Shown: positions 1-64,000 of the stretch, in pieces | Position numbering within the stretch: position 1 is the first letter of the stretch | Layout of the letters: each line of letters opens with the position of its first letter | Source of the DNA: Pelagomonas calceolata | Lineage: Eukaryota > Sar > Pelagophyceae > Pelagomonadales > Pelagomonadaceae | Length of the DNA: 64,000 nt | Direction: 5' to 3' | Assembly: GCA_918797485.1 (NCBI GenBank) | Contig: CAKKNE010000005.1 | Location: forward strand, 4,960,001-5,024,000 | The notes under the pieces: generated by a model | Databases searched by the model: none | The model's input: the letters and a program-made list of their open reading frames with translations, nothing else | Told to the model about the DNA's origin: nothing | Made by a program: the position numbers and the translations under genes

Positions 1-2
1 AT

Positions 3-182
3 GTCATTAGGAATGAAATGTTCAAGACGGACCAGTCCCTGGTCACGGTCGTGAAGCGGTTGCAGGGCGACTACGGCATGAAATGGGTGGCGCGCGGCGC
101 GGACAAGAATCTCGTGGGGGTGGCCGTGCCGGTCGCGTGCACGATCTTCTTCACGGACCAGCTGCGACGGGTGGGGCTGTGA
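3..182 (+). CDS. C-terminal end of a mitochondrial-carrier-like protein (5' partial)
   Basis: An open frame enters from the left edge and stops with TGA at 180-182, giving the last 59 residues of a protein. The visible part ends in a pattern resembling the last repeat of mitochondrial carrier family proteins: a basic loop (YGMKWVARGADKNL) followed by a hydrophobic helix (VGVAVPVACTIFFTDQL) and a short basic tail. Carriers of this family exchange metabolites across the inner mitochondrial membrane. The substrate cannot be inferred, and no complete PX[DE]XX[KR] signature lies inside the window. It could be another multi-helix membrane protein. The CDS is sense-strand coding with no competing long frame. 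Confidence 0.5.
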   Translation, partial: VIRNEMFKTDQSLVTVVKRLQGDYGMKWVARGADKNLVGVAVPVACTIFFTDQLRRVGL

Positions 183-427
183 CCTTTTGGCGCTTCCGTG
201 CGGCTCTTGGTGGACGTTTGCTTTGCCTAGAGCCAGGCCGCCTAGCCGCGGAGCTCCCTGCGTGACCGCACGCCCTCATACGCCGTCGCCCCGAGTGTTA
301 GCTCGGAGGCGACGACGGCGAGGGGGAGCAGGCCGGACGCCGGAATCCCAAGGCCGCGCCGGTGGCGCATCGGGGGCCGCCGCGGGATAGCGATGTTTAA
401 CTGTTGTATTCTTAACACACACATACC

Positions 428-1837
428 CTACTTCGCCGCGTGGCGCGCAGGGAAGACGGCGTCGAAGTCGTCCTCGTCGGAGGACTGCTGCGACGCGGGC
501 TCCTGGCGCTTTGGGGGCGCCACGACCAGCTCGTCGTCGTCGTCGCTGAGCTCCACGACCTCGCCCTGCGCCCTCTTCTGCGGCGCGGGCGGCCCGCGCT
601 TCTGCGACGCGGGCGCCTTCTTCGCCGTCGCCGCGAGGCACGCCAGCGCGAGCTCGCCGTCGACGCCCGCCTCCCTCACAATGGCCTCCTGCAACCTAGC
701 TGGAGGGTGCGGCAGCCAGCCGTACTCGCGCGCGTTGTTGAAGACGCCGGCCGTCTTGCCCTTGCAGTTCCGCAGGAAGCGCTTCTCAAACGCGACCGCA
801 TCGCCGGCGATGACTTTCTCGCGGACCGCAACGATCCAGTCGGGCCACTTCGACAGGCGCCGCGACCACCACGCCGTCGCCCGCTTGATGTCGTCGGACG
901 CGCTCACGTACTGCGACGAGTACAGGTCCGCGCGGCAGGCGACGGCGGCACACTCGGGCACGTCCCCCAGCGCGCAGAAGATCAATGGAACATAAATCTT
1001 CGACCACGACCGCACCTCGGCACCTAAAGCCCCGCGCAGGACCCAGGCGTCATCACCTAAGGCCGGCACGGGCACTCTGATGGGCTTCACGGTTGCGGCA
1101 CCCGGGCAATTTAGCATCTCTGCGACCGACCGCGTCTGGGGGCGCGTGCGCGGCGGCACGGTCAGCGGCTTCCTCTTCGACGTGTCCCACGAGTCCACGG
1201 CGGACCGCTGGCGCTCGGCGTCAGACCTCAGACCCGCGGCGGCGTGCGAGGCCGTCGAGCGGATGGCGTCCTTGGCCGCGGCCGCGGCGCTGCCCGGCGA
1301 AGGCAAGGACGCGAGCGACTCGAAGCGCGGCTTTTGTTGAGGCGGCGGCGCGTCGTCGGCGAAGGCGCCGGGTCTTACCGGAAAGGAAACCTTTTCGATG
1401 TCGCGCAGCGCCCCGGCGGCCTGGAGCTGCTTCGCTCGCTTCGAGGCGGCGACGGGCTTGCAGTCTGTGGGTGGGGGCGGCCGCTTCTTCTTCGCGTCGA
1501 CGTCGGACCGCGTCGGGATGCGAAAACCCGTTTTGGGCTTCTGGCTCCAGGGCGTGCCGTCGGCGCGAGGCCACGTTGATGTGTTGGCGCGGTCCTCGCG
1601 GTCCTCGCGGTCCCATCGCGACGGCTTCGATGGCTGCGCCGCGGCCCGCAACTGGTTGCCGCAGGCGACGCATTGATCAGCGTCGCCCGCGTTCAGCAAC
1701 GTGCACTTCGGGCAGGCGACCTGGAGGCCGTCGTCGACGTCGTCGGCGTCGTCGTCGTCGGAGCTGTTGGCGAGGTCGATCGGGCCGGCCTTTTCTTTTT
1801 CTTCGTCGCTGGCGAGGTCGATGACTTTGTGGGACAT
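428..1837 (-). CDS. RanBP2-type zinc finger protein with SUMO-interaction-like motifs
   Basis: 469 residues if translation starts at the ATG at 1837; the frame is open up to 1936, but the residues before this Met are low complexity. The N-terminus carries VIDLASDEE, a typical hydrophobic-acidic SUMO-interaction motif, followed by an acidic stretch. A four-cysteine RanBP2-type finger (CPKC...CVAC) lies near residues 42-60. The middle is disordered and rich in K, R and P. The C-terminal half has an alpha-helical domain rich in Trp (SKIYVPLIFCALGDVPECAAV, AWWSRRLSKWPDW) that I do not recognise, and a second acidic SUMO-like motif (VVELSDDDDE) near the end. A nuclear role in ubiquitin, SUMO or RNA binding is inference from the finger and motifs only. 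Confidence 0.7.
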   Translation of the reverse strand: MSHKVIDLASDEEKEKAGPIDLANSSDDDDADDVDDGLQVACPKCTLLNAGDADQCVACGNQLRAAAQPSKPSRWDREDREDRANTSTWPRADGTPWSQKPKTGFRIPTRSDVDAKKKRPPPPTDCKPVAASKRAKQLQAAGALRDIEKVSFPVRPGAFADDAPPPQQKPRFESLASLPSPGSAAAAAKDAIRSTASHAAAGLRSDAERQRSAVDSWDTSKRKPLTVPPRTRPQTRSVAEMLNCPGAATVKPIRVPVPALGDDAWVLRGALGAEVRSWSKIYVPLIFCALGDVPECAAVACRADLYSSQYVSASDDIKRATAWWSRRLSKWPDWIVAVREKVIAGDAVAFEKRFLRNCKGKTAGVFNNAREYGWLPHPPARLQEAIVREAGVDGELALACLAATAKKAPASQKRGPPAPQKRAQGEVVELSDDDDELVVAPPKRQEPASQQSSDEDDFDAVFPARHAAK

Positions 1838-2493
1838 CGTGGGCCAGCCGTGGCGCGCGTACGGCGCGCGGCGGCCGGCTGGGCAATGAGGCTGCGGGGG
1901 GCCCAACTGAGCCTCTGGAGACGCGGCGCGTCCCACCGCTGGACGGATTGTTGTCAGGCGTCTACTGTGGCCTCAGCGAGGGTCTGCAGACCAGAGAGAC
2001 GACCGGTTCGCGCGTCTCAAAGACCGCGCGGCACAGACCATTTTTGTGTGCGGGTTCTAGGCGTAGAGGTTCAGGAGTCTTGCCGTGTTGCCCGTGGCCT
2101 CAGATGCACACGTAGATGGCTCAAATTTAAAACAAACAAAATACTAGTAGCTTTCAAAATCAGATGACAAGTGCCCCCAACGCCTACAAAAACAGGTGCT
2201 GTACACCACCTGTGCGTCATCTCCAGACGCAGCAGCTTACCAACGGCTTGAGATTACCGGTCTCGCCGTCCGTGGAAACTCACGGCGTCAGAGGAGTGTC
2301 GTAGCACGACAAACGGCACTTTGACGAACAACACGGCAACCGGCTGCCGTACGGCCGCACGGGCTTATTGTATAACGCACGGGCCCTAAGCGCCGTGCCG
2401 CAACACGCCGGTCGCCGCGCAGCGTCCAGACCGCGCTCAAACGCCCCGAAAGAAAGAATAGTGCGTCGAGGGACAGCGCCGACGCGACAAAAG
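1838..2493. other. Divergent intergenic region between the zinc finger gene and the Mpv17 gene
   Basis: About 650 bp separating two 5' ends. It is more AT-rich around 2120-2170 than the flanks. I see no copy of the recurrent CTAGTGTCTTAC promoter motif, no RNA gene and no repeat. Confidence 0.5.
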
Positions 2494-3057
2494 ATGTCCC
2501 TCGTCCACTTCACCACCTCTCTGGCCAGACGCTACGCCGCCGCCTACGAGGCCAAGCCCATCCAGACCGCCGTCACGTCGGGCGTCGTCATCAAGACGGG
2601 CGCCGACGTCTTCGGGCAGCTCTTCCTCGAGAAGAGGCCACTCGACACGCGACGGACGCTCGCCATGGCCGTGTTCTCGGCGTCGATCGGCGGCTACGGG
2701 AACTACGTCTTCATCCGCGAGGCGTCGAAGCTCGCGTCGGCGGCGGGCGGCGCGCGCGGCGCGCTCGCCGCGGCGGGCGCCGACGTGCTGGCCTACGGCC
2801 CGCTCGTCTACCTGCCGGCGTACACGCTCGCGATGGGCGCGGCGGCGAACAAGTCGCTCTCCGACGCGGCGATGACGCTGCGGCGCCAGTGGCGCGAGGC
2901 GACGGCCTGCTCCGTGGCCATCCTGGGCCCGGCGCAGGCCGTCAACTTCTCGGTCGTGCCCTACGGCCTGCGCCTGCCCTTCATGCTCGGCGCCGCGTTC
3001 GTCTACAACGCAGCGCTGTCGTCGATCAACCTCCGCGCGCTCTCGGCGTCGAGCTGA
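2494..3057 (+). CDS. Mpv17/PMP22 family integral membrane protein
   Basis: 187 residues from the ATG at 2494; the frame is open further upstream but the preceding sequence looks untranslated. The family has four membrane segments and sits in peroxisomal or mitochondrial inner membranes, where members form small channels or affect mitochondrial DNA and ROS balance. The diagnostic C-terminal part is visible: a W-R-E-A helix, then NFSVVPYGLRLPFM, matching the family pattern NF..VP...R, and a last helix with NAALSS. The N-terminus (YEAKPIQTAVTSGVVIKTGADVFGQ) matches the family pattern Y...L...P..T....G.....GD...Q. Length is normal for the family. Which member this is, and the compartment, cannot be decided. 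Confidence 0.85.
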   Translation: MSLVHFTTSLARRYAAAYEAKPIQTAVTSGVVIKTGADVFGQLFLEKRPLDTRRTLAMAVFSASIGGYGNYVFIREASKLASAAGGARGALAAAGADVLAYGPLVYLPAYTLAMGAAANKSLSDAAMTLRRQWREATACSVAILGPAQAVNFSVVPYGLRLPFMLGAAFVYNAALSSINLRALSASS

Positions 3058-3245
3058 CGGCCCCGACGCCCCCCTCCTCCCCAATTCGCCACAAACCCAT
3101 CACATGGATGTCCATACCTCTGTTTTTCTGAACATAAATTGAAGTCTAATGAATCAACAGCACACTTACGCCGACGCCCATCCGACGCCGTCACCGCGAC
3201 GGCGTTGGAGTGGTATAGAGTCACAGGCATGTGGCCACGCGTCAT

Positions 3246-4418
3246 CTAGAACGGCATGCAGCGCCGCCCCAGCTCGATCAGCACCTGCGGGCAGAGGCGC
3301 CCGAGCCCCGGCGTGTCGTCGGCGAAGGGTGCGACGGGCCCGTCGCACCATTTTGATACGGCCTCCAACAAATCCCGGTGCAGGCGCTGGTCGCCCGCGA
3401 AGGGCCGCTCGAGGATCGGGTCCGTGTGCGTCCAGCCCTCGTAGAGCTTTGTATGTACGTCGACGCCCAGATCTTCCAGCGCCGCCGCGAAGTCGAGCGT
3501 CGACTGGGCCGTCGCGCTCTTGTCCGCCGTGCCGTGCAACAACAGCATCGGGGGCAGCTCGACTTCCTCCGCGCGCGCCGCGAGATACGAAGGCGACGCG
3601 AGGAGCATGCCCGCCTCGTCCCCGAAGATGAAATCGAGCATGGCCTGCCCGAAGCCGCGCGCGCGCCAGTGCGCCGCCGTCGCCGGCACGTGGTACGGTC
3701 CAGAAATACCGACAAAGCCTCTCAGATCCGTCGGCCGCCAGTGGACCGGGCCCCTTAATAGTACAAGAGCACAAAGGTGCGCGCCCGCGCTCTGCCCGAC
3801 CAACACGACATTGTCTCTATCGCCGCCGTACTCTTCACATTTCTCGAGGCACCACCCGATCGACAGGTCCACATCCGAAGCCATGCCATGCACATCACAT
3901 TGCGGGCAGTTCCTATAATCGGGCGCGAAGACGAGCACGCCGTGCGCCGCCAACGCTCGTCCGGTCAGCGACGCCCAGGCCTTGTAGCCGATGACCCACG
4001 CGCCACCGCTCACGAAGATGACGGTCGGGGCTTTTTCGCCTCGAATAGCTATCGGCCGGTAGACGTCCGCCGTGTGCCTCACCTTGGGACCGTACCGCAG
4101 CGATCGATCGACCGCTCCACTAAAGTAGTACCGGATACTTCTTGCTAGGGCCGGCGCGCAGAACAGCGCGTACAGGATCAGTCGGATGAAGTTCACGACC
4201 CACAAAGGGGACCCTCGCACCGTCATCCAGGTGAGTCTTACAGCCATCTTCACCACGAGGATCGTCTGCTCCCATCTCGACGGCGTCTTGAAGGACTGCG
4301 TTAAACTGGAAGTGAGCCAGAGGCGTCTAGCTTGCCGCGTGGGCGTCGGCGGCAGGGGGCTCTTGGTCCTATCGGTCGGCGGCGGCGTGCGGGAGCGCGG
4401 GCGTTGTTGTGTTGGCAT
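3246..4418 (-). CDS. Isoprenylcysteine methylesterase-like alpha/beta hydrolase
   Basis: 390 residues from the ATG at 4418 (the frame is open to 4556, but those residues look untranslated). Two hydrophobic segments near residues 60-95 precede an alpha/beta hydrolase domain. The oxyanion motif GGAWVIGYKAW and the nucleophile elbow GQSAGAH match plant prenylcysteine methylesterase (ICME), which removes the methyl ester from isoprenylated proteins at the ER/Golgi. The acid (HGTADKSA) and the histidine (EGWTHTDP) of the triad are visible, so the enzyme looks intact. A shared upstream region with the gene at 4719 holds one copy of the recurrent promoter motif. A related carboxylesterase activity cannot be excluded. 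Confidence 0.82.
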   Translation of the reverse strand: MPTQQRPRSRTPPPTDRTKSPLPPTPTRQARRLWLTSSLTQSFKTPSRWEQTILVVKMAVRLTWMTVRGSPLWVVNFIRLILYALFCAPALARSIRYYFSGAVDRSLRYGPKVRHTADVYRPIAIRGEKAPTVIFVSGGAWVIGYKAWASLTGRALAAHGVLVFAPDYRNCPQCDVHGMASDVDLSIGWCLEKCEEYGGDRDNVVLVGQSAGAHLCALVLLRGPVHWRPTDLRGFVGISGPYHVPATAAHWRARGFGQAMLDFIFGDEAGMLLASPSYLAARAEEVELPPMLLLHGTADKSATAQSTLDFAAALEDLGVDVHTKLYEGWTHTDPILERPFAGDQRLHRDLLEAVSKWCDGPVAPFADDTPGLGRLCPQVLIELGRRCMPF

Positions 4419-4587
4419 TTTTTCTTGCTTGCTGCCTTTTTTGGGTTTTGCACTGGTTTGGTGCACGGCTCGGCGCGAGCAGCAAAAACGGCGCAGTGCT
4501 TGCTGCCGTCGAGCGTTGAAACGCGCAGCGCGTGCCCAGCGTGATTTATGCGGCAAAAACTAGCCGAGCCAAAGCTGGCTGCGCTCG

Positions 4588-4608
4588 CTAGTGTCTTACT
4601 GCCGCTAG
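4588..4608 (+). promoter_or_regulatory. Recurrent promoter motif, copy 1
   Basis: CTAGTGTCTTAC, TG, CCGCTAG. It lies between the divergent ATGs at 4418 (minus) and 4719 (plus), about 170 and 110 bp from each. Confidence 0.7.
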
Positions 4609-4718
4609 GACCGATCCCGGGGCCTTTGTCTCGTGTGTGCGCCTGCTCTGCGCTTTGATGGTCCCAGATTGTATTCACGGGAGTTATTGATCCTGTTCTC
4701 TCGTTTGCCGACCGCTGG

Positions 4719-5660
4719 TTGCCCACGCGCTGCACCCCAGGCTGCACCACTACCACGCCGCTCCAAGGGAACCGCATGCGCAGCCGCGAAAAGATGTACC
4801 AAGCTTTCGCGCGGAACGACCCTGAGCTGCGCGCGCGGCGCAAGCTCGAGCGGGCGGCCGCGCGGCGCCGCAACGACCAGAACTGGGGCGCCATCTGGGC
4901 CGCGCCCGCAGCGGCGCCCGAGCCTGTCGCAGTGGTGCCGCCGCCCGCATCGCCTGACGACGCCGCGGCGCCGGCACCCGCGCCCGAAACCGCGGCTAGT
5001 GACGCCGAGCCAGCGGCGGCACTGGTTGCGCTTTTGCGAGCACGTGACGAGCCGGCGGCGGCGGCGGCGCTCTCGCACGAGGAAGCCGCGGCGCCACCGT
5101 CATTACACGACGACGCCGAGCCCGCGGCGGCGGAGCCGTCGCACTCGCCGCGTGACGACGCCGCCGCAAAAGCAAGAGCCTTCGCCCAGAAGCGCCAGCA
5201 GCACTACAACATGGCCGGGCTCCTAGGAAGGAAGTGGGATGAGGAAGACGAGATGGAGGACGACGACGCAGCGCCACCGCCACCACACGACGACGCCGCG
5301 GCGCCGTCGCCGCCGCCACCCTCGGAAGACGCCGCGCCACCACCGCCGCCGCACGAGTCGGACGACGAGTCCCCGCCGCTCCGCCTCCCGGCGACGGGCC
5401 AGACGGGCACGCAGTGGTCGCAGTGGACGACGGGCCCGGCGTCGCAGCGCGCGGCGTCGCAGTGGGCGTCGCCGCCGCCGCCGGAGTGGGACGACGCGCT
5501 CCGGCGGCGCCTGCGCGCCGCGGCGCCGGTCGACGCCGCGAACGCGGCCTGCGTGGCCTACGCCGCCGACGAGCGCGCGCGCGCCGCGCTGCCGACGATG
5601 AACGTGTCGCGCGGGGACGTGGACGTGCTGTTCGCGCCCGAGGAGGGGGCTTGGGACTAG
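4719..5660 (+). CDS. Ala/Pro-rich protein resembling protein phosphatase inhibitor 2
   Basis: 313 residues from 4719; Met at 4776 is an alternative start. Most of the protein is disordered, with A, P, D, E and H-rich imperfect repeats (for example DDAAAPPPPHDD-type units). Two short islands look conserved: NDQNWGAIW near residue 52, similar to the KSQKWDEMNI-type PP1-docking site of inhibitor 2, and FAQKRQQHYNM near residue 154 followed by an acidic run, similar to the KRKLHYNE motif through which inhibitor 2 covers the PP1 active site. Order and spacing agree with that family. Inhibitor 2 regulates protein phosphatase 1 in nucleus and cytosol. The rest of the protein is not alignable by eye, so this is a motif-based proposal. 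Confidence 0.5.
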   Translation: MPTRCTPGCTTTTPLQGNRMRSREKMYQAFARNDPELRARRKLERAAARRRNDQNWGAIWAAPAAAPEPVAVVPPPASPDDAAAPAPAPETAASDAEPAAALVALLRARDEPAAAAALSHEEAAAPPSLHDDAEPAAAEPSHSPRDDAAAKARAFAQKRQQHYNMAGLLGRKWDEEDEMEDDDAAPPPPHDDAAAPSPPPPSEDAAPPPPPHESDDESPPLRLPATGQTGTQWSQWTTGPASQRAASQWASPPPPEWDDALRRRLRAAAPVDAANAACVAYAADERARAALPTMNVSRGDVDVLFAPEEGAWD

Positions 5661-5701
5661 GTATGTGAATGTATCTTATGACAGGGGCGCGCGTGGCACG
5701 T

Positions 5702-7346
5702 TCAGTCCATGCCTGGTATTTTGATATGCATGAGAACTGCAAAGCGCCCCTCGGCGGCCTCGCCGAAGTTGACGAAGATGATGCCGTCTTCTAGGGCAGT
5801 TCGCTCGTGGAAGACGTTCGTGTCAATCTTGAGTTCAATCGCCCCCTCGCCGGAGAGGAGGGCGGCGCCCGGCCGCGTGCCTTTGACCGAGGGAATGCCG
5901 ACATAGTAATGAGTTGGATACGGATTCCGTCTGTGCTGAGGAGAATCGTGTTGATGCGTCTGCGGATTGAGTCGTAACTCTGTGGGCATCGCAATGTCGA
6001 CTCGCGTGGCCCTGAGGAGCGTGAAGAGACTTTGCGTCGAAGTCCTTGAGGGGTTTCAAAACGCCATTATCTGTCTGAGGGACGGCGTCCTGGTCCAGAC
6101 TCACAAGTGGCACATTATTTTCCGCCATCACTCTCAACAGCTCGGCGTAGGTCGTGAGAGGCGGCCGCGAGGAGTCGTGGCACTCCGCCCGAAAGTCAGC
6201 GTCACCTAGCTTTCCTATTTTTTGTTCAAACTGGTTGTGCGGTTTCGGGACTTTGTTCGTCCACGCCGTGGGCAGGCGGTGGTCGGAGGCGACGGATCCC
6301 AGGACGAGGCGCAGATCGGCGGCCATCGCCTCGTAGTCATCGGGCGTCAGCGGTTGAGGCGTCTCATTAGTACCCAAAAAGTTGTTGCTAACGACGTGAT
6401 GTTGTACGAGGGAGACATTGGTCACAACAACGGTCAACCGCCGCCCTTTCAGATGATCGAAGAGCGCGCCGAGCGAGTATTTGGTGATCTGAGTGAGCTG
6501 CGCGCGGTCGCAGGGCCCCTTGCCGTTGGCTTCGTCGACGGTCAGCACGCGCGAGTGCGTCATGGCGAGCCCGCGCGAGAGGTCGTCCTGCTCCATCTGC
6601 GAATACCCTAACAGCGTCGTCGCGCCCTCTTTTTGCGCGTCGGACCACGTGGCCGGGCACCGGAAGATCTGGACGTTGTCCGATGCTCCGCCAGGCGGTC
6701 CAACTGGAAGAGATTTTGGTCCGCCAACCGACTGCCGAGCGTGGCGGAACTCGACGGACTCCGCACACCGCTGGAGGAGCTCGCGCGTGAGATTAGCAGC
6801 TTTCCCCGCTTTCTGCCGCGCGATCAACTCCTTCTTGACCGCCTGATCGTTGAGGCCGTCCGACGGGCGGCAGTACAGGTGCTCGAGCCAAGCGCGCGGC
6901 GTGGCTCGGTTTATCGCCGCGGGCCGCGTCACGACGGCCTTGTAGTCCAGGTTCATGGTCTTGCAAACTAAAGGAACCGCACTAGAATGTTTTATGAGCG
7001 TGTCGACCGCGGCGGCCGCACTGCGCTTGAGGACGCCGCGCGACAAGGGCACGTCGTAGTACATACCTGCCACGATGCGCACCGGTTTCGGCGGCACTGG
7101 ATCGTCGATCTCATCGGCCCGGAAGTACTGATGCGGCTGGGCGCGTAGCGCGTGCCGCTCGCCGCTCTTGTCACTGACGCACACTAAATATTCGAGGACC
7201 TTATGTCTTGTGTCGCCGCGTAAACGGCAGTACGGAAGCGGCTTACAGATGATGTTCGCGCCTTCTTCGGTGTTCACGTAAAATGCCGCGTTCGCGCCAT
7301 ATTTTGCGAGGTGCTGCGCCGCCGTTAGCCGTTCCTTGGGCGGCAT
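5702..7346 (-). CDS. Unrecognised protein with a frame change near its C-terminus
   Basis: The main frame runs from ATG 7346 to a stop at 5835 (503 residues). Its last part, from about 6030, becomes rich in S, H, T and R and looks non-coding, while another minus frame gives a coherent end (about 85 residues, ending ...RFAVLMHIKIPGMD) to the TGA at 5702-5704. The frame switch needs removal of 1 mod 3 bases. A 19-nt GT...AG segment near 6010-6030 would join the frames, but a single-base indel is equally possible. The long part includes hydrophobic beta-like stretches (RRLTVVVTNVSLVQHHVV) and no catalytic signature that I know. It shares an upstream region with the small gene at 7655. Confidence 0.55.
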
Positions 7347-7627
7347 ATTTTTTACCGCGCCGCTGTATGGATGAAACTTCTTTAGCGCCTCGGCGTTGAG
7401 CTTCTTGGCCGACGGCTAGCGAGCGCGCTGCTTCTACACGCTCCTTTACGAAGCGCGAGCGTGTGCCTGAGAGCACCAAGGCCTCTCCTTGCTGTTTAGC
7501 TACGTAACTTGTACGAGCGCTTCCGAGCGCGTGCGTGGGCTTGAGAGCTGGTGTTTAGCACGCGTTAGAGCACCGCGCGGCCGTGCTGTCGCTGAGTTTG
7601 GTTGTGCGTGTGGCCTGTTTGTTGTTT

Positions 7628-7650
7628 CTAGTGTCTTACTGGCCGCTAGC
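7628..7650 (+). promoter_or_regulatory. Recurrent promoter motif, copy 2
   Basis: CTAGTGTCTTAC, TGG, CCGCTAGC, between the divergent genes starting at 7346 (minus) and 7655 (plus). The first in-frame ATG of the plus gene is only 4 bp away, so the true start may be elsewhere or the 5' UTR is minimal. Confidence 0.65.
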
Positions 7651-7654
7651 CTTT

Positions 7655-8092
7655 ATGCTGGAAAGAGTGAAACGCGGCACGTGCGGCGTTTGGACGTCGG
7701 TTGTTGCCGAAAGACGCCGCTACAGTGAGGAGATCAAGCTCCGGTGAAACTCCGATTGGAGCGGTGCCGCATAAAAAAAAATAGAGAGGGCTACCACAAG
7801 CCCAGCATGTCCAGGTTGATTTATGCACAGGTTTCTCGTCGAGTTGTCGGACGGCGAGTACGCGCTGGAGCGCGCGCCGGATGCAGTCGGCGGCTACTGT
7901 ATCCTGAGCTACACGCCGGGCCCGCCGGGCTACGTCAGCATCGTCGTCGTCAAGCGGGCCGGCTCGGATAACCAGGCCGGCCGCGGCTGCTGCGTCCAAT
8001 CGGCGGACGAGGCGCTCCTGCCGTCGAAGCCGTCCTCGGAGACGCTCCTTGAGTTCTCGGAGGCGTCGTCTTCTCCGGCGGCGGCGGCGTGA
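7655..8092 (+). CDS. Small unknown protein, two exons
   Basis: Exons 7655-7743 and 7831-8092 give 116 residues. Without splicing the first exon stops at once (CGG TGA); splicing at CG|GTGAAA and GCACAG|G joins it smoothly to the downstream frame (...EEIKLR-FLVELSDGEYALER...). The 87-bp intron ends GGTTGATTTATGCACAG, very like the 3' end of the introners elsewhere in the window, but its 5' end is too diverged to call. The second exon alone (ATG 7823) would give 89 residues. The product has a beta-rich middle (YCILSYTPGPPGYVSIVVVKR) and an Ala/Ser tail. No family recognised. Confidence 0.5.
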
Positions 8093-8119
8093 GCTGTGGG
8101 TAAAACTAGTACTTATGAA

Positions 8120-9086
8120 TTACATCGCCGCGTCGCATCGGACGAGGCACGAAAGGTCCATACACTCCGCCGCGACGTCGGGCGCGTCTGAGAAGCCGAT
8201 GTGCTTGCGGTTCGCGCGCTGCTTCTGGAACGTCGCGGTGTTTAACTCCTTCCATCGTACCGTATTGCCCCCGACTTTCTTGAAGGTCTCGGCGCGCCAT
8301 TGTTTCGCCGAGGCGGCGCGCTTCCGTGCCGCAACGCCGGACGCCGCGGCCTCGCATTCAGATCGGAGGTACACTTGGTCGCCGCCCGTTGAGCGCCATC
8401 CGCGCGGAAATTCGTCGTCTCGTAGGGCGTAGACGTGTCGTGCCAAGTCGGCGGTAACGAGCGCATACCTTGGTAGGCGCTCGCACGACTCACAGAGCCG
8501 CACCGCGAGCGGCGGGAAGATATATGGTGAAGGCTGTGAGCACTCGACGCAGCAGCCCTCACTGACTGTCTTCGGCCGCGACGACGACGGCGACCGGACG
8601 GCGCGCGCCGGGTCTGGCGGCGGCAAGGGCGGCTCTTCGGGAGCCGCGCGCAGCTCGTCGAGCCGCGACCGCGCTCGCATTGCGCCTTCCGCTCCCAGGA
8701 CGCTCAGCATCGCGTCGTCGACCGTCGTGGCGTTTAATGATAATAATTCGTCGAGGCTGCCGCCATCGTCGACCGACAGCTCGAGCGCGCCTCCCAACCT
8801 TCGCAGCTGCTTCCGGGAGGCCACGCTCGCCAGCGCGCTGGCCACGTCCATCTCACTTTCCTTCCTCGGGTGCTTCCTCGAGTTCGTCGAGGTGCGAAGT
8901 GACGACCAACTCCGCGTTCCGATTCCAACCCACGTTGTCGTCGCCCACAACGACCTGTACGACTTGGCCCACGACGGCTTTGATGACGCCGTGGCCGCCG
9001 CCCTGGTAGTCCGGGAGTGCCACGCGCAGGCCGACGAAGGACTCGCGCCACGCCTTTTCCTCTTCGCGCGACGCGCTTTCGTCCAT
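8120..9086 (-). CDS. Unknown protein with paired CxxC motifs, probably two exons
   Basis: Two overlapping minus frames appear to form one gene. The upstream frame (Met at 9086) encodes EEEKAWRESFVGLRVALPDYQGGG..., ends at AAG TGA near 8852, and its end contains a good donor (AAA|GTGAGA at 8856). The downstream frame (to 8120) carries a cysteine cluster (CCVEC...CESC) typical of a small zinc ribbon, followed by a conserved-looking basic end (KVGGNTVRWKELNTATFQKQR). Joining them needs an intron of 1 mod 3 length; acceptors giving 58 or 100 bp fit. Alternatively two genes overlap, the second starting at Met 8851. No family recognised. Confidence 0.5.
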
Positions 9087-9299
9087 TAATACTTCCGCGC
9101 GCGCGAAGGCTTCGAGCGCTGCGACGGCGTGCACCTTTTGCCTCAGCTGGCAATGTGCAGCAGCGCAGTTCGCAGGGCGCAGCAGCGCAGTTGCAGGCGC
9201 GCAGTTCGCAGCGCTCGCAGCGGTATTACAGAGTACAGACACACGTCGGCCGCCTTTTTGCGGATAGCTAGCGTTGCTCTTTGTGCGGCCCAAGGCGTA

Positions 9300-9318
9300 G
9301 CTAGCTGTAACACACTAG
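9300..9318 (-). promoter_or_regulatory. Recurrent promoter motif, diverged copy 3
   Basis: Minus strand reads CTAGTGTGTTACAGCTAGC, a shortened variant of the motif that lacks the GCCG core. It lies between the 5' ends of the divergent genes at 9086 (minus) and 9541 (plus). Confidence 0.45.
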
Positions 9319-9540
9319 CTGGCACAGCCAAAACACAAAAAAAGGCCCGCCTCCGCCTTGCTATTGCCTAAGGCGTGCTGTTCTATTGTTTAGAACTGTC
9401 TGCCAAAAAGCTCTCCCGTCGCTGACGCGAGCACGCCTTCGAGCGTGCGCTACAGAGCCTCAGATTTGAGCACTCTGCTGGTCAGCCTCGCCGCCGGCGC
9501 GTGCGCGCTACAGATTCAAAAACAGAGCTCACAACAGAGC

Positions 9541-10260
9541 ATGACGGCCCGCCCGCTCCTCGTGTCCGAGAGACAAAAGGGCAACCCCCTCCTCAAGCAC
9601 CTCAAAAACGTGCCGTGGAAGCACGACGCGACCATCACCCCGGATTACGTGCTGGGGGATAGAAACTGCGCGGTCTTCATTTCTATAAGGTACCACATGC
9701 TCAAGCCCCAATATCTTGGTAGAAGATTAGCTGAATTGAGGGCCGAGGGGAGCCGCTGGCGGCTGCGTGTGCTCCTCTGCCTGGTGGACGTCGAAGATGC
9801 GACGAAGGCATTGCACGAACTGAACATCCTGGCACTACGCATGGACTGCGTGCTGTTCCTGGCGCACGGCCCGCAGGAGGCGGCGCGGTACTTAGAGTGC
9901 TTCAAGGCCTACGAGAAGAACTCGGCGCAGTGCATCAGAGAACGCGTCGACCCGTCGCACGCCGGGCAAGTTGCGGATGCGTTGCAGGCCATCAAACCGT
10001 TAAATAGGACGGACGTGGCTACTTTGTCAAATAGATTCGCGACGTTCGGCGATTTATTACGGGCGAACCTCGACGATCTGCGCGCTTGTCCCGGGCTGGG
10101 CGACAAGAAGTGCTCGCGGCTGCACGACGCGTTCGCGCGGCCCTTCGACGCCGCGCCGGCCGCGCCGCCGGTCGCCGCGCCGCCACCGCCGCCTCCGGAA
10201 ACGGCGCCGCCACCGCCTCCGGAAACGTCTCCGGATGACCCGGACGCGACCCAGGACTGA
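9541..10260 (+). CDS. ERCC1: DNA excision repair protein ERCC1/Rad10
   Basis: 239 residues from the ATG at 9541 (the frame is open to 9445, but homology begins after this Met). ERCC1 is the non-catalytic partner of the XPF nuclease that cuts 5' of lesions in nucleotide excision repair. The central domain is clear: RQKGNPLLKHLKNVPW, PDYVLGDRNCAVFISIRYH, then RVLLCLVDVEDATKALHEL and GPQEAARYLECFKAYE. A helix-hairpin-helix region follows (LNRTDVATLSNRFATFGDLL...LRACPGLGDKKCSRLHDAF), which in the family dimerises with XPF. The tail is a Pro-rich extension with a PPPPPETAP-type repeat. The protein lacks the long N-terminal XPA-binding region of animals, as in many protists. Confidence 0.93.
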   Translation: MTARPLLVSERQKGNPLLKHLKNVPWKHDATITPDYVLGDRNCAVFISIRYHMLKPQYLGRRLAELRAEGSRWRLRVLLCLVDVEDATKALHELNILALRMDCVLFLAHGPQEAARYLECFKAYEKNSAQCIRERVDPSHAGQVADALQAIKPLNRTDVATLSNRFATFGDLLRANLDDLRACPGLGDKKCSRLHDAFARPFDAAPAAPPVAAPPPPPPETAPPPPPETSPDDPDATQD

Positions 10261-10383
10261 GCTCGCTTGCTGTCATGTTTGTGTGTAAATGTATCTCAGG
10301 AGTAAGGGCGTTCAAGTACTTGCACATGCCAGGGGTACTACCCAAGAGTTATATGATGTCCTTAGGAAGGGGTGCCAAAAATA

Positions 10384-12368
10384 TCAGTTGAGGTCCCGCA
10401 GCGCCGCCTTGACGCGCGCCGCCGCCGCGTCGAGGTCGCGCCGCCGCTCCTCTCTCAGAGTCCGGCGGCGCCGCTCGGCGTACGACCGGGCGTGCGGCGG
10501 CGCCTTCCGCGACTCGGCCTCGAGCAAGTCCCGCTGCACGTTCAGCTCCAGCAGCTTTCTTTCAAGAGGAGCGCGCCGCGCCGCGTGGGCCTCGTCGCGT
10601 GTCGTCGCGAAGGGCGCGCCGTCGCGGGGCGAGAAGGGCGTCGGCGCGCCGGCGAGCCGCGGAGCCGCGGGCTCGGGGCCGACTTGGGGCGGCCGGTAGC
10701 CCGCGGCGTGCTTGCTGTGCTGGGCGGGCGCGAACGCGGCGAGGGGCGTCGGGCCGGCGGCCAACCGCTGAGAGGGGCTTCCGGGAGGCTGATGTGAGTT
10801 TGGGCGAGGCGGCGGCGGCGGCGGCGCGAGGTCCGCCGACGCGCGGAGGCGCGAGGTCCTCACGTCCGCGTCGCGCGGCGGCGCCGCCCGCTCGCTCCGC
10901 AAGCGAGCGATCTCGGCGGCGTTGCGGCGCACCTCCTCGCCGAGCGCGTCGTGGGCCGTCCGGAGATCCGCATGCGCGCGGCGCCAGCCGTCGACGGCCG
11001 CGCGCGCCTCCGCCGCCGCGGCCTCGGCGCGGGCCGCGCGCGCGTCCGCCTCCGCGCGCGCGTGGTCCGCGTCGCGCCGCTGGAGCCCGGCGCGCTCGAG
11101 CGCGCCGGCCGTCGACCTGTGTGGAAATCAAAATTTTACGGCGCGTATCCAGGTCGGCCGCGTGCACCCGACACACTGGTTGATTTCCACACAGCCGTCG
11201 ACGCGACGCGGTCGTCAGCGTCGCGTGCTGACGCCTCGAGTGCCGCGACGCGGCCCTGCAAGGCCTCGACGGCGACGGCGTCGCGGCCGCGCGCGGCGGC
11301 CGCCTCGACCGCGTCGTCGCGGAGCTGATCTATTAAAGTCCGCGCGCGGGCCAGCTCGTCGTTTAACGTGCGCGCCTCGGCCTCGGCGTCGAGCTTTACC
11401 TGGCGGTCGCGCCGCGCCTGGTCTCTCAAAGCGGCCGCCTCGCGCTCGGCGGCGTCGACGCGCCGGCGCAGCGTCTGCAGCTCCGCGTCGCGGTCGCGCG
11501 ACGCGCGCAGCGACTCGCGCGACGCGCGGGGGTTGAACGGCTCCTCGCGCGATGCGCGCGGGTTCGGTTCCGGTTCCGGTTCCGCCGGCGCGGCCGGCGC
11601 CGGCGCCGGCGCCGCGTCCCACGCGGCCGCCCGGCCCGCCTGGCGCACGGCGACGGGCAGCCGCGCGGGGCCGAGGCGCGGCCCCGCGGCGTAGTTTGAC
11701 AGGGGCACGGGACCCGGCCGGTCGTACGCGTCGTCGGGCTCGTAAGGTTTTTGCGTTCGTGGCGGGAATACGTCGCCCAAGCCGCCGGCGTGAGGTACGG
11801 GCGACGGCGGCGGCGAGTTCCGCACGCGCCCGCCCGGCCGGAAGGCCTCGGGCGACGGCGCCGCCGGTTTTTCAATGGAGGGCGACCGCGGCTTCCACAT
11901 CGTGCGGTGGCGCGCCTCCGGCGAGTCCGCCTTGGGCGGCGCCTGCCACGCCTTGGGCGAGGCCGGCGGGCTGTTGGCCACGGGCCCGCCGCTCCGAAAG
12001 GCCTCGGGCGAGGTCACGCCCACGGCCGCGGCGGCGGCGGCGAGCTCCTTGACGACGATGGGCGCCGGCTTCTTCCGCGGTGAGGATGTGGCGACGGGCG
12101 ACGGCGGCGGCGTCTCGTCGAGGTCCACAGGCGGCGGAGGCGTGTCGTTGGCCACGGTGTCCACGAGGCTCGACGCCGTGGCGTAGGCCGCGCGGGCCGT
12201 CGCCGTCAGGGTCTCCGCGATGGTTGGCTGCGCCTCCTCGACGGTCGGCTCGGCGTCGAGCGCGACGACCTCGACAGTGTCGTGCACGTCGTCGTTGTCC
12301 GCTTTTTGAAAGGGCAGGAACTCCGAGTTGCCTTGCAGTTCTCCTTCGTCGCCTTTGTCGTCGGCCAT
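10384..12368 (-). CDS. Large coiled-coil protein interrupted by an introner
   Basis: Exons 12368-11203 and 11116-10384 give 632 residues. The first 300 residues are acidic then Pro/Ser-rich with a repeated SPEAFR.GG.V.NSPP.SP unit. A long coiled coil follows (roughly residues 290-480), rich in A, R, E and D, and the end has a conserved-looking helix (LERKLLELNVQRDLLEAE...RRRRTLREERRRDLDAA). The intron falls inside the coiled coil: unspliced reading stops inside the element, while removing 86 bp (element plus one 8-bp duplication) continues the heptads exactly. A cytoskeletal or centrosomal role is only a guess from the coiled coil. The upstream region has one promoter-motif copy. Confidence 0.75.
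11117..11194 (+). mobile_element. Introner element 1 (78 bp) in the coiled-coil gene
   Basis: Perfect terminal inverted repeats CTGTGTGGAAATCAA / TTGATTTCCACACAG. Perfect 8-bp target duplication CCGTCGAC at 11109-11116 and 11195-11202. On the coding (minus) strand the intron is 11202-11117: the GT comes from the target duplication (GTCGACGG), the AG is the element end (CACACAG). Inserted antisense to the host relative to the other copies. Confidence 0.92.
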
Positions 12369-13689
12369 TTGCGAGGTCCGCGTACGAATGCAAGGGCAAA
12401 CCGTAGGATGCAGCGTTTCTTTTTTGCTGGGACGTAGAGCCTTGGCGTCGCTGTCAGCGCAGCGTATGAGCTGAGAGTATTATTAGTTGACGCAGAAATG
12501 GCGTAACGCAGCAAAACTGAGGGCGCGCGCATAAAACCGCGACTTTGCAAGTTATGCTGCGCGGCTAGCGGCCTGTAAGACACTAGGGGAAACCGCATTA
12601 ATCCATACAATAGGTGTTTAAGCATGCACCCACGCGTGTCCCGTCTCGCCGCCCGTCTCGCGCTTTGCGTCGGCGCAAAAGCCCTCTGAGGCGGCGTCTG
12701 AGAGGCAAAATATCAGCCTAAATAGCGCGCGCTACAGCGCTGCTCCGAAGCTTTGGGCTTCTCCGGGAGCCTATCCAGCGAGGACTGCTCGCCGCTGCGC
12801 TGCGCCAGCTCTCAGCGCGCCGCCGCGGCTCTCCTGCGCCAGCACAGCTGTGTTTGCAGACATGCGCTCTAGTGTAGCGTGCCACGGCCACGAGATGGCC
12901 GACAATAAAAAAAACATGACGCCCGAGTAGCGCCAGAGGCCACACGAAAGTGTGGCCGCAAAAGAAAGAAAAAAAACTCGACGCCAACCAGAGCTGCTGG
13001 CGCCGGCTCCTCTATGTGCAAGGGTGACACGAGAACTGTGACGGCTCGACGACGAGCGGCTACGGGATAAGGCGCCGCGCGCAAGGAAGGAACGGCGGCG
13101 CCGCCACTGCCCACGATCACTTAGTATGTCCGTCCGTGATTCACGCCGCTGGACTTTGCTTCCTCTTGGGTGACAATGTTTACCTGATAACCGGGTGATC
13201 ACGTGGCCGTCGGAAAAGTGGTCGGGCTGAGTGGCGGTGGTCTGCTCCGAAACGTTCTCCTCCGAGGCGCCTCCTCGAGAAAGGACATCTCCGCGGGCCC
13301 GCACACGTGCTCGCAGTGCTCAGGTTAAGGGCACGCCAAGCTCTTCGCGTTCAGTGGATGGTTTCCGCAGAAACCGGATCAAGTCTCGTCCCTGCTGTGA
13401 GGGAACGAGCTGTAAGGAGGATGGGAGAGGAAGGACGGCACGCCTCCTCCAGAGCGCGATGATCGCATCGAGCACGCGGCCGCGGGGTTGTGCGAGATCA
13501 GGAGGGGGGCGCGCGCGGTGCTTGAGACGTGGGCCTGGCATAGAGCGTCGCCGTGGGCTGGTGGTCGGCGACGGTCTTCGCGCCTACGAGCGATTGAGAG
13601 TACTCATGGACGCGGCCTGCGGGGTAAACAAGATCGTGAGCTGAGTTACTGCCGTGCGGCGCACCTCAAATGGCCTCGACGACGTCAGA
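12369..13689. other. Gene-poor region upstream of the minisatellite
   Basis: About 1.3 kb holding the 5' region of the coiled-coil gene and one promoter motif. Several open frames exist, but all are Arg/Ser-rich shadows without recognisable domains. From about 13460 the sequence shows diffuse similarity to the 142-bp repeat unit (for example GCGTCGCCGTG and CATGGACGCGGCC...), suggesting decayed older units. No RNA gene seen. Confidence 0.45.
12564..12586 (-). promoter_or_regulatory. Recurrent promoter motif, copy 4
   Basis: Minus strand reads CTAGTGTCTTAC, AGG, CCGCTAGC: a consensus copy 196 bp upstream of the ATG at 12368 (minus). Confidence 0.7.
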
Positions 13690-15431
13690 CGCCGGCCGCG
13701 CCGTGTTGAACAAGGTCAAGGCGCTTCGAGGGCGGCGTGTTATGTGATCGTGACCTGTACTCGGCGTCGCCGTGAGCAAGGGCGACGTCGGATCTACCAA
13801 GTCGTGATCTAATGCTGATCTCGCGCCTCGACGCGGGCCGCGCCGTCCTGGACCAGGTCAAGGCGCTTCGAGGGCGGCGTGTTATGTGATCGTGACCTGT
13901 ACTCGGCGTCGCCGTGAGCAAGGGCGACGTCGGATCTACCAAGTCGTGATCTAATGCTGATCTCGCGCCTCGACGCGGGCCGCGCCGTCCTGGACCAGGT
14001 CAAGGCGCTTCGAGGGCGGCGTGTTATGTGATCGTGACCTGTACTCGGCGTCGCCGTGAGCAAGGGCGACGTCGGATCTACCAAGTCGTGATCTAATGCT
14101 GATCGCGCTCGACGCTGGGCGCGCCGTCCTGGACCAGGTCAAGGCGCTTCGAGGGCGGCGTGTTATGTGATCGTGACCCGTACTCGGCGTCGCGGTGACC
14201 AAGGGCGACGTCGGATCTACCAAGTCGTGATCTAATGCTGATCTCGCGCCTCGACGCGGGCCGCGCCGTCCTGGACCAGGTCAAGGCGCTTCGAGGGCGG
14301 CGTGTTATGTGATCGTGACCTGTACTCGGCGTCGCCGTGAGCAAGGGCGACGTCGGATCTACCAAGTCGTGATCTAATGCTGATCTCGCGCCTCGACGCG
14401 GGCCGCGCCGTCCTGGACCAGGTCAAGGCGCTTCGAGGGCGGCGTGTTATGTGATCGTGACCCGTACTCGGCGTCGCGGTGACCAAGGGCGACGTCGGAT
14501 CTACCAAGTCGTGATCTAATGCTGATCTCGCGCCTCGACGCGGGCCGCGCCGTCCTGGACCAGGTCAAGGCGCTTCGAGGGCGGCGTGTTATGTGATCGT
14601 GACCTGTACTCGGCGTCGCCGTGAGCAAGGGCGACGTCGGATCTACCAAGTCGTGATCTAATGCTGATCTCGCCTCGGCGGGCCGCGCCGTCCTGGACCA
14701 GGTCAAGGCGCTTCGAGGGCGGCGTGTTATGTGATCGTGACCTGTACTCGGCGTCGCCGTGAGCAAGGGCGACGTCGGATCTACCAAGTCGTGATCTAAT
14801 GCTGATCTCGCGCCTCGACGCGGGCCGCGCCGTCCTGGACCAGGTCAAGGCGCTTCGAGGGCGGCGTGTTATGTGATCGTGACCTGTACTCGGCGTCGCC
14901 GTGAGCAAGGGCGACGTCGGATCTACCAAGTCGTGATCTAATGCTGATCTCGCGCCTCGACGCGGGCCGCGCCGTCCTGGACCAGGTCAAGGCGCTTCGA
15001 GGGCGGCGTGTTATGTGATCGTGACCTGTACTCGGCGTCGCCGTGAGCAAGGGCGACGTCGGATCTACCAAGTCGTGATCTAATGCTGATCTCGCGCCTC
15101 GACGCGGGCCGCGCCGTCCTGGACCAGGTCAAGGCGCTTCGAGGGCGGCGTGTTATGTGATCGTGACCTGTACTCGGCGTCGCCGTGAGCAAGGGCGACG
15201 TCGGATCTACCAAGTCGTGATCTAATGCTGATCTCGCGCCTCGACGCGGGCCGCGCCGTCCTGGACCAGGTCAAGGCGCTTCGAGGGCGGCGTGTTATGT
15301 GATCGTGACCCGTACTCGGCGTCGCGGTGACCAAGGGCGACGTCGGATCTACCAAGTCGTGATCTAATGCTGATCTCGCGCCTCGACGCGGGCCGCGCCG
15401 TCCTGGACCAGGTCAAGGCGCTTCGAGGGCG
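13690..15431. repeat. Minisatellite, 142-bp unit, 11 full and 2 partial copies
   Basis: Near-identical head-to-tail units start at 13817, 13959, 14101, 14240, 14382, 14524, 14666, 14804, 14946, 15088 and 15230, with a partial diverged unit before (13690-13816) and a truncated one after (15372-15431). Period is 142 bp; the units at 14101 and 14666 are 139 and 138 bp. Two linked variants occur: type A (CCTGTACTCGGCGTCGCCGTGAGC) split as CCTGTACTCGGCG + TCGCCGTGAGC, and type B (CCCGTACTC...CGCGGTGACC) at the units starting 14101, 14382 and 15230. Since 142 is not a multiple of 3, the translated minus frames rotate and stop, so this is not a coding repeat. No spacers, so not a CRISPR array. Confidence 0.95.
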
Positions 15432-18400
15432 GCCTGCTCTTTTACCGTTGTGACCACCACTTCAGCATCCCAAGCAAGTTCATTGGTCTCATCTGCCGCC
15501 CAAGGGGTTGAGACAACTTTGTAAGGCATGGAAGTGTCAACCTTCGGCGCGCGCGCCGGCTGCGCGGTCACTTCTACTACATCGGGCGGCGGCTGCTCTT
15601 CTACCGTTGTGGCCACTTCAGCATCCCAAACAAGTTCATTGGTCCCATCTGCCGCCCAAGGCTTTGAGACAACGTTGTAACGCACGGAAGTCGCGCGCGG
15701 CGGCTGCGCCACCAGTTCTTCTACTTCGTGCGGTGGCTGCGGCGGCAACGCGGGCTGCGACGGCTCGACTGCATCAGGGACTGCTACCTCTATCGATGTG
15801 GCCGCGTCGGGCGCCTCCTCAACAATCTCTGGTAATACGGAGTCGCACGGCTCGGTGCACTTCCGACCCCCGTCTGCACAGGTCCAGTGTGCGCCTTCAA
15901 CTACTACGGTGCCTTTCTCGCGGAGGCGCCACTGTTCACACGTGTCGCAACAGGACCATGGCCTGTCCTGTCCTGTATCGTGCCAGTAGCATTTGACCTT
16001 GTTCCCGTCGGCCGCGGTGCGGCCGTTGCCCAGCTGCTGGGCGATCTTCGGCCACTTTCCCCACATGCTGCGGAACTTCTCCTCCAACACGACTATCCTC
16101 CGCTTCTCGTCTTCGGTCAGGGGCGTTTGGTTCGACTGGAGAGACGCGTAGTGTTGCAGGACGTACCCCTGATCCCACTGTATGCCCAGCTCGTTCAAGG
16201 CTTCGGCGATATAGTTCCACGATGCCTTTGCATCAGGACGGAGCTCCTTGGCTTTCTTCACAAGTAATTTGAGGACGTCGTCGCTGCTTAGGTTAGCGAG
16301 GGCTTCTGCATCTGCGCGGGCGGCATCAATAAGTGCGGCCACGTGTGACCTGCGCTGCGCCTCGCGGCCGTCGCCGCGCTCGCTGAACGCCTGCGCTACC
16401 TGCTGCAACACATCGCGGCACTTCTCGAGTACTTCAGCAAGCTCGCGACGCTCACCGTCGCCGTCAAACAGGATCTCATATAATGACTTGTGCTGGGCCT
16501 GGAAGACCCGCTCGACCGCGGCGACCGCGGCAACCTTCTTCGCTTGGTCGTCGGCACACGACTCTACTAATTTGAGAATCGCGTCCGAGGCCAAGGCGCC
16601 GTGCATCGAGACGTCCTTCACGTGGGCCTCGAGCGGCTTCTCGACGCCGAGCGCCTTGAGATCTTCGACAAGAGCTTTGCGCTGCGCCGCAAAGGCCGCG
16701 CCGCCGCCGGCGGCGCAGTGGCCCGACCACTTCTCGACCGACGCACCCAAGGGGATGACGTGCTTCCGGGTGCGGTGGATAATGACCGCGGCAAACTCGT
16801 CTTTGACATGGCGCCGCGCCGTCGCGTGCGGGCCGCTATAAGACGGGTGGTAGCGGAGCTCTACTCTGACCTGTGTGGAAATCAACCAGTGTGTCGGGTG
16901 CACTAAGTCATTTCTCGGCGATGACGCGGCCGTGCTGGACCCGTCAAACGATGAAGAACCGCCACCGCCACGCCATCGAGCAGGCGGCGCGTCGATGGCG
17001 TGGAGGACGACGCCGTAAAATTTTGATTTCCACGCAGACTCCGACGTCGCGGCCGTCCTTGCGGTACACGAGGAATGTTCTCTCCGCGTCGACGGAAGGC
17101 AGCTTGTCGTCGCCGGTGAGGAACCACAGAACATCGCGAACGGCTTCGTCCGCTTCGGTCACCTCGACGCAGATGTCCTCGTCGCCCACGATGCAGTCCA
17201 TGGCATAGGTGTGCTGGTCAATACCGAAGACCTGTATAGGAGATTGTCGATTCCGAGCGTGAAGGCTCGTCGGCGACGTCCAGACGACCGTGCAACCTCC
17301 ACGCCATCGATGCGATCGGAGTTTTGGACTCGGAAGGCGCACCTCGATTATGGTCCCGGGCCATTCCGATTTGCGGATGGCCTCAAACAGGCGGGGCGCG
17401 CCGCGTGCAAGATCTCCCGGCCGATCGGCCGGCTCGAGGACGGCATCGTTACTTCTCGAGGGCTGCATGGTGCTGACATTAAGATTGTGGATGGTGTCGA
17501 ACCACCTGTGCGCACATCAACCAGTGAGTCGGGTGCACGGCGACGACGCGGCCGTGCTTGATAACCCGAGCGGCGAGGGACCCAGATCGCCACGCGTAGA
17601 CGTGGCGTCGATGGCGCGGAGCTCGTCGCGACGGCTCGGCGACGGTTTGATTTGTGCACTGCAAGCCACGCGGCGCGGAGCTTATCAAGGCCGGCCGCGA
17701 CCGCCTCAGCGCGCGACTGGAACTGGTCTCGGGTGAAACCTACCTGAGCTAAGACTGATAAAGCGAGGCGCTCGATGGTCTGGCAGACTCGTTCCGAGCC
17801 ATCATCTGTTCTAATGCGGGCGCAGTTCACGTCCAACAAGTTGGAAGGTGATGCGGCGTCGTCGTCGACTGCGGCCGTACGCAACCAGTGCTCGGCTTCC
17901 GTCAAAGGCTCGGTGTCGGCGCGCGCGCTAATCGCGAGGTCGCGCGCCCAGCCAGCTACTAAAACGCGCTTGCTCTTGCCGGCGCCGAGGGGTAAGGAAT
18001 ACTGGAACTTCTCGTGGGGCTTCTTGTTCGCGTCCTTGACCGCGCCAGCGCGTAGGCTTCGCTCGACCTTCTTGAGGGCCGCGAGCAGGGAGGCTTCCTC
18101 GGCGTCGTCAGTGTCTTCGTAGTAAGACCGGGCGAGGCGCTCCGCGTGCAAGCGGTCGGCCCCGCCGGCGACCGAGAGCTCCACGCACGCGGCCTCGTAC
18201 ACGTCGCGTAGGACTAATACAGCAGCGAGCGCGGGCTCTTCGCCATCGCCGCGGTACTTCCGGAACAGGGGGCCGACTTCGACTTTCGCCACCGTCGCGA
18301 GCCGAGCTAAGCGCCGCGTAAGCCCTGGTACAATCTCCTCGTCCGTGCGCAGCATCTTGGCTTCGGCCGCGCGGGCTTTTGCTACCCGCGCGGCATGATT

Positions 18401-18766
18401 GGACGCGCGCGGCACAGGAGCGGCGTCGCCTCCAGCGCCTCGCCGGCGCTTGGGCGGCGCCGGCGACTCGTCCTCCGCGTCGTCGTAGTCGTCGTCGTCT
18501 CCGGACTCGTCGTCGTATTCAGACTTGTCGTCGTCGTCGTCGTCGTGACCGTCATTCTTAGCGGCCCGCTCCAGTAACATTTTCACAGCGGCAAGGCGCT
18601 CCGGCGACGCGGCGCCCGGCGGTGGCACCGTCGTTGCCCATGCCATGGGTGCCGACTGGGCGCCGCTCGAGGCGCGGCGCGGCCCCGACCCGCTCGCGTC
18701 CTCGTTTTCCAGATCCATACGTCTTCCCCAGGCTTCAGGCATGCACGCCGCCATGGATGAGAGCAC
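15413..18766 (-). CDS. SANT/Myb-like and CW-type zinc finger chromatin protein, two introners
   Basis: Exons 18766-17670, 17505-17046 and 16870-15413 give 1004 residues in one continuous frame. The N-terminus is acidic and disordered, followed by a helical region. The third exon carries a SANT/Myb-like helix set (LTEDEKRRIVVLEEKFRSMWGKW...) and then a CW finger (WSCCDTCEQWRLREKG...HWTCADGGRKCTEPCD), a module that in other proteins reads methylated histone H3K4. The C-terminal tail contains a duplicated unit of about 45 residues (VVSKPWAADGTNELVWDAEV / VVSTPWAADETNELAWDAEV) and ends inside the minisatellite, which supplies the stop at 15413-15415. The original C-terminus may therefore be lost. 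A third possible intron is 17232-17342 (GT...TACAG, 111 bp, in frame). Confidence 0.8.
16871..17037 (-). mobile_element. Introner element 2 (167 bp) in the SANT/CW gene
   Basis: Ends CTGTGTGGAAATCAA and TTGATTTCCACGCAG; flanks ACTCTGAC (16863-16870) and ACTCCGAC (17038-17045) are an 8-bp duplication with one mismatch. Intron on the coding strand is 17045-16871 (175 bp), starting in the duplication (GTCGGAGT) and ending CACACAG. Splicing is phase 0 (GGC CGC GAC | GTC AGA GTA) and restores the frame, which is otherwise shifted. The interior holds an inverted core (CCACGCCATCGA...TCGATGGCGTGG). Same orientation as the host. Confidence 0.9.
17506..17661 (-). mobile_element. Introner element 3 (about 156 bp), diverged, in the SANT/CW gene
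   Basis: Left end CTGTGCGCACATCAACC and right end GGTTTGATTTGTGCACTG are diverged versions of the terminal repeats. Flanks CGAACCAC (17498-17505) and CAAGCCAC (17662-17669) match at 6 of 8 positions. Intron on the coding strand is 17669-17506 (164 bp, GTGGCTTG...GCGCACAG); splicing gives GC|G TGG TTC GAC and joins two frames that are otherwise separate. Older than the other copies, judging by divergence. Confidence 0.8.
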
Positions 18767-19484
18767 GGCGGCGCGCCGACTTTGCTCAGCGGCCTCGACC
18801 GCGCGCGCTAGGCGTCCGTGTATGTCGTAAAAGCGCTAATACAGGCGCGCCCGTAGTTCTTTTCGGCACGGTTCGGCCGGGATATATTTGCAATGAAGTT
18901 CCACAGTGATCGCGACTCAAATTTTGCGACGTGTGGACCATAAATTTGTCTCAACTGCGCCAACGAGGCTGGAAAAACCCGTTTTGATTTTGAGTCCACA
19001 CGAGAGGACAAGCGTGCGTTCACAGGTCCTCGAGCACAGACTCGTCTTTTGATTTGCCTCCAGGGCTTTCCCAAGCTGCTTCTTTGGACCCGATGGTTCC
19101 CGTAAAAAACGTCAATTACCCGATGCAGCGACGCTGGAAGGGCACTCGATGGGTGCAGTGCGCGGCGTCCGCTTTCCGTGCCTTTGTGATCTGTCTTCGT
19201 CTTAGGTCGATGGTGTTGTCATGTTTCCGGAACGGGCGGCGCGTCGTGTCTGCTTCGGCAGCGGTTCGACGAAATACTCCGAATAGCACCACAGACTGCT
19301 CGGACGGCACCCAGGTGATCTGTGTGCTGCAGGAGGGCTCGCAAAAAAGCGGCGGCAAAACCGAGCTAGCGGCAGTAAGACACTAGGCATTAAGCAGCGC
19401 GCAGCGCCTGATAATCTAATAGCCGTCGTCTGAGACCTCAGGAAGGTGGGACCACATTCATTTTACGCCATCGAGGCACAACAA
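18767..19484. other. Upstream region of the SANT/CW gene
   Basis: About 700 bp between the 5' end of the SANT/CW gene and the 3' end of the oxidase gene. A short inverted pair ACTCAAA (18915) / TTTGAGT (18989) bounds an 80-bp AT-richer segment with GTGTGGAC near its left end, reminiscent of an eroded terminal-inverted-repeat element, but no target duplication is visible. One promoter motif lies at 19365. No convincing gene. Confidence 0.4.
19365..19386 (-). promoter_or_regulatory. Recurrent promoter motif, copy 5
   Basis: Minus strand reads CTAGTGTCTTAC, TG, CCGCTAGC. About 600 bp upstream of the SANT/CW ATG at 18766, the most distant copy; the true transcription start of that gene may lie nearer. 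Confidence 0.6.
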
Positions 19485-20903
19485 CTAAGCCCGAAGAAGC
19501 GCCGGCCGGTCGAGCCGGAACGTCTCTAAAGAAAAAGGCAGCTTCACCCCCAGCGCGAGCGCCGCCGCGGCGTCGCCGATGGCCGGGCCCATCTTGAAGG
19601 CGTGGCCCGAGCCGCCGCCCGCCAATATGATAGGCGCGCCCGCGCCAGGAACTTTATCAAGCACGTAGTGGTAGTCCGGCGTCGTCGTGTAGAGGCAGGA
19701 CTCGCTCCGGAAGGGCGTGGCTTCCAGCCCCGGGAAGAAGCTCGCCACGAAGCGTTGGTTCGCTTCGATTATGGAAGGGTCGCCTTGATGATCGTGGCTC
19801 CGCAGCGCCTTCTCATCTAATGTTTGACCGACGTGGTGCGCCGCGACCTTGACGCCCTGTGTCTTGACGATGGGGATGCCGTAGTAGCCCAAATCGCCGA
19901 GGCCGTTGTTAAGATCCGAAATAAAAACGGGCATTCTTTTATAACCGTAGACAGCTTTACTTCCTTTCGGCTTGAAGTAGGACACCGTTTCCCGCGTCAC
20001 GGTCGTGGGTACATGAAGATTGAACCACTTTTTAGCTATTGAGGTCAGCCACGCGCCCGGCGCCACGATACAACTCCGGCCGACGATCCTTTCCTTATTT
20101 CCGAGGCGCACTTCAACAGAATCGGCCCGGCGCTTTACTGAAACAACATCAGAACCCTCCCTCACGTCTACCTTAAGCTTCCGCGCGAGTTCATAAGCTC
20201 TCGCCATCGCGACCTGTGTGGAAATCAAATTTTACGGCGCGTTCGTCGCGTCGTCCTCCACGCTATCGACGCGACGCTTGCTCGATGGCGTGGCGATGCC
20301 GGTTCATCACCACTCGACGGAGCCAGTGCACCCGACACGCTGGTTGATTTCCACACAGATCGCGACGTCGGCGAACAGTACCCCAAAGTCCGGCTGGTAC
20401 AGCGCCGTCGTGTTCTTCGGGGCCGAGAACTGGGGGAAGCGCTCCTTGAGCTTCTTTCTAGATAATTTCTCGTGCGCGAGGCCCCGCTTCCGGTAAATCT
20501 TGGTAAGATCATCTAAACCGCCGTGCGAGTCATAATTTCCACCTTGCCCGGAATAGAGCGAAACGCCGCCCGTGTGGGCCAGCACCTTGCTCGTCGCATC
20601 ATTCAGTTCGCCCCAGTAGGACAGCGACAGGTACATCATGTCGACGTAAATCTCGTCGGCGTACGCGAAGCGGTAGATGCGGCCGTCGCCGTGCGACGAG
20701 CCCCGCGCGTGGCCCTCCGTGTATTTCTCGACGAGGCAGACGGTCCTGTTCTGCCTTGCTGCCGCGATGGCGGACCAGACGCCCATGACGCCTCCTCCCA
20801 CCACTACAACGTCGTACTGCACGGGCTGCGGTTTGCGCAGCCGTTGTGCTGCCAATGCTGCGAGCGCTGCTGCTGCGGCGCCGAGTCGGAGGAGTATATG
20901 CAT
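19485..20903 (-). CDS. FAD-dependent amino-acid/sarcosine oxidase-like enzyme, one introner
   Basis: Exons 20903-20367 and 20213-19485 give 421 residues. The N-terminus is a hydrophobic segment (MHILLRLGAAAAALAALAAQ), then a dinucleotide fold YDVVVVGGGVMGVWSAIAA and a charged end of strand 2 (VCLVEKY), typical of the DAO family. GSSHGDGRIYRFAY matches the FAD-contacting region of monomeric sarcosine/pipecolate oxidases, and the C-terminal ILAGGGSGHAFKMGPAIGDAAAAL matches the second FAD motif. These enzymes oxidise N-methyl or cyclic amino acids, releasing hydrogen peroxide, often in peroxisomes; here the leader suggests membrane or secretory targeting. The intron lies at FAD|VAMARAY, phase 0. 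The substrate is not determined. Confidence 0.87.
20214..20358 (+). mobile_element. Introner element 4 (145 bp) in the oxidase gene
   Basis: Perfect terminal repeats CTGTGTGGAAATCAA / TTGATTTCCACACAG and perfect 8-bp target duplication ATCGCGAC (20206-20213 and 20359-20366). Intron on the coding strand 20366-20214 (153 bp), GT from the duplication (GTCGCGAT), AG from the element end. The element carries the ACGGCG...CACCCGACAC ends and the inverted core (CCACGCTATCGA...TCGATGGCGTGG). Antisense to the host. Confidence 0.93.
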
Positions 20904-21075
20904 TGTCTTGCTTTTGCGCAGCTGATGGCTGGTGTGGCTTTTTGGCTGTGATGGCTGTGGTGGCTTTTTGTTTGGACACAGCTGTGGCAGGCGGCCTCGC
21001 AGCGATCGTGGCAAGTACTGGGCGCGTGAATAGCCCAGCTATTGCAGCTCTTCGGCCGCTCGGCGCAAAGACCGA

Positions 21076-21097
21076 GCTAGCGGCAGATAGACACTAG
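21076..21097 (-). promoter_or_regulatory. Recurrent promoter motif, copy 6
   Basis: Minus strand reads CTAGTGTCTATC, TG, CCGCTAGC (two changes in the left half). Between divergent ATGs at 20903 (minus, 173 bp) and 21262 (plus, 165 bp). Confidence 0.65.
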
Positions 21098-21261
21098 CAG
21101 GCAGCCTTGCAAAGTCCGCAAGACCGGCGTAACCACCATACCACACGCCACACGTGCTGTAATAATTGCCATTCGTTCTCTATTTCGACATGCGTCGCAG
21201 CGCGCCAGACGCGCCTTCCATGAGATAGCATAAAGCAGCCAACCCAACCCAAGACATTAGG

Positions 21262-22347
21262 ATGGCGTCGGCGCGGCGCGTAAAAGCGATGCTCTACGGC
21301 ATCGCCGCAATATCAAGCATATCGTCAGCGCAGCGCATCGAGCACCCAGGCACCGGGGCCACGAGCCCCAACGCCTACTTCGTCATGGTCGGGCCCCTCG
21401 AGCCCCAGCGCGCCTACCACCCCTGGCTCGTGTCCGCGGTATCGATGGCGAACACCTTGAAAGACCACGGGTCGACGAGCGACTTTGTCCTTTTATTAGC
21501 GACGAAGCGGGATGGGCGGCCGCGCGAGACTGTAGATCTACTAGAAGAAGAAGAAGCCACTTTGCTCAAAACGGGCTGTCGGTGGCGCTACGCCCAACCA
21601 CCCGGTAAGAAACACCTGGCGGGCTACCACATGGGCCACTACAAATTGTTAGCGTGGCAGCACGTCGAGTATGCAACCATACAACTGTTGGACGCCGATT
21701 TACTGCCCGTCAACAACCTAGATCCGCTCTTCTCATTGACAAAAGCTTTGAACACCGAAGTCGTAGCGTGCCCGGGCAAGGTCGCTCCATTGAATGCAGG
21801 ATGGGTTTTAATACGACCATCACTGACAACGTTCGAAGGTTTACTGAAAACGCTCGATATAATGAGAAGGACGAATCGCGACGCGCCCTACGGCCATGCT
21901 ATGAAGACGCCCTGGCGCGCGGCGACGGGGGCCGCGGGCGGCAGCGACTGGCGCTTCTTCGATGTCTTCGGGAACCAAGGGCACATGTACGACTACTTTC
22001 GGTTCGAGGCGAAGAGCTTGAGCGTCATCACGCAGTCGACGCAGAACGGCACGCGGGTCTTCTCATATAAAGATGAGGAGCGCATCCTTGATGAATTGCC
22101 GTCCGTGTTGGACGCGGCGTTTCCGTGCCCGTTCCCAGTGCGGGGCAAGCGCGCGCCCAGTGGGTTGGCCTACCACCACTTCACGGGGTCGCGGAAGCCC
22201 TGGCGGCCCTTCACGCCGTCGAACGCGAAGTACCGGGCCTGGTACGCGGCGGCGTCGCGGCGGGGCGCGGACCTGGGGATTCTGGAGGGGTTGTTTCCTT
22301 CCGTGCCGCGGGACGTGCTGCGGGACGCGGCGACTCGTGCTTTGTAA
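21262..22347 (+). CDS. Glycosyltransferase family 8 (glycogenin-like)
   Basis: 361 residues. An N-terminal hydrophobic segment suggests a signal peptide or Golgi anchor. The GT8 fold is visible: SMANTLK and FVLLLATKRDG early, the metal-binding DxD motif in QLLDADLLPVNNLDPLF near residue 143, NAGWVLIRPS near 178, and HHFTGSRKPW near 305, the family's closing H..G..KPW motif. GT8 enzymes transfer sugars from UDP-glucose, -xylose or -galactose onto proteins or glycans with retention of configuration. The acceptor cannot be inferred. It is divergent from the oxidase gene and shares a promoter motif with it. Confidence 0.87.
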   Translation: MASARRVKAMLYGIAAISSISSAQRIEHPGTGATSPNAYFVMVGPLEPQRAYHPWLVSAVSMANTLKDHGSTSDFVLLLATKRDGRPRETVDLLEEEEATLLKTGCRWRYAQPPGKKHLAGYHMGHYKLLAWQHVEYATIQLLDADLLPVNNLDPLFSLTKALNTEVVACPGKVAPLNAGWVLIRPSLTTFEGLLKTLDIMRRTNRDAPYGHAMKTPWRAATGAAGGSDWRFFDVFGNQGHMYDYFRFEAKSLSVITQSTQNGTRVFSYKDEERILDELPSVLDAAFPCPFPVRGKRAPSGLAYHHFTGSRKPWRPFTPSNAKYRAWYAAASRRGADLGILEGLFPSVPRDVLRDAATRAL

Positions 22348-22452
22348 TAATTTTGGTTTTGTGATGGATGACCTCGCGTCGGCGGCGTGCATGCAAGCCA
22401 GCATTTGTCCTGAACTGTGTAAACAAGGAAAATCATGATCTTACAGGAATAC

Positions 22453-22757
22453 CTATCTTTCAAGGCCAAACTCGCGTAAGGCATGCCCTACCATACGAAG
22501 ATCAAGATCATCGAGTCGCCAGTCCAATTGCTCGTTCAAGGCCGTCCGCAATAGGTCTGTAATTTCTCGCGTCATCGGATGCGCGGGGCCCATGACGCGC
22601 CGAATTCGGGTATGTAGGTCCACGAGCCGTCCAACCGCTAGGCGTAGGCACGCTCTGGAGCCGATTCCGTGGGAATGACCGAAGAAATGGTAGAGGTACG
22701 TGGCGCGGGATTCCTCCAACTGCGGCCGCAACGTACGCATCGGGTGCGTCCGAGGGC
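22453..22757 (-). pseudogene. Fragment resembling the C-terminal end of kinesin-light-chain-type TPR proteins
   Basis: A minus frame ending at 22453 encodes LEESRATYLYHFFG...LVDLHTRIRRVMGPAHPMTREITDLLRTAL. The R.V.G.AHP.T......LR.AL pattern matches the last repeats of kinesin-light-chain/NPHP3-type TPR proteins, and similar ends occur at 28964-29281 and 60474-60959. It begins where the Grc3 frame degenerates, about 22750. No start of its own is convincing. Probably a relic fused to or abutting the truncated Grc3 gene. Confidence 0.4.
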
Positions 22758-23403
22758 GTGGTGGCGCCCAGATAAATCCGCCGCTCAAAATTGTTTTCGT
22801 GAGACGTCTCCGCGAGGAAGGGGCCGTCCAAGACCCTTAATGAGACGAAGCCCGGCGGGCCGCTCAGAGGCTGGCCACAATCCAAATCGAGCAAGGCGAC
22901 TTTTTGTGTGGACGCGTTGGCCAGGTAGCGGCAGAGCGTCGACTTGCCCGCGTTCTGGCCGCCGAGGGCCATCACCGAATTGATGCTTGCGAACCTTAAT
23001 GCAGCCTCGCGCCAGGGCTGCGGCTCGGCGAGGGGCCGCCAGCTGATCGCGTTCTCGACGAGTGCCACGGCCACGCCCTCGAAACGCTCGACGCCGGGCA
23101 CGTCCGGCGCCTCGGTGACCGCCAATTGTTGATTCGCTGCTGCAGTCACCTCGACGACGACCGGGCGGTTATCAGCCAAGGCGGACCGACAAACACTTCA
23201 TCGCCGGCGCGCTCGTAGCGGAGCACGAGCGCCGGGCTCGTCGCGTGCGCGCGTACGGTTTGATTTTGTCGCAAGACGTGGCCGTGGACCGCCGCGGCGC
23301 CCCGGAGGCAGCGCAGCGTCACGGCGCCGCGCAGCGCGAGCGGCGCGTCGGGGGCGACGCGCAGGAGGAGGCGGTCTGCCGAGGCCCAGGCGAAGGGCTC
23401 TGC
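22750..23403 (-). CDS. Truncated Grc3/NOL9-like polynucleotide 5'-kinase
   Basis: Exons about 23403-23187 and 23139-22750, joined by a putative 47-bp GT...CTGCAG intron that reconciles two frames (DEVFV|AANQQL). The N-terminal part resembles the beta-rich domain of NOL9 (ALRGAVTLRCLRGAAAVHGHVL). The P-loop domain follows: GGQNAGKSTLCRYLAN, LLDLDCGQP...PPGFVSL and YLGATTPSDAPDAYV. Grc3/NOL9 phosphorylates RNA 5' ends during ITS2 processing of pre-rRNA. The family is normally over 500 residues, but here the frame breaks down after about 220, before the rest of the kinase core and the C-terminal domain, so this is either a pseudogene or a gene with an undetected rearrangement. Confidence 0.6.
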
Positions 23404-23573
23404 CATCTTTTTGCTGTGCGCAGCGTGCGTGTGCAGCGCGACGCGGTGGGCGCAGCGATGGCGATCACGAGCCCTGCTTGGTCGCAGTGGAGATTTCACT
23501 AGCAGTGCTGCCTATCAAGCGTTGCCACTCGCTGTTGCTGCCGCTACGCGTTTGCTCGGCTGGCGGCGCTTTA

Positions 23574-23596
23574 GCTAGCGGCCAGTAAGACACTAG
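23574..23596 (-). promoter_or_regulatory. Recurrent promoter motif, copy 7
   Basis: Minus strand reads CTAGTGTCTTAC, TGG, CCGCTAGC. Between divergent ATGs at 23403 (minus, 171 bp) and 23774 (plus, 178 bp). Confidence 0.7.
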
Positions 23597-23773
23597 CAAG
23601 CGGCTCGTTTTTGCCGTGTGAAGCTCCTGCGCTGCTGTCAGCGCGTAGAGCGCCCCAGAACTTTGCGCGAGGGCAACGACACACGACTCTTGCCGCAGCG
23701 AGCGAGCGCGCTGAGAACGCCGTCTAGCCGTCGTCGCGCGGCACGCACAAACCAGAAGCAGCCGTTTGCAACG

Positions 23774-25543
23774 ATGGTGAAGAAGCAGGGCTCCAAGACC
23801 ACGGGCGGCACGCCGCCGAAGAAGAAGTTCGGCAAAAAAGCGGCGCCCGACACTTACGAGGCCGACAAGAAGGTGATAGAGACGTTCTGCAAGCGGCGCG
23901 AGAACCGCGGGCTGGGCCAGAAAGACCTAGCGAGGAGGGCGTGCGAAAAATTGGGTTTCAACGCCATGTCGTTCAGCGCCGTGGAGGGCTACATTAAAAA
24001 TGCGAAGCTGGTGTCCGCCGCGGCCAAGGCCGCAAACAAGAAGGCCAAAATGCCGGCACACGCCAAAATCGACCTGAAAACGGTGACGGTCAAGGAGATG
24101 GTTAAGGAGGAGGACGGCTACGCCGTGCCGACCTACCCTTTAACTTTGACATCCGATAGCTCGACGAACAAGCACCCCAACAGCGCGCCGCTGCGCGGCG
24201 AACCGGTGCGGATCGTCGGCGAGGGCAAGGCGGCCGTAGACGATGCGCTAGAGAAGGCGTTCGACCGGAACCGCGTCATATTGAGCTACGTCGGCGACCA
24301 CGGCGCCGAGTTCGCGGCGCTACTAGAAGACCTCGAGGAGAGCGATCCGGAGCGCTACGAGCGGCTCGTCGCCATAAAAGAAAAGTATGACGACGTGCCA
24401 AGCTTCCGGTTCGAGACCGGCCGGCACGCCTCCGGCATCCCGGGCGTCCATCGCATGAAACGCAAGGGCCAGCCCGACCGCCTCGTCATCATCATCAAAG
24501 GTTCTCCTTTCGAGGGCGATAGCGAGGACGACACGCCCGAGGGCCGCAAAATAATCGAGGCGAAGGTCGCGGGGAGCTACTCGAGGACGCTGGAGCGGGC
24601 CCCGGTGCTCGCCAAGGCCGAAGAAGCCCTCCAGAACGGCGCGACCGAGGAGTCGCTCGTCGCCGAGAGCGACTTGTCCTTGGTGCCGGGCGCGGAGCCG
24701 GGCGCGGCGCGGGCGTCGCGGGGCCGGGCCACGGAGCGGGCGCCGCGGGCGTCGGCGCCCAGGAAGCGGGCGGCGTCGGCGCCGGCGCCCACGACCAAAC
24801 GGCCGAAGAGAGACGAGATGGACCGGCTGGCCCAGTTGGCGTTGCGCCGGGTGCATGCTGCTGCGGCGGCTGCGCGGCGCAAAGGCGTCGCGATCGCGTT
24901 TACGGACGAGACCATGCGCGCGTTCGAAAGATTATGCACGGCGTCCTCCAAGAAGACGCCGCCGACCGACCGGCCGACGGTCGAGAGTTACAAGGACGTG
25001 ATTCAGCCGCTGCAGGAGGCTTTAGATGAGCTGTGGGACGCGCTGGACATCGACTCGGAGTCAGTGATGCTCTGGGGGCCGTGCCCGCCGACGGAGTGCC
25101 TCGGCCAGGCGCCGGAGACGAAGCCCATGATGGGCACCGCGTGGAACGCGGTCATGGCGGGCGGCTGGGCGGGGGGCGTCAACGATGCGTCGGAACACGA
25201 CTCCTTCGTCGCGGCCCTCGACGGCCACTGCCGGGACCGCGGGCTACTGAAGCATTTCCTAGAAAGGCGCTACGGGGCCGTGCTCACGCCGTATCAGTAC
25301 GCCGAGCTCGCGCCGGCGTGGTGCGTCGACGTCGCCATCGACTTCAATGATAGAGAGATGTCGGTGCCGGTGCTGGAGGGCGTCTTCCTGCGGCCCAAGG
25401 CGCTCGCGAATCGCTGGCGCCACGGGATGCGCCGGTCCGAGTGGGTCCGGTACATGGGCGCTGGTCGCGTGGACGCTATCGTCGCGCGCTACTCCGCGGC
25501 GACGAACCTGCTGCGCGCCGACGAGCACGCGGGCTTCGCCTAG
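23774..25543 (+). CDS. Unknown basic protein with conserved C-terminal domain
   Basis: 589 residues from the ATG at 23774 (MVKKQGSKTTGG...). The first 100 residues are Lys-rich. Residues about 110-300 contain a mixed domain (RVILSYVGDHGAEFAALLEDLEE, GRHASGIPGVHRMKRK). A long Ala/Arg/Pro-rich linker follows, then a C-terminal domain of about 220 residues with regular aromatic and acidic content (ELWDALDIDSESVMLWGPCPP, WCVDVAIDFNDREMSVPVLEGVFL). I do not recognise the domains. Low Arg clustering in the C-terminus and consistent reading support a real gene. Nuclear location is plausible from the basic N-terminus but is inference. Confidence 0.65.
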   Translation: MVKKQGSKTTGGTPPKKKFGKKAAPDTYEADKKVIETFCKRRENRGLGQKDLARRACEKLGFNAMSFSAVEGYIKNAKLVSAAAKAANKKAKMPAHAKIDLKTVTVKEMVKEEDGYAVPTYPLTLTSDSSTNKHPNSAPLRGEPVRIVGEGKAAVDDALEKAFDRNRVILSYVGDHGAEFAALLEDLEESDPERYERLVAIKEKYDDVPSFRFETGRHASGIPGVHRMKRKGQPDRLVIIIKGSPFEGDSEDDTPEGRKIIEAKVAGSYSRTLERAPVLAKAEEALQNGATEESLVAESDLSLVPGAEPGAARASRGRATERAPRASAPRKRAASAPAPTTKRPKRDEMDRLAQLALRRVHAAAAAARRKGVAIAFTDETMRAFERLCTASSKKTPPTDRPTVESYKDVIQPLQEALDELWDALDIDSESVMLWGPCPPTECLGQAPETKPMMGTAWNAVMAGGWAGGVNDASEHDSFVAALDGHCRDRGLLKHFLERRYGAVLTPYQYAELAPAWCVDVAIDFNDREMSVPVLEGVFLRPKALANRWRHGMRRSEWVRYMGAGRVDAIVARYSAATNLLRADEHAGFA

Positions 25544-25705
25544 TCCGTCCCGGGACGTTGCCGACCGCTGCCGCCAAGCCTGGTAGCGCTGTCCTTAAGA
25601 AGCTGTTACGTAACTCGCGAGTCTATCTACGGGGAGGACTCGCCGCCGCGGAACGCCGCGGCGCAATCTCGATCTGCCCCCCCCCCAGGCGGACCGGCGT
25701 CTCTA

Positions 25706-26077
25706 TTGTCTTGGGGAGGACTGAAAGGACGAGAAACAAACGAAAATAACGATGCGCGTGAAACCCGAATTGATTTTGGCACAAACTCCTGCTTTGACCT
25801 GTTTTACGCCCAAAACTCGACGACCGTGACGTATCTGCAACGAAGCGCCTACGAGCTTTTCTCGCGAGACGCGGAGTCGCGCGGTGTACGTTACACGCGC
25901 AGGTGCGCGAGCCCGTGGTCCGTCATCTTCGACTTCGACAAGCGGAATAATTTTTATTCCGACTACGTGCACATGCTGGGCAAGGTGCGCGTCTACTCGC
26001 CCGAGGTCATGAAGGTGGCCGCGGCGTGGCTCCGGAAGGCGGTCCGCAGAATGTCCAAGTGCGTGAACGTGGCCTAG
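25706..26077 (+). CDS. Hypothetical protein
   Basis: 123 codons from the first ATG, ending TAG at 26075-26077. The middle (FYAQNSTTVTYLQRSAYELFSR, WSVIFDFDKRNNFYSDYVHML) has the aromatic and acidic balance of real protein, unlike most shadow frames here, but no family is recognised and no promoter motif is near. It may be a fragment or an exon of a larger gene. Confidence 0.35.
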   Translation: MSWGGLKGRETNENNDARETRIDFGTNSCFDLFYAQNSTTVTYLQRSAYELFSRDAESRGVRYTRRCASPWSVIFDFDKRNNFYSDYVHMLGKVRVYSPEVMKVAAAWLRKAVRRMSKCVNVA

Positions 26078-26440
26078 ACGCGTAGTCGTATGACACAAAC
26101 CACCCTCTTGTAAGAACTTAGAACCGCAGCGACTTGGGGTGCTCATCGTTTCGTTACTAGGCACTAACGCCCAACAACTGACGTCAAACTAGCCCGGGCG
26201 GTGGCGGCGAGCGACGCCTCGGCCGCGCCGAAGGCGGGGGCCGGCGGCGGCGATCGCGCCGATGGCGTTCCGCTCGTGGACGCCGGCGCCGAGGCGCGCG
26301 GGTCCGTCGACGATGGTCGCGTCTGCGGCGCATCAAGGCGAAGATGATGGCGGGCAAGTGAGTCCTCTCTGGACGGCCGCGCGCGAGAGACCCCCTCCTC
26401 GTCCCGCATATAACGATGCACCTTACACAACCAGGGTTCG

Positions 26441-26464
26441 CTAGTGTCTTACTGGGGCGCTAGC
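26441..26464 (+). promoter_or_regulatory. Recurrent promoter motif, copy 8
   Basis: CTAGTGTCTTAC, TGGGG, CGCTAGC: spacer one base longer and the first C of the right half lost. 160 bp upstream of the Hsp110-like ATG at 26624. Confidence 0.65.
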
Positions 26465-26623
26465 TCGATCGATGGACATCGCAGTGATTTAGAGGTCGTA
26501 CCCGTGGGTTCACTGCAACGAGGAAAGCCAGCGTTGGTGCAAGGCATCGCCACGACCACAAAGCTTTGTAACGCGACATCTGAGCCTGCAACCGCACATC
26601 TCAAGCACGAAACTGCAGCAGTC

Positions 26624-28939
26624 ATGGCGCCACCATGCATCGGCATCGACTTAGGTGCAGCAAAAACGATGGTCGTAGGAGAAACGGGCGAGATCGTGCG
26701 TAATGAGCTCGGCGGCCACAGTTCGGCGTCGCTCGTCGGCTTTAGTGGAGACGAGAGGTATGTGGGAGAGGGCGCCGTGGCGCAGCTCGCGACGAATGCC
26801 AAGAACACGGCGCGCATCGGCGAGCGCCTTCACGGCCGTGCCGAGGGTGGCGGCTTCACGGCGTTCTACGCCGGCGCCGAGACAGCCATTGCTGATGACG
26901 CTCTAGCAGCGGCACTACTGAGGAACGTCGGCTCATTAGCGAACAAAACCTTCGGCGGCGTCCAGGCGACGGCCCTAGTCGTGCCTAACGCCTGGGAGGA
27001 GTCGCAAATCGCCACGCTAGCTAGAGCGGCAGCAGCCGGGCTCGACGGTGGCGTGGAGTTTGTGAAGGCAGATTCATGCTTAAGGCTGGCCTACGAGAAG
27101 CGCCACGCGACGAACCTGGAGAAGGACGAGACTAGAGTTGTGGCCTTTGTGGACGTTGGTAGGTGTGCTGCCTCTTGCGTCGTGTGCTCCTTTACCCAGG
27201 AAGAATCGTCGATCCTAGCGTCCGAAGCTTCTACCGATGGCACTTACGCGGGCACCGCAGCCTTAGATGCGTTGGTCTACGACTACTTGCTCATAAAACT
27301 GCCGAAGGGCGTCGACAAACCGGTAGCAGGATCGAAGAAGGGTCTGCGACTACTAAATGCCTGTGAAAGATTGCGAGTACTCCTGTCAACCATGGATTTA
27401 GCTAAAGTGACCTGCGAGAACTTGGGGGAGGAAAGGGACGTGCCCCTAGAATTAACGAGAAAGGAGCTCGAGGAGGTCTGCGCGCCTGCGCTGAAGGGTT
27501 TATATCACTTGTTGGAACGAGCCAAAATGGGCGCCGGCATGGTCGTCGACGCCGTCGAACTGGTGGGGGGCGGGTCGCGCGTCTGTGCGGTCCGTAATTG
27601 CGCGGGCGAGGTCTTCGGCACGTCCACTTTCGGCGCGAAGATGGACGACGCGTCGTTAGCTCATGGGGCTGCCTTAGCTCTGGCGACGGAGCGCGACGCG
27701 CGGAAGAACGTCTGGTTGCAACGAGAGGCGCTTGTTGCCGCGCAATCGAGGTCTCATGAGAACACGAAGTTGCTGGACGAGGCGAAGGCAAACCTGGACA
27801 AGGAGGAGAAGGCCGCGGCGTTCAAGGCGCAAGAAGCGGCCGCGGAGAAACCGGAGAACGGCGACGGCGACGAGGCCCCGGTGCCCGCCGCGGAAGACGC
27901 GCCCGAGTCGACGCTGCAGATCCGCGTCCGCGTCCTCTCGCAAAAAGCTGAGGATTTGAAGGCGGACGAGCGGAAGGTGACTTCCGCACTAGAACAAGCC
28001 GCGGACGTCGCTGATAGAGCTGCGAAGGTCTTAGCCACAAGGCCCGAGACCGACGCGGTTGAGCTGAGGAAAGCCGAGGACGCCATGTGTGAGAGGGACG
28101 AAGGTGTGCGATTGGTCGCGGAGCAGCGGAACGCCCTCGAGACGTGTGTCTTGGAATTACGGGCCGCGAAGAACGGCTCGCACTACAAGCTTTTTGAGGA
28201 GAAGGCGGTGGAATTTGGTGACTTACTCCAGGCCGCCGAGGACTGGCTCTGGTCGGACGAGGCGTCGAACGCCGACGCCATCGCGCAGAAGAAGGAGCAG
28301 GTCCTCGCGGATGCCAAAGCTCTGGTACCGGAGTACTTCGCCAAGGTCGAGGCGGAGCGGTTAGCTACTGAAAAAGAACTAGAAAAGGAAGCGGCGACGG
28401 CGACGAACGAGGATGATGATGATGAGCGAAGGGAGGATCGCATCAACGCGGATACGCGAAAGTTGAAATTCGCCGACCGATTTCGATTGGTCGAGAAAAA
28501 TAAAGCGGAGGGCACGGAGTTATTTAAAGATGGCAATATTCATCATGCCGCCAAACGGTATAAGGACGCTCTAGGTCATGCCTCGAAGCTGCGGGAGTAC
28601 GACTTGGGACCCGACGACGCCGCGAAGACCAAAAAGATAAAGGTGGACTTACATGTGAACATGGCCCTGTGCTGGACGAAGCTCCAGAACAACGACCAAG
28701 CTTTAAAGAGTGCCGGCGAAGCCCTGGCCCTGGAACCGGCCCACCCGAAGGCCCTTTACCGAAGAGCCGCGCTCTACGAAAAAACCTCAAAATTCGACGA
28801 GGCCAAGGCCGACCTCAAACAGGTCTTGAAGGCCAACGAGGCCGACAAGGCCGCGCTTGCCCTCATGAAGCGCGTCGACGCGCAGCTCGCGCGGCAAAAG
28901 GCGAAAGCCAAAAAGATGGCGGCGAAGATGTTCGCCTAG
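26624..28939 (+). CDS. Hsp110-like ATPase fused to a C-terminal TPR domain
   Basis: 771 residues from the ATG at 26624. The nucleotide-binding domain (about 1-350) has phosphate-1 GIDLGAAKT and adenosine motif VELVGGGSRV (near 314). Phosphate-2 reads VAFVDVGRCAASCVVCSF, the Hsp110-type variant rather than the Hsp70 DLGGGT. An acidic/charged stretch (about 350-435) follows where Hsp70/Hsp110 have the beta-sandwich substrate domain; no beta-sandwich is visible. A helical lid matching Hsp110/Hsp70 is present (QRNALETCVLELR, EDWLWSDEAS, near 500-540). Residues about 624-760 form TPR repeats like those of FKBP/STIP co-chaperones (AEGTELFKDG..., HVNMALCWTKL, LEPAHPKALYRRAALYEK). Hsp110 proteins exchange nucleotide on Hsp70; the TPR could bind an EEVD tail, joining both functions. 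That is inference. Confidence 0.88.
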   Translation: MAPPCIGIDLGAAKTMVVGETGEIVRNELGGHSSASLVGFSGDERYVGEGAVAQLATNAKNTARIGERLHGRAEGGGFTAFYAGAETAIADDALAAALLRNVGSLANKTFGGVQATALVVPNAWEESQIATLARAAAAGLDGGVEFVKADSCLRLAYEKRHATNLEKDETRVVAFVDVGRCAASCVVCSFTQEESSILASEASTDGTYAGTAALDALVYDYLLIKLPKGVDKPVAGSKKGLRLLNACERLRVLLSTMDLAKVTCENLGEERDVPLELTRKELEEVCAPALKGLYHLLERAKMGAGMVVDAVELVGGGSRVCAVRNCAGEVFGTSTFGAKMDDASLAHGAALALATERDARKNVWLQREALVAAQSRSHENTKLLDEAKANLDKEEKAAAFKAQEAAAEKPENGDGDEAPVPAAEDAPESTLQIRVRVLSQKAEDLKADERKVTSALEQAADVADRAAKVLATRPETDAVELRKAEDAMCERDEGVRLVAEQRNALETCVLELRAAKNGSHYKLFEEKAVEFGDLLQAAEDWLWSDEASNADAIAQKKEQVLADAKALVPEYFAKVEAERLATEKELEKEAATATNEDDDDERREDRINADTRKLKFADRFRLVEKNKAEGTELFKDGNIHHAAKRYKDALGHASKLREYDLGPDDAAKTKKIKVDLHVNMALCWTKLQNNDQALKSAGEALALEPAHPKALYRRAALYEKTSKFDEAKADLKQVLKANEADKAALALMKRVDAQLARQKAKAKKMAAKMFA

Positions 28940-28963
28940 GGCGTTTTAATATTGGAAGTTTTC

Positions 28964-29281
28964 TTAGTCGTCGGCGGCGTTCTCGGGAAGCGATGGCGTG
29001 CCGCGGGCGCGGAGCGCGGCTCCGAGCGTCACAAGCGAGCGTCGCAAGGATTCATCAATCAACGTTGTGGTCGGGTGCGCACCGCCGAGCACGCGCCGCG
29101 CGGTCGGTTCGATCTCCTCGAGCGTCGCCACGGCCTCGCGGAGGTCGTCGAGCGTGGCGGCGGGGTCCAGGTGGAGCGCATCCGCGTAGAGTGTTGAAGT
29201 TTGTTGGACTTGCAAATCGGGTTCACACCATTTTCGGCCGAAGGAGGACCTGCTGAGTGTTGAGGGTTCTGAGGGACTCAT
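28964..29281 (-). pseudogene. Kinesin-light-chain-type TPR C-terminal remnant
   Basis: The last 80 or so residues (TLDDLREAVATLEEIEPTARRVLGGAHPTTTLIDESLRRSL...) closely parallel the end of the TPR gene at 60474 (TLDDLREAANELEDLAPTALRVLGSAHP...). The first 30 residues have no TPR character and the frame lacks the upstream repeats, so this looks like a 3' remnant. It overlaps the 5' side of the gene at 29395. Confidence 0.5.
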
Positions 29282-29394
29282 CGTATCGCTTTCGACGCCA
29301 GCGACTTAGCCTGTCGCCTGGCGGCGTAGACGCCCGCAAGCCTTTGCCTAAGTGCCCTCTCGACCACGGGCGCCGCGCTACGCAGATAACAATC

Positions 29395-29784
29395 ATGTCA
29401 CAAACCGACGGCGGCAAGACGACGCTGTGCTATATGCACGGCTCGCTGAGCCTTGACGAGGATCAGATCTTCGAGGGCGAGTGGTCGTACGACGACCCGG
29501 CGGAGTGCGACGACGAGCCCGAGGAATCTTGGCTCTTCGAATACAAAGTGGTCGATCAAACGTGCAGTCCAGACGGCAGGACGGAGACAATCACGTTCAG
29601 AGGAACTTTCCTACACAAAGACGGCGTCGCCAAGGACGAATTCGTGCTCCACTGTGACACTATAGATAGCCCGTCTACGTACACGGGCCGCGGCGAATCG
29701 GACTTTGGCGAGTACACGATCGTGGGCGAGTGTATCAATGGAGAACTCGACAGCGCGGAGTTTACCTTCCGGAAGCTTGTGTAG
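29395..29784 (+). CDS. Small acidic protein, paralogue of the domain in the next gene
   Basis: 129 residues from the ATG at 29395. It consists of a single beta-rich domain: an N-terminal strand (TTLCYMHGSLSLDE), EGEWSY, then ITFRGTFLHKDGVAKDEFVLHC and FGEYTIVGECINGELDSAEFTFRKL. The last part aligns with residues about 65-115 of the next gene (LLRGSFEHAGGIADDDLELTIC, FGAYTVVGTVHGDSIQIRKL), so the two arose by duplication. The fold resembles small ligand-binding beta barrels, but I know no matching family. Function unknown. Confidence 0.6.
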   Translation: MSQTDGGKTTLCYMHGSLSLDEDQIFEGEWSYDDPAECDDEPEESWLFEYKVVDQTCSPDGRTETITFRGTFLHKDGVAKDEFVLHCDTIDSPSTYTGRGESDFGEYTIVGECINGELDSAEFTFRKLV

Positions 29785-29925
29785 TCGTCGTCGTCGTCGT
29801 GTTTAAGATAGATGGATATATATTAATTCACGTGCGAGAGAGAGAGGGGAACTATTTCGGTTTTGGGGGGGGCAGGCACCTAGGGAGGGCTATCGGGGGA
29901 GCTATCCCCCGCTTGCTTGCTATGC

Positions 29926-29948
29926 CTAGTGTCTTACAGGCCGCTAGC
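29926..29948 (+). promoter_or_regulatory. Recurrent promoter motif, copy 9
   Basis: Consensus CTAGTGTCTTAC, AGG, CCGCTAGC, 202 bp upstream of the ATG at 30150. The upstream neighbour points the same way, so this copy serves one gene. Confidence 0.7.
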
Positions 29949-30149
29949 ACCGGCAGCAACGCGGTACCGACCCGGGACGGCTCGTGAACACGGGCTCAGA
30001 GCCCCAAAAGACGCACGCAAGAAGTGCAAAGTGCTGCGGCATCATCGCCCCAGCGATAACGGTACTTGGCTGCGCCCGCAGCCGACCTGCTCTCCCGTAA
30101 CACACAGAGAGCAGATAAGCACTGACAGCGCGAGCGGCGCTATTACGAC

Positions 30150-31655
30150 ATGTCGTCACCCGCAGCGCCCGCCGGAAGCAGCACGCCCGCCGACGCGACC
30201 GAAACGGCAACCATCTGCCACCTCGCCGGCACGCTCACAGCGTCGGAGTGCGCCGGCGACTGGTTCTACGCCGCCGAGGGCGAGCGCTGGCCCTTCCGCC
30301 TCGCGGTCCTGGACGAGCGGGACACGGGCGTCGACGAGCGCACGCTGTTACTGAGAGGCTCGTTCGAGCACGCCGGTGGTATTGCCGACGACGACCTCGA
30401 GCTGACGATTTGTAATAATGACGTGTCGGGCTCGGGCAGTTCAAGATTTGGGGCCTACACCGTCGTCGGCACGGTCCACGGAGATTCCATACAAATACGC
30501 AAGCTCAAGAACGTCCTCCCAAAAAAGCGGCGGCGCCGGTCGACGAAGAAAGTGGACGAGGACGCGTCGCGCGAGTTAGATAAACCAAAGAAGCGGAAGA
30601 AGAAGCAGAAGCTCGTGGCGAGAAAGCCGCCGGCCGAGGGCGCCCAGCTGCTAGTCAAGTGGGCCGGCGACGACGGTTCGGATAGGGAGGATGGGCGCTA
30701 TCCCTGTGTATTACGGGGCGGCCAGTTGTATGGGGACTGGGAGGAGCCCGTGCCGTTTGACCCGGACGACGTCGCGACCCGAGTGGAATCAAATTTCGGG
30801 CGCCCCACGCCATCGACGCGACGTGCTTCCGTAGCTGCGTCTGCGCGATGGTGTCGTGATTTCACGCCATCGACGCGACGTTGTCCCCGTGGCCGCGTCG
30901 GCTCGATGGCGTGGAAGTACACGAAGAACCTAACTCACTGGTTGATTTCCACACAGGACGACTGGCGCTACGGCGAGGGCGCCTACAAACAAAGGGCGCT
31001 GGACTTTGTCGCGCGGTTCTGCGCCAAGCTGCCGCCGCCGCCCAAGGAGCCGAAGAAGCGACAAAAACGGGTCGATATACCGCCGGTCGAGGCGATCGGG
31101 GACCTCGTCGCCGAGATGGCGGAGTTCGTGGCCGATAATGCGCCCGAGGATATCCAGAACGCCTACGCGTGTTCGCTGCACCCGGCGGAGTATCTGCGGA
31201 GGTGGGCCCGCGGCGACTCCTTATTGAGACCGCTGCGGGGCCTGAACGTGCAGCACCCCTGGGCGCCGATGCTCCTCGACGGCTCGAAGGTCATCGAGGC
31301 GCGGACGTATGATATAGACGACAAGGGCGGGTTCGGTAATGAGTGGTTCTGGGTCGTCGAGACGCCGGGCAAGCAGCGGCAGCGGGGCCAGCGGGCGCGC
31401 ATCACGGGCTGCGTCAAGTTTTGTCGGGAGGCCGTGCGCTACACGTCCCTCGACCAGTGGCGCGCGGACGAAGATAAGCACCGCATCGCGGCGGGCTCGG
31501 ACTACGACTGGGACGGCCGCGGCGCGATGTTCGGCTGGCGCGTCGAGCGCGTCATGGTGCTCCGCGAGCCGGTGCCGGGCCCGGACCGCAAGGGCACGAT
31601 CAACTCGAAGCCCGTGCCGCGGCTCGTGCCTCGGGACGGCTGGGTCGTCGCCTGA
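30150..31655 (+). CDS. ASCH-domain protein with N-terminal beta domain, one introner
   Basis: Exons 30150-30770 and 30957-31655 give 439 residues. The N-terminal domain (about 20-115) is paralogous to the preceding gene. A Lys/Arg-rich linker follows (KKRRRRSTKKVDEDASREL), then a short chromo/Tudor-like strand region (LLVKWAGDDGSDREDGRYPCVL) where the intron falls, then a helical stretch. The C-terminal ~140 residues look like an ASCH/PUA-like domain: LRGLNVQHPWAPMLLDGSKVIEARTYDI, WFWVVETPG, and RAMFGWRVERVMVL-type end. ASCH domains bind RNA or modified nucleotides and occur in transcription coactivators. The basic linker suggests a nuclear protein. The unspliced frame is also open, so splicing rests on the element signature. 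Confidence 0.68.
   Translation: MSSPAAPAGSSTPADATETATICHLAGTLTASECAGDWFYAAEGERWPFRLAVLDERDTGVDERTLLLRGSFEHAGGIADDDLELTICNNDVSGSGSSRFGAYTVVGTVHGDSIQIRKLKNVLPKKRRRRSTKKVDEDASRELDKPKKRKKKQKLVARKPPAEGAQLLVKWAGDDGSDREDGRYPCVLRGGQLYGDWEEPVPFDPDDVATRVESNFGRPTPSTRRASVAASARWCRDFTPSTRRCPRGRVGSMAWKYTKNLTHWLISTQDDWRYGEGAYKQRALDFVARFCAKLPPPPKEPKKRQKRVDIPPVEAIGDLVAEMAEFVADNAPEDIQNAYACSLHPAEYLRRWARGDSLLRPLRGLNVQHPWAPMLLDGSKVIEARTYDIDDKGGFGNEWFWVVETPGKQRQRGQRARITGCVKFCREAVRYTSLDQWRADEDKHRIAAGSDYDWDGRGAMFGWRVERVMVLREPVPGPDRKGTINSKPVPRLVPRDGWVVA
30771..30956 (+). mobile_element. Introner element 5, diverged, with duplicated core
   Basis: Left end is eroded (GAGTGGAATCAAATTTCGGG), right end intact (CTCACTGGTTGATTTCCACACAG). 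The proposed intron starts at GTCGCGAC and ends ACACAG (186 bp, phase 0, open in frame). The core CACGCCATCGACGCGACG occurs twice inside, so this copy carries an internal tandem duplication. Target duplication is no longer clear (GTCGCGAC versus GACGACTG). Same orientation as the host. Confidence 0.75.
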
Positions 31656-31743
31656 GTAATGTCCTTTTTTGTGGCTCGGGAGATACAACAAAGATCATAT
31701 ACACAACTAGAGTCAGACGCGTGCACGCGACCGCAGGACCTTT

Positions 31744-32149
31744 CTACAAGCTTCGCGTCCGCATCGCGATCGCTCGAGGTTGTACGACGACGCGCCTGCT
31801 GTCGTCGCCGGCGTCTGGTCCGTAGCCGAGGATCGCGGCGCGCAATTCGAGGTCGCACTCGGAGGGCTCCGCGCGATTAAGGCGACGGTTTGCCCTTGTA
31901 AACCGGCCGTCGTGGTGCGACGTCCGGCTCCTCGTCGAGCGCGAACGAGTTGTCGGCCTCGTCGTCCGAGTCGATGCCGTCGTCGTCGCTGTCCGTGTCC
32001 GATTCCGTGGACTGCTCGGCCGCCTCGGCGCGGAGCCGCTCGAGTTTCTCAGCATACTTTTTGGCCTTGTGATGCTTTCCAGCTTTTTCTGCTTGTTTGA
32101 GCTTGCGCTCGTACTGCTCGATTTTTTCGTCAAGATAATCATCACCCAT
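31744..32149 (-). CDS. Small coiled-coil acidic protein, possibly with a 37-bp intron
   Basis: The first frame from ATG 32149 encodes a charged coiled coil (LDEKIEQYERKLKQAEKAGKHHKAKKYAEKLERL...) and an acidic tract, stopping at 31877 after 90 residues. A second minus frame directly downstream (PSECDLELRAAILGYGPDAGDD..., stop at 31744) looks coding. Removing GT...GGAG at 31867-31903 (37 bp) joins them in phase 0 for 122 residues. Such a short intron is unusual, so the 90-residue version remains possible. No family recognised. Confidence 0.5.
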
Positions 32150-32228
32150 GATCGCCCTTGCAATTGATGAGCCGTGAAACAGCCCAGGCGCCTTGTTATC
32201 GATATCAAGCGTGGTGATGCCCTGCTTC

Positions 32229-32251
32229 CTAGTGTCTTACACGACGCTAGC
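32229..32251 (+). promoter_or_regulatory. Recurrent promoter motif, copy 10
   Basis: CTAGTGTCTTAC, ACG, ACGCTAGC. Between divergent ATGs at 32149 (minus, 80 bp) and 32383 (plus, 132 bp). Confidence 0.65.
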
Positions 32252-32382
32252 TGGCGGCGCGCGGGACGCCTGCTCGTCACGGGCGTCCAGCGCGAAAGGT
32301 AGACCGATAAAGGAGGCCTTCTGGACCTCCCGCACTGCCGCAGCTGGATCACGAGGTCAGAAAGGCATTTATGCGGCCATAA

Positions 32383-34566
32383 ATGGCTGCAGAGCAGAGC
32401 AGTGGCAGCAATGCTTCTCCTGCCGAAAGAGCACCGGCCAAAGCTGCGCTATCGATCTTGGGTGCAATAACCGCAGCCCTATTTGCTGTCGCCGTAGCGG
32501 TCTCGCAACAACGGCACGATAATACGCCACGCCTCGACTTGCGCTACTGCGAGGGCGGGCTGCGGCCGCGACCCGCGTTTGCGCTAGCGCAGCCGCGCCG
32601 GTTTGCGCCAGTGCCACCCGCGGACGGCGCGGCGCCGGGCTGCGGCGCGCTACCGCCGGTGCGAGGTGCCTATCCCACCACTCGTAAGCTCGAGGACATC
32701 GTCGCAAGCTGGCCCATCAACGACACGCGCATTCACGCTCCAGTCGGCGGCCTCTGCCGCTTCGACTGGTCGAAATCCGAGGACCGCGTGAAGGCCCTCG
32801 CGTATCGACGGGCCGAGGTGCCCTTCCAGGCGTTCAACGTTCCCTCGCTGGACGCCGCCGTCGACCGGTGGAGCAGCGACGACTACGTAGGGAATATGTG
32901 GCACGGCGCCGCGACCGCGGAAGTTTCAACCTATCCACGCGGCGACTTCGCGCACGGGCCCAATCACTTCATGTTCCACCACGCGGGGAGCTCCGCCCAC
33001 GCACCGACGACCTCACGGAGCACGACGCTCCGGCAGTGGCTGGCGCGAGACGCCGCGGCGACGCCCGAGTACCTCTCGTTCGAGGTGCCGTACGCCCACG
33101 GCGGCGTCGACCGGCGCGGCGGCGGTGCTCGCGGCGAGAGCGTGTTGCACAAAGAGCTGCCGCTGTTCGATGCCGCAGTTCAATCGGATGAGAGCCGCTT
33201 TTTCGCGCCGGGCGAAGAGGACTTCGCGGACGCGCGCTGGCCCCGCGGCATCGTCTGCAAAGGCGGCGACGAAGGTGTAATTGGCGCGGAAGCGCACTGG
33301 GACGCGTCCCGCAACTTCATCGCACAAGTTCGGGGCGCGCGGCGGTTCATACTGGCGGACCCGGAAGAAGCCTGCGCCATGCAATTGTTGCCGCGGGGGC
33401 ACGCTTCGCACCGCCATTCTTCCGTAGATTGGTCGCAGCCTGCTACACAGTGGCCCGCGGAGCTCCGATCGGTCCGGGCGTACGACGTCGTGCAGCGTCC
33501 GGGTGATGTGCTCTATCTACCGCAGTACCACATGCACTACATCATCAGCCTCGATCGAAACCTGCAGTGCAACAGCGTGCGCGGTCGGGACCTGCGCGAA
33601 ACGCCAAAAACGAGGGAGTGCTTACAACTCGGGCCAAATTTCGAGTGCTCGCGGCCACCGACGGCGTTCGAAGTGCCGGTAGCGCTACTCGACGCCGATC
33701 GAGGACTAGTACGCGCCTGCGTCGTTGAGTTTGGCCCTCGGGAAGCGGAGCCCGCGGCCTATCCCATGTTTTCGGACTTGCCGCGTCCGCGGGGCGTGAG
33801 CTGCCGCGTCGTGGCGCTGGACGAACTAGTCGCAGATGCGCGGTGGCGGCTCGGCGGGCAGGGCGGGAGACCGGCGCTTGAGCCGTCGGGATTTGTTTTC
33901 CACCTCTCTCGCTCGGGCTCAACGCTCATCGCGAACTCGTTACAAACAGCACCGAAGGCGCTCGTGTTGTCGGAGCCGGAGATCCTGGCCGAGGTTCTCG
34001 CTCGCGCGCCCTCGCTGCTGAGGGACGTCTTCGAGGTTTTTGGGTCCTCCAACTACCACACGCACATGGTGGTTAAATGGCAAAGTGCCATGGTGGTCCA
34101 CGCGCAGAGACTGGCGGAGATATTCCCCGCGACGCCGTTAATCGTCGCCTACCGAGACCCGGCGGATATCCTCGCGGCGCACCTTTTCGAAGACAAACCG
34201 CCGTGCGCGGCGCCTTATCGGCCCGGAGACAAACTCGGCGAAGCCTCAGCGACGCTTCCGGGGGGCAACGGTGAAGACGTGGGCCGGCGCTGCGTCGCGC
34301 GCCTCGCGGCAACGATGGACGCGGCATTGGCGCTCGAAGACGCGACGTTCGTCGACTATGGCGAGCTTCCGGATGCCATTGACGACATCGCGGCGAGATT
34401 CGGCCTCCCGACCGTAAACGTGTCGCGCGTCGCCGGCGTCGACGCGAAAGCAGGAGGCGCCTACAAGAGTCTTGCCGCGACGAAGCGCGCCGCGCTCCCC
34501 GAGGATCTTTGGGCCTGGGCGGCGCCCCACCTCTCGCCGCGCTACGCCGCGCTGCGCCGTCGGTGA
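32383..34566 (+). CDS. Membrane-anchored JmjC/cupin-like domain fused to a sulfotransferase-like domain
   Basis: 727 residues. A transmembrane helix (about 22-42, AALSILGAITAALFAVAVAV) after a short polar N-terminus suggests a type II Golgi membrane protein. Residues about 150-400 resemble a JmjC/cupin_8 Fe(II)/2-oxoglutarate oxygenase: AHWDASRNF supplies the HxD pair, RRFILADP follows, and PGDVLYLPQYHMHYI supplies the distal His. Residues about 500-720 resemble a sulfotransferase: the PAPS 5'-phosphosulfate loop FHLSRSGSTLIANSL (near 505) and a 3'-phosphate region (PLIVAYRDPADILAAHLF, near 586). The fusion predicts hydroxylation and sulfation of the same secreted or cell-surface substrate. 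Both activities are inferred from motifs. Confidence 0.75.
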   Translation: MAAEQSSGSNASPAERAPAKAALSILGAITAALFAVAVAVSQQRHDNTPRLDLRYCEGGLRPRPAFALAQPRRFAPVPPADGAAPGCGALPPVRGAYPTTRKLEDIVASWPINDTRIHAPVGGLCRFDWSKSEDRVKALAYRRAEVPFQAFNVPSLDAAVDRWSSDDYVGNMWHGAATAEVSTYPRGDFAHGPNHFMFHHAGSSAHAPTTSRSTTLRQWLARDAAATPEYLSFEVPYAHGGVDRRGGGARGESVLHKELPLFDAAVQSDESRFFAPGEEDFADARWPRGIVCKGGDEGVIGAEAHWDASRNFIAQVRGARRFILADPEEACAMQLLPRGHASHRHSSVDWSQPATQWPAELRSVRAYDVVQRPGDVLYLPQYHMHYIISLDRNLQCNSVRGRDLRETPKTRECLQLGPNFECSRPPTAFEVPVALLDADRGLVRACVVEFGPREAEPAAYPMFSDLPRPRGVSCRVVALDELVADARWRLGGQGGRPALEPSGFVFHLSRSGSTLIANSLQTAPKALVLSEPEILAEVLARAPSLLRDVFEVFGSSNYHTHMVVKWQSAMVVHAQRLAEIFPATPLIVAYRDPADILAAHLFEDKPPCAAPYRPGDKLGEASATLPGGNGEDVGRRCVARLAATMDAALALEDATFVDYGELPDAIDDIAARFGLPTVNVSRVAGVDAKAGGAYKSLAATKRAALPEDLWAWAAPHLSPRYAALRRR

Positions 34567-34630
34567 GGCGAAGGAAACTGTTCATAGTAGTGTACATATA
34601 TTTGTTGATTTCAACTGAAACAGACACACA

Positions 34631-35389
34631 TCACTTACGCCGCCGCCGCCGCTTCCCGGAAGGCCGCGCCTCAACTAGCGCCTTGATTTCGTCCCCGTCC
34701 AACCACGAGTCGTCGGCACCTGCATTATATTTCCGCGCCGCCCCAGCCTCAACGGCGCGAGCCGCCGACGCGCCAACGACACCATCAGTGTTGCGAACCC
34801 CGAGCATCGCTGCGAGCGCCGCCGTATCCCCGGGACTCCGCACGCGCCACGCGTCCGGTGAGCCACACGACAGCACCAAGCCGCGCCCGCCATTCGTCAG
34901 GGCCGCCAGGCGCAGCCCCGTCGCCGTCAGGTGCCGCAGGCTCCGCGGCTGCCCGATCGAGTGAGCATAAGACACCTCGAAGGCCGCGCCCCGCTTGATC
35001 GCGACCTCCACGTCCTTACGCGCGACTGAAAAAGGCAGGCGCGCGCCGCAGGCGACAGAGATGAGGTCGACGTCGTTGCATGAGCACGCCGCTCGGAAGG
35101 CGTCGTCCGTCTCCGGCACGGCCGCGACGATGTCAAACGCGTTCAGCACCTTCTGCGGCACGCTCACGCGCGGCGCGTCGAGGCGCACGGTCAGGCGCTT
35201 CAGGAGACGCAGCCGCGGCGTCGTCTTCAGCGTTTCGACGTCGCGCGGTTCGCCCCAGTCGAGCGGTTTTGCATCGCTGGCGTGCGCGGCGTCGCAGAGC
35301 GTTTCAAGCGCCACCGAGGCGTAGCCCAGCGCGTAGGCGCGCTCCGCAGCCGCTACTGAGCCGCAGCGCAGCTCGTGGGCGTCCTGCAT
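34631..35389 (-). CDS. RPP30: RNase P/MRP protein subunit p30 (RPP30/Rpp1)
   Basis: 252 residues from the ATG at 35389. The family forms a TIM-barrel-like subunit of nuclear RNase P and RNase MRP, needed for tRNA 5' processing and rRNA maturation. Diagnostic stretches: LKRLTVRLD, FDIVAAVPETDDAFRAAC, DVDLISVACGARLPFSVARKDVEVAIKRGAAFEVSYAH, and the end GVVGASAARAVEAGAARK. The C-terminus is a basic tail (GKRRRRRK) that likely serves nuclear import. Length is typical. It diverges from the DUF1995 gene with a shared promoter motif. Confidence 0.9.
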   Translation of the reverse strand: MQDAHELRCGSVAAAERAYALGYASVALETLCDAAHASDAKPLDWGEPRDVETLKTTPRLRLLKRLTVRLDAPRVSVPQKVLNAFDIVAAVPETDDAFRAACSCNDVDLISVACGARLPFSVARKDVEVAIKRGAAFEVSYAHSIGQPRSLRHLTATGLRLAALTNGGRGLVLSCGSPDAWRVRSPGDTAALAAMLGVRNTDGVVGASAARAVEAGAARKYNAGADDSWLDGDEIKALVEARPSGKRRRRRK

Positions 35390-35583
35390 TTTCGCTGCGA
35401 CGGCGTCTGCCCTTTGCTGCAGCAATGCTGCTGGCCCGGGCTGGCTGCTGGCTGGCGAGCTGTTTCCGGCAGGCGAAGCTCTTTCGCACTGCGTCGAATA
35501 GTAGTGTGCGCCTCTCTCTGCGCTACCTCTGCCGCTCCTAGGCCGCACCAGCACGTTTTTTGTGAGCCAGAGTCTGGCCGATT

Positions 35584-35606
35584 GCTAGCGGACTGTAAGA
35601 CACTAG
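35584..35606 (-). promoter_or_regulatory. Recurrent promoter motif, copy 11
   Basis: Minus strand reads CTAGTGTCTTAC, AGT, CCGCTAGC. Between divergent ATGs at 35389 (minus, 195 bp) and 35873 (plus, 267 bp). Confidence 0.7.
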
Positions 35607-35872
35607 AAAACAGTGCCGGACGCCGATCCAGCCCTTAATCTCGTCCGTACTGCTGGTACTGCTGGTACTGCTGCATTTCATTATTTGCTCGGTGCGTCAG
35701 CCACACGCCTGCATCACCTCAGACGCCAGGCAGCGCGGCGGGCCATCGGTATCGGGTCTGCCAGCAGTGTGCACCCAGCATTGCCTTTATAGCAGCCTCA
35801 GCTCCCTGCAGAGCTCGAACTGCGATACCTGCAGCTTGCGAAGGTCGCGAACTGCGAAACCTGCAGCTTGCA

Positions 35873-37215
35873 ATGGCCAGCATGATACTGCTGTGCACAC
35901 TCGCAGCGTCAGCGGCAGCATTGGTAGCGCCGCCGGGTCGGACGCAGTTGGCGCCGCGCGCCACCACGCGCCGCACGGCGTTGCCGAGCGACATTGGTCT
36001 CGAGGACGCCTTCGACGGGCTCTTCGACGTGCTCGAGAACGCGTACACCTCGGGCGCCGTCGTGGACTTTACCTCCGCGGCGAGCGCCGCCGCCGACACC
36101 TTTGCAGCCGCTGACCCCGTGGTCCAGGCGGGCGCCGCGGCGGTAGCTTTAGCGGGCGGCGCCGCGTCCGTCTTCCGGCCGCCGCCCAAATTCCCGACGA
36201 TCTACGGGTCGTGGTTCGGCGACAAGATGAGCGCAGACATGCGCGCATGCATTTCTGCCGGTCTGCGGAGCGGCCTCACGGCCATGGAGGTGCGGACCAG
36301 TGCATAAATCAAATTGTCGCGGCATTTCTACTCACTGGTGTTGATTTGCGCACAGGTGCGCACGCAAGCGCTGCCGAACCTCGACGAGGCCAAGTTCGGC
36401 ACCCCCACCAATGAAAAATTTCAGATCGAGTGCGCGCGGAGTTTGGGGTTGTCGAGCGGGCCGACGAAGCCCCAATCTACAGGAAAAGTGGACGCCGGCG
36501 GCCTCCAGAAGTCCGTGAAGCGCTTCGACTCGAACTACATGCTCGTGAAGCGCGACCCGGTCGCCTACGCCAACGTCTGGTGGGCCCAACGAATAGCGCC
36601 GGCATTAGGTTCCAGAAGGAAGATCTGGGTCTTGCTCGCGGAAGGCCGCGTCGACACGTCGGCCTGCTCAAAGCTGCCGCGGAATTTTGTGGTGAAACCG
36701 CTCGAGTCGAAGGACGTCCAGGTCACGTCCAGAGATGCCGTGATTGTCGTGGCGCCCGGCGTGACGCAGTCGTGGAAGATCGGCTACGACCTAGCAACGA
36801 ACGCGGGCGCCCCGGTCGTCTTCCTCAACTCCCAGCTCTCGGAACGGTACTCGCTCGGTGGGCCGCTGGACGACGTCGAGGAGGTCTACTACCTCAAGCC
36901 CATCTCCAAGGGCTTCGTGTATCGGGCCTACCCCGGGGGCTGGCAGTGCATCCCTGCGTGGAAATCAACCAGTGTGTCGGGTGCTCCGTCGAGTGGTGAG
37001 GAACCGGCCGAACGCGCCGTAAAATTTGATTTCCACACAGGTGCATCCTTGACAAGCCGGATGGGACTCAAGAGAAGCTCCAGGAGTACGCCGCGGGGGA
37101 ACGGCCGACGCTCGGCGAGCTCTCGCAACTGACGCGGAGCGTGTCCCAGGAGAAGTTCGGCGCGGCGATGAACGACAAGTTCACGAACGACCCGCGCATG
37201 GGGGGGCGGATGTAA
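35873..37215 (+). CDS. DUF1995 plastid protein, two introners
   Basis: Exons 35873-36289, 36356-36945 and 37041-37215 give 393 residues. The N-terminus is a signal peptide (MASMILLCTLAASAAALVAPP) followed by a basic transit-like stretch, the bipartite leader of complex plastids. The mature part matches DUF1995, found in chloroplast proteins such as LPA3 and plastid adenylate-kinase fusions: RDAVIVVAPGVTQSW, GAPVVFLNSQLSER and EEVYYLKPISKGFVYRAYPGGWQC. Both introns are needed: the first contains an in-frame stop and the second shifts the frame; splicing restores the domain and gives the stop at 37213. A role in photosystem assembly is known for some relatives only. Confidence 0.83.
36298..36355 (+). 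mobile_element. Introner element 6 (58 bp) in the DUF1995 gene
   Basis: Short, diverged copy: left end CAGTGCATAAATCAAATTG, right end GTTGATTTGCGCACAG. Flanks GTGCGGAC (36290-36297) and GTGCGCAC (36356-36363) are an 8-bp duplication with one mismatch. Intron 36290-36355 is 66 bp, phase 0 (GAG | GTG CGC). Same orientation as the host. Confidence 0.85.
36954..37040 (-). mobile_element. Introner element 7 (87 bp) in the DUF1995 gene
   Basis: Ends CTGCGTGGAAATCAA and TTTGATTTCCACACAG; perfect 8-bp duplication GTGCATCC at 36946-36953 and 37041-37048. Intron 36946-37040 is 95 bp, so it shifts frame unless removed; splicing gives TGG CA|G TGC ATC. Inserted antisense to the host, opposite to element 6 in the same gene. 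Confidence 0.93.
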
Positions 37216-37696
37216 CGTGCCGTTCTCTAACTCGCGGCGATGGCGTGGGGGTGGTGCGTCGTAGGCATGACATGGGGCCCCGCCGCGTCGACGGCGTCGA
37301 CCTCGAACGGTCCGTACGTCGGCCGCATGTTTCTCGGTGACGTTGCCAGGGCTAGTGGGCGGGCCTCCCGCAGGGGAGACACCGTGCGTGCGGATTCACC
37401 GGCCTTGCCACGACCAGAGCTCCCAAATACCCGCACGAAAGCAAAGCTTCCGAGCTCTTTATCCGTCTGATTGTGTCCGAGACCCGTCGTCGGGCAGCAA
37501 AGACGCGTAATCTGGGGCCCGTCTCGGCTGTGCTTGCTGTCATACCACACGGCTCAGCGCGTGGGGATCGCGGTCGACCGGTGCAGCACCTCAGCGTAGA
37601 AAACGACGTGTTTACATGCCCTTAGTGCAGCGAGAGCCCGCCCTTGCAATTTTTCGCGTGTGCGTGCTAAAACTCTCCCTCACAGGTGCAGCCATC
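37216..37696. other. Region upstream of the phosphate translocator
   Basis: About 480 bp without a convincing gene and without the recurrent promoter motif. Just before the translocator ATG, CTCCCTCACAG|GTGCAGCC looks like a splice acceptor, so a 5' UTR intron is possible; its donor is not identified. Confidence 0.4.
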
Positions 37697-38812
37697 ATGA
37701 TGAAGCTGCTAATCGTGGCGAGCGCGGCCAGCGCCTGGTCGCTGGGGGTAAAAGGGACCCTGCCGAAGCTCAACAACCGCGCCCTGCAAAGCACGCAGCA
37801 GCGGCAGCAGCAGGTCGTCGCGACGGCGCCGGCCTCGGCCACGGCGCTCAAGGCGACTGAAGTCACGGGCGGCGCCAAGGCCGAGGATGGGCTCATGGAG
37901 ACGCTCAAGACGGGGTCCTTCTTCGCGCTCTGGTACCTCTTCAACATTGGGTACAACATCTACAACAAGAAGGCCCTCAACGTGCTGCCCATGCCCTGGA
38001 CGCTCGCGACTTTACAGCTCTTCGCGGGTATCCCCTACGTCTTACTGCTCTGGTCCACGGGCGCCCGAAAGACGCCGAAGCTGACGCAGGACAACCTCAA
38101 GACGCTCTTCCCGGTGGCGTGCGGTCACCTCGGCACGCACATCGGCGCTGTTATTTCTCTAGGAGCCGGCGCCGTCTCCTTCACGCACATCGTCAAGGCT
38201 TCCGAGCCCGTCGTGTCGGCCGCGCTCTCGGCAGTGATGCTGGGCGCGTTCTACAGCCCGATCACCTACCTCACGTTACTCCCCATCGTGGGTGGTGTCG
38301 CCCTCGCCTCATTGAAGGAGCTTTCGTTCACGTGGCTCGGCTTCGGCGCCGCCATGCTCTCCAACGTCTCGTCCGCTCTCCGAGGCATCCTCGCGAAGAA
38401 GACCATGGGCGGCGGCGTCGGCGAAAACATGAACGAGACGAACCTGTACGCCGTGATGACGATCATGGCCTTCGCGGTGTTGTTACCTGTTTCACTACTG
38501 GTCGAGACGCCCAAGGCCGTCGGCGCCGCCATCAACACCGCCGTCGCCGCGGGCACGTCGAAGAAGGACCTCGCCATCCTCTCCGCCCTGTCGGGCGCGT
38601 ACTACTACCTCTACAACGAGGTCGCCTTCCTCGCGCTCGGCCGCGTGAACCCCGTGACGCACGCCGTCGGCAACACGATCAAGCGCGTCGTGATCATCAT
38701 CGCGTCGGTCATCGCCTTCAACACGCCGATCAGCCGCCTGGGCGTCATCGGCTCGTCGATCGCCATCACGGGCACGCTGCTATACTCGTTGGCCAAGAAC
38801 AAGTACGGCTAG
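37697..38812 (+). CDS. Plastid triose-phosphate/phosphoenolpyruvate translocator
   Basis: 371 residues from the ATG at 37697 (MMKLL). A signal peptide (MMKLLIVASAASAWS) and a Gln/Ala-rich transit stretch precede the carrier, consistent with a complex-plastid membrane protein. The translocator core is well preserved: FFALWYLFNIGYNIYNKKALN, PWTLATLQLFAGIPY, FTHIVKASEPVVSAALSAVMLG, RGILAKKTM and the C-terminal YNEVAFLALGRVNPVTHAVGNTIKRVVIIIAS, including the Lys-Arg pair that binds phosphate. Such carriers exchange triose phosphates or PEP for phosphate and export fixed carbon. Subtype is not decided by eye. No copy of the promoter motif is upstream. Confidence 0.93.
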   Translation: MMKLLIVASAASAWSLGVKGTLPKLNNRALQSTQQRQQQVVATAPASATALKATEVTGGAKAEDGLMETLKTGSFFALWYLFNIGYNIYNKKALNVLPMPWTLATLQLFAGIPYVLLLWSTGARKTPKLTQDNLKTLFPVACGHLGTHIGAVISLGAGAVSFTHIVKASEPVVSAALSAVMLGAFYSPITYLTLLPIVGGVALASLKELSFTWLGFGAAMLSNVSSALRGILAKKTMGGGVGENMNETNLYAVMTIMAFAVLLPVSLLVETPKAVGAAINTAVAAGTSKKDLAILSALSGAYYYLYNEVAFLALGRVNPVTHAVGNTIKRVVIIIASVIAFNTPISRLGVIGSSIAITGTLLYSLAKNKYG

Positions 38813-39128
38813 GTGGTGGTTGCGTTGCGCGCGGCCGCGCACCCCGTCATAAAGGTCTTAGTCGCTCATCGTAAGACCGGTCGTGTTTCCTGGACGCGTC
38901 GACGGCGTGCCCGGGGGGGGGCGCGCCGCCGGGCGGCGGGCCCGCCTGCAGGCGCCGCGGCGGCGAATCCGCGGCGAGCCTCCCGGGACGTCTCCCGGGG
39001 CCCCGTAATCTACTTGTCTACCGTGACGGAGTCACCACATGATAAAGTTAGCATTCGGGGGAAGCGGCCGCAGGCGCAGACAGCGGGGTAGAAGAAAGTT
39101 TGGCGAGAAGAAAGTTTGGCGGGCTATG
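38813..39128. other. Convergent intergenic region
   Basis: Between two 3' ends. Contains a very G/C-rich stretch (38910-39000) and a 16-bp direct repeat (AGAAGAAAGTTTGGCG, twice around 39091-39121). Nothing coding seen. Confidence 0.45.
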
Positions 39129-40175
39129 CTAGCACTCGGCCGCGCGCGCGTCGCGCGGCCTGACTTGCGCCACCTCCGCTATTTCACCACTCGCCATCCT
39201 TACCACAAAGGGTCTCTTGGTCGGCGACGACAACAACACGGCGGCATCGACCTCCGCGTCGGACGTCGGCACCCAAACTGTTGGATAGGCGTCGAGCGAG
39301 GGCCGCCGCCGCGGCGTTCCGGGAGGTTTTGGTAGAGACGGGTCCGCCGGCAGGATCAAATGTCTACGACGAGCGTGCACGGGAATCTGGTCCTGCGTCA
39401 AATCATAGGCACAGAGGCTGATGGGACAGGGCGCGTCTTTTTTGTCGTCCCCCTTGATCACCTTGATTTTGGCTTTTGTGACCGGATCCAGCATGGACCG
39501 CACCATCTTCACGAGCGTCGTGGCCCAGCCCGGCAAGGGATAAATAATGATCCTCCTCAATCTTTCGGGATACATGTCGGGAATCAGCGACGCCAGTGCG
39601 CGAAAAAAAGGCATCGCGGCCGTGGCCGGTTTGTTGTGCCAGCCCGGCCCCGAGCCGCCTCTCGTATCTACTAACACCACAATCCTTCGATCCGAATCCT
39701 TCAACAGCACCTGATCCATCAGTACACACATTTGGGCGACGTATGCCTGCTTATCAATCTGCGTAGAATAGCGCGCGCCCTCGACCAAGACGACCTGGTC
39801 GCCGCGTCTCGTCCTCCCACCGAGCGTCGCGAACTGGGGAGCTTGCTGCTGGACGGGTGCTGCTCTTTCTTGTAAACGTGCCGGCGCGCCTTCATCTGAA
39901 CGCCACTTGAGGTAGTTCCGATAAAGCTTGAGCGCGTCCTTGGGCGTTTTCCTTGCCGTCGCGAACCTCAAGACCTCGGCGGCCGGCGCGTCGGGGTAGT
40001 GCAGCCGCAAAGCTTGGAGGTTGGCGGCTGGCGCCGTGCGCGGCGTCGCCGGCATGGGTCCGGGCTGCCTTCCTCCGCGCGCGTGGGCTGCCTTTTGCCT
40101 TCGCTTGCACCGCACGAGCTTGCGGTGCACTCTTTGCTGCGTTTGGCTCGCGCGCCACAGCCTTGTTAATTTCAA
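39129..40175 (-). CDS. CRAL-TRIO/Sec14-like lipid-transfer domain protein
   Basis: 348 residues from 40175; Met at 40055 is an alternative start giving 308. A short helical CRAL-TRIO-N region (LRLHYPDAPAAEVLRFATARK..DALKLYRNYLKWR) with the family's L.R.....D...A......W pattern precedes the lipid-binding lobe: VVLVEGARY, RIVVLVDTRGG, LIPDMYPERLRRIIIYPLPGWATTLVKMVRSMLDPVTKAKIKVI. Sec14-type proteins carry phosphoinositides, phosphatidylcholine or other lipids between membranes. The gene diverges from the small plastid protein at 40556. Confidence 0.85.
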   Translation of the reverse strand: MKLTRLWRASQTQQRVHRKLVRCKRRQKAAHARGGRQPGPMPATPRTAPAANLQALRLHYPDAPAAEVLRFATARKTPKDALKLYRNYLKWRSDEGAPARLQERAAPVQQQAPQFATLGGRTRRGDQVVLVEGARYSTQIDKQAYVAQMCVLMDQVLLKDSDRRIVVLVDTRGGSGPGWHNKPATAAMPFFRALASLIPDMYPERLRRIIIYPLPGWATTLVKMVRSMLDPVTKAKIKVIKGDDKKDAPCPISLCAYDLTQDQIPVHARRRHLILPADPSLPKPPGTPRRRPSLDAYPTVWVPTSDAEVDAAVLLSSPTKRPFVVRMASGEIAEVAQVRPRDARAAEC

Positions 40176-40555
40176 GCTTTGAGCTAGGCTCGCATACTAG
40201 GACGGGTTAACAGGCGTATCGAGGGGCCCGAATACGTCTCCGCGGGACGACAGGCTTGCGTTGCGCAGGCTTCCCAACCCGAACCTAGCGCCAAAAAGGA
40301 ACGTCTAGATCGAGAGCATATTGTTTATTGCACTCCCCCGCGTCCCACGAGCGTCTTTGCTGGCGCGCGGCCCGCGCCGTCGCGGCGGTGCCAGCGCTGC
40401 GTAACGGGGCAAAAAGCGCGTCGTCGGGGCTGCCCCGGCGCCGCGCCCAGCTGTTTTCCGCTGCAGTGCCAAGCACAGCCCGATGCGCGCGCGCGCGGCT
40501 GGAGCGGCACTGCGCCAACCCGAAACGCGCACGCAGGTCCCTTCCCACCATCACC

Positions 40556-40984
40556 ATGCGCGCCATCCTTCTCTTAGCCGTCGGTGCCGCCGCGCTCAAG
40601 GCGCCGAAGCAGACGGCCCTCGCCGTCCGCGGCGGCGGCGACGACAGCACGAACGAGATCATCATGAAGGTTTCGGCGGCGGCTGCCACGGCGTCGGGCG
40701 CGCTCACGATCCTCGACAAGAGCGACCTCGTCGAGAAGTACATCTTCTTCGGCCTCAACCCCGCGACGTCTGGCGCGGCCTACGGCGTCGCCCTCCTGGG
40801 CTGGGGCGTGGGCAAGATCAACGCCGTGCAATCGGGGGCCAAGTCGATCAAGAATTTCGCGAAGCTCAACCTCATCCCGATGGCCTGCTGGATCGCGACG
40901 AACTTCCAGAACGACGCGCCGATGACCGAGAACATCTTCCCGGGCCTCTTCGCCGCGGCCTACGCCTACATCGTCTGGGGCTGA
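40556..40984 (+). CDS. Small predicted plastid membrane protein
   Basis: 142 residues from the ATG at 40556. A signal peptide (MRAILLLAVGAAAL) and a short transit-like segment (KAPKQTALAVRGG) form a bipartite plastid leader. The mature part has three or four hydrophobic segments (KVSAAAATASGALTIL, GAAYGVALLGWGVGKINAV, LNLIPMACWIATNF, GLFAAAYAYIVWG). No family recognised, but similar short membrane proteins are common in heterokont algae. The gene diverges from the Sec14-like gene; no promoter motif lies between. Confidence 0.7.
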   Translation: MRAILLLAVGAAALKAPKQTALAVRGGGDDSTNEIIMKVSAAAATASGALTILDKSDLVEKYIFFGLNPATSGAAYGVALLGWGVGKINAVQSGAKSIKNFAKLNLIPMACWIATNFQNDAPMTENIFPGLFAAAYAYIVWG

Positions 40985-41083
40985 AGCGTGTGCCCGGATC
41001 GACCGACCGGACATAAGTAGCTAGTAGCAACATTCTTACGCGCGCCAGCCACGCGCCCGCCGCCGCGGCACTTTACGTCTCAT

Positions 41084-41755
41084 TTATCTCGGCGAGACCG
41101 TGATCTCCTCCTTGTCGGCCACCAAATCGCCGGCGATGAACGCGTTCCAGGACTCGATCGGCCAGACGAAGTTCGAGAACATGATCGTCAGCGCGAGCGG
41201 CACGTCGATGATGATCTCTTTTTCGGCGGGGTTCTTCGTCTTGGCGACCGTGCGCAGGTACTTGCGGCCCGCCGTGCCGATCCAGCCCGTCGTGTAGAGG
41301 AAGCCCAGGCCCGGGAGCACGAACTGCGGGAAGTACGTCGGGTCGCCGTTCGCGATGAGGTGCGGCAGGCCGTCCTTGCCACATAATAAGTTGGAGTCGG
41401 CGTAGCGCTTGAAGCGGTTGTTCGCCTGGTTCAGCGTCTGTTCCAGGGCGAGGTACGGCGGGCTTCCGGGCTCGTACTTCTTCATGCGGCCTTCCAGCGT
41501 GGCGACCGTCTTGCGCTGCCGCTTGCCGAACTGCTTCGACGTCGCGCAGTCCTCGAGCTGCTTGTAGTAGATCGAGCCGGGCTGGCCGCCCGCGGCGAGC
41601 GCCGCGTCGGAGCCGGCGAGCAGGGCGCCGCCGAGCGCGGCGGCGCCGGCGGCCCTCCGGAGCACGGCGCCGGTCTTCGGCGGCGCGGCCGTCATCGTCG
41701 GCGCCAGCCGCAGCGCCGAGGCGCCCGCGGCGAGGGCGACGAGGAGCCGGGCCAT
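41084..41755 (-). CDS. psaF: Photosystem I subunit III (PsaF), nuclear-encoded
   Basis: 223 residues. The mature domain is unmistakable PsaF: EDCATSKQFGKRQRKTVATLEGRMKKYEPGS, NLLCGKDGLPHLIANGD, LPGLGFLYTTGWIGTAGRKYL, then NPAEKEIIIDVPLALTIMFSNFVWPIESW. The two cysteines for the lumenal disulfide are present, as is the Lys-rich N-terminal helix used for docking cytochrome c6. The leader is tripartite: signal peptide (LLVALAAGASALR), basic transit region, and a thylakoid signal ending ALAAGG. In most red-lineage algae psaF stays in the plastid genome, so this nuclear copy with a lumen-targeting leader indicates gene transfer. Confidence 0.95.
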   Translation of the reverse strand: MARLLVALAAGASALRLAPTMTAAPPKTGAVLRRAAGAAALGGALLAGSDAALAAGGQPGSIYYKQLEDCATSKQFGKRQRKTVATLEGRMKKYEPGSPPYLALEQTLNQANNRFKRYADSNLLCGKDGLPHLIANGDPTYFPQFVLPGLGFLYTTGWIGTAGRKYLRTVAKTKNPAEKEIIIDVPLALTIMFSNFVWPIESWNAFIAGDLVADKEEITVSPR

Positions 41756-42381
41756 CTTTACGCTACCTGTGAGGGGACGCGGTGTGATTTGACGCCCTTT
41801 TGGTTGCTGCGGTGCGTTTCGGGAGCCTCTCGTCGTCCGATGTCGAGTTCTGTTTCTTCTGAGTGCTCTTCCGGCCAGCGCAGCCTCAGTGTAGGCTCAG
41901 GGCCAGCGCGCCGCGCGGCGTGCGACAGCGCTATCAGTTTCTGAAGCGCGCCTCCGTAGCGCGCGCGCGGCTGAGAGACCTTCCAAGCAGGTGCCGCTTG
42001 AGTTCAGCTAACTCGTATCGCACGGCGATTTTTGGCCGCGAGCGGTGCTGGCGGCTGCAATAGTGGTCGATCGAACTCCTCGCGCCGCTCGGTTGACTTT
42101 TTTAGGGGCGCTGCTGTGCACCAAAAGCTGGTTGACTCCGCAGGATGCCGAGGTAGAGGTACTTTTGGTGAAAGATCGCGGTACTTTTACCCCACCCAAA
42201 GTACCTTACCTCATCGCTTGGAGGGCTCGAGCCCTAAAAGGCCGTGCGTATGGCGTCGAACGCCATGCGACCGCTGCAGGGAGACATGCTGCCCGTGTAA
42301 AGAGCCACGGCGCCGCGCCGAGCGCTCGGCAGACTCGTCGAAACGCACGCGGGGAAGAGGCACGAGATAAAGAAAAGCCAC
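41756..42381. other. Upstream region of psaF
   Basis: About 630 bp without a convincing gene. It contains an imperfect inverted repeat, AGGTACTTTTGGTG (42157-42170) and CACCCAAAGTACCT (about 42193-42206), with an extra GTACTTTTA between the arms. This could form a hairpin or be a paired regulatory site; no promoter motif of the recurrent type is present. Confidence 0.4.
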
Positions 42382-43644
42382 TTACCGCCCCACCACGTCG
42401 TCCCCGAACAAACCAGGCACGGACGACTCCTCGGGCGGCCACGCGTCCCGCTTCCGCTCGGAGAAGCGCCGCGGCGGCGCGCGCCGTCTGGGAGATTCTG
42501 GAGAGTGCACACCAGCCGCGGGCGTGACTGACCAATGGGCCCGCGATTTGGAAGACGCGTTCGCCGGCGTCGCCCTCCGGCCGACGTCGGGCCACTGGGG
42601 CCCCGCGAGGGGGTCGTCGCCGAATAATGATGAAGCGTGTTGATTGATAGAGTCGCCGTCGGCTTGAGAACCGGACAGCGCGCGCACCTCGTCCCTCAAC
42701 TCCCTCAATTCATTGCGCAAGTCCGTCCCGTTGGCCTGGGGCGTCTGGCGCAGCCTTCTCACCTCGGCGTGGAGGTCCGCGATCTCTGAGCGCACGTCCG
42801 AGGCCGGCGCCGTTGTACTAGGCAGCCACGAAAACGACGCGTCGATGGCGCTCATGATATCCAAGGCGGCGGGCGTCGTCGCCGTCGTGGGGTTGTAGGC
42901 TATGATAGGTGTCCGCGGCGACGTCGTCCGCGACGCCGTTCCTCGAGGCGACGTCGCTGTCGCCGTGTCCGTCGTACTCCGCCGCTGGTGCGACGCGAGC
43001 TCCTCCTGCAAGTGGGCGATCTGCTCGGCCTCGAAGGCCACCAATTCCTCCGCTTTTTCCCGCTCTTGTGTCCTTTCATCTTCGCAGCGTCGCAAATCCT
43101 CGGACACGGCCCGGAACGCCGCGTCGGCGGCATCGGCCCGCTCGTTCGCGTCTGCAGCGGCTTGGCGCGCCTCGGCCGCCTCCTCCCTGACCCTTTCCAC
43201 CTCGTCCCGGACCGCCCGCGTCTTCTTCTCAAAGTCGACGTCATGTCTTTTCGCGGCGCGCGCCTCGGCGACGCCCCTTTCTGATCGGGCGACCTCCAAC
43301 GCCACTTCAGCCTTCTGCCTTAACCGCTGCTCGCGGTCGAGGGCGTCCTCGGCCGCGCCCAATCGCCTTTCCAAGGCTCTTAATTTGCTCGTCTCGGAAA
43401 CATCAGTGGTCCGCCAGGAGCGCCGCCTCGACGGCTTCTCGTCGTCGTAGTCTCTAGTAGTTCGCCTTCGAGGAGGCGTCTCGGGCGCCGTCGCCAGCAA
43501 TCCTCGAAGTGCCGTTTCTCCGCGGCGCTCGCCTCCGAGTTCCTTCGAGACGCGTCTTTCTAAATAATAGTTCCTCAGCTTGAGCTGGAAGCTGTCCGAT
43601 TCCAGGTCCGCCAAGCGCGCGGTCAGGGCTTCTTCGGCGCTCAT
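42382..43644 (-). CDS. CM1/centrosomin-type coiled-coil protein
   Basis: 420 residues from the ATG at 43644. The N-terminus (EALTARLADLESDSFQLKL + RNYYLERRV) fits the centrosomin motif 1 (CM1) pattern L..EN..LKL..Y.LE, which recruits gamma-tubulin ring complexes in Cnn, Spc110-like and myomegalin-type proteins. A long coiled coil follows (about 100-270), then a Ser/Thr-rich segment with TP and SP sites, a short coiled coil (SEIADLHAEVRRL...LRNELRELRDEVRAL) and a disordered tail. This supports a role at a microtubule-organising centre. The assignment rests on the CM1 match; coiled coils alone are not informative. Confidence 0.6.
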   Translation of the reverse strand: MSAEEALTARLADLESDSFQLKLRNYYLERRVSKELGGERRGETALRGLLATAPETPPRRRTTRDYDDEKPSRRRSWRTTDVSETSKLRALERRLGAAEDALDREQRLRQKAEVALEVARSERGVAEARAAKRHDVDFEKKTRAVRDEVERVREEAAEARQAAADANERADAADAAFRAVSEDLRRCEDERTQEREKAEELVAFEAEQIAHLQEELASHQRRSTTDTATATSPRGTASRTTSPRTPIIAYNPTTATTPAALDIMSAIDASFSWLPSTTAPASDVRSEIADLHAEVRRLRQTPQANGTDLRNELRELRDEVRALSGSQADGDSINQHASSLFGDDPLAGPQWPDVGRRATPANASSKSRAHWSVTPAAGVHSPESPRRRAPPRRFSERKRDAWPPEESSVPGLFGDDVVGR

Positions 43645-44189
43645 CTCTGCTCGCGGCGGCGGCGGCGTGTTGGGCAGGCTTGGAGGAGAGCGCTTCCAAA
43701 TCTGGAGCGGGCGCAGCACAGATCGGCCAGAGCGCGTTAAGGGCTTGTTCTAGCCGTACTGATAATGCAACTACGCGATGTGTGCGGCGTTCGCGCTCGG
43801 ACGCCGCGGCCTTGCCAAAGGCGCAAAATTGCTCGAAATGGAGCAAGCTAGACGCCCTAAAACCGCCTCCAAGGACCATATCGCGCGAGTTGGAGAGCTT
43901 TCTGAACCCTGGGAGGGAGTTTCGCAAAAGTAAAAAAACGGGTTCCGTGAGATTGGCTGGCGTGGTTTTTGAGCCATTTCACAGCCACAGCTGCTGCAAA
44001 ATCGCGTCAGGGGTCACCCACGTATCACAGTAGTACCGCTGCGCCCTATCCTGCAGCCATATCGGCCGACCAGCACTCCAGCTCTCCGGCCTAGCCTGTG
44101 CTCTCCCAATCTCCCAAGGCGAGCAACCGATCTCTAGCATAGCTGGTCATCGATTTTCAGCTCTGCAAAGCGATCAAAATTGTGCAGCC
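43645..44189. other. Divergent intergenic region, CM1 gene and NifU-like gene
   Basis: About 545 bp between two 5' ends. No recurrent promoter motif, RNA gene or repeat seen. Confidence 0.4.
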
Positions 44190-44597
44190 ATGATGATGGC
44201 TCTCCGGCTGCTCATGCTCTCCACAATTGTCGCTAGCTTCGCACCGCGCATCACGCCGAGGCCACACACAACGCGATACGCCGTCGAGGAGATGTATCTG
44301 TGTGATGAGAACGTCGAGAAGGTGCTCGAGGGCGCGCGCGAGGACATGGCCGCCGTCTTCGGCTACGCGGCGGACAGCCAAAAGGTCGGGATCACCGGCA
44401 CGGTGGATCTGGTGGAGATCGAGGGCCCCATCGTCATCATCCGGCTGGGCGGCCGCTTCTGGCACAAGCGGAGCGACGTCGTGACGCGCGTCGCGAACTA
44501 CCTCATCGAGCGGATTCCCGAGATTTGTGATGTGGAGGTCGAGGACGCGGCGCAACTGGACGACGCGGACAAGCTCGAGAAGAAGCCCGGTTGGTAA
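44190..44597 (+). CDS. Plastid NifU-like domain protein without the cysteine motif
   Basis: 135 residues (three possible Met starts at 44190-44196). Signal peptide (MMMALRLLMLSTIVASFAP) ending in ASFAP, the heterokont plastid-import signature, then a short transit segment. The mature part follows the NifU/NFU C-terminal fold: VEKVLEGAREDMAAVFG, VDLVEIEGPIVIIRLGG, RVANYLIERIPEICDVEVED. The CxxC that binds the Fe-S cluster in NFU proteins, expected after the RLGG strand, is replaced by RFWHKRS, so it cannot be a normal cluster scaffold. It may be regulatory or structural. Function is inference. Confidence 0.72.
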   Translation: MMMALRLLMLSTIVASFAPRITPRPHTTRYAVEEMYLCDENVEKVLEGAREDMAAVFGYAADSQKVGITGTVDLVEIEGPIVIIRLGGRFWHKRSDVVTRVANYLIERIPEICDVEVEDAAQLDDADKLEKKPGW

Positions 44598-44611
44598 CAC
44601 TGTTCACATTA

Positions 44612-45407
44612 CTAGTTCCTAGTTCCTGGCCCGCCCGGGCCGACAATAGCGCGTGCTGCTCTAATGTCGTCGGCCGGCGCGAGCGCGAAGTAGTTGTCGA
44701 AGGCTTTCACGGCCTGGCGCTGCGCCGCGACGACGTCCTCCGATGTTTCCGCCGGGTTCTTCTTGAGGTAGTCGAGTTCGTCCCGCAGTAGCTGGACCTG
44801 GTCCAAGGCGTCGTTCCGATTCCTGTGTGGAAACGGTGGGGCGCCGGAAATCTGATTTTCACACAGAAACAGGCATGTACTGGATCGTCTGCTTCGAGCT
44901 TGGTGGTGTACCGCCGAGGAGGTAGAGGTTCGCGCGGTCGGAGTCGCCCTTCTCATAATAAACATTGTCCGAGTACGCGTTGAACGCCTTCTTGATCGCC
45001 TTCGTCTCGAAGGACGGCGAGGCCAAGGCGGCGGCGGCCAACGATCGGCCGTCGGCCGTCGCGAGCTGCGGGCCCATGGCGCGGATGGCGTCCTCGAGCC
45101 GCAGCACCTTCGACAATCGTTGGCCGGGCGAGTCCCGCAAGTTCGGATCCGCGAGCTCCTGCAACGACTCGTCGGCGTCGAGCTGGCGCTTGATCCGGAT
45201 CCACTCGAGCGGTTTTGCAGTCAAGATCGAGCCCTTGTCGCTGCCCTCGTCGACGCGCGGGAACGCCGGGTCGAGCGCGAGCGCGGGCGCGGTGATGCTC
45301 GTAAACGCTGTGCCGCAGAGCTGACCGAGGCTACGGCGGGTCGTCATACGAAGTGGTGTAGCTTGTCGCAGCGATGCCGCCAGCACAGCCCATGAGAGAT
45401 GCCTCAT
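44612..45407 (-). CDS. Predicted thylakoid-lumen protein, two exons
   Basis: Exons 45407-44863 and 44822-44612 give 251 residues. The leader has a signal peptide, then a TTRRSLGQLCGTAFTSITAPALALD region: a twin-arginine-like thylakoid signal with an ALA cleavage site, predicting a lumenal protein. The mature part is helical (EWIRIKRQLDADESLQELAD, LSKVLRLEDAIRAMG, KKAFNAYSDNVYYEKG, DELDYLKKNPAETSEDVVAAQRQAVKAFDNYFAL), reminiscent of PsbQ/Psb31-like helical lumen proteins, but I cannot assign it. Unspliced, exon 1 stops inside the intron; the 40-bp GT...ACAG removal joins the frames. Confidence 0.65.
44823..44866. mobile_element. Possible minimal introner (44 bp)
   Basis: Ends CTGTGTGGAAAC and GATTTTCACACAG are clear terminal-repeat relatives and almost nothing lies between. 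The proposed intron is 44823-44862 (40 bp). No target duplication is visible (TCCGATTC versus AAACAGGC), so this is an eroded or internally deleted copy, or convergence. Confidence 0.55.
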
Positions 45408-45787
45408 TGCTGTGTCAGTGTCCGCACAAATGCGTTTCGCGTGCTCGGGCGATCGCTGCGATCTCGTACGCGATTCCTACGCAACTTTTGCTGCGTCTAG
45501 TCAATCGCTCGCGGCCTTCAATTTTCAGCCAGACCTCTGAGCAAGCTTGCTCTGCGAGGCTGGAGGCGCATTGGTCGCGCGTTGCGACCCCGCAGCCAGC
45601 CAGGGTTTGCATTACTCTAATCACTCCTTATCGTGCCTCTCCAAACGAGCGTGTGCCGCGCGGCGCTCCGACGACGCGCAGAAAAAGCCAGCCACACCTG
45701 GACAGGTCCTAGCTGCTTCCTGCCGCCGTCGCCAGTCGATCTGTGTGTCGTTACGCCATCGAGCAGAACGCAGCCGGACAAACAACC
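45408..45787. other. Divergent intergenic region, lumen protein and glyoxalase II genes
   Basis: 380 bp between two 5' ends. I see no recurrent promoter motif, repeat or RNA gene here. Confidence 0.4.
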
Positions 45788-46540
45788 ATGCCCGTCCGCG
45801 TCGTCCCCGTCCCAGCCCTCGAGGACAATTATATGTACGTCGTCATCGACGAGGAAACGAAGCAGTGTGGAGTAATTGACCCCGTCGACGCGGCCGCAAT
45901 ACAAACCGCGGCCGAGCGCGAGGGCGCGACGATCACGGCCATCCTCACGACGCACTCGCACTGGGACCACGCCGGCGGCAACGTCGAGCTTAAAAAAAGG
46001 TGCGCGTCGGTCGAGGTCGTGTACGGCGGCGTGGGTGACGGCGTCGCCGGCTGCACGAAGGAACTGGGAGACGGCGACACGTTCGCCCTGGGCAACTCGA
46101 CGGTGCAAGTAATCTCGACGCCATGCCACACGGCGGGCCACATTTGCTACTTGGTCGACGGGAACGTCTTCACCGGCGACACGATGTTCGTCTCAGGCTG
46201 CGGCAACTTCAATAGCGGCACGCCGGCGCAGATGGCTCAGGCTTTTCAGAAGCTCCTGGCCTTACCGGACGAAACGAAGGTCTGGGTCGGCCACGAGTAC
46301 ACCTGCAAGAACTGTAGGTTCGCTTTGTTCGCGGATCCGGATAACGAGGAGATCCAGCGAAGGTTAAAATGGGCCGAGTCGTGCCACTCGTGGACCGTGC
46401 CCTCGACCATTGGGGATGAAAAGCGCTGCAACCCCTTCGCGCGCCTCGGTAGTTTGCCAATGTTCGACAACGAGCCGGGCGGTCCGGCCGAGCGCATGCG
46501 CCTCGTGCGCAAGGCCAAGGACGACTGGGGCCGGCGGTAA
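45788..46540 (+). CDS. Hydroxyacylglutathione hydrolase (glyoxalase II)
   Basis: 250 residues from the ATG at 45788. A metallo-beta-lactamase fold with the full metal site: THSHWDHAGG (THxHxDH), TPCHTAGHICYLV, FTGDTMFVSGCGNFNSGTPAQM and VWVGHEYTCKN. It hydrolyses S-D-lactoylglutathione to D-lactate and glutathione, completing methylglyoxal detoxification. The C-terminal part carries the substrate-binding helices (RRLKWAESCHSWTVPSTIGDEKRCNPFAR), including the glutathione-contacting basic residues. No leader is obvious, so cytosolic is likely. Complete and normal in length. Confidence 0.94.
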   Translation: MPVRVVPVPALEDNYMYVVIDEETKQCGVIDPVDAAAIQTAAEREGATITAILTTHSHWDHAGGNVELKKRCASVEVVYGGVGDGVAGCTKELGDGDTFALGNSTVQVISTPCHTAGHICYLVDGNVFTGDTMFVSGCGNFNSGTPAQMAQAFQKLLALPDETKVWVGHEYTCKNCRFALFADPDNEEIQRRLKWAESCHSWTVPSTIGDEKRCNPFARLGSLPMFDNEPGGPAERMRLVRKAKDDWGRR

Positions 46541-46626
46541 TTTACATGTGTACTAACAGTGCCCGGTTAAGCAGGGAGGCGTCGGCTCCGCGGCTAGGCG
46601 GCCTAGCTCTAAGCAAAGCAACAATA

Positions 46627-47448
46627 TTAGGTCCAGCGCGACGCCGTCGACGCGAGCGCCCTATCCATCAAAGGGTTCGGATACAAGCTCGTAGAGCGCG
46701 CTATTGCCAGGTCCTGGGGCCGTCGACAGTCCAGGTCCTGGGAGTGCAGACCGCACTTAGTTTGTATCGACGGCGGCGCGTAGTCCGGCAAACGAGTCGA
46801 GTCCTGGTACGTCGTCCGATCCAGCTCCGTGCCCAGTGAACCACAAACTTCATCAGCGAAGCGCACGCGCCGGCCCGAATTCACCGCTTTTAAGTAAGCC
46901 GGCGTGCGGTTGTGGTCAGTTCCCGTAAAACGTTGAGACTGGTAGTCGACGACGACGGGGCACCCATTTTGATAAGTGATGTGCGGGCCCTTTGGCAGAA
47001 CAACAGGGGGCCTTTTCTTGGGCTTCGGCGTCCAGCACTCCTTGAGTCGACCGCCGCTCCTCCCTCTCTCCCGCATGTACAACCGCTCGGCAGCAAAGGT
47101 CCGCTCCAACATAATGTCCTCGTAGGCGTACGATAATCTAGTGAGCTCCTCGAGGGAGTAGGACCTATTACAAAAGTCTCCTTTCCACGCCGGGTCCTGC
47201 CTTTGGAGGTCGGCGGGGCCGCGGCAGCTACATGGTCTAGGTCCGGAACACTGGCAGCCGGCGCCGTAGTAATTGAGTAAAGGCGCCTTCTCCGCATCCG
47301 CCCTCTTGGGCAGCACGACGTGGACTCTGCCGCCTAAGTTGACGACCTTCGGCGGCTCCGCTCTTGGACGTGGCTTGCGCCGCCGGCGGTTCGCCGTGGG
47401 CGAGCGGGAGCGCCGCCGCGTACCGGTCTTCGGCCGGCGCGGCGGCAT
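46627..47448 (-). CDS. Unknown Arg-rich protein with a PP1-docking-like motif
   Basis: 273 residues. The N-terminus is strongly basic (RRRSRSPTANRRRRKPRPR). A cysteine cluster follows (GAGCQCSGPRPCSCRG), then LTRLSYAYEDIMLERTFAAERLYMRERG and GPHITYQNGCPVVVDYQSQRFTG. The C-terminal third contains SGRRVRFADEV, a clear RVxF-type docking site for protein phosphatase 1, and TTYQDSTRLPDYAPP, whose form resembles repeats of flagellar or axonemal proteins. No family recognised. The promoter motif at 47703 lies between this gene and Nuf2. Confidence 0.6.
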   Translation of the reverse strand: MPPRRPKTGTRRRSRSPTANRRRRKPRPRAEPPKVVNLGGRVHVVLPKRADAEKAPLLNYYGAGCQCSGPRPCSCRGPADLQRQDPAWKGDFCNRSYSLEELTRLSYAYEDIMLERTFAAERLYMRERGRSGGRLKECWTPKPKKRPPVVLPKGPHITYQNGCPVVVDYQSQRFTGTDHNRTPAYLKAVNSGRRVRFADEVCGSLGTELDRTTYQDSTRLPDYAPPSIQTKCGLHSQDLDCRRPQDLAIARSTSLYPNPLMDRALASTASRWT

Positions 47449-47702
47449 CGTTCGCTTGCGTCAGCTCTGGTAGTGGTGCCACGCGAGTATACGACTGTGT
47501 ATGAAGTCCGCACGACACGACGACGCCGGGGGCAGCCTCTCAGCCCCTTCTGCGCGCGGCCACGAGCCGGTCGTGGCAGAGCGCGCTGTGCTTGTGCGCT
47601 GTGCGCTCTCGCGCAGCAAAACAGGTTCTAGTAGGAGTGCTCAATCGCGCGGCAGGTATCGCTCACGTCCAGGATTGCGTGGCCATGCGTGAGCACCGCT
47701 TG

Positions 47703-47724
47703 CTAGTGTCTTACAGCACGCTAG
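47703..47724 (+). promoter_or_regulatory. Recurrent promoter motif, copy 12
   Basis: CTAGTGTCTTAC, AGC, ACGCTAG. Between divergent ATGs at 47448 (minus, 255 bp) and 47901 (plus, 177 bp). Confidence 0.65.
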
Positions 47725-47900
47725 TTTGGCGCGCTTTTGCTTTGACAGAGCCAAAGCACCGGCCACGGCTCAAATTACGAGCCGTGTGGCATCGACAGTA
47801 GCGACACCAGTCGCCTTGCTCCGGGCGCGCGGCGAGGCAAGCGCGTCTCGCGGCTAGCGCACCTCAAAACACGCCAAGAGCGCATCCCGCCGCGCACACC

Positions 47901-49220
47901 ATGTTCTCCTTCCCCTTACTGACGAACGCCGAGATCTTGGCATGCCTCGACGAGTTAGAGTTAGGCTTCACGGAGGCCATGCTCCTAAACCCGGAGAAGC
48001 ACCGCGACGAGGTGCGCAACGTCTTCGAGCAGCTCGCCGAGCTGTGCTGCGGTTTATCCCGAGAAGATGTAGCAAGGCACGCGCGCATCGACGTGGACAG
48101 ATTGCCGTACGCGCAGCTCCACGAGGAGAGCGTCGTGGAATTAGCTGTTTTCCGAGGCGTCGCGGATCTGCTGAGGAGATCCGGCGTGGCCGACTTCGGG
48201 CTGCGGGACTGGCACGCGCCCTCCACCAAACGCCTCAAGAAGCATTTGAGTGGTGTGATCAATTTTGCTAAATTTCGGGAAGACCGATTGGCGGAGTACG
48301 TGCAATTGTGCCAGCAGCGCGACGCGATCATCGAGGACGCTTCAAATGCGCAGCGGGACGCGCTGGAGGCGCAGGACGAGGTTTCCAATGTGGAGCGGGA
48401 GACCTACGACGCTCGTCAAGAGGTCGCGTCCGCAGAAGACGCCACTGCCGTTTTCGAGACCGACGCCGCGGCGTTTGGTCGGATTGTTGCGTCCGCCTCC
48501 GAGAAACGAGACGATTTAGTAGATGCCGCTCGTGTATTGGCGGAGGACATCACAAATTCGTTAGAAGAAGTTAGGTTGCGAGACGAGGAATGCGCGCGGC
48601 TCCGGGACACCGCGCCCGTGCAGACGCCCGAGGAACTCGAAAGTAGGATCGCGGCCATGCACCAGGAGTTGGAGGCCATTGATTCAGCGCATGCCGACCA
48701 CTCTTCCGAATTGGAGCGGGCCATGACTGAAGCGAGGCGCTGCGCCGAGGCCGCGCCATTGATCCAGCGATGCGCTTCTGCCGTCGAAGCTGTGGAAGCG
48801 GACGTCGCGGCGCATCGCGCGCGGTTAGCTGAATTACGGGACGTCGAGAGGCAAGGCGATGGGGCAAGGGCCGAAATCAGGCAGCTCGACGACTGTCTCA
48901 AAGTGGCCGACGGCAACGCGGACTTGGCGCGGAAACGAGTTGATGATTGTGCCGAGCAAGCTAGATTGCGGGCCGACCGGGACGCGCGCGCGTTATCGGT
49001 CTTGCGGGACGAGCTCCAGCGGTTAGAAAGGGAGGCCGCTCCTAGACAAGCGTTGAGGCGCCACCTCGAAGCTCGAGCGGTAGAAGTGAGGAAGAATGTA
49101 CAGGTCGAGGACGTGGCCGAGGACGCGTGGATCGACGCGTGTGCTGCCGATTTGGCGGCGGCGCTGCGGGCGACGCACGCGTGCGCGCGCGAGCTGCCGC
49201 CGCCGCCGGTCCTCGCGTAG
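47901..49220 (+). CDS. NUF2: Kinetochore protein Nuf2
   Basis: 439 residues. Nuf2 pairs with Ndc80 and binds microtubules at the outer kinetochore. The N-terminal calponin-homology domain is well conserved: FPLLTNAEILACLDELELGFTEAMLLNPEKHRDEVRNVFEQL, then YAQLHEESVVELAVFRGVADLLRRSGVADFGLRDW and KRLKKHLSGVINFAKFREDRL. The remainder is a long coiled coil (about 140-430), as expected for dimerisation with Ndc80. Length matches the family. Confidence 0.93.
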   Translation: MFSFPLLTNAEILACLDELELGFTEAMLLNPEKHRDEVRNVFEQLAELCCGLSREDVARHARIDVDRLPYAQLHEESVVELAVFRGVADLLRRSGVADFGLRDWHAPSTKRLKKHLSGVINFAKFREDRLAEYVQLCQQRDAIIEDASNAQRDALEAQDEVSNVERETYDARQEVASAEDATAVFETDAAAFGRIVASASEKRDDLVDAARVLAEDITNSLEEVRLRDEECARLRDTAPVQTPEELESRIAAMHQELEAIDSAHADHSSELERAMTEARRCAEAAPLIQRCASAVEAVEADVAAHRARLAELRDVERQGDGARAEIRQLDDCLKVADGNADLARKRVDDCAEQARLRADRDARALSVLRDELQRLEREAAPRQALRRHLEARAVEVRKNVQVEDVAEDAWIDACAADLAAALRATHACARELPPPPVLA

Positions 49221-49565
49221 GTGGTACTAAGTTCCGGTGGGGGAGCTCGTGCTTACTCGCGGCCCGGGGCGCGCGCCGTCAATGAAAACAGGCCCAAGAA
49301 AGCACCGCCCCGCGGGTACTGCGTCCGAGCTGGCTTTCTATTGCAGTGCTAGGATTCTGGAGCCCTGCGGTCGCCGATTCTGATGCACGATCGTGCGGGG
49401 CCTCCAACCTCGCGGCCGCCGTGAATGCATTTGCTGTTCACTACGTTCCGGCTCACGCACGCAGTGGAATTATGCAAGGATAGCTTGAAACACTCAATCA
49501 CTCCCTACCGCCGTCTCCTATCACCACGCCCCCAGCCAAACTCGCCCCCACGCCTCACTGCAGCC
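49221..49565. other. Upstream region of the nucleoside hydrolase gene
   Basis: 345 bp between a 3' end and a 5' end. No recurrent promoter motif, repeat or RNA gene recognised; an ATG-led frame extending from 49425 looks like untranslated leader. Confidence 0.4.
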
Positions 49566-50912
49566 ATGGGCAATTGTGGGAGCAAAAAGGGCGTGGAGAC
49601 GCTGCCGACGCCGCCGACGAAAACGAGCACGGGCGGGAGCGACGTTACGAGCAGCACGACCAGCATAAGGGCGGCCGAGACCTCGCCCCAGAAACTGCCG
49701 GCGCCGCCGACGTCGCCGCTCACCCCCCCAAAGCCGCCGGCGAAGACGCGCGCCCTCGTCTTCACGGACGCCGGCGCCGATCTGGACGATGAGATGGCTT
49801 TGCTACTCGCGAAGGCGTTGATTGACGCGGACCAATTATCACTCGAAGCAGTAGTGTGCACGCTACACCCGGCAAAAAGACGCGCGCAACTCGTGCGAGG
49901 CACACTCGACGCCTTAGGGTTGAGCGACGTCCCTGTTATTGTAGGGAGCGACGGCGGCGACGCGCAGAAGCAGCAGACGGCGCCCGCGCCGGAGGACCAC
50001 GACTACATCCCCGGAGACGATGATGAGAGAACTAAATCACTGAAGAGCATGAGCGAGGTGCACGAGCTGCTCGAACGAGTCGCGCCGCATTCCATTTCCA
50101 TCGTTATTTTGGCTTCACTTAAAGATGCTGCTTCTCTGTTAAAACGGAATGAGAGATTGTTCGTCAATAAAGTGCGAGACGTGACGATCATGGGCGGCGT
50201 GCGCTGGCCCGTCTCATCATTCGCAGAGCCGGACTCGGCCCACAACAACTCCTTTGATATGAAAGCTTCGGAGTACTTCTACAGACGGTGCCAAGAGCTC
50301 GGAGTGCCATTGATAGTTGTCGGTAGAGATGCGTGCTACGAGGTCGCCGCGCCGAAGGACATCTATGAAGAGTTGGGAAATACCGAGAGCGAAATAGGTA
50401 AACGACTAAGGGACGCGGCGCATGAAACAATCGACGATTTACGAAGGCGGGCGGCCTCGACCGGTGCCGAGAGGCGAGGCCTACCGAGCAGGTGCGACGC
50501 CCAGTGGTTCGCCGACAACTTTTGCCACGGCAACCCCGAGGTACTCGTAAGGCCCTTACAGGAGTCGGTCTGGGATTTAGTCGTGGCTTTTAACCTGTAT
50601 GACGTCGTCGCGCTGGCTTTGGCCGTACCTTTGTTGCGGGAGGCCTTCGTCTCTCCTCAGTGTGTGGTGGAGGTGAATGGCGTCTCTCATTGCTTCGTGG
50701 GCTGCGCGCCGGGCGCGCCGGCGTTCCGGTCCGCGAAGGCGCGTCGAGCTTGTGCTAAATTGGTCGCGGAGGGGCCGCTGAAGGGCCACGCGACGCGGTG
50801 CGCCGACGGGGACATTCCCGCGATGCGCGACTCGTCTCTAGTTTTTACGGACGGGAAGCTCCAGCTCGCCGGGGCCGCGTTGTTCGGGGACGTTTTGAGG
50901 GAGGCGCGGTGA
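49566..50912 (+). CDS. Nucleoside hydrolase-like protein with N-terminal lipid anchor signal
   Basis: 448 residues from the ATG at 49566 (the frame is open to 49425, but the next Met begins MGNCGSKKG, an N-myristoylation motif with an adjacent Cys for palmitoylation, so this start is preferred). After a Pro/Thr-rich linker, ALVFTDAGADLDDEMALLLAKAL resembles the calcium-binding N-terminal motif of inosine-uridine nucleoside hydrolases; IVILASLKDAASLL, VRDVTIMGGVRWP and HNNSFDMKASEYFY follow the family order. The canonical DxDxxxDD is altered to TDAGADLDD. These enzymes cleave ribonucleosides to base and ribose. Membrane anchoring would be unusual and is inferred from the motif. Confidence 0.75.
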   Translation: MGNCGSKKGVETLPTPPTKTSTGGSDVTSSTTSIRAAETSPQKLPAPPTSPLTPPKPPAKTRALVFTDAGADLDDEMALLLAKALIDADQLSLEAVVCTLHPAKRRAQLVRGTLDALGLSDVPVIVGSDGGDAQKQQTAPAPEDHDYIPGDDDERTKSLKSMSEVHELLERVAPHSISIVILASLKDAASLLKRNERLFVNKVRDVTIMGGVRWPVSSFAEPDSAHNNSFDMKASEYFYRRCQELGVPLIVVGRDACYEVAAPKDIYEELGNTESEIGKRLRDAAHETIDDLRRRAASTGAERRGLPSRCDAQWFADNFCHGNPEVLVRPLQESVWDLVVAFNLYDVVALALAVPLLREAFVSPQCVVEVNGVSHCFVGCAPGAPAFRSAKARRACAKLVAEGPLKGHATRCADGDIPAMRDSSLVFTDGKLQLAGAALFGDVLREAR

Positions 50913-51031
50913 GACGAGGGGGAGGTTTTGTTTTGTGGTGCCCCGCTATTCGGGAGAAGGGGTTGTTCTAATCTATCGAGTAGTCCGGTATTCTTAGCTA
51001 ACTCGCCGGCGGCGAGACCGTGACAACAAAA

Positions 51032-54000
51032 CTACACGTTACTCGGCGTATCCAACCATTCCTGGGTGAGCTTCGACTTCAGCCGCGCCATAGCCTTCAG
51101 GCTCCCCGTTTGTGTTATGACGTCGTCGCTCTGCAAGCCAGAAACACTATCTTCTGCCGTTTGCTCCATGTCTCCGATGCACGCCATAAACTCCGCCTCG
51201 CCCTCCTTGAGGCCCCCGTACGCCTCCTGGAGCGCCTTCTGGTGGTACAATGACTTGCTCAGCATGCCGTGGATGCCGCGACCCCCGTCGCGCATCGGCT
51301 TGTGGGCCACTCTCTGCTTCTCGCGGGCGACGCGGAGGTCCTTGCACCGCGCCTTGTGCGCCTGCCAGTCGGCCTTTTGGTGATCGCGCGAGCAGTACGC
51401 GACGCATCGGCAGCCCCGACAGAAGAAAAGCTTTTGCGCGGGCGTTTCCACCACGCCGCAGTGCGCGCACGCCCGCGTGGTAGCGACCGCGCTGCGACCG
51501 CCGCCTTCGCCGTCGAGGGCGTCGGCCTGGGACGTCGGAGGAGTGACGCCCCGCGCCTCGAGCCTGCGGCGCGTGGCCGCGTCGAAAGTGTCCCAGCGGA
51601 AGCCGGCCTTCTCCGCGGACGTGAGCTTGTGCAGCCACCGCGCGACGCTGCTCCGCATGACGCCGCGACGGGCCTCCGCGGTTGCCGCGTCCTTGCGCGC
51701 GCAGCGGTCCAGGAGGAAGCGGCCGGACGCGGACGCGGCGAGGAGGTCTCGGACCGCGGCCGCCCAGGGCGCCGCGGCGCCCGCCGCGCCCTTGTAGAGC
51801 CGCGCGGCGGCGAAGATGGCGTCGCACGAAACCACGAGCGCCTCCTCGTCGAGGTCGATGTCGCCGCCGTTCTCGTCCGAGAGCGGGCTGTTCCCGTCAA
51901 GCGCGGCGAGCGCGTATGTCCTCAAGAAACCGCAGACGTCGCCCTCGGCCCGGTCGACCCAGAACTCGGGCGTGTGGAGATGCTCGCGGAACAGTCGCTG
52001 GAAGAGGTGGTGGTGGTCGCTCGACACCGCGACAATCACGGCGCAGGCCACGACCGCGCCGGGTTTCGTTGCGAAATCCGTGCCAAACTTCTCCCGCCGC
52101 CCCGCATCTTCGTCGCCCCAGCCGTAGCGACCGGTGCCGGCCATCCGACCCAACGCGTACTCGAGATAGCGCCCGCCCGCGTAGAGGCCGAGCTCGTGCC
52201 GGTCGGCGGACGCGAGACCGACGAGTCGCGCCGTCGCCGTGTCCCGGAGCTTGCGGCTGGCCGGGCCAACGCCCAGCGCAAGGCGCATCAGGACCGTGAC
52301 GGCAAAGCAACCATAACACCGGGGCGCCTCGTCGCGTTGCGCACTCGCGTCGTCGGGCTCGGCGCCCCGAATAACGGAAAAGGCTCGAGTCACCCCCTTC
52401 GCGCTCATCGAGGCGCCGCCCGAGCGGCGCGCCAGGTGCTCCCTCACGAACACGTCCTCGGCGTCCTCCTCTTCGCGGCACGGGTCTTCGTCGGCGTCGC
52501 AATCGTCGGCTGCGCTCCCGGTGAGCCGCGCCCGGCAGGCGCGGTCGCGGCGGTCGAGGCCGAAGACGTCCCAGCGCGGGGATTCGAGGAAGACGAGGCT
52601 CCGGAGGTCGTCCGACGCCGCGACGGCGCGAAGCGGCAGGCACCGCGCGATCTTGCGGAGCTCCTCCTCGACCATGCCCACCGCCACCTGGGCCCTCGCG
52701 TCGCGGTAGCCGCGCCGCACGACGTGGCAAACGGCGGCAACGGCAGAAACGACGTCGGTGCCGAACCGCGCCAACCGCTTCGGGGACCTCTCGCCCAGGT
52801 GCGCGACGACGTCCATCCGCAAGCGATCGAGCGCAGCCTCGATGCGAGGTCCTATCCCCCTCTTGTCGTCGCTCGCGAGCCAGTCTGACTCATCGACGTG
52901 CGACACGAGCAGCCACGAGCGGCTCGCCCATCGGGACTCCTCGAGGCGGTCCGCGATCGAGCGCCCGTCCACGATGATGCCGTCGCCAGCGCTGTCGCGC
53001 GCGAGCGGCGTCAGGATCTTCGTCGCCTCCATCGCGCCGCCGCTCGGGTCTAGCGCCAAGAGCGCGTCGGCCAGCCGGACGCGCGCGGTGCGCACGTCCG
53101 CCTGGGGCTCTTGGTCAAATTTCAGGTTCGAAGCTTTCGCGGATATCCTGGTCGAGTGAGGCGGCGCTAGTGCCACGGCGAATCGCTCCTTTGCTTTAAC
53201 GTAGGCCAGAACGGTGCCACGCGCGCCGTTCAAGTCCGCCCGTGATACGAGTCCGGTGATTTGTACGCCCCTGCCGACGTCGGCCGCGTCGATGGCTGCC
53301 CGCGCGTCCGCGACGGCTGTCTCGAGAACGGCGCGCGCCGGCCCGTTATAACCGGGTCCGAGGCTGCGCGCGTACCGACCGAGTAGCGCGCGGCAGCGCG
53401 AGAGCCTGGAGAGCGCATTCGCAAGCTCGCCTGCCTCGAAGTGGGCCCGCCGCGCGAGGTCGACGGCGCAGCGCAGCAGGGTCTCTGCCGCCCAGGGCTT
53501 GTCCTCCTCCATAAATACCTCGGCCAGCTTTGAGGCCTTATCTGCCGTGCGCGCCGTGCTCACGGCGTTCGTCACCCAGGCCGGGGGCGCCTCGGCGTAC
53601 CGCAACTGCTCGATGGCCGTGGCGGCAAATGCGGCGGACGCCTCCTGCTGCTTGCGTTGCGCGATGTTTAAGGCGGCGGCCTCCGAGATGTCATTCATGA
53701 TCGCGGCGTTGTCGAAACCCAGGCGCGGCGTCAAAACTTCTATCGCTATTGCCGCGTGTTTCGCGGTGCTGGAGAGGTGCTTTGCGTGCACGCCGGACCC
53801 CTGGAGCGCTTGGAATATGCATTTCGCTCCGTGAAGCCTGTCGAAAAGAGCGCTGATCAGCTGGCCCTCCGACGGAGGCGGCAGGCCCTGGGTCGGCATT
53901 CGTTTAATGGAAAACATGAAACCATCGTAGAAGGTACGGCGTTTGGCTTCGGTGTCCGCCCGGCAGCCCTGCGCGTAATCCAGGTACACTTTGCCGAGTT

Positions 54001-54130
54001 CCGGCATGTCAAACTCATCCGCGATTGCTGCAAGCTTTGTAAACTCGCGTCCAATTTCCTTAAGATTCAATATCCGGCCATAGTCGGTTTGCATAAGCAT
54101 GACATGAGCTGGATTTAGCCCCTCCATCAT
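51032..54130 (-). CDS. Large MYND-finger protein
   Basis: 1032 residues from Met at 54130; the frame is open to 54298, but this start places the ATG 187 bp from the promoter motif, as in other genes. The N-terminal two thirds are alpha-helical and rich in Ala, with a short SH3/KOW-like segment (ITGLVSRADLNGARGTVLAYVKAKERFAVAL) also seen in other algal MYND proteins. The C-terminal MYND finger is complete: ACAHCGVVETPAQKLFFCRGCRCVAYCSRDHQ...HKARC. MYND fingers bind proline-containing peptides in transcription and signalling proteins. No SET domain is visible, so a methyltransferase role is not supported. The last 100 residues form a helical tail. Confidence 0.8.
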   Translation of the reverse strand: MMEGLNPAHVMLMQTDYGRILNLKEIGREFTKLAAIADEFDMPELGKVYLDYAQGCRADTEAKRRTFYDGFMFSIKRMPTQGLPPPSEGQLISALFDRLHGAKCIFQALQGSGVHAKHLSSTAKHAAIAIEVLTPRLGFDNAAIMNDISEAAALNIAQRKQQEASAAFAATAIEQLRYAEAPPAWVTNAVSTARTADKASKLAEVFMEEDKPWAAETLLRCAVDLARRAHFEAGELANALSRLSRCRALLGRYARSLGPGYNGPARAVLETAVADARAAIDAADVGRGVQITGLVSRADLNGARGTVLAYVKAKERFAVALAPPHSTRISAKASNLKFDQEPQADVRTARVRLADALLALDPSGGAMEATKILTPLARDSAGDGIIVDGRSIADRLEESRWASRSWLLVSHVDESDWLASDDKRGIGPRIEAALDRLRMDVVAHLGERSPKRLARFGTDVVSAVAAVCHVVRRGYRDARAQVAVGMVEEELRKIARCLPLRAVAASDDLRSLVFLESPRWDVFGLDRRDRACRARLTGSAADDCDADEDPCREEEDAEDVFVREHLARRSGGASMSAKGVTRAFSVIRGAEPDDASAQRDEAPRCYGCFAVTVLMRLALGVGPASRKLRDTATARLVGLASADRHELGLYAGGRYLEYALGRMAGTGRYGWGDEDAGRREKFGTDFATKPGAVVACAVIVAVSSDHHHLFQRLFREHLHTPEFWVDRAEGDVCGFLRTYALAALDGNSPLSDENGGDIDLDEEALVVSCDAIFAAARLYKGAAGAAAPWAAAVRDLLAASASGRFLLDRCARKDAATAEARRGVMRSSVARWLHKLTSAEKAGFRWDTFDAATRRRLEARGVTPPTSQADALDGEGGGRSAVATTRACAHCGVVETPAQKLFFCRGCRCVAYCSRDHQKADWQAHKARCKDLRVAREKQRVAHKPMRDGGRGIHGMLSKSLYHQKALQEAYGGLKEGEAEFMACIGDMEQTAEDSVSGLQSDDVITQTGSLKAMARLKSKLTQEWLDTPSNV

Positions 54131-54316
54131 CGCGATGTGCCCGGCAGCAGCGATGAGGCCTGTGCTGCCAGCATGGCGTCGCTCTCCCAATATTACAAGC
54201 TGAAAAACTTCGGCGTCGAAAAATGGACGATCACAGCGATCGAGCGAGCAGGCTGCAGCGACGAATGCAAACAAATATGCCTCTGCTGCCGCCACCACCC
54301 AGCTTGGCTTGCCTTG

Positions 54317-54339
54317 CTAGTGTCTTACAAACCGCTAGC
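54317..54339 (+). promoter_or_regulatory. Recurrent promoter motif, copy 13
   Basis: CTAGTGTCTTAC, AAA, CCGCTAGC. Between divergent ATGs at 54130 (minus, 187 bp) and 54583 (plus, 244 bp). Confidence 0.7.
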
Positions 54340-54582
54340 CGTGATCCCTCCGGCAGATATCCTCCCGAGCAAAGACCCGTACGCGACGAGCTCCCGCCTA
54401 AAAAAGAATTGCCAAGCGCCGGGTGCCTGCCAGTTGTCTGCGCTGCGCACAGCGCAGATCATAGCAAAGCACGCGCGACGCACGGGGCAGCCCGCATTCG
54501 TAACGATCGCTGCGGATGGCCAGCCGACGCGTACGACGAACCGCGGGCCCGCTCGGGCAGCCCTGATGGCTGAGCAGACAAT

Positions 54583-57060
54583 ATGAGCACGAAACCGCGC
54601 CCCCACCCGCGCGGCGTCCAGTACCGCAAGAAGAAGCCGAGATCCATACAAGTGGCGCCGGCTGGTGGGAGAAGGAGCCGTCGAAGCCTCAACGAAACGA
54701 AGGAGGACGACGACGACGAGGAGGGCGGCAGACGGATCGTAGATGATTTTGACGAGGCTTTTGATGATGATGATGAAGATTATGGTGCTGTTTGTTGCGG
54801 TCTGGTCAAACTAAACGCCGCGCAAGCAGAAGTCCCGTGGGGCCGCTGGCACGCGAGGTTGGAGTCGAATATTGCCCTGTTTCTTATCTTATCCCTAACC
54901 TTTTTCGACATAACGAAGATGGCCCTGGACATGATTTATAAGCTCAAGTTGGAGGAGGATAGTAATTGGGAGTTAGTCGGTTACCTCACTTCAGCAGTCT
55001 TCGCGGTCGAGTTTTTTTTCCATCTGTACTGCCACGCGGATGTCTACAGCGTGAAGCACTTCTTCGAGATACGGGCGAACCAGATCGACGGCGTCGTGGT
55101 GACGTTGGACGCCATGTCCTACACGTTGGGGGCCGCGGCCGGTGCGGGTGGTGCTTTGGGCGCCGTGGCTTCTTCGGGCCGAGCATTACGACTCCTACGA
55201 CTCTTGAGATTACTACGACTACTACGAGCGGCAAGAGCAGCTCGCGCATTAAACCGGAAGAAACCCTTATCTACTTATGATCCATTAGTTGTCTGCGAGG
55301 AGGGCGATGTAGATACGGCGAAAAGGTTCATGGAGCCCGGTGTCAATCGGGACCGGTTCTGGTGTCTCAGTGACTCCGGCGAGTCGCCCTTGTACTTGGC
55401 AGCCAAAAGGGGCAGACATGGTGTGGTGAAAGCCATCGTGCGATCTGGCTCCCCTCGCGCGAAGGAGGCGGTGGAATTGCGAGATCATATATTGGGCGCG
55501 ACGCCGGTGTTTGTGGCGGCGCTCCATGCGCACCGAAAGGCCTGTCGGGAGCTGGCTATCCACGGGAGGGCGGATCTCACGAGCAAGCCCACTATGCATG
55601 ATGAGTTCAGAAAAGTATCTGCTGAAGAAGTGATAAAACATCGGTTGTGGCCCGACATCCTTCAAGCGGCGGCGAAGCAGCGAGCTGCGGACGCCGAGCA
55701 GGCGCGGAAAGATGAGCTCAAACGACAGCGCGAGGAGCAGCAACGGCTCCAAGAGCTCGAGAGAAGGAAAAGGTTACAGCTCGATAGCAAGGCCGGGAAG
55801 CGACGGGAGTTCGGAAGGGTCATGTGGAAAGTGACGTCCCAGGAGATCACAAGACGTACTAAGAGGGCCTTTTTGAAAATATGTGGCAATCTGTATACGC
55901 CCGGGGAAGATGGGTTAAGGGGTACGCGAGCCGCCTGGTTGAGATTACGGAAGCAGCGCGACTGGCAACATAGGTTAAAACAGCAGCAGGATCATGTGGT
56001 GAGGCCCTCGACCGCTGAAGTAAGGGAGAAGGACGCCAGTCGTCGAAGAAGGAAGAACGTCGCGCGACTCGGCATCAACTGGACGACGAAACGCCCCATC
56101 ACGCCCTGGCGTAAAAGATCGGAAAAGCGGCCCATGACCCGAGACAGACTGTTGAGGTTCTGGTCCACCGGTGGAAGGGGCGGCAATGATGAACATCCTC
56201 CGACCATCGGGAGGCGGGCGGCCGTCTCCATCGCCTTGCAGGACAAGGAAGCGGAAGCTACCTGGGCGACGGAACTGCAGCATGATGCGGAAGGGATTCC
56301 TCGCACGATTGAAGGGTCCGCTTATCGGCATGTGCTGAGGCACCCGATGTCCGATTTCAAAAGAGAACAAACATTGAAGAAGGACTCGAATACCATCTTT
56401 ACGGTCTTTTTAGATGAGTTACGATACGCCGCATCTCTAGCTCGACGTAGATTACCGGGATCTCGCAAGTCGACGCGAGGCTCCGAAACACCGAGGTCTC
56501 CCTCGAGGCCCTGGACGCCCTTCTCGAACCTGTTCAGCATGACGCCGCGGTTCCGACGACCCATGACGTCCAAGTCCGTGCGGTTTGAGGATGAGCCGCC
56601 GATGACTCCTGCCAGTTGGCGTAGCAGACCGAGGACCGGCCAATCGTTAACAGGCTTCGAGAGTCCATCACGACCGTTGACGGGGACCTCGACACCACGG
56701 CCGAGAACGTCCGGAAGTGTGCGCTTCGCCGACGAGGTCGAGGTCGAGGACCTCGAAGATCCGCTCGAGATGATGTCCCAGACTGCACCTCCAGTACTAT
56801 ATTCGAACGAGGAACTCTTCAATTCTACGGATCCGCTCGAGAAGAAGGTGGCGAGGATGGAGCTGCACTTCCGGACGGATGTGGATGAGTGGCTCACGGA
56901 AAATGGTACTTCCTCACCAGTCAAATACGAGCAGTTTGCCAACACGATGACGGACGTGTACATGGCGAAGCTGGATGGGATGGAGGGGACGCCGGCCGTG
57001 CGAGCCGTGCGGAAGCGCGTGATTGCGCAGATCGAGCAGCTGGCCGTCGGGAGCCTCTGA
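54583..57060 (+). CDS. Voltage-sensor-domain protein with ankyrin repeats and PP1-docking motifs
   Basis: 825 residues. An acidic cytosolic N-terminus precedes four membrane segments: S1 about 95-118 (NIALFLILSLTFFDITKM), S2 about 128-148 (LTSAVFAVEFFFHLYCHAD), S3 about 164-183 (NQIDGVVVTLDAMSY) and S4 about 199-223, where Arg recurs at every third residue (GRALRLLRLLRLLRLLRAAR). The S2 Glu, the S3 Asp and the S4 arginines match a voltage sensor like Hv1 or Ci-VSP. No pore helices follow. Two or three ankyrin repeats occur at about 264-340 (ESPLYLAAKRGRHGVVKAIV, TPVFVAALHAHRKACREL), then a charged coiled coil and two RVxF-like PP1 sites (SVRFEDE near 663, SVRFADE near 711). A proton channel or voltage-regulated scaffold is inferred. 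Confidence 0.78.
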   Translation: MSTKPRPHPRGVQYRKKKPRSIQVAPAGGRRSRRSLNETKEDDDDEEGGRRIVDDFDEAFDDDDEDYGAVCCGLVKLNAAQAEVPWGRWHARLESNIALFLILSLTFFDITKMALDMIYKLKLEEDSNWELVGYLTSAVFAVEFFFHLYCHADVYSVKHFFEIRANQIDGVVVTLDAMSYTLGAAAGAGGALGAVASSGRALRLLRLLRLLRLLRAARAARALNRKKPLSTYDPLVVCEEGDVDTAKRFMEPGVNRDRFWCLSDSGESPLYLAAKRGRHGVVKAIVRSGSPRAKEAVELRDHILGATPVFVAALHAHRKACRELAIHGRADLTSKPTMHDEFRKVSAEEVIKHRLWPDILQAAAKQRAADAEQARKDELKRQREEQQRLQELERRKRLQLDSKAGKRREFGRVMWKVTSQEITRRTKRAFLKICGNLYTPGEDGLRGTRAAWLRLRKQRDWQHRLKQQQDHVVRPSTAEVREKDASRRRRKNVARLGINWTTKRPITPWRKRSEKRPMTRDRLLRFWSTGGRGGNDEHPPTIGRRAAVSIALQDKEAEATWATELQHDAEGIPRTIEGSAYRHVLRHPMSDFKREQTLKKDSNTIFTVFLDELRYAASLARRRLPGSRKSTRGSETPRSPSRPWTPFSNLFSMTPRFRRPMTSKSVRFEDEPPMTPASWRSRPRTGQSLTGFESPSRPLTGTSTPRPRTSGSVRFADEVEVEDLEDPLEMMSQTAPPVLYSNEELFNSTDPLEKKVARMELHFRTDVDEWLTENGTSSPVKYEQFANTMTDVYMAKLDGMEGTPAVRAVRKRVIAQIEQLAVGSL

Positions 57061-57091
57061 CTCTGAGCGGCTCGCGGCGCTATCGAGCGGG

Positions 57092-57151
57092 CGTCGCGTC
57101 GACCTCCACGCCATCGACGCGGCGCCTGCTCGATAGCGTGGCGGTGTGGTT
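57092..57151 (+). repeat. Introner core fragment without terminal repeats
   Basis: CCTCCACGCCATCGACGCGG followed by CGCCTGCTCGATAGCGTGGCGG matches the inverted core inside introner elements 2 and 4, but no CTGTGTGGAAATC end or target duplication is present. It lies just downstream of the voltage-sensor gene. Probably a decayed insertion. Confidence 0.6.
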
Positions 57152-57248
57152 TCTCGGCCGCACGGCCGCATCCACCGAGAACGGAGGACTGTGGCTCTCG
57201 GATCGTGTAACAATGTGTGAAATTAGTCGGGGGGAATCGGATCTATAT

Positions 57249-58517
57249 CTAGGCAGCAATCTCCTGGGCGGCGTGGCCCTCGTCCTTGGAGCCGGCCGGG
57301 AGCGTCGTCGCCTCCGCGGCATACTCCTTGAGCAGGTTCAGCGCCACCACAACGTGCTGGATCTCCGACGTGCCCTCGTAGATCTCCGTGATGCGCGCGT
57401 CTCGGTAATACCGTTCCGCAGGCATGTCACTCACATAGCCCATGCCGCCTAGGACCTGGATCGCCTGGTGGGCGTTGTAGGTAGCCGCCTCCGAAGCTAC
57501 GAGCTTGGCCATCGCGGCCTCCTTCGTGTAGTTCCTCCCCGCATCTTTGTAGGCCGCGGCCCGCCACGTTAACAGACGAGCCGATTCCAATTGACAGGCC
57601 ATCTTCGACAGCTTCTCTTGGATCGCGTAGAGGGCTTTGATCGGCTTGCCGAAGGCCTGCCGTTCCGCCGCATACGTCGCCGCAATGTCCAGCGACGCCT
57701 GGGCAATGCCACACGCCTGGGCCGCGATACCAATACGACCACCGTCGAGGGTCTGCATCGCGATCTTGAAGCCATCCCCCTCCTTGCCTAGGAGAGCTGT
57801 TTTCGGGATCTTGCAGTCCTCGAAGATGAGATTGGCTGTCGAGGAGCCTCTGATTCCCAACTTGTCCTCCGGCGCGCCGACCGAGAAGCCTGGTGTTGAT
57901 CTGTCTACAACAAAGGCCGAGATGCCCTTGTGCTTCAATGATTTATCGGTCGTCGCGAAAACAACGGCAGCGTCCGCTTCTAACGCATTGGTGATCCAGG
58001 CCTTCGTGCCGTTGAGTACGAAGTGGTCTCCCGCATCTTTAGCTGTCGTACTGGCGGCGCCCGCATCACTACCGTTGCCCGGCTCGGATAATGCAAAACA
58101 ACCAATCTTCTCGCCAGACGCGTAGGGCTTCAGGAATTCATCTTTTTGTTGCTGGGACGTCGCATTCGCTGACACGGGAGCGCAGTACAAAGAGTTGTTG
58201 GCCGACATGATCACGCCAGCTGAAGCGCACCCTCGCGAGATCTCCTCCAGAGCTACCGCATAGCTGACAGCGTCCATGCCGCCGCCATTGTCCTCTTCAC
58301 TGACCATCATGCCCATAAATCCCAACTCCGCTAATTCATTCACAGCTTCGCGCGGGAACTTGTGGAGGCGGTCGGTCTCGCCCGCGATGGGCATGAGCCG
58401 CTCTTCCGCGAAGCCGCGCGCCACGTCCCTTATCTGGTCGTGGTCCTCGGCGAAAGCCATGAAGGCCCTCGTTTGTTGTGCATTGCGCGCTACGGCTCTG
58501 GTGGCTCGGCCGAGCAT
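57249..58517 (-). CDS. Short/branched-chain acyl-CoA dehydrogenase
   Basis: 422 residues. The N-terminus ([19 protein letters not shown]) is a plausible mitochondrial leader. Signature regions: [45 protein letters not shown] (FAD and substrate loop), [19 protein letters not shown], and the catalytic-base region [16 protein letters not shown], whose Glu abstracts the alpha proton in short/branched-chain enzymes. It oxidises acyl-CoA esters to enoyl-CoA and passes electrons to ETF in fatty-acid or amino-acid degradation. Chain-length preference cannot be decided. It diverges from the coiled-coil gene at 58968. Confidence 0.93.
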
Positions 58518-58967
58518 GGTTGTAGCTGGTCTTTGTTACAGCGCAGTTGGTTGGTGGTGGAGCGAGGTATCAGCCTGCTCGCGATGTGTTTTTTTGCGTC
58601 AAACGTAGCTTGCAAAAGCTCCAATTGCGATGGAAGGGCCTCGGAGCAAAAAGTTGCCTCGCTAACTAAAGGCACTAGCACTAGCATCCGTCCGAGCGCG
58701 ATCCAAACGTCCCCGGACCCGTCGCCCCCGCAGCCAGGCGTCCCTGGGCGTCGCGGGCCTCCTGGCGGGTGCGGCACCCACCAAACAAAAGCGGCAGGCA
58801 CGCGGCCAAAGCTGCCCCGCCGGCGCCCGCCGGAGCCAACGCCAGCGGACGACGGCCGCGCCAGCAGGCCGACTCGACTCCGGGAACCGACGGCCCGCGG
58901 GGCTGCCCGCCGGAAGCAGCACCAGGACAAACAAGCAGCCCAAAAAGACTTGGCTGCCCGCCGGACC

Positions 58968-60434
58968 ATGGAGACCGCATCAAGACGCCACGCGAACCCG
59001 TTTCAAGCTACAAGAGAACTAAGACGAAGTGTAGCTGTCACCCGCTACGACGAGCCCGTCACTTCGCATTCCTTCCCGGGCAACAAGGCGAGGAGGCCGC
59101 GGCCGACGAACGGTGCCCTGTCGCCCCAGATCGAGACCGCTGTTGCGCAGGCCGGCGAGCAGCGCGCGAGACGAGTCAGGAACGACCTCGAGAAGGACGT
59201 CCGCAAGGCAAGGGAAGACTTAAGGGTGGTCACGCACTACGAAACAAGGCGATCAAGGTCCTATGACGAGGGCGAGGACGTGCAATCATTGAAACAGATC
59301 ATCAAGGACCAACAGCGACGGATCAGCGAATTAGAAGCTGAAAATGAAAGATTAAAAATGGAAAAAGTTCTGGGAACGGGCCGAGAGCGTCCGGTCCGCA
59401 TCCAGTCGGCGGCCGACGCGCCGCGCGACCCCATGCCCCGCGATCGCTACGCCGAGTCGCAGACGCCGACGCGGGCGCACCACGAGCAGCGGCGGGACGT
59501 CGCGCTGCAGCGCGCGACCCGTAGACAGCGCAAGCCCGAGCCGCGGTACGTCGAGCCGCCGCCGGGCACGCCGCCGCCGCCCGACGGCGAGCCGCCGCCG
59601 ACGCCTCGGGGGGAAGTGCGGATCCCCCAGGAGGCGTCGCAACGATCATCTAGGATGAGACGAGCTAGAGATGAACAAAGAATGCGTGAGGACTTGGCTA
59701 GGACGGTGTCCGTGACCCGAGACGACGAACCGCTCACGTTGTACGTGGCCCACGACAACGTGCCCCTCGGCGAGGCCATGCGCGGGAAGAAATCAGACGT
59801 CTTGGTCGAGACGAAGCATTCATCTGGAAAGCTCTGCTTCGTCTACGGGCGGGTCGGGTATTCCGGTCCTGCCGGCGAGGCGCCGGACGCTTCCGGTGCT
59901 TTGCAGTTGGGTTCTCGAGGCTGCTGGGTGTTATCCTTAGAATCGTGCCACGCGCGCTGCGTCGATCCGGCCACGAAACGGCGATTAGCGACCTTCGAGT
60001 GCTTGTCTCTGATCGAAGGCGAGGCCATCCCCTTTTCGTCTGTGGAGGACTGTCGTTCATTTTTTAGAGGGTGTACCAGTCGTGTTGACGTGGTCCTCGC
60101 GCCGCAGCGGCTGCGGGACGACGGCCGGCCGCCCAAATCTCTGGTGTCCGTCAATGAAGCTCCCTATCTCCCCTACTGGGACACGGACTCGCCGCCACGA
60201 AGATTAGCCCCTCAGTTCCGGAGTGCGGGTGTGGGCTACATCCGATTAGGGGACGACATGTCGCGCAACGGCCTCAGCTTCATCTCCTGCGACGCGGCTA
60301 GCTTTTTACTGGACGCGGGCCACGCTCCCAGCGCGTCATCAACGGGACGGCGCCGGTTGGAGGTCGCCGCGCCCGTGGATCCTTCACCATTGGCGCGGAC
60401 GCGGAAGGGCGCGCCGGCGGTGCACCAGTGGTGA
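58968..60434 (+). CDS. Unknown coiled-coil protein with conserved C-terminal domain
   Basis: 488 residues from Met at 58968. The frame is open to 58362, but that part overlaps the antisense acyl-CoA dehydrogenase start and is low-complexity, so the later Met is chosen. The N-terminus has a repeated VAVTRYDEP / VSVTRDDEP unit in two places; a coiled coil lies near 85-125 (SLKQIIKDQQRRISELEAENERLKMEK), then a Pro-rich stretch. The C-terminal ~200 residues (PLTLYVAHDNVPLGEAM, GKLCFVYGRVGYSG, GCWVLSLESCHARCVD) look like a folded domain that I do not recognise. Function unknown. Confidence 0.6.
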   Translation: METASRRHANPFQATRELRRSVAVTRYDEPVTSHSFPGNKARRPRPTNGALSPQIETAVAQAGEQRARRVRNDLEKDVRKAREDLRVVTHYETRRSRSYDEGEDVQSLKQIIKDQQRRISELEAENERLKMEKVLGTGRERPVRIQSAADAPRDPMPRDRYAESQTPTRAHHEQRRDVALQRATRRQRKPEPRYVEPPPGTPPPPDGEPPPTPRGEVRIPQEASQRSSRMRRARDEQRMREDLARTVSVTRDDEPLTLYVAHDNVPLGEAMRGKKSDVLVETKHSSGKLCFVYGRVGYSGPAGEAPDASGALQLGSRGCWVLSLESCHARCVDPATKRRLATFECLSLIEGEAIPFSSVEDCRSFFRGCTSRVDVVLAPQRLRDDGRPPKSLVSVNEAPYLPYWDTDSPPRRLAPQFRSAGVGYIRLGDDMSRNGLSFISCDAASFLLDAGHAPSASSTGRRRLEVAAPVDPSPLARTRKGAPAVHQW

Positions 60435-60473
60435 CGGTCTCGTCTTTATTAAGTAGGGTTCGAAAACTGACCA

Positions 60474-60959
60474 TTACGCGCTCCCCTCCGGCGACGGCGT
60501 CTCGCGGGCGCGGAGAAGCGCCTCACCGGCACGGACCGCTTCTCGCAAGCGTCGCGCGGTATCCTCCATCCCCCCCACGTCCGGATGCGCGCTCCCGAGC
60601 ACGCGCAGCGCGGTCGGTGCCAAATCCTCGAGTTCATTCGCTGCCTCGCGGAGATCATCGAGCGTCATACAGGGGTCTTCGTAGAGCGCCATCACGTAAT
60701 GTTTTCTCAACTTGAGCGTGGTGTTATTACTCTCTCCGAGAACGCGTCGTGCCACGGGAATCGTTCGGCGCAGCAGTGCCTTGGCTTCTTTGAAGCGTTC
60801 TAGACGAACAAGGCATGACGAGTAGTTAAGGGCTCCTATAATAGTTGCTTCATATTCTTCGCCCTGTAACTTTAGACGTACGGAGTATACGATTCGCTCC
60901 ATCCTTAGGGCCTGTTCGTTCCGTCCAAGACTTTTATACGCAGTTGCAAGATTGCTCAT
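60474..60959 (-). CDS. Kinesin-light-chain-type TPR protein, probably N-terminally truncated
   Basis: 161 residues from Met at 60959; the frame extends slightly upstream before an in-frame stop. Two and a half TPR units of the KLC/NPHP3 type are visible (SNLATAYKSLGRNEQALRM, GALNYSSCLVRLERFKEAKALLRRTIPVARRVLG) followed by a TLDDLREAA...RVLGSAHP end also seen at 28964-29281. Full proteins of this kind have many more repeats, so the gene may have an unseen upstream exon or be a fragment. Such TPR proteins usually serve protein-protein binding. Confidence 0.55.
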   Translation of the reverse strand: MSNLATAYKSLGRNEQALRMERIVYSVRLKLQGEEYEATIIGALNYSSCLVRLERFKEAKALLRRTIPVARRVLGESNNTTLKLRKHYVMALYEDPCMTLDDLREAANELEDLAPTALRVLGSAHPDVGGMEDTARRLREAVRAGEALLRARETPSPEGSA

Positions 60960-60983
60960 ACAGGCAACTACGCGCGGCTCCAA

Positions 60984-61344
60984 GCCCTGGCGGAGACCCT
61001 CGGCGCGAGACGTCCGCGCGGATCGATTTGCTGCACGTTAAATAGCCGCGCCGCGGCGAGCGCTCACAGGTGAGTCGTTTATTATCTCCAGGACACCGGC
61101 GCGTGCGTTTTGCGTTGCAATAGATCGGCTGGCTTACAGCTGGGGTGGGGCAATTTATGAAACCGCTCGCGCGAGAGCAGTTGAGGTTGTGAGGGTGGTC
61201 TGGCGGTCCTAGACACGCCGCAGCGCCGAGTCTTGACTTGTCGAGCCGACGCGCGCGCCCAGGAGCGGCACGTGTGTCGAAAACAACGAACCACTGGCCA
61301 CCCCAAGGCCACGCCGCGGCGACTCAACTACTACACACTACTTC
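60984..61344. other. Short intergenic region with nothing recognised
   Basis: Between the TPR gene 5' side and the 3' end of the small basic gene. No promoter motif, repeat or RNA gene visible. Confidence 0.4.
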
Positions 61345-61842
61345 TTACCCTCGCCGCGGGAAAAAAACGCTGTGCCGCGACTGGTGCTTCTTGTGCTTGC
61401 CGCGAAAACCCAAAGGCCGGCCCTCGTTTTTGTTGCCCTTCGCGCGTCTCTGGATAATCTTTTTCGACCCCTTCTGCCAGCTCCTGAGTTTATTCCAGTG
61501 CGCGAGGACGGCGGCGGCCTCCGTCTTCCGCGAGCACTGGGCGCAGGCTCTTTCAATAATGTTATTCGCGGTCGCGTCGTGCTTCAGCGACTCGGCGGCT
61601 TCCGAAATATGCTTGTTGCGCGCTCGCGCGAGAATGACGTTCCGCGCCTTCACAACATGAGAACACTTCGTGAGCGCCCGCCGCAGCTCGGGGTCTCCCA
61701 ACTCAATGGCGAGCCATGCCACCAACGCGTCTTTGTCGTCGCGGCAGACGACGGGTCGGGGCTCCTGGCCCTTGGGCGCGTGGCGTTCTTTCTGCGGCTT
61801 GCGCGTCGCCGGCGCGTCGCCGTCGGTCATGTCACTCGACAT
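61345..61842 (-). CDS. Small basic protein of unknown function
   Basis: 165 residues from the ATG at 61842 (MSSDMTDGDAPATRK). The middle is helical and charged (DKDALVAWLAIELGDPELRRALTKCSHVVKARNVILARARNKHISEAAESLKHD), and the C-terminus is strongly basic (GSKKIIQRRAKGNKNEGR...), compatible with a nucleolar or RNA-binding protein. No domain recognised. The promoter motif at 62041 is 199 bp upstream. Confidence 0.5.
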   Translation of the reverse strand: MSSDMTDGDAPATRKPQKERHAPKGQEPRPVVCRDDKDALVAWLAIELGDPELRRALTKCSHVVKARNVILARARNKHISEAAESLKHDATANNIIERACAQCSRKTEAAAVLAHWNKLRSWQKGSKKIIQRRAKGNKNEGRPLGFRGKHKKHQSRHSVFFPRRG

Positions 61843-62040
61843 GGTTGCGGCGCGCAGCGGTTGCAGCACAGTGTCTGGGAGAGCGGTGAGTGCTTAAGCG
61901 CTGAGGAGTGTAGGACTGCTCGAAAAAGCACGGCAGTGCTGCTTGCACAGCGAATGCGCCACGTTTATGTGGTCAAACCGTGCCAGTCGTGCGCGCAGCC
62001 GCTTTATCGCCTGCAATCGAGTCTGTCTTGCAAGGGATCC

Positions 62041-62063
62041 CTAGTGTCTTACAGGCCGCTAGC
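62041..62063 (+). promoter_or_regulatory. Recurrent promoter motif, copy 14
   Basis: Consensus CTAGTGTCTTAC, AGG, CCGCTAGC, 199 bp upstream of ATG 61842 (minus). A second copy lies 72 bp further on, the only paired case in the window. Confidence 0.7.
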
Positions 62064-62134
62064 GATTCCTAAACGCGCCAGAGTCCTGAAAGCCGCGCCC
62101 CGGAGCGGTACCCCCTCAACTGCGTTGGAGCTTG

Positions 62135-62157
62135 CTAGTGCCTTACAGGCCGCTAGC
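62135..62157 (+). promoter_or_regulatory. Recurrent promoter motif, copy 15
   Basis: CTAGTGCCTTAC, AGG, CCGCTAGC (one change). Same orientation as copy 14 and towards the plus gene starting at 62521 (or 62248). Confidence 0.7.
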
Positions 62158-62520
62158 TTCCCAAGCTTTTTAACTTGTTTGCAGGCACGGCGCCGCAGAA
62201 GCTAAATACCCGCACGTTAGGCAATTTGGGCCCTCCCTCCAATCTCGATGGGGGCACCTCCGTGGCAAGCTAGTGTCGTCGTGTGCTTAGGATCCCCCTG
62301 GGACCCAACAGGCCTAGTTTCGGGACCCCTGGGCCTAGTTTCGCCGCGCCCGTCCAAATCACCTGCACTCTTTGCCAGAGTCTTTGGCTCACCCTTGACG
62401 GGTTTTCCACCCTACCCTCACCCGCACCCTTCTCCCAGACTGGGCACCCTTCACCCTTACCCTCGACGGGTAAACGCGGGTAAAAGGGTGCCACCCTTGC
62501 CCTTTTGCTGCCCTGCGCGC

Positions 62521-63189
62521 ATGCCGTCGCCACCACGACCCGACGTCGACATCGAGGGCTCCGACGCGGAACTAGAACGGACCATGTGCACGCCGGTCCA
62601 GCGCCACGCGCCGGCGCGCGACGCGCCCTGGTCGGCGCCGGGCGCGGTGTTCAGGCCCATCTGCGCGAGCCCGCTCACGCCGCCCAACGCGACGTCGGAG
62701 ATCAACCGCCACGCGGCGCGCCACGCGGTCGAGTGCTATGTGGTTTATGGCGCGAAGCTCGCGGCGCGGCGCGGCGGCAAAGGCCCTTTTTCGCCCGGCG
62801 CCGCGGCCGTCGCCGCGGCGCGCGCGAAGTGCCGCCTGCTCTGCCGCGAGGCCGGGACGCGCCGCGCGTTACGACGGCAGCTCGTCAAGGCCGTCGACGC
62901 GCGGCGCGGCAAGGAGTCGCGCGCCAATGGGCTTCTGAGGGAGCTCCTCTCAGAATTACGGGAGCTGGACGGCATCGGCTCGCCGGAGCCGTGCACGCCG
63001 TTCTCGCCGAAGCGGATGAACTTGCGGGGCGCCGTGCGCGTGCCCCTGCCGCCTTCCGAAATTGATCGAGTTGGCGCCGAATTGAGTGAGATGCGAGGCG
63101 GGCTGTCGCGGCGGGACGTCGGGATCGCGGTCGTCGTCGCCGGGCTCGGGGCATTGACGCTCGCGGCGACGACAGTTTTCGGCGCATAA
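62521..63189 (+). CDS. Tail-anchored protein of unknown function
   Basis: 222 residues from ATG 62521; the frame is open to 62248, but that part overlaps repetitive ACCCT-rich sequence and is not protein-like. The body is helical and Arg/Ala-rich (AAARAKCRLLCREAGTRRALRRQLVKAVDARR, LLRELLSELRELDGIG). The last 24 residues form one hydrophobic helix (DVGIAVVVAGLGALTLAATTVFGA), so it is likely a C-terminally anchored ER or mitochondrial outer-membrane protein, SNARE-like in layout but without a recognisable SNARE motif. Function unknown. Confidence 0.55.
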   Translation: MPSPPRPDVDIEGSDAELERTMCTPVQRHAPARDAPWSAPGAVFRPICASPLTPPNATSEINRHAARHAVECYVVYGAKLAARRGGKGPFSPGAAAVAAARAKCRLLCREAGTRRALRRQLVKAVDARRGKESRANGLLRELLSELRELDGIGSPEPCTPFSPKRMNLRGAVRVPLPPSEIDRVGAELSEMRGGLSRRDVGIAVVVAGLGALTLAATTVFGA

Positions 63190-63240
63190 CCTTTTTGTTT
63201 TGGTGACCTGTCGCCGCGATGGCGTCGAGGAGTCGCTCGG

Positions 63241-63263
63241 CTAGTGTCTTACAGGCCGCTAGC
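63241..63263 (+). promoter_or_regulatory. Recurrent promoter motif, copy 16
   Basis: Consensus CTAGTGTCTTAC, AGG, CCGCTAGC, 273 bp upstream of the Bet3 ATG at 63536. Confidence 0.7.
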
Positions 63264-63535
63264 TAGCTGTGCGGCGCGCTCATTTTACACGAGGAGCAAT
63301 CGTCGAGCAGCAGTAGTGCTCTCGCGAACGCCATCTATCAGTACTGAAGCCCTGCGCCCCGCCGCAACGACGTCGCGCAGCTAGGCAAGCAGACAGGCAG
63401 ACACAGCCAGCACAAAAGCAGCAAAAAGCAGCATCCTCGTGCCGCGGGCCGGGGTTCCCGCTTGACATCAGCAAAAGGCAGCAAAAGCCTGCGCGAGAAC
63501 CAGGCACCGCTCGACGGCCACAAAAAGCAGCACCC

Positions 63536-64000
63536 ATGGCCCAGCAGACGCCGACCTCCAACAGCGTCAAAGCCTTACGGGCAAGAGGCGACCAGGTCTG
63601 GGCGCGCATGCCGAAATGCAACGCCGAGTTCTTCCGCTTGACGTATGGTGCTTTAGTGGTGCAACTGGTCGAGGACTGCGATGATATCAAAGAAGTGAAC
63701 GACAAACTCCTTTCTATGGGGGTGTCTATCGGTACTCGTATAATAGACGAGTTCCTCGCCAAGAGCAACCAAAGGGAGCCGTGCAAATCCTTCGAGGAGA
63801 CCTGCGAGGTCGTCGGGCGCGTCGCCTTCAAGATGTTTTTAGGGGTCGAGGCCGATGTGAGGAATTGGAACGAGGATAAATCAAGGTGTTCGCTCGTGTT
63901 CCCCGAGAACCCCCTGAACGAGAACGTGGAGCTGCCGCCGGGCAAGAACTTCCTCTACTCAAATATTATTTGCGGCGCGATTCGAGGCGCCTTGGAGCAG
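63536..64000 (+). CDS. BET3: TRAPP complex subunit Bet3/TRAPPC3 (3' partial)
   Basis: 155 residues are visible from the ATG at 63536 and the frame runs off the right edge. Bet3 is the core, palmitoylated subunit of TRAPP complexes that tether ER-to-Golgi vesicles and activate Rab1. The match is clear: CNAEFFRLTYGALVVQLVEDC, NDKLLSMGVSIGTRIIDEFLAKS, SLVFPENPLNENVELPPGK and FLYSNIICGAIRGALEQ. Only the last few tens of residues are missing. A cysteine lies in the acylation region (EDCDD). Confidence 0.93.
   Translation, partial: MAQQTPTSNSVKALRARGDQVWARMPKCNAEFFRLTYGALVVQLVEDCDDIKEVNDKLLSMGVSIGTRIIDEFLAKSNQREPCKSFEETCEVVGRVAFKMFLGVEADVRNWNEDKSRCSLVFPENPLNENVELPPGKNFLYSNIICGAIRGALEQ

Follow-up and report, generated by a model that had tools for sequence, protein, structure and literature searches.

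Among described systems, the closest are the sites of the yeast factors Reb1, Abf1, Rap1 and Cbf1, which are placed in promoters throughout the genome, independently of orientation, and are often common to divergent genes. The Abf1 site is bipartite with a spacer, as is the motif characterized here, from the minute marine alga Pelagomonas calceolata. General regulatory factors deplete nucleosomes, and their repertoire shifts between lineages, according to PMC2897762. Among stramenopile promoter elements, the INR, FPR and DPEP of the oomycete Phytophthora infestans were likewise found computationally near start codons; PMC3599244 describes core elements of 7–16 nt that have a forward bias and lie mostly less than ~100 nt from the ATG.

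The window, a 64,000-nt stretch of contig CAKKNE010000005.1, had been assigned 16 copies of the motif in an initial annotation, and all 16 were found there. The main motif is bipartite and near-invariant over ~22 nt, consisting of CTAGTGTCTTAC, a spacer of 1–6 nt (mostly 4) and CGCTAG. The description of this sequence as near-palindromic was borne out for the outer CTAGYG half-sites, which form an inverted repeat; the centre, TCTTAC, is asymmetric. The exact 12-mer CTAGTGTCTTAC was present at 13 of the 16 sites, as compared with 0.003 expected in the window from base composition and ~4.7 from the genome mean, so that the window is richer than average. The site at 62135 carries one change, and those at 9300 and 21076 have diverged. 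Minus-strand coordinates given below start at the core, one base after the G of GCTAGC that served as the starting point in the initial annotation.

The coding model placed 11 of the 16 sites between divergent genes, where nine had been proposed, and five between tandem genes. Unless stated otherwise, the match is exact and the spacer 4 nt. The divergent promoters contain sites at 4588..4608 (plus strand, spacer 3), 7628..7649 (plus), 9301..9318 (minus, diverged form CTAGTGTGTTAC with spacer 0 and AGCTAG, two mismatches), 21077..21097 (minus, diverged form CTAGTGTCTATC, spacer 3, two mismatches), 23575..23596 (minus), 32229..32250 (plus, a JmjC/cupin gene to the right), 35585..35606 (minus, next to the RNase P p30 gene on the left), 47703..47724 (plus, the Nuf2 gene to the right) and 54317..54338 (plus). 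One further divergent promoter holds two sites, at 62041..62062 (plus) and 62135..62156 (plus, variant CTAGTGCCTTAC, one mismatch). The tandem sites lie at 12565..12586 (minus), upstream of the minus-strand gene 11194-12378; at 19366..19386 (minus, spacer 3), between minus-strand genes; at 26441..26463 (plus, spacer 5), upstream of an HSP70/TPR gene; and at 29926..29947 and 63241..63262 (both plus), between plus-strand genes. Spacers between TTAC and CGCTAG were thus 0 (at 9301), 3, 4 or 5 nt within the window; outside it 2 nt also occurs, and 6 nt was seen in one place among the matches listed. None of the 16 sites fell in coding or 3'-3' regions by the coding model, as had been claimed. The site at 32229 shares 1 nt with the margin of a predicted coding block. 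A search of the window for RNA families and tRNAs (ARAGORN with the bacterial code) gave none.

Genome-wide, there were 2,049 exact copies of the motif (spacer 1–6) and none in a reversed control. The 12-mer CTAGTGTCTTAC occurred 2,364 times as compared with once in the reversed control, and a search with spacer 4 and up to three mismatches gave 2,536 matches versus 12 in the control. In a 244-kb sample it was the most widely dispersed non-simple 12-mer. Close doubles exist, both in the window (62041/62135) and on C1, where one pair lies 37 nt apart. The exact motif (spacer 2–5) was absent from virus contigs. Its information content is ~35–40 bits, a value inflated by the selection of matches; ~15 bits would suffice for locating it in the genome. 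The motif carries over twice that, an excess that is unusual for one ordinary factor.

Placement was assessed in the 244-kb sample, chosen independently of the motif, using the 44 sites with up to three mismatches; genes and ATGs were those predicted by our codon model, introns being ignored. Predicted coding sequence fills 67% of the sample and contained none of the sites. Twenty-five were divergent, 15 tandem, one convergent (L009:5918) and three at the ends of stretches. An equal frequency in genes or 3' regions, named at the outset as a refuting result, was accordingly absent from the sample. The rule that sites lie upstream of genes and outside coding and 3'-3' regions held throughout the window; outside it, the convergent site is an exception, and two others (L010:6392 and L027:5941) adjoin predicted coding edges. 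Counted by gap, the motif was found in 22 of the 46 divergent gaps and 1 of the 48 convergent ones; among tandem gaps it was found in 14 of 62, and in 11 of the 33 that measure at least 300 nt. The motif is not universal, because 24 of the 46 divergent gaps are without it.

The distance from motif to predicted ATG had a median of 189 nt, with 23 of 55 distances in the range 160–200 nt. In 15 divergent pairs, half of the ATG distances (15 of 30) fell within 150–205 nt, an interval picked after the data were seen, as compared with 4.1 under random placement. The left-right asymmetry of these pairs was 84 nt versus 195 nt for random placement, the motif lying near the middle of the promoter. Both orientations occur, as had been noted, and neither is preferred: 29 of the 55 distances were for a motif sense to the gene (median 180 nt) and 26 for an antisense one (median 194 nt). 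A/T tracts of at least 6 nt were most frequent in the 40 nt nearest the site (10 versus 1–4 per later 40-nt bin), which may be a weak hint of nucleosome depletion.

Taken from sequence, these features make it probable that the motif is the site of a putative general promoter factor that acts independently of orientation, in the manner of yeast Reb1 or Abf1. An abundant sequence-specific factor would bind the double-stranded motif and open promoters both ways. At ~175 nt ahead of the ATG, the motif would lie upstream of the point where transcription begins, and the bound factor would hold a nucleosome-free gap, with polymerase starting on either or both sides. Such a factor would presumably exclude nucleosomes, like the general regulatory factors of yeast and unlike an ordinary activator, and may serve mostly constitutive genes.

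A regulon-specific activator or repressor, for example a cell-cycle or growth factor, is an unlikely but serious alternative to a general architectural factor. Consistent with a regulon, the motif is present in no more than about half of the divergent gaps and a third of the long tandem ones; the impression gained from the genes themselves points the same way. We compared 40 of the 42 motif genes with 40 of the 47 non-motif genes of at least 200 aa. Those with the motif include Nuf2, kinesin, ERCC1, RNase P p30, RPAP1, NUP50, a SNARE and PTPA, and many transporters and metabolic enzymes are among those without it. The more metabolic character of the non-motif genes is a post hoc impression from 80 proteins, and the list of motif genes is broad. 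The share with a Pfam match (E 0.001) did not differ (23/40 motif and 22/40 non-motif genes, a few of these matches lying below Pfam's own cut-off); because Pfam content is equal in the two sets, a gene class is no more than hinted at. Over two thousand sites would also be a large number for one regulon.

The sharp distance to the predicted ATG would suit a core promoter element that fixes start site or direction, as oomycete INR, FPR and DPEP do. We regard this as very unlikely, since the near-equal numbers of sense and antisense cases reveal no bias and the distance is ~180 nt, whereas the oomycete elements, as described in PMC3599244, are forward-biased and mostly within 50–100 nt of the ATG.

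Pelagomonas-like DNA in marine bacterial MAGs allowed the motif to be followed into a diverged lineage. Seven stretches of prokaryote genome contigs carried the exact motif (spacer 2–5); five of them, L029–L033, partly alignable to P. calceolata RCC100, were used. L034 (GC 0.55) and L035 (GC 0.43, titled Candidatus Palibaumannia) were left out, uncompared with RCC100, as probable chance matches. At 7/7 non-coding stretches of the Pelagomonas-like DNA the RCC100 counterpart contained the motif, so that all seven MAG sites are filled on both sides, two of the pairs without base-to-base alignment of the sites. Identity of the motif core between MAG and RCC100 was 0.90–1.00 across the seven sites. 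At five of them, one or both 80-nt flanks were down at 0.53–0.68 identity, as compared with a mean of 0.58 (sd 0.05, maximum 0.69) for unrelated flanks; in each of these five pairs, one flank or both had a similarity that unrelated sequence can also attain. One MAG site, L032:4291, was read by the coding model as convergent, via a short block of doubtful strand. Retention in this lineage, together with the ATG distance and the use of both orientations, supports the initial annotation of the motif as a promoter element.

It also bears on the proposal that the motif is a tiny mobile element or relic that spread by inserting itself into open promoters. Mobility is consistent with the near-identity of the copies, their inverted CTAG ends, their occurrence in both orientations and their preference for promoters, which insertions often target as well. 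About 14 further nt on the left (GGGATGC type) are common to some copies, and L031 has matches of ~30–71 nt around its motif at some twenty other places. Most copies, however, have little shared flank, 0/44 lie in coding sequence, and the core was retained in the other lineage while flanks turned unalignable. Target duplications, the second refuting result named for the motif, gave no signal for lengths 2–8 and offsets 0–3; the largest excess in the 24 tests was ~2 sd. The 64 sites used for them include MAG/RCC100 pairs and are not all independent. A mobile origin is therefore highly improbable. A replication-origin element in nucleosome-free promoters, to which intergenic sites, many per chromosome, would be suited, has an equally slight chance, given the preferred distance to ATGs, the close doubles and the random spacing on C1 0–2.59 Mb (CV 0.92 among the 174 exact sites listed, inside the 0.86–1.15 of random placement).

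A general promoter factor would probably bind as a dimer or a two-module protein, judging from the inverted half-sites and the tolerance of a few nt in the spacer. A dimer, already suggested in the initial annotation, is favoured by a second element that shares only the outer half-sites. This element has the same ends as the main motif and the core TGTCGATA (164+158 matches versus 0 in the control), and is sparser, at roughly 160–320 copies versus over 2,000. Its shared ends suggest a family of elements. We put forward, tentatively, that promoters of Pelagomonas, and perhaps of pelagophytes at large, may be run by a family of long, modular elements specific to the lineage, in which inverted CTAGYG half-sites, common to all members, frame interchangeable cores (TCTTAC-N4, TGTCGATA), each with its paralogous factor; the core would set the programme of the gene pair and the half-sites would recruit a shared promoter-opening dimer. 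If this were true, choice of core would fix the programme of a gene pair.

With its 22 near-invariant nt and more than 2,000 copies, the motif offers a handle for finding a putative main promoter factor by DNA pull-down. The motif should also be useful for annotating start sites and gene boundaries and for reading regulation from metagenomes. With over twice the information required, it offers a clean case for studying how binding sites become sharper in very large populations.

No published report of the main motif was found in the literature searched, which included the available part of PMC5917014 and left supplementary files outside its scope. In the genome paper (PMC9481584), the words 'motif' and 'promoter' are absent from the main text, and the promoter and motif terms searched are absent from PMC13284251. 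The exact string CTAGTGTCTTAC had one literature match, in a diphthamide paper, and GTAAGACACTAG had none.

By eye, the motif matrix did not match the consensus sites of Reb1, Abf1, Rap1 and Cbf1. Unlike the yeast sites, the Pelagomonas motif is much longer and more invariant, with a spacer of variable length. Nor, by eye, does it resemble the oomycete YCAYTYY, MWTTTNC and SAASMMS, from which it also differs in its greater median distance from the ATG and in its lack of orientation bias. The vertebrate ZNF143 and NRF1 sites, to which we know of no sequence resemblance, are, like the Pelagomonas motif, long, promoter-centred and common at bidirectional promoters.

All 16 copies of the bipartite motif claimed for the window by the initial annotation were found in the sequence. 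Genome-wide, the exact motif with a spacer of 1–6 nt occurred 2,049 times (1,031 and 1,018 by strand), and its reversed control not once. The 12-mer alone gave 2,364 copies against 1 in the control, and the motif with a 4-nt spacer and up to three mismatches gave 2,536 matches against 12. The genome searched totals 32,445,274 bases in 8 contigs, six large ones (together 32,315,327 bases) and two of 90,574 and 39,373 bases; the genome description gives 32.4 Mb in six nuclear contigs, plastid and mitochondrial contigs of 90 kb and 39 kb, 63% GC and 16,667 genes (PMC9481584). The window itself (C5:4,960,001–5,024,000) has 63.4% GC. Exact sites together with CTAGTGCCTTAC sites had spacers of 2 (n = 1), 3 (n = 9), 4 (n = 23) or 5 nt (n = 1). 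A weight matrix of 51 sites showed weak preferences for GCTTG 5′ and CTC 3′ of the motif, and little information in the flanks beyond.

Placement was assessed in a 244-kb sample consisting of the window and 18 nuclear 10-kb stretches not picked for the motif, 13 of them placed by hand (three at C1 2.60–2.86 Mb, within a low-GC region or close to it) and five taken from a random list. The 12-mer occurred in 31 of the sample's 3-kb bins; no other non-simple 12-mer was in as many. A coding model was trained on these sequences plus the motif-bearing loci L001–L008; counts are from the 244 kb only. None of the 44 sites was predicted to be coding, though coding sequence makes up 67% of the sample: 25 lay between divergent genes, 15 between tandem genes, 1 between convergent genes and 3 at the edge of a stretch. 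Within this sample, the refuting outcome named in the initial annotation, a motif equally frequent inside genes or 3′ regions, was not seen. Among gaps of at least 20 nt, the motif was present in 22 of 46 divergent, 14 of 62 tandem and 1 of 48 convergent gaps, the tandem share probably being understated because some tandem gaps are introns; it was absent from all five shorter gaps in the sample. The sole convergent case, an exact copy at L009:5918–5939, may reflect an unannotated small gene or be an exception. Three sites abutted a predicted coding edge (window 32229, L010:6392 and L027:5941), where the predicted starts may be wrong.

For genes with the motif in their upstream gap, the median distance to the predicted ATG was 189 nt, and 23 of 55 distances fell within 160–200 nt. 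Orientation relative to the gene was the same in 29 cases (median 180 nt) and opposed in 26 (median 194 nt). In the 15 divergent pairs readable on both sides, 15 of 30 distances lay in 150–205 nt, an interval chosen post hoc, against 4.1 expected for random placement, which matched this number in none of 5,000 draws. The mean left–right difference in divergent pairs was 84 nt, compared with 195 nt for random placement.

When contigs of prokaryote genomes were scanned for the motif, the matches included marine MAG contigs carrying the label Spirochaeta or proteobacterium, and parts of these contigs aligned to RCC100, the sequenced strain. L029 aligned to C6 over 7.8 kb at 82% identity, L032 to C6 over ~10 kb in eight pieces (83–94%), L031 to C4 in pieces (82–88%; 70% for the motif piece), L033 to C6 at 89% over 0.34 of its 3.9 kb, and L030 to C1 at 90–96% over 1.6 of 8 kb. 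We read the matching parts, from these alignments, as mis-binned nuclear DNA of wild Pelagomonas lineages; such DNA under prokaryotic labels is contamination of the prokaryote collection and worth flagging. All seven MAG motif sites were predicted to be non-coding. Six had been picked through an exact match, whereas their RCC100 counterparts were unselected, and the motif was present in all seven counterparts. Four pairs were unchanged in the 18 fixed positions, one of them with the unusual variant TCTTGC in both members; one pair had an inserted base and two had one substitution (TGTTAC, TCTCAC). Core identity, spacer included, was 0.90–1.00, while in five of the seven pairs at least one flank dropped to 0.53–0.68, values that unrelated flanks also reach (mean 0.58, sd 0.05, maximum 0.69). 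The L030 and L033 pairs weigh little because their flanks are conserved too. Two of the five diverged-flank pairs, at L032:5353 and L029:7907, could not be aligned base to base with RCC100, so turnover of the site within the promoter is possible; at L032:5353 the same two aligned blocks enclose the motif in both lineages. At L032 ~4380–4470 and in L041, the ~80 nt from the motif to the likely ATG were almost identical between lineages, and coding DNA nearby differed by ~14%. Such conservation is unusual, and the stretch would be either leader or regulatory sequence.

The motif may have a gap on C1. Among the matches listed, C1:2,587,734–2,927,313 (340 kb) had no exact site, with 22.8 expected; exact sites listed for C1 2.42–3.01 Mb are missing among the listed spacer-4 matches with up to three mismatches, so listings of this kind may omit sites. 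Each contig is described as having one low-GC, putative centromeric region of ~259 kb with only slightly fewer genes (PMC9481584). Two sampled stretches in the low-GC region of C1 (GC 48% and 51%) lacked the motif, and the stretch with no listed exact site overlaps this low-GC DNA, which is probably centromeric. Genes within it may use other promoters, or may be fewer than annotated.

A second class, CTAGTGTGTCGATACRCTAG, emerged among paired CTAG words. With up to three mismatches it gave 164 and 158 matches by strand genome-wide (control 0); many sites may be counted twice because CTAGTGTGTCGATACRCTAG is near-palindromic, and the true number is between about 160 and 320. In the stretches and loci analysed, four copies with up to three mismatches (L018:1333, L018:5990, L020:7510 and L003:2801) lay outside predicted coding sequence and none shared a gap with the main motif, although this number is small and the gap at L003:2801 is cut by the stretch end. 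The two elements have the outer CTAGTG...C(G/A)CTAG in common and differ inside, which would fit a factor family whose members share half-sites.

Other dispersed words were also found. ACGCCATCGACGCG had 2,772 exact genomic copies (control 0), including window 16964–17006, 20254–20296 and 57102–57144; by eye, related words in some copies make inverted pairs, a potential hairpin, and one copy lies near the motif at L032:2199. GGGCAGCC reached 0.7–0.9 per kb in promoters (for example, at window 54485 and L024:4564, in divergent and tandem gaps), against 0.10 in coding sequence and 0.13 in convergent gaps; tandem gaps with the motif, which had none, were the exception among promoter gaps. A tandem array with a period of ~142 bp occupies window 13543–15539, where a 300-nt reference copy has 12 matching places (63–100%, most at 95–98%). 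Short repeats of the CCTGTGTGGAAATCAACCAGTGTGTCGGGTGC type (window 11113, 11162, 16870, 17505, 20213, 20326, 30924 and 36953) are perhaps ends of introner elements, which are mentioned for this genome (PMC9481584).

No RNA family or tRNA was found in the window. The 174 exact sites among the matches listed for C1 0–2.59 Mb showed no regular spacing. A mobile element, the other possibility raised initially, was not borne out, as 24 tests on 64 sites gave no signal of target duplication. Motif genes and others had Pfam matches (E 0.001) at similar frequency (23 of 40 and 22 of 40); by categories chosen after reading the lists, the former look like cell machinery and the latter are richer in transporters and metabolic enzymes.

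Summed weight-matrix columns put the information of a site at ~35–40 bits, a value inflated since sites were selected by match; ~15 bits would suffice for marking 2,000–3,500 places in this genome. This surplus suggests one of two things: a single site is read by two proteins, or selection works with unusual efficiency in a very large population. The motif lies in promoters, keeps a preferred distance on either side and has no favoured orientation, all of which fits a site for a general factor that would open chromatin for both neighbouring genes. A putative binding protein, possibly a dimer, would then create a nucleosome gap and influence transcription. The general regulatory factors of yeast are described as likewise opening chromatin (PMC2897762).

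Follow-up and report, generated by a model that had tools for sequence, protein, structure and literature searches.

What are the short repeated elements that interrupt genes in this part of the Pelagomonas calceolata genome, and which of their sequences could serve as splice sites? The question comes from a 64-kb window (the whole stretch of DNA analysed), for which an initial sequence-only reading had listed seven elements sharing terminal inverted repeats (TIRs) and had proposed that they act as introns by way of their target-site duplications (TSDs). All seven are present; the one listed at 30771 is not a clean member of the set. The terminal repeat CTGTGTGGAAATCAA has 15 matches in the window with up to three mismatches, against 0.5 expected, and 11 of these 15 are ends of the seven elements. 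The window elements almost certainly belong to a single family of non-autonomous DNA transposons, which acts as an introner and is predicted to be spliced.

Three elements have perfect 8-bp duplications, as had been reported. The 78-bp copy at 11117-11194 (minus strand) has its B end on the left and its A end on the right, with both TIRs exact and the duplication CCGTCGAC; together with one duplication copy it forms a predicted intron of 86 nt at 11117-11202 (GTCGACGG...CACAG). The 145-bp copy at 20214-20358 (minus strand) also has exact TIRs, is flanked by ATCGCGAC and gives a predicted intron of 153 nt at 20214-20366 (GTCGCGAT...CACAG), which lies within a sarcosine-oxidase-like (DAO) gene. 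On the plus strand, an 87-bp copy at 36954-37040, with one mismatch in one TIR and none in the other, is flanked by GTGCATCC and yields a 95-nt intron at 36946-37040 (GTGCATCC...CACAG). The single mismatch described for two other duplications is likewise found in the sequence. One belongs to the 167-bp element at 16871-17037 (minus strand; TIR mismatches 0 and 1; TSD ACTCTGAC/ACTCCGAC), with a 175-nt predicted intron at 16871-17045 (GTCGGAGT...CACAG). The other belongs to the short, 58-bp element at 36298-36355 (plus strand; two mismatches in the right TIR; TSD GTGCGGAC/GTGCGCAC), with a 66-nt predicted intron at 36290-36355 (GTGCGGAC...GCGCACAG). An apparently older copy of 156 bp at 17506-17661 (minus strand) has diverged TIRs, the left one with three mismatches, and a duplication with two (CGAACCAC/CAAGCCAC); its predicted intron, at 17506-17669, is 164 nt long (GTGGCTTG...GCGCACAG).

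The seventh element is decayed. Its 3′ TIR is exact and its 5′ TIR degenerate (CCGAGTGGAATCAA). The position first given for it, 30771, marks the GT of a putative upstream duplication, GTCGCGAC, and the element itself occupies 30779-30956 on the plus strand. This element is without a clear duplication, since its right flank, GACGACTG, differs from GTCGCGAC at 5 of 8 positions. The corresponding predicted intron, 30771-30956 (GTCGCGAC...CACAG), is 186 nt long, a multiple of three, and contains no stop, so that the reading frame is uninformative there. All seven predicted introns in the window have the form GT...CACAG, and the six junctions proposed earlier (11202/11117, 17045/16871, 17669/17506, 20366/20214, 36290/36355 and 36946/37040) coincide with the introns predicted here from sequence. 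Separately, an inverted repeat, CGTGTGGACCATAAAT / ATTTTGAGTCCACACG, spans 73 bp overall at 18930-19002 and looks like a short element with related ends, either decayed or of another kind.

The genes themselves read better once these segments are removed. It had been claimed that excision restores the frame in all five interrupted genes; longer frames are obtained in four of them, the exception being the gene at 30771, for the reason given above. Removal of 11117-11202 extends a frame of 447 aa to 664 aa, and joint removal of 16871-17045 and 17506-17669 merges frames of 581 and 495 aa into one of 1027 aa. In the remaining two genes, frames of 248 and 203 aa become 426 aa, and frames of 274 and 194 aa become 417 aa. 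The spliced protein of the gene carrying the element at 20214 is a full-length match to PF01266 (FAD-dependent oxidoreductase; E 6.4e-42) and aligns through the junction with monomeric sarcosine oxidase 1zov, leaving no gap at the junction. After predicted splicing of 36290-36355 and 36946-37040, a single DUF1995 domain (PF09353) covers the positions of both introns.

The family extends well beyond the window. In the genome (32,445,274 bases in 8 contigs), the exact terminal repeat occurs 790 + 772 = 1,562 times, and with at most one mismatch there are 1,261 + 1,255 copies; the reversed pattern, used as a control, gives no exact copy and two with one mismatch genome-wide. These counts suggest a family of about 1,250 elements. 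The commonest full-length element measures 203 bp, and many shorter deletion derivatives exist. About 160 loci, all on contig 1, were fetched and combined with the window elements. Pairing required both ends to be joined and at most two mismatches within the 8-bp duplication, which left 140 distinct elements, those of the window included: 73 with perfect duplications, 48 with one mismatch and 19 with two. Randomly re-paired flanks reach two or fewer mismatches in 4.8% of cases. Strand and frame of the flanks were assigned by a codon-usage score trained on the long frames of the window, without use of the duplication or the element. Both flanks scored as coding in 118 elements and agreed in strand in 114 of them, while roughly one fifth of copies had flanks too weakly coding for assignment.

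Repeat counts are slightly inflated by introner loci shared between near-identical chromosome-end duplications. Within the first 362 kb of C1 and C5, the examined loci are common to both, at near-equal coordinates and with 97-100% identity, and one introner locus is common to C3 (near 163,700) and C6 (near 3,745,700). Near-identical duplications between contigs 1/5 and 3/6 have been described for P. calceolata RCC100 in the text of PMC9481584. No pair of empty and occupied alleles was found in the two terminal duplications, where 14 of 14 loci checked carry the element in both copies.

Cutting out one duplication together with the element keeps the frame in 113 of 114 same-strand copies, where chance would give one third; in an earlier set of 125 copies the figure was 100 of 101 (p ~1e-46 against one third). 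Similar predicted introns recur at unrelated gene positions, with 113 copies in assigned coding contexts. On the coding strand, the upstream duplication begins with GT in 84 of these 113 copies and with GC in the other 29 (26%); no other donor occurs. The statement that the duplication always begins with GT is therefore accurate for the introns of the window, all of which are GT, and too strict for the genome sample. The companion statement, that the element always ends in ACAG, agrees with the CACAG of every window intron; in the sample the coding-strand end is CAG in 113/113 copies. The mirror-image CAG at the donor end is found in 106/113 (p 0.014). When weakly coding flanks are included, all 139 scorable elements have GT or GC at one end or the other. 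The whole genome, for which no strand call is needed, gives the same picture: among 1,562 flanks, 645 begin with GT, 342 begin with GC and 1,002 end with AC or GC, in agreement with the approximately 670, 346 and 1,016 predicted from the sample.

These data support the proposed introner mechanism, with splicing predicted from GT/GC and CAG in 113/113 copies and from the frame in 113/114. A transposase probably makes an 8-bp staggered cut at the target, so that each copy would come to be flanked by the 8-bp duplications that the sequences display. Whichever way round the element lies, its terminal repeat ends in CAG, so that it always offers a 3′ splice site. Where the coding strand of the target starts with GT or GC, the upstream duplication copy offers the 5′ splice site, and removal of that copy plus the element restores exactly the reading that preceded insertion. 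The spliceosome presumably takes out this segment, and genic insertions lacking GT or GC at the donor position would be lost by selection. The branch point may also be borne by the element, perhaps as TTGAT in the 3′ terminal repeat.

What such a donor requires can be gauged from the duplication itself. Since its unselected end shows the preference of the transposase, the selected end measures the demand of the spliceosome. At donor positions +3 to +6, agreement with the U1 consensus is no closer than at the control (unselected) end, 0.94 against 0.88 of 4 positions. The genome contains two U1 snRNA genes recognized by Rfam (L178:1501-1672 and L179:1501-1678, both just under the gathering score), with the canonical 5′ end AUACUUACCUG. 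A canonical U1 combined with no donor pairing beyond GT/GC suggests that new donors need little else, at least in introners. The bases preceding the insertion are not enriched into a proto-splice site, as there is no AG there (A at -2 in 27%, G at -1 in 29%). An apparent strengthening of +3 to +6 in GC relative to GT donors (p 0.04) was rejected, the control end showing a similar difference.

As a donor, GT has an advantage over GC, with an odds ratio of 4.7 (p 0.0002) when the control end is taken as the reference. Here the exonic twin of the duplication is useful, since it stays in coding sequence and keeps a record of the original donor. Six elements have twins that differ by T/C at position 2, and in each of them the GT is intronic and the GC exonic (6:0, p 0.03). 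The same comparison at positions 3-8 gives 7:6, and its contrast with position 2 is not significant (p 0.11). It is suggestive that GC donors may mature to GT after insertion; an exonic T-to-C bias is an alternative. At positions 3-8, changes in the intronic copy did not significantly favor the U1 consensus (17 vs 12). A broader reading of these data is tentative and, in our estimate, rather doubtful: a new intron in this genome would need hardly more than GT/GC as its 5′ splice site, the introner (a 3′ module plus an inverted-repeat stem) would carry the remaining recognition, U1 pairing would hardly select donors, and the exonic twin would allow the change from GC to GT to be watched.

It is also conceivable, if distinctly unlikely, that in these same elements the inverted-repeat stem of the intron RNA, and not U1 pairing, presents the donor. 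The base of the stem would lie at the acceptor and, on its other side, 8 nt from the donor, the two ends of a 203-nt element pair over 15 bp (z -3.5), and the failure of donor positions +3 to +6 to exceed the unselected end despite a canonical U1 fits such a role. Against this, none of 97 single terminal-repeat changes is accompanied by a compensatory change, several copies that look spliceable (30771, 17506) have a ruined 5′ terminal repeat, and weak donors may be general among introns of P. calceolata.

A rival to the introner reading is that the transposase alone accounts for GT and GC, the elements being ordinary MITEs that interrupt genes and stay unspliced. A target preference does exist. 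Outside the splice dinucleotide the target forms a weak palindrome, G-Y-C-N-N-G-R-C, with G at position 1 mirrored by C at position 8 (44%) and C at position 3 (50%) by G at position 6 (41%); this weak palindrome is a preference of the transposase. Read from its non-donor end on the other strand, the duplication also starts with GT or GC in 34/113 copies, which is above the base-composition expectation though far from universal. A symmetric preference is nevertheless blind to the coding strand, yet in the 79 copies with GT/GC at one duplication end only, that end is the coding-strand donor in 79/79. Nor does the bias follow the element: the A end is upstream in 44 copies and the B end in 29, and a GT/GC donor is present in every copy of both classes. 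GT/GC tracks the gene while element orientation varies, the signature of selection for splicing and not of the transposase. Retention would, moreover, break the frame in most copies; 10 of the 113 introns would leave it open, as would the one at 30771. Insertions would persist where predicted splicing is possible, and unspliced MITEs, already refuted by the coding-strand asymmetry, are a very improbable explanation. Multiplication of the introns through RNA by reverse splicing, as proposed for fungal introner-like elements, would suit copies that lie within genes and have spliceable ends, but it is just as improbable, for it would give the sense orientation only, whereas 8-bp duplications, TIRs and A/B ends in both orientations are marks of DNA transposition.

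The introner family was probably moved by a transposase acting in trans. The 8-bp duplication of the 140 paired copies is that of hAT elements, whose terminal repeat consensus is YARNG. The introner repeat is instead CTGTG, with CAGTG in some copies and CNGNG as the general form; at the donor-side repeat end, the C, G and G of positions 1, 3 and 5 never vary, and position 2 is T in most copies. The family thus has the 8-bp duplication and CNGNG ends in common with hAT-type MITEs, from which its main repeat, CTGTG, departs. Two hAT transposons in the genome are apparently complete, with intact terminal repeats. The first (L171:4250-7900; 3,651 bp) has ends CAGGGCAGCAGAAG (also given as CAGGGCAGCAG), an exact 8-bp duplication, TTGCTCGC, and a transposase frame of 721 codons. 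The second (L172:4022-6890; 2,869 bp) has ends CTAGGTTGCCA, an exact 8-bp duplication, ACACTCGG, and an 832-codon transposase frame. Both were rejected as the autonomous partner because their terminal repeats differ from those of the introner. Merlin (PF12762) and MULE (PF10551) transposases had no match in the genome, and neither did the P-element RNase H domain (PF21787) or KDZ (PF18758), two profiles that matched none of the control genomes either. Several partnerless terminal repeats followed for 5-7 kb led to no second intact end at a transposase-sized distance. With regard to viral transfer, three exact patterns had no copy in 2.9 million viral contigs.

Aureococcus already provides this mechanism, and introners of P. 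calceolata have been hinted at in print; the many copies here allow it to be measured. The introners of Aureococcus anophagefferens (Huff, Zilberman and Roy 2016, Nature 538:533), as relayed in PMC9481584, PMC10228655 and PMC7789003, have TIRs, direct repeats of constant length and canonical splice motifs, and PMC10228655 describes insertion in both orientations with co-opted splice sites. In this sister pelagophyte, non-autonomous DNA transposons act as introners by a mechanism that, as described, matches the one proposed for Pelagomonas. For P. calceolata RCC100, PMC9481584 notes that intron lengths peak near 210 bp, which it describes as the length of introner elements in Aureococcus; this peak equals the 203-bp element plus 8, or 211. 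The main text of that report offers the length peak only and gives no terminal repeats, duplication, donor statistics or copy number. Introners of Symbiodinium microadriaticum (PMC9860276, Fig. 2B) likewise have terminal inverted repeats, with a 4-bp duplication in place of the 8-bp one of Pelagomonas. Those of Amoebophrya (PMC7789003) share inverted repeats at the intron ends, direct repeats at the borders and a predicted RNA hairpin, but have non-canonical splice sites and variable repeats in a genome where U1 was not found, in contrast to GT/GC-AG and a canonical U1 in Pelagomonas. Gozashti et al. 2022 include the mechanism seen here among the modes they list, and give GC donors as 0-50% among introner families.

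Pelagomonas would add a second pelagophyte example, and a very clean one, of transposons producing introns in bulk. The approximately 1,250 copies compare with about 7,500 introns implied by the 16,667 genes and 0.45 introns per gene stated in PMC9481584. With the exonic duplication as a fossil of the original donor, splice-site evolution after the birth of an intron can be polarised without an outgroup.

Two other features were seen in the window. A tandem array at 13688-15433, in which a 142-bp GC-rich unit is repeated about 12 times with the copies 97% alike, adjoins the end of the minus-strand frame 15415-17158. The motif GCTAGCGGCnnGTAAGACACTAG, searched as TAAGACACTAG with at most one mismatch, has 15 matches in the 64 kb in either orientation, against 0.2 expected (4588, 7628, 9308, 12576, 19376, 23586, 26441, 29926, 32229, 35596, 47703, 54317, 62041, 62135 and 63241). 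Most matches precede a long open reading frame by 10-250 bp, and the motif resembles a core promoter or an element marking the transcript start.
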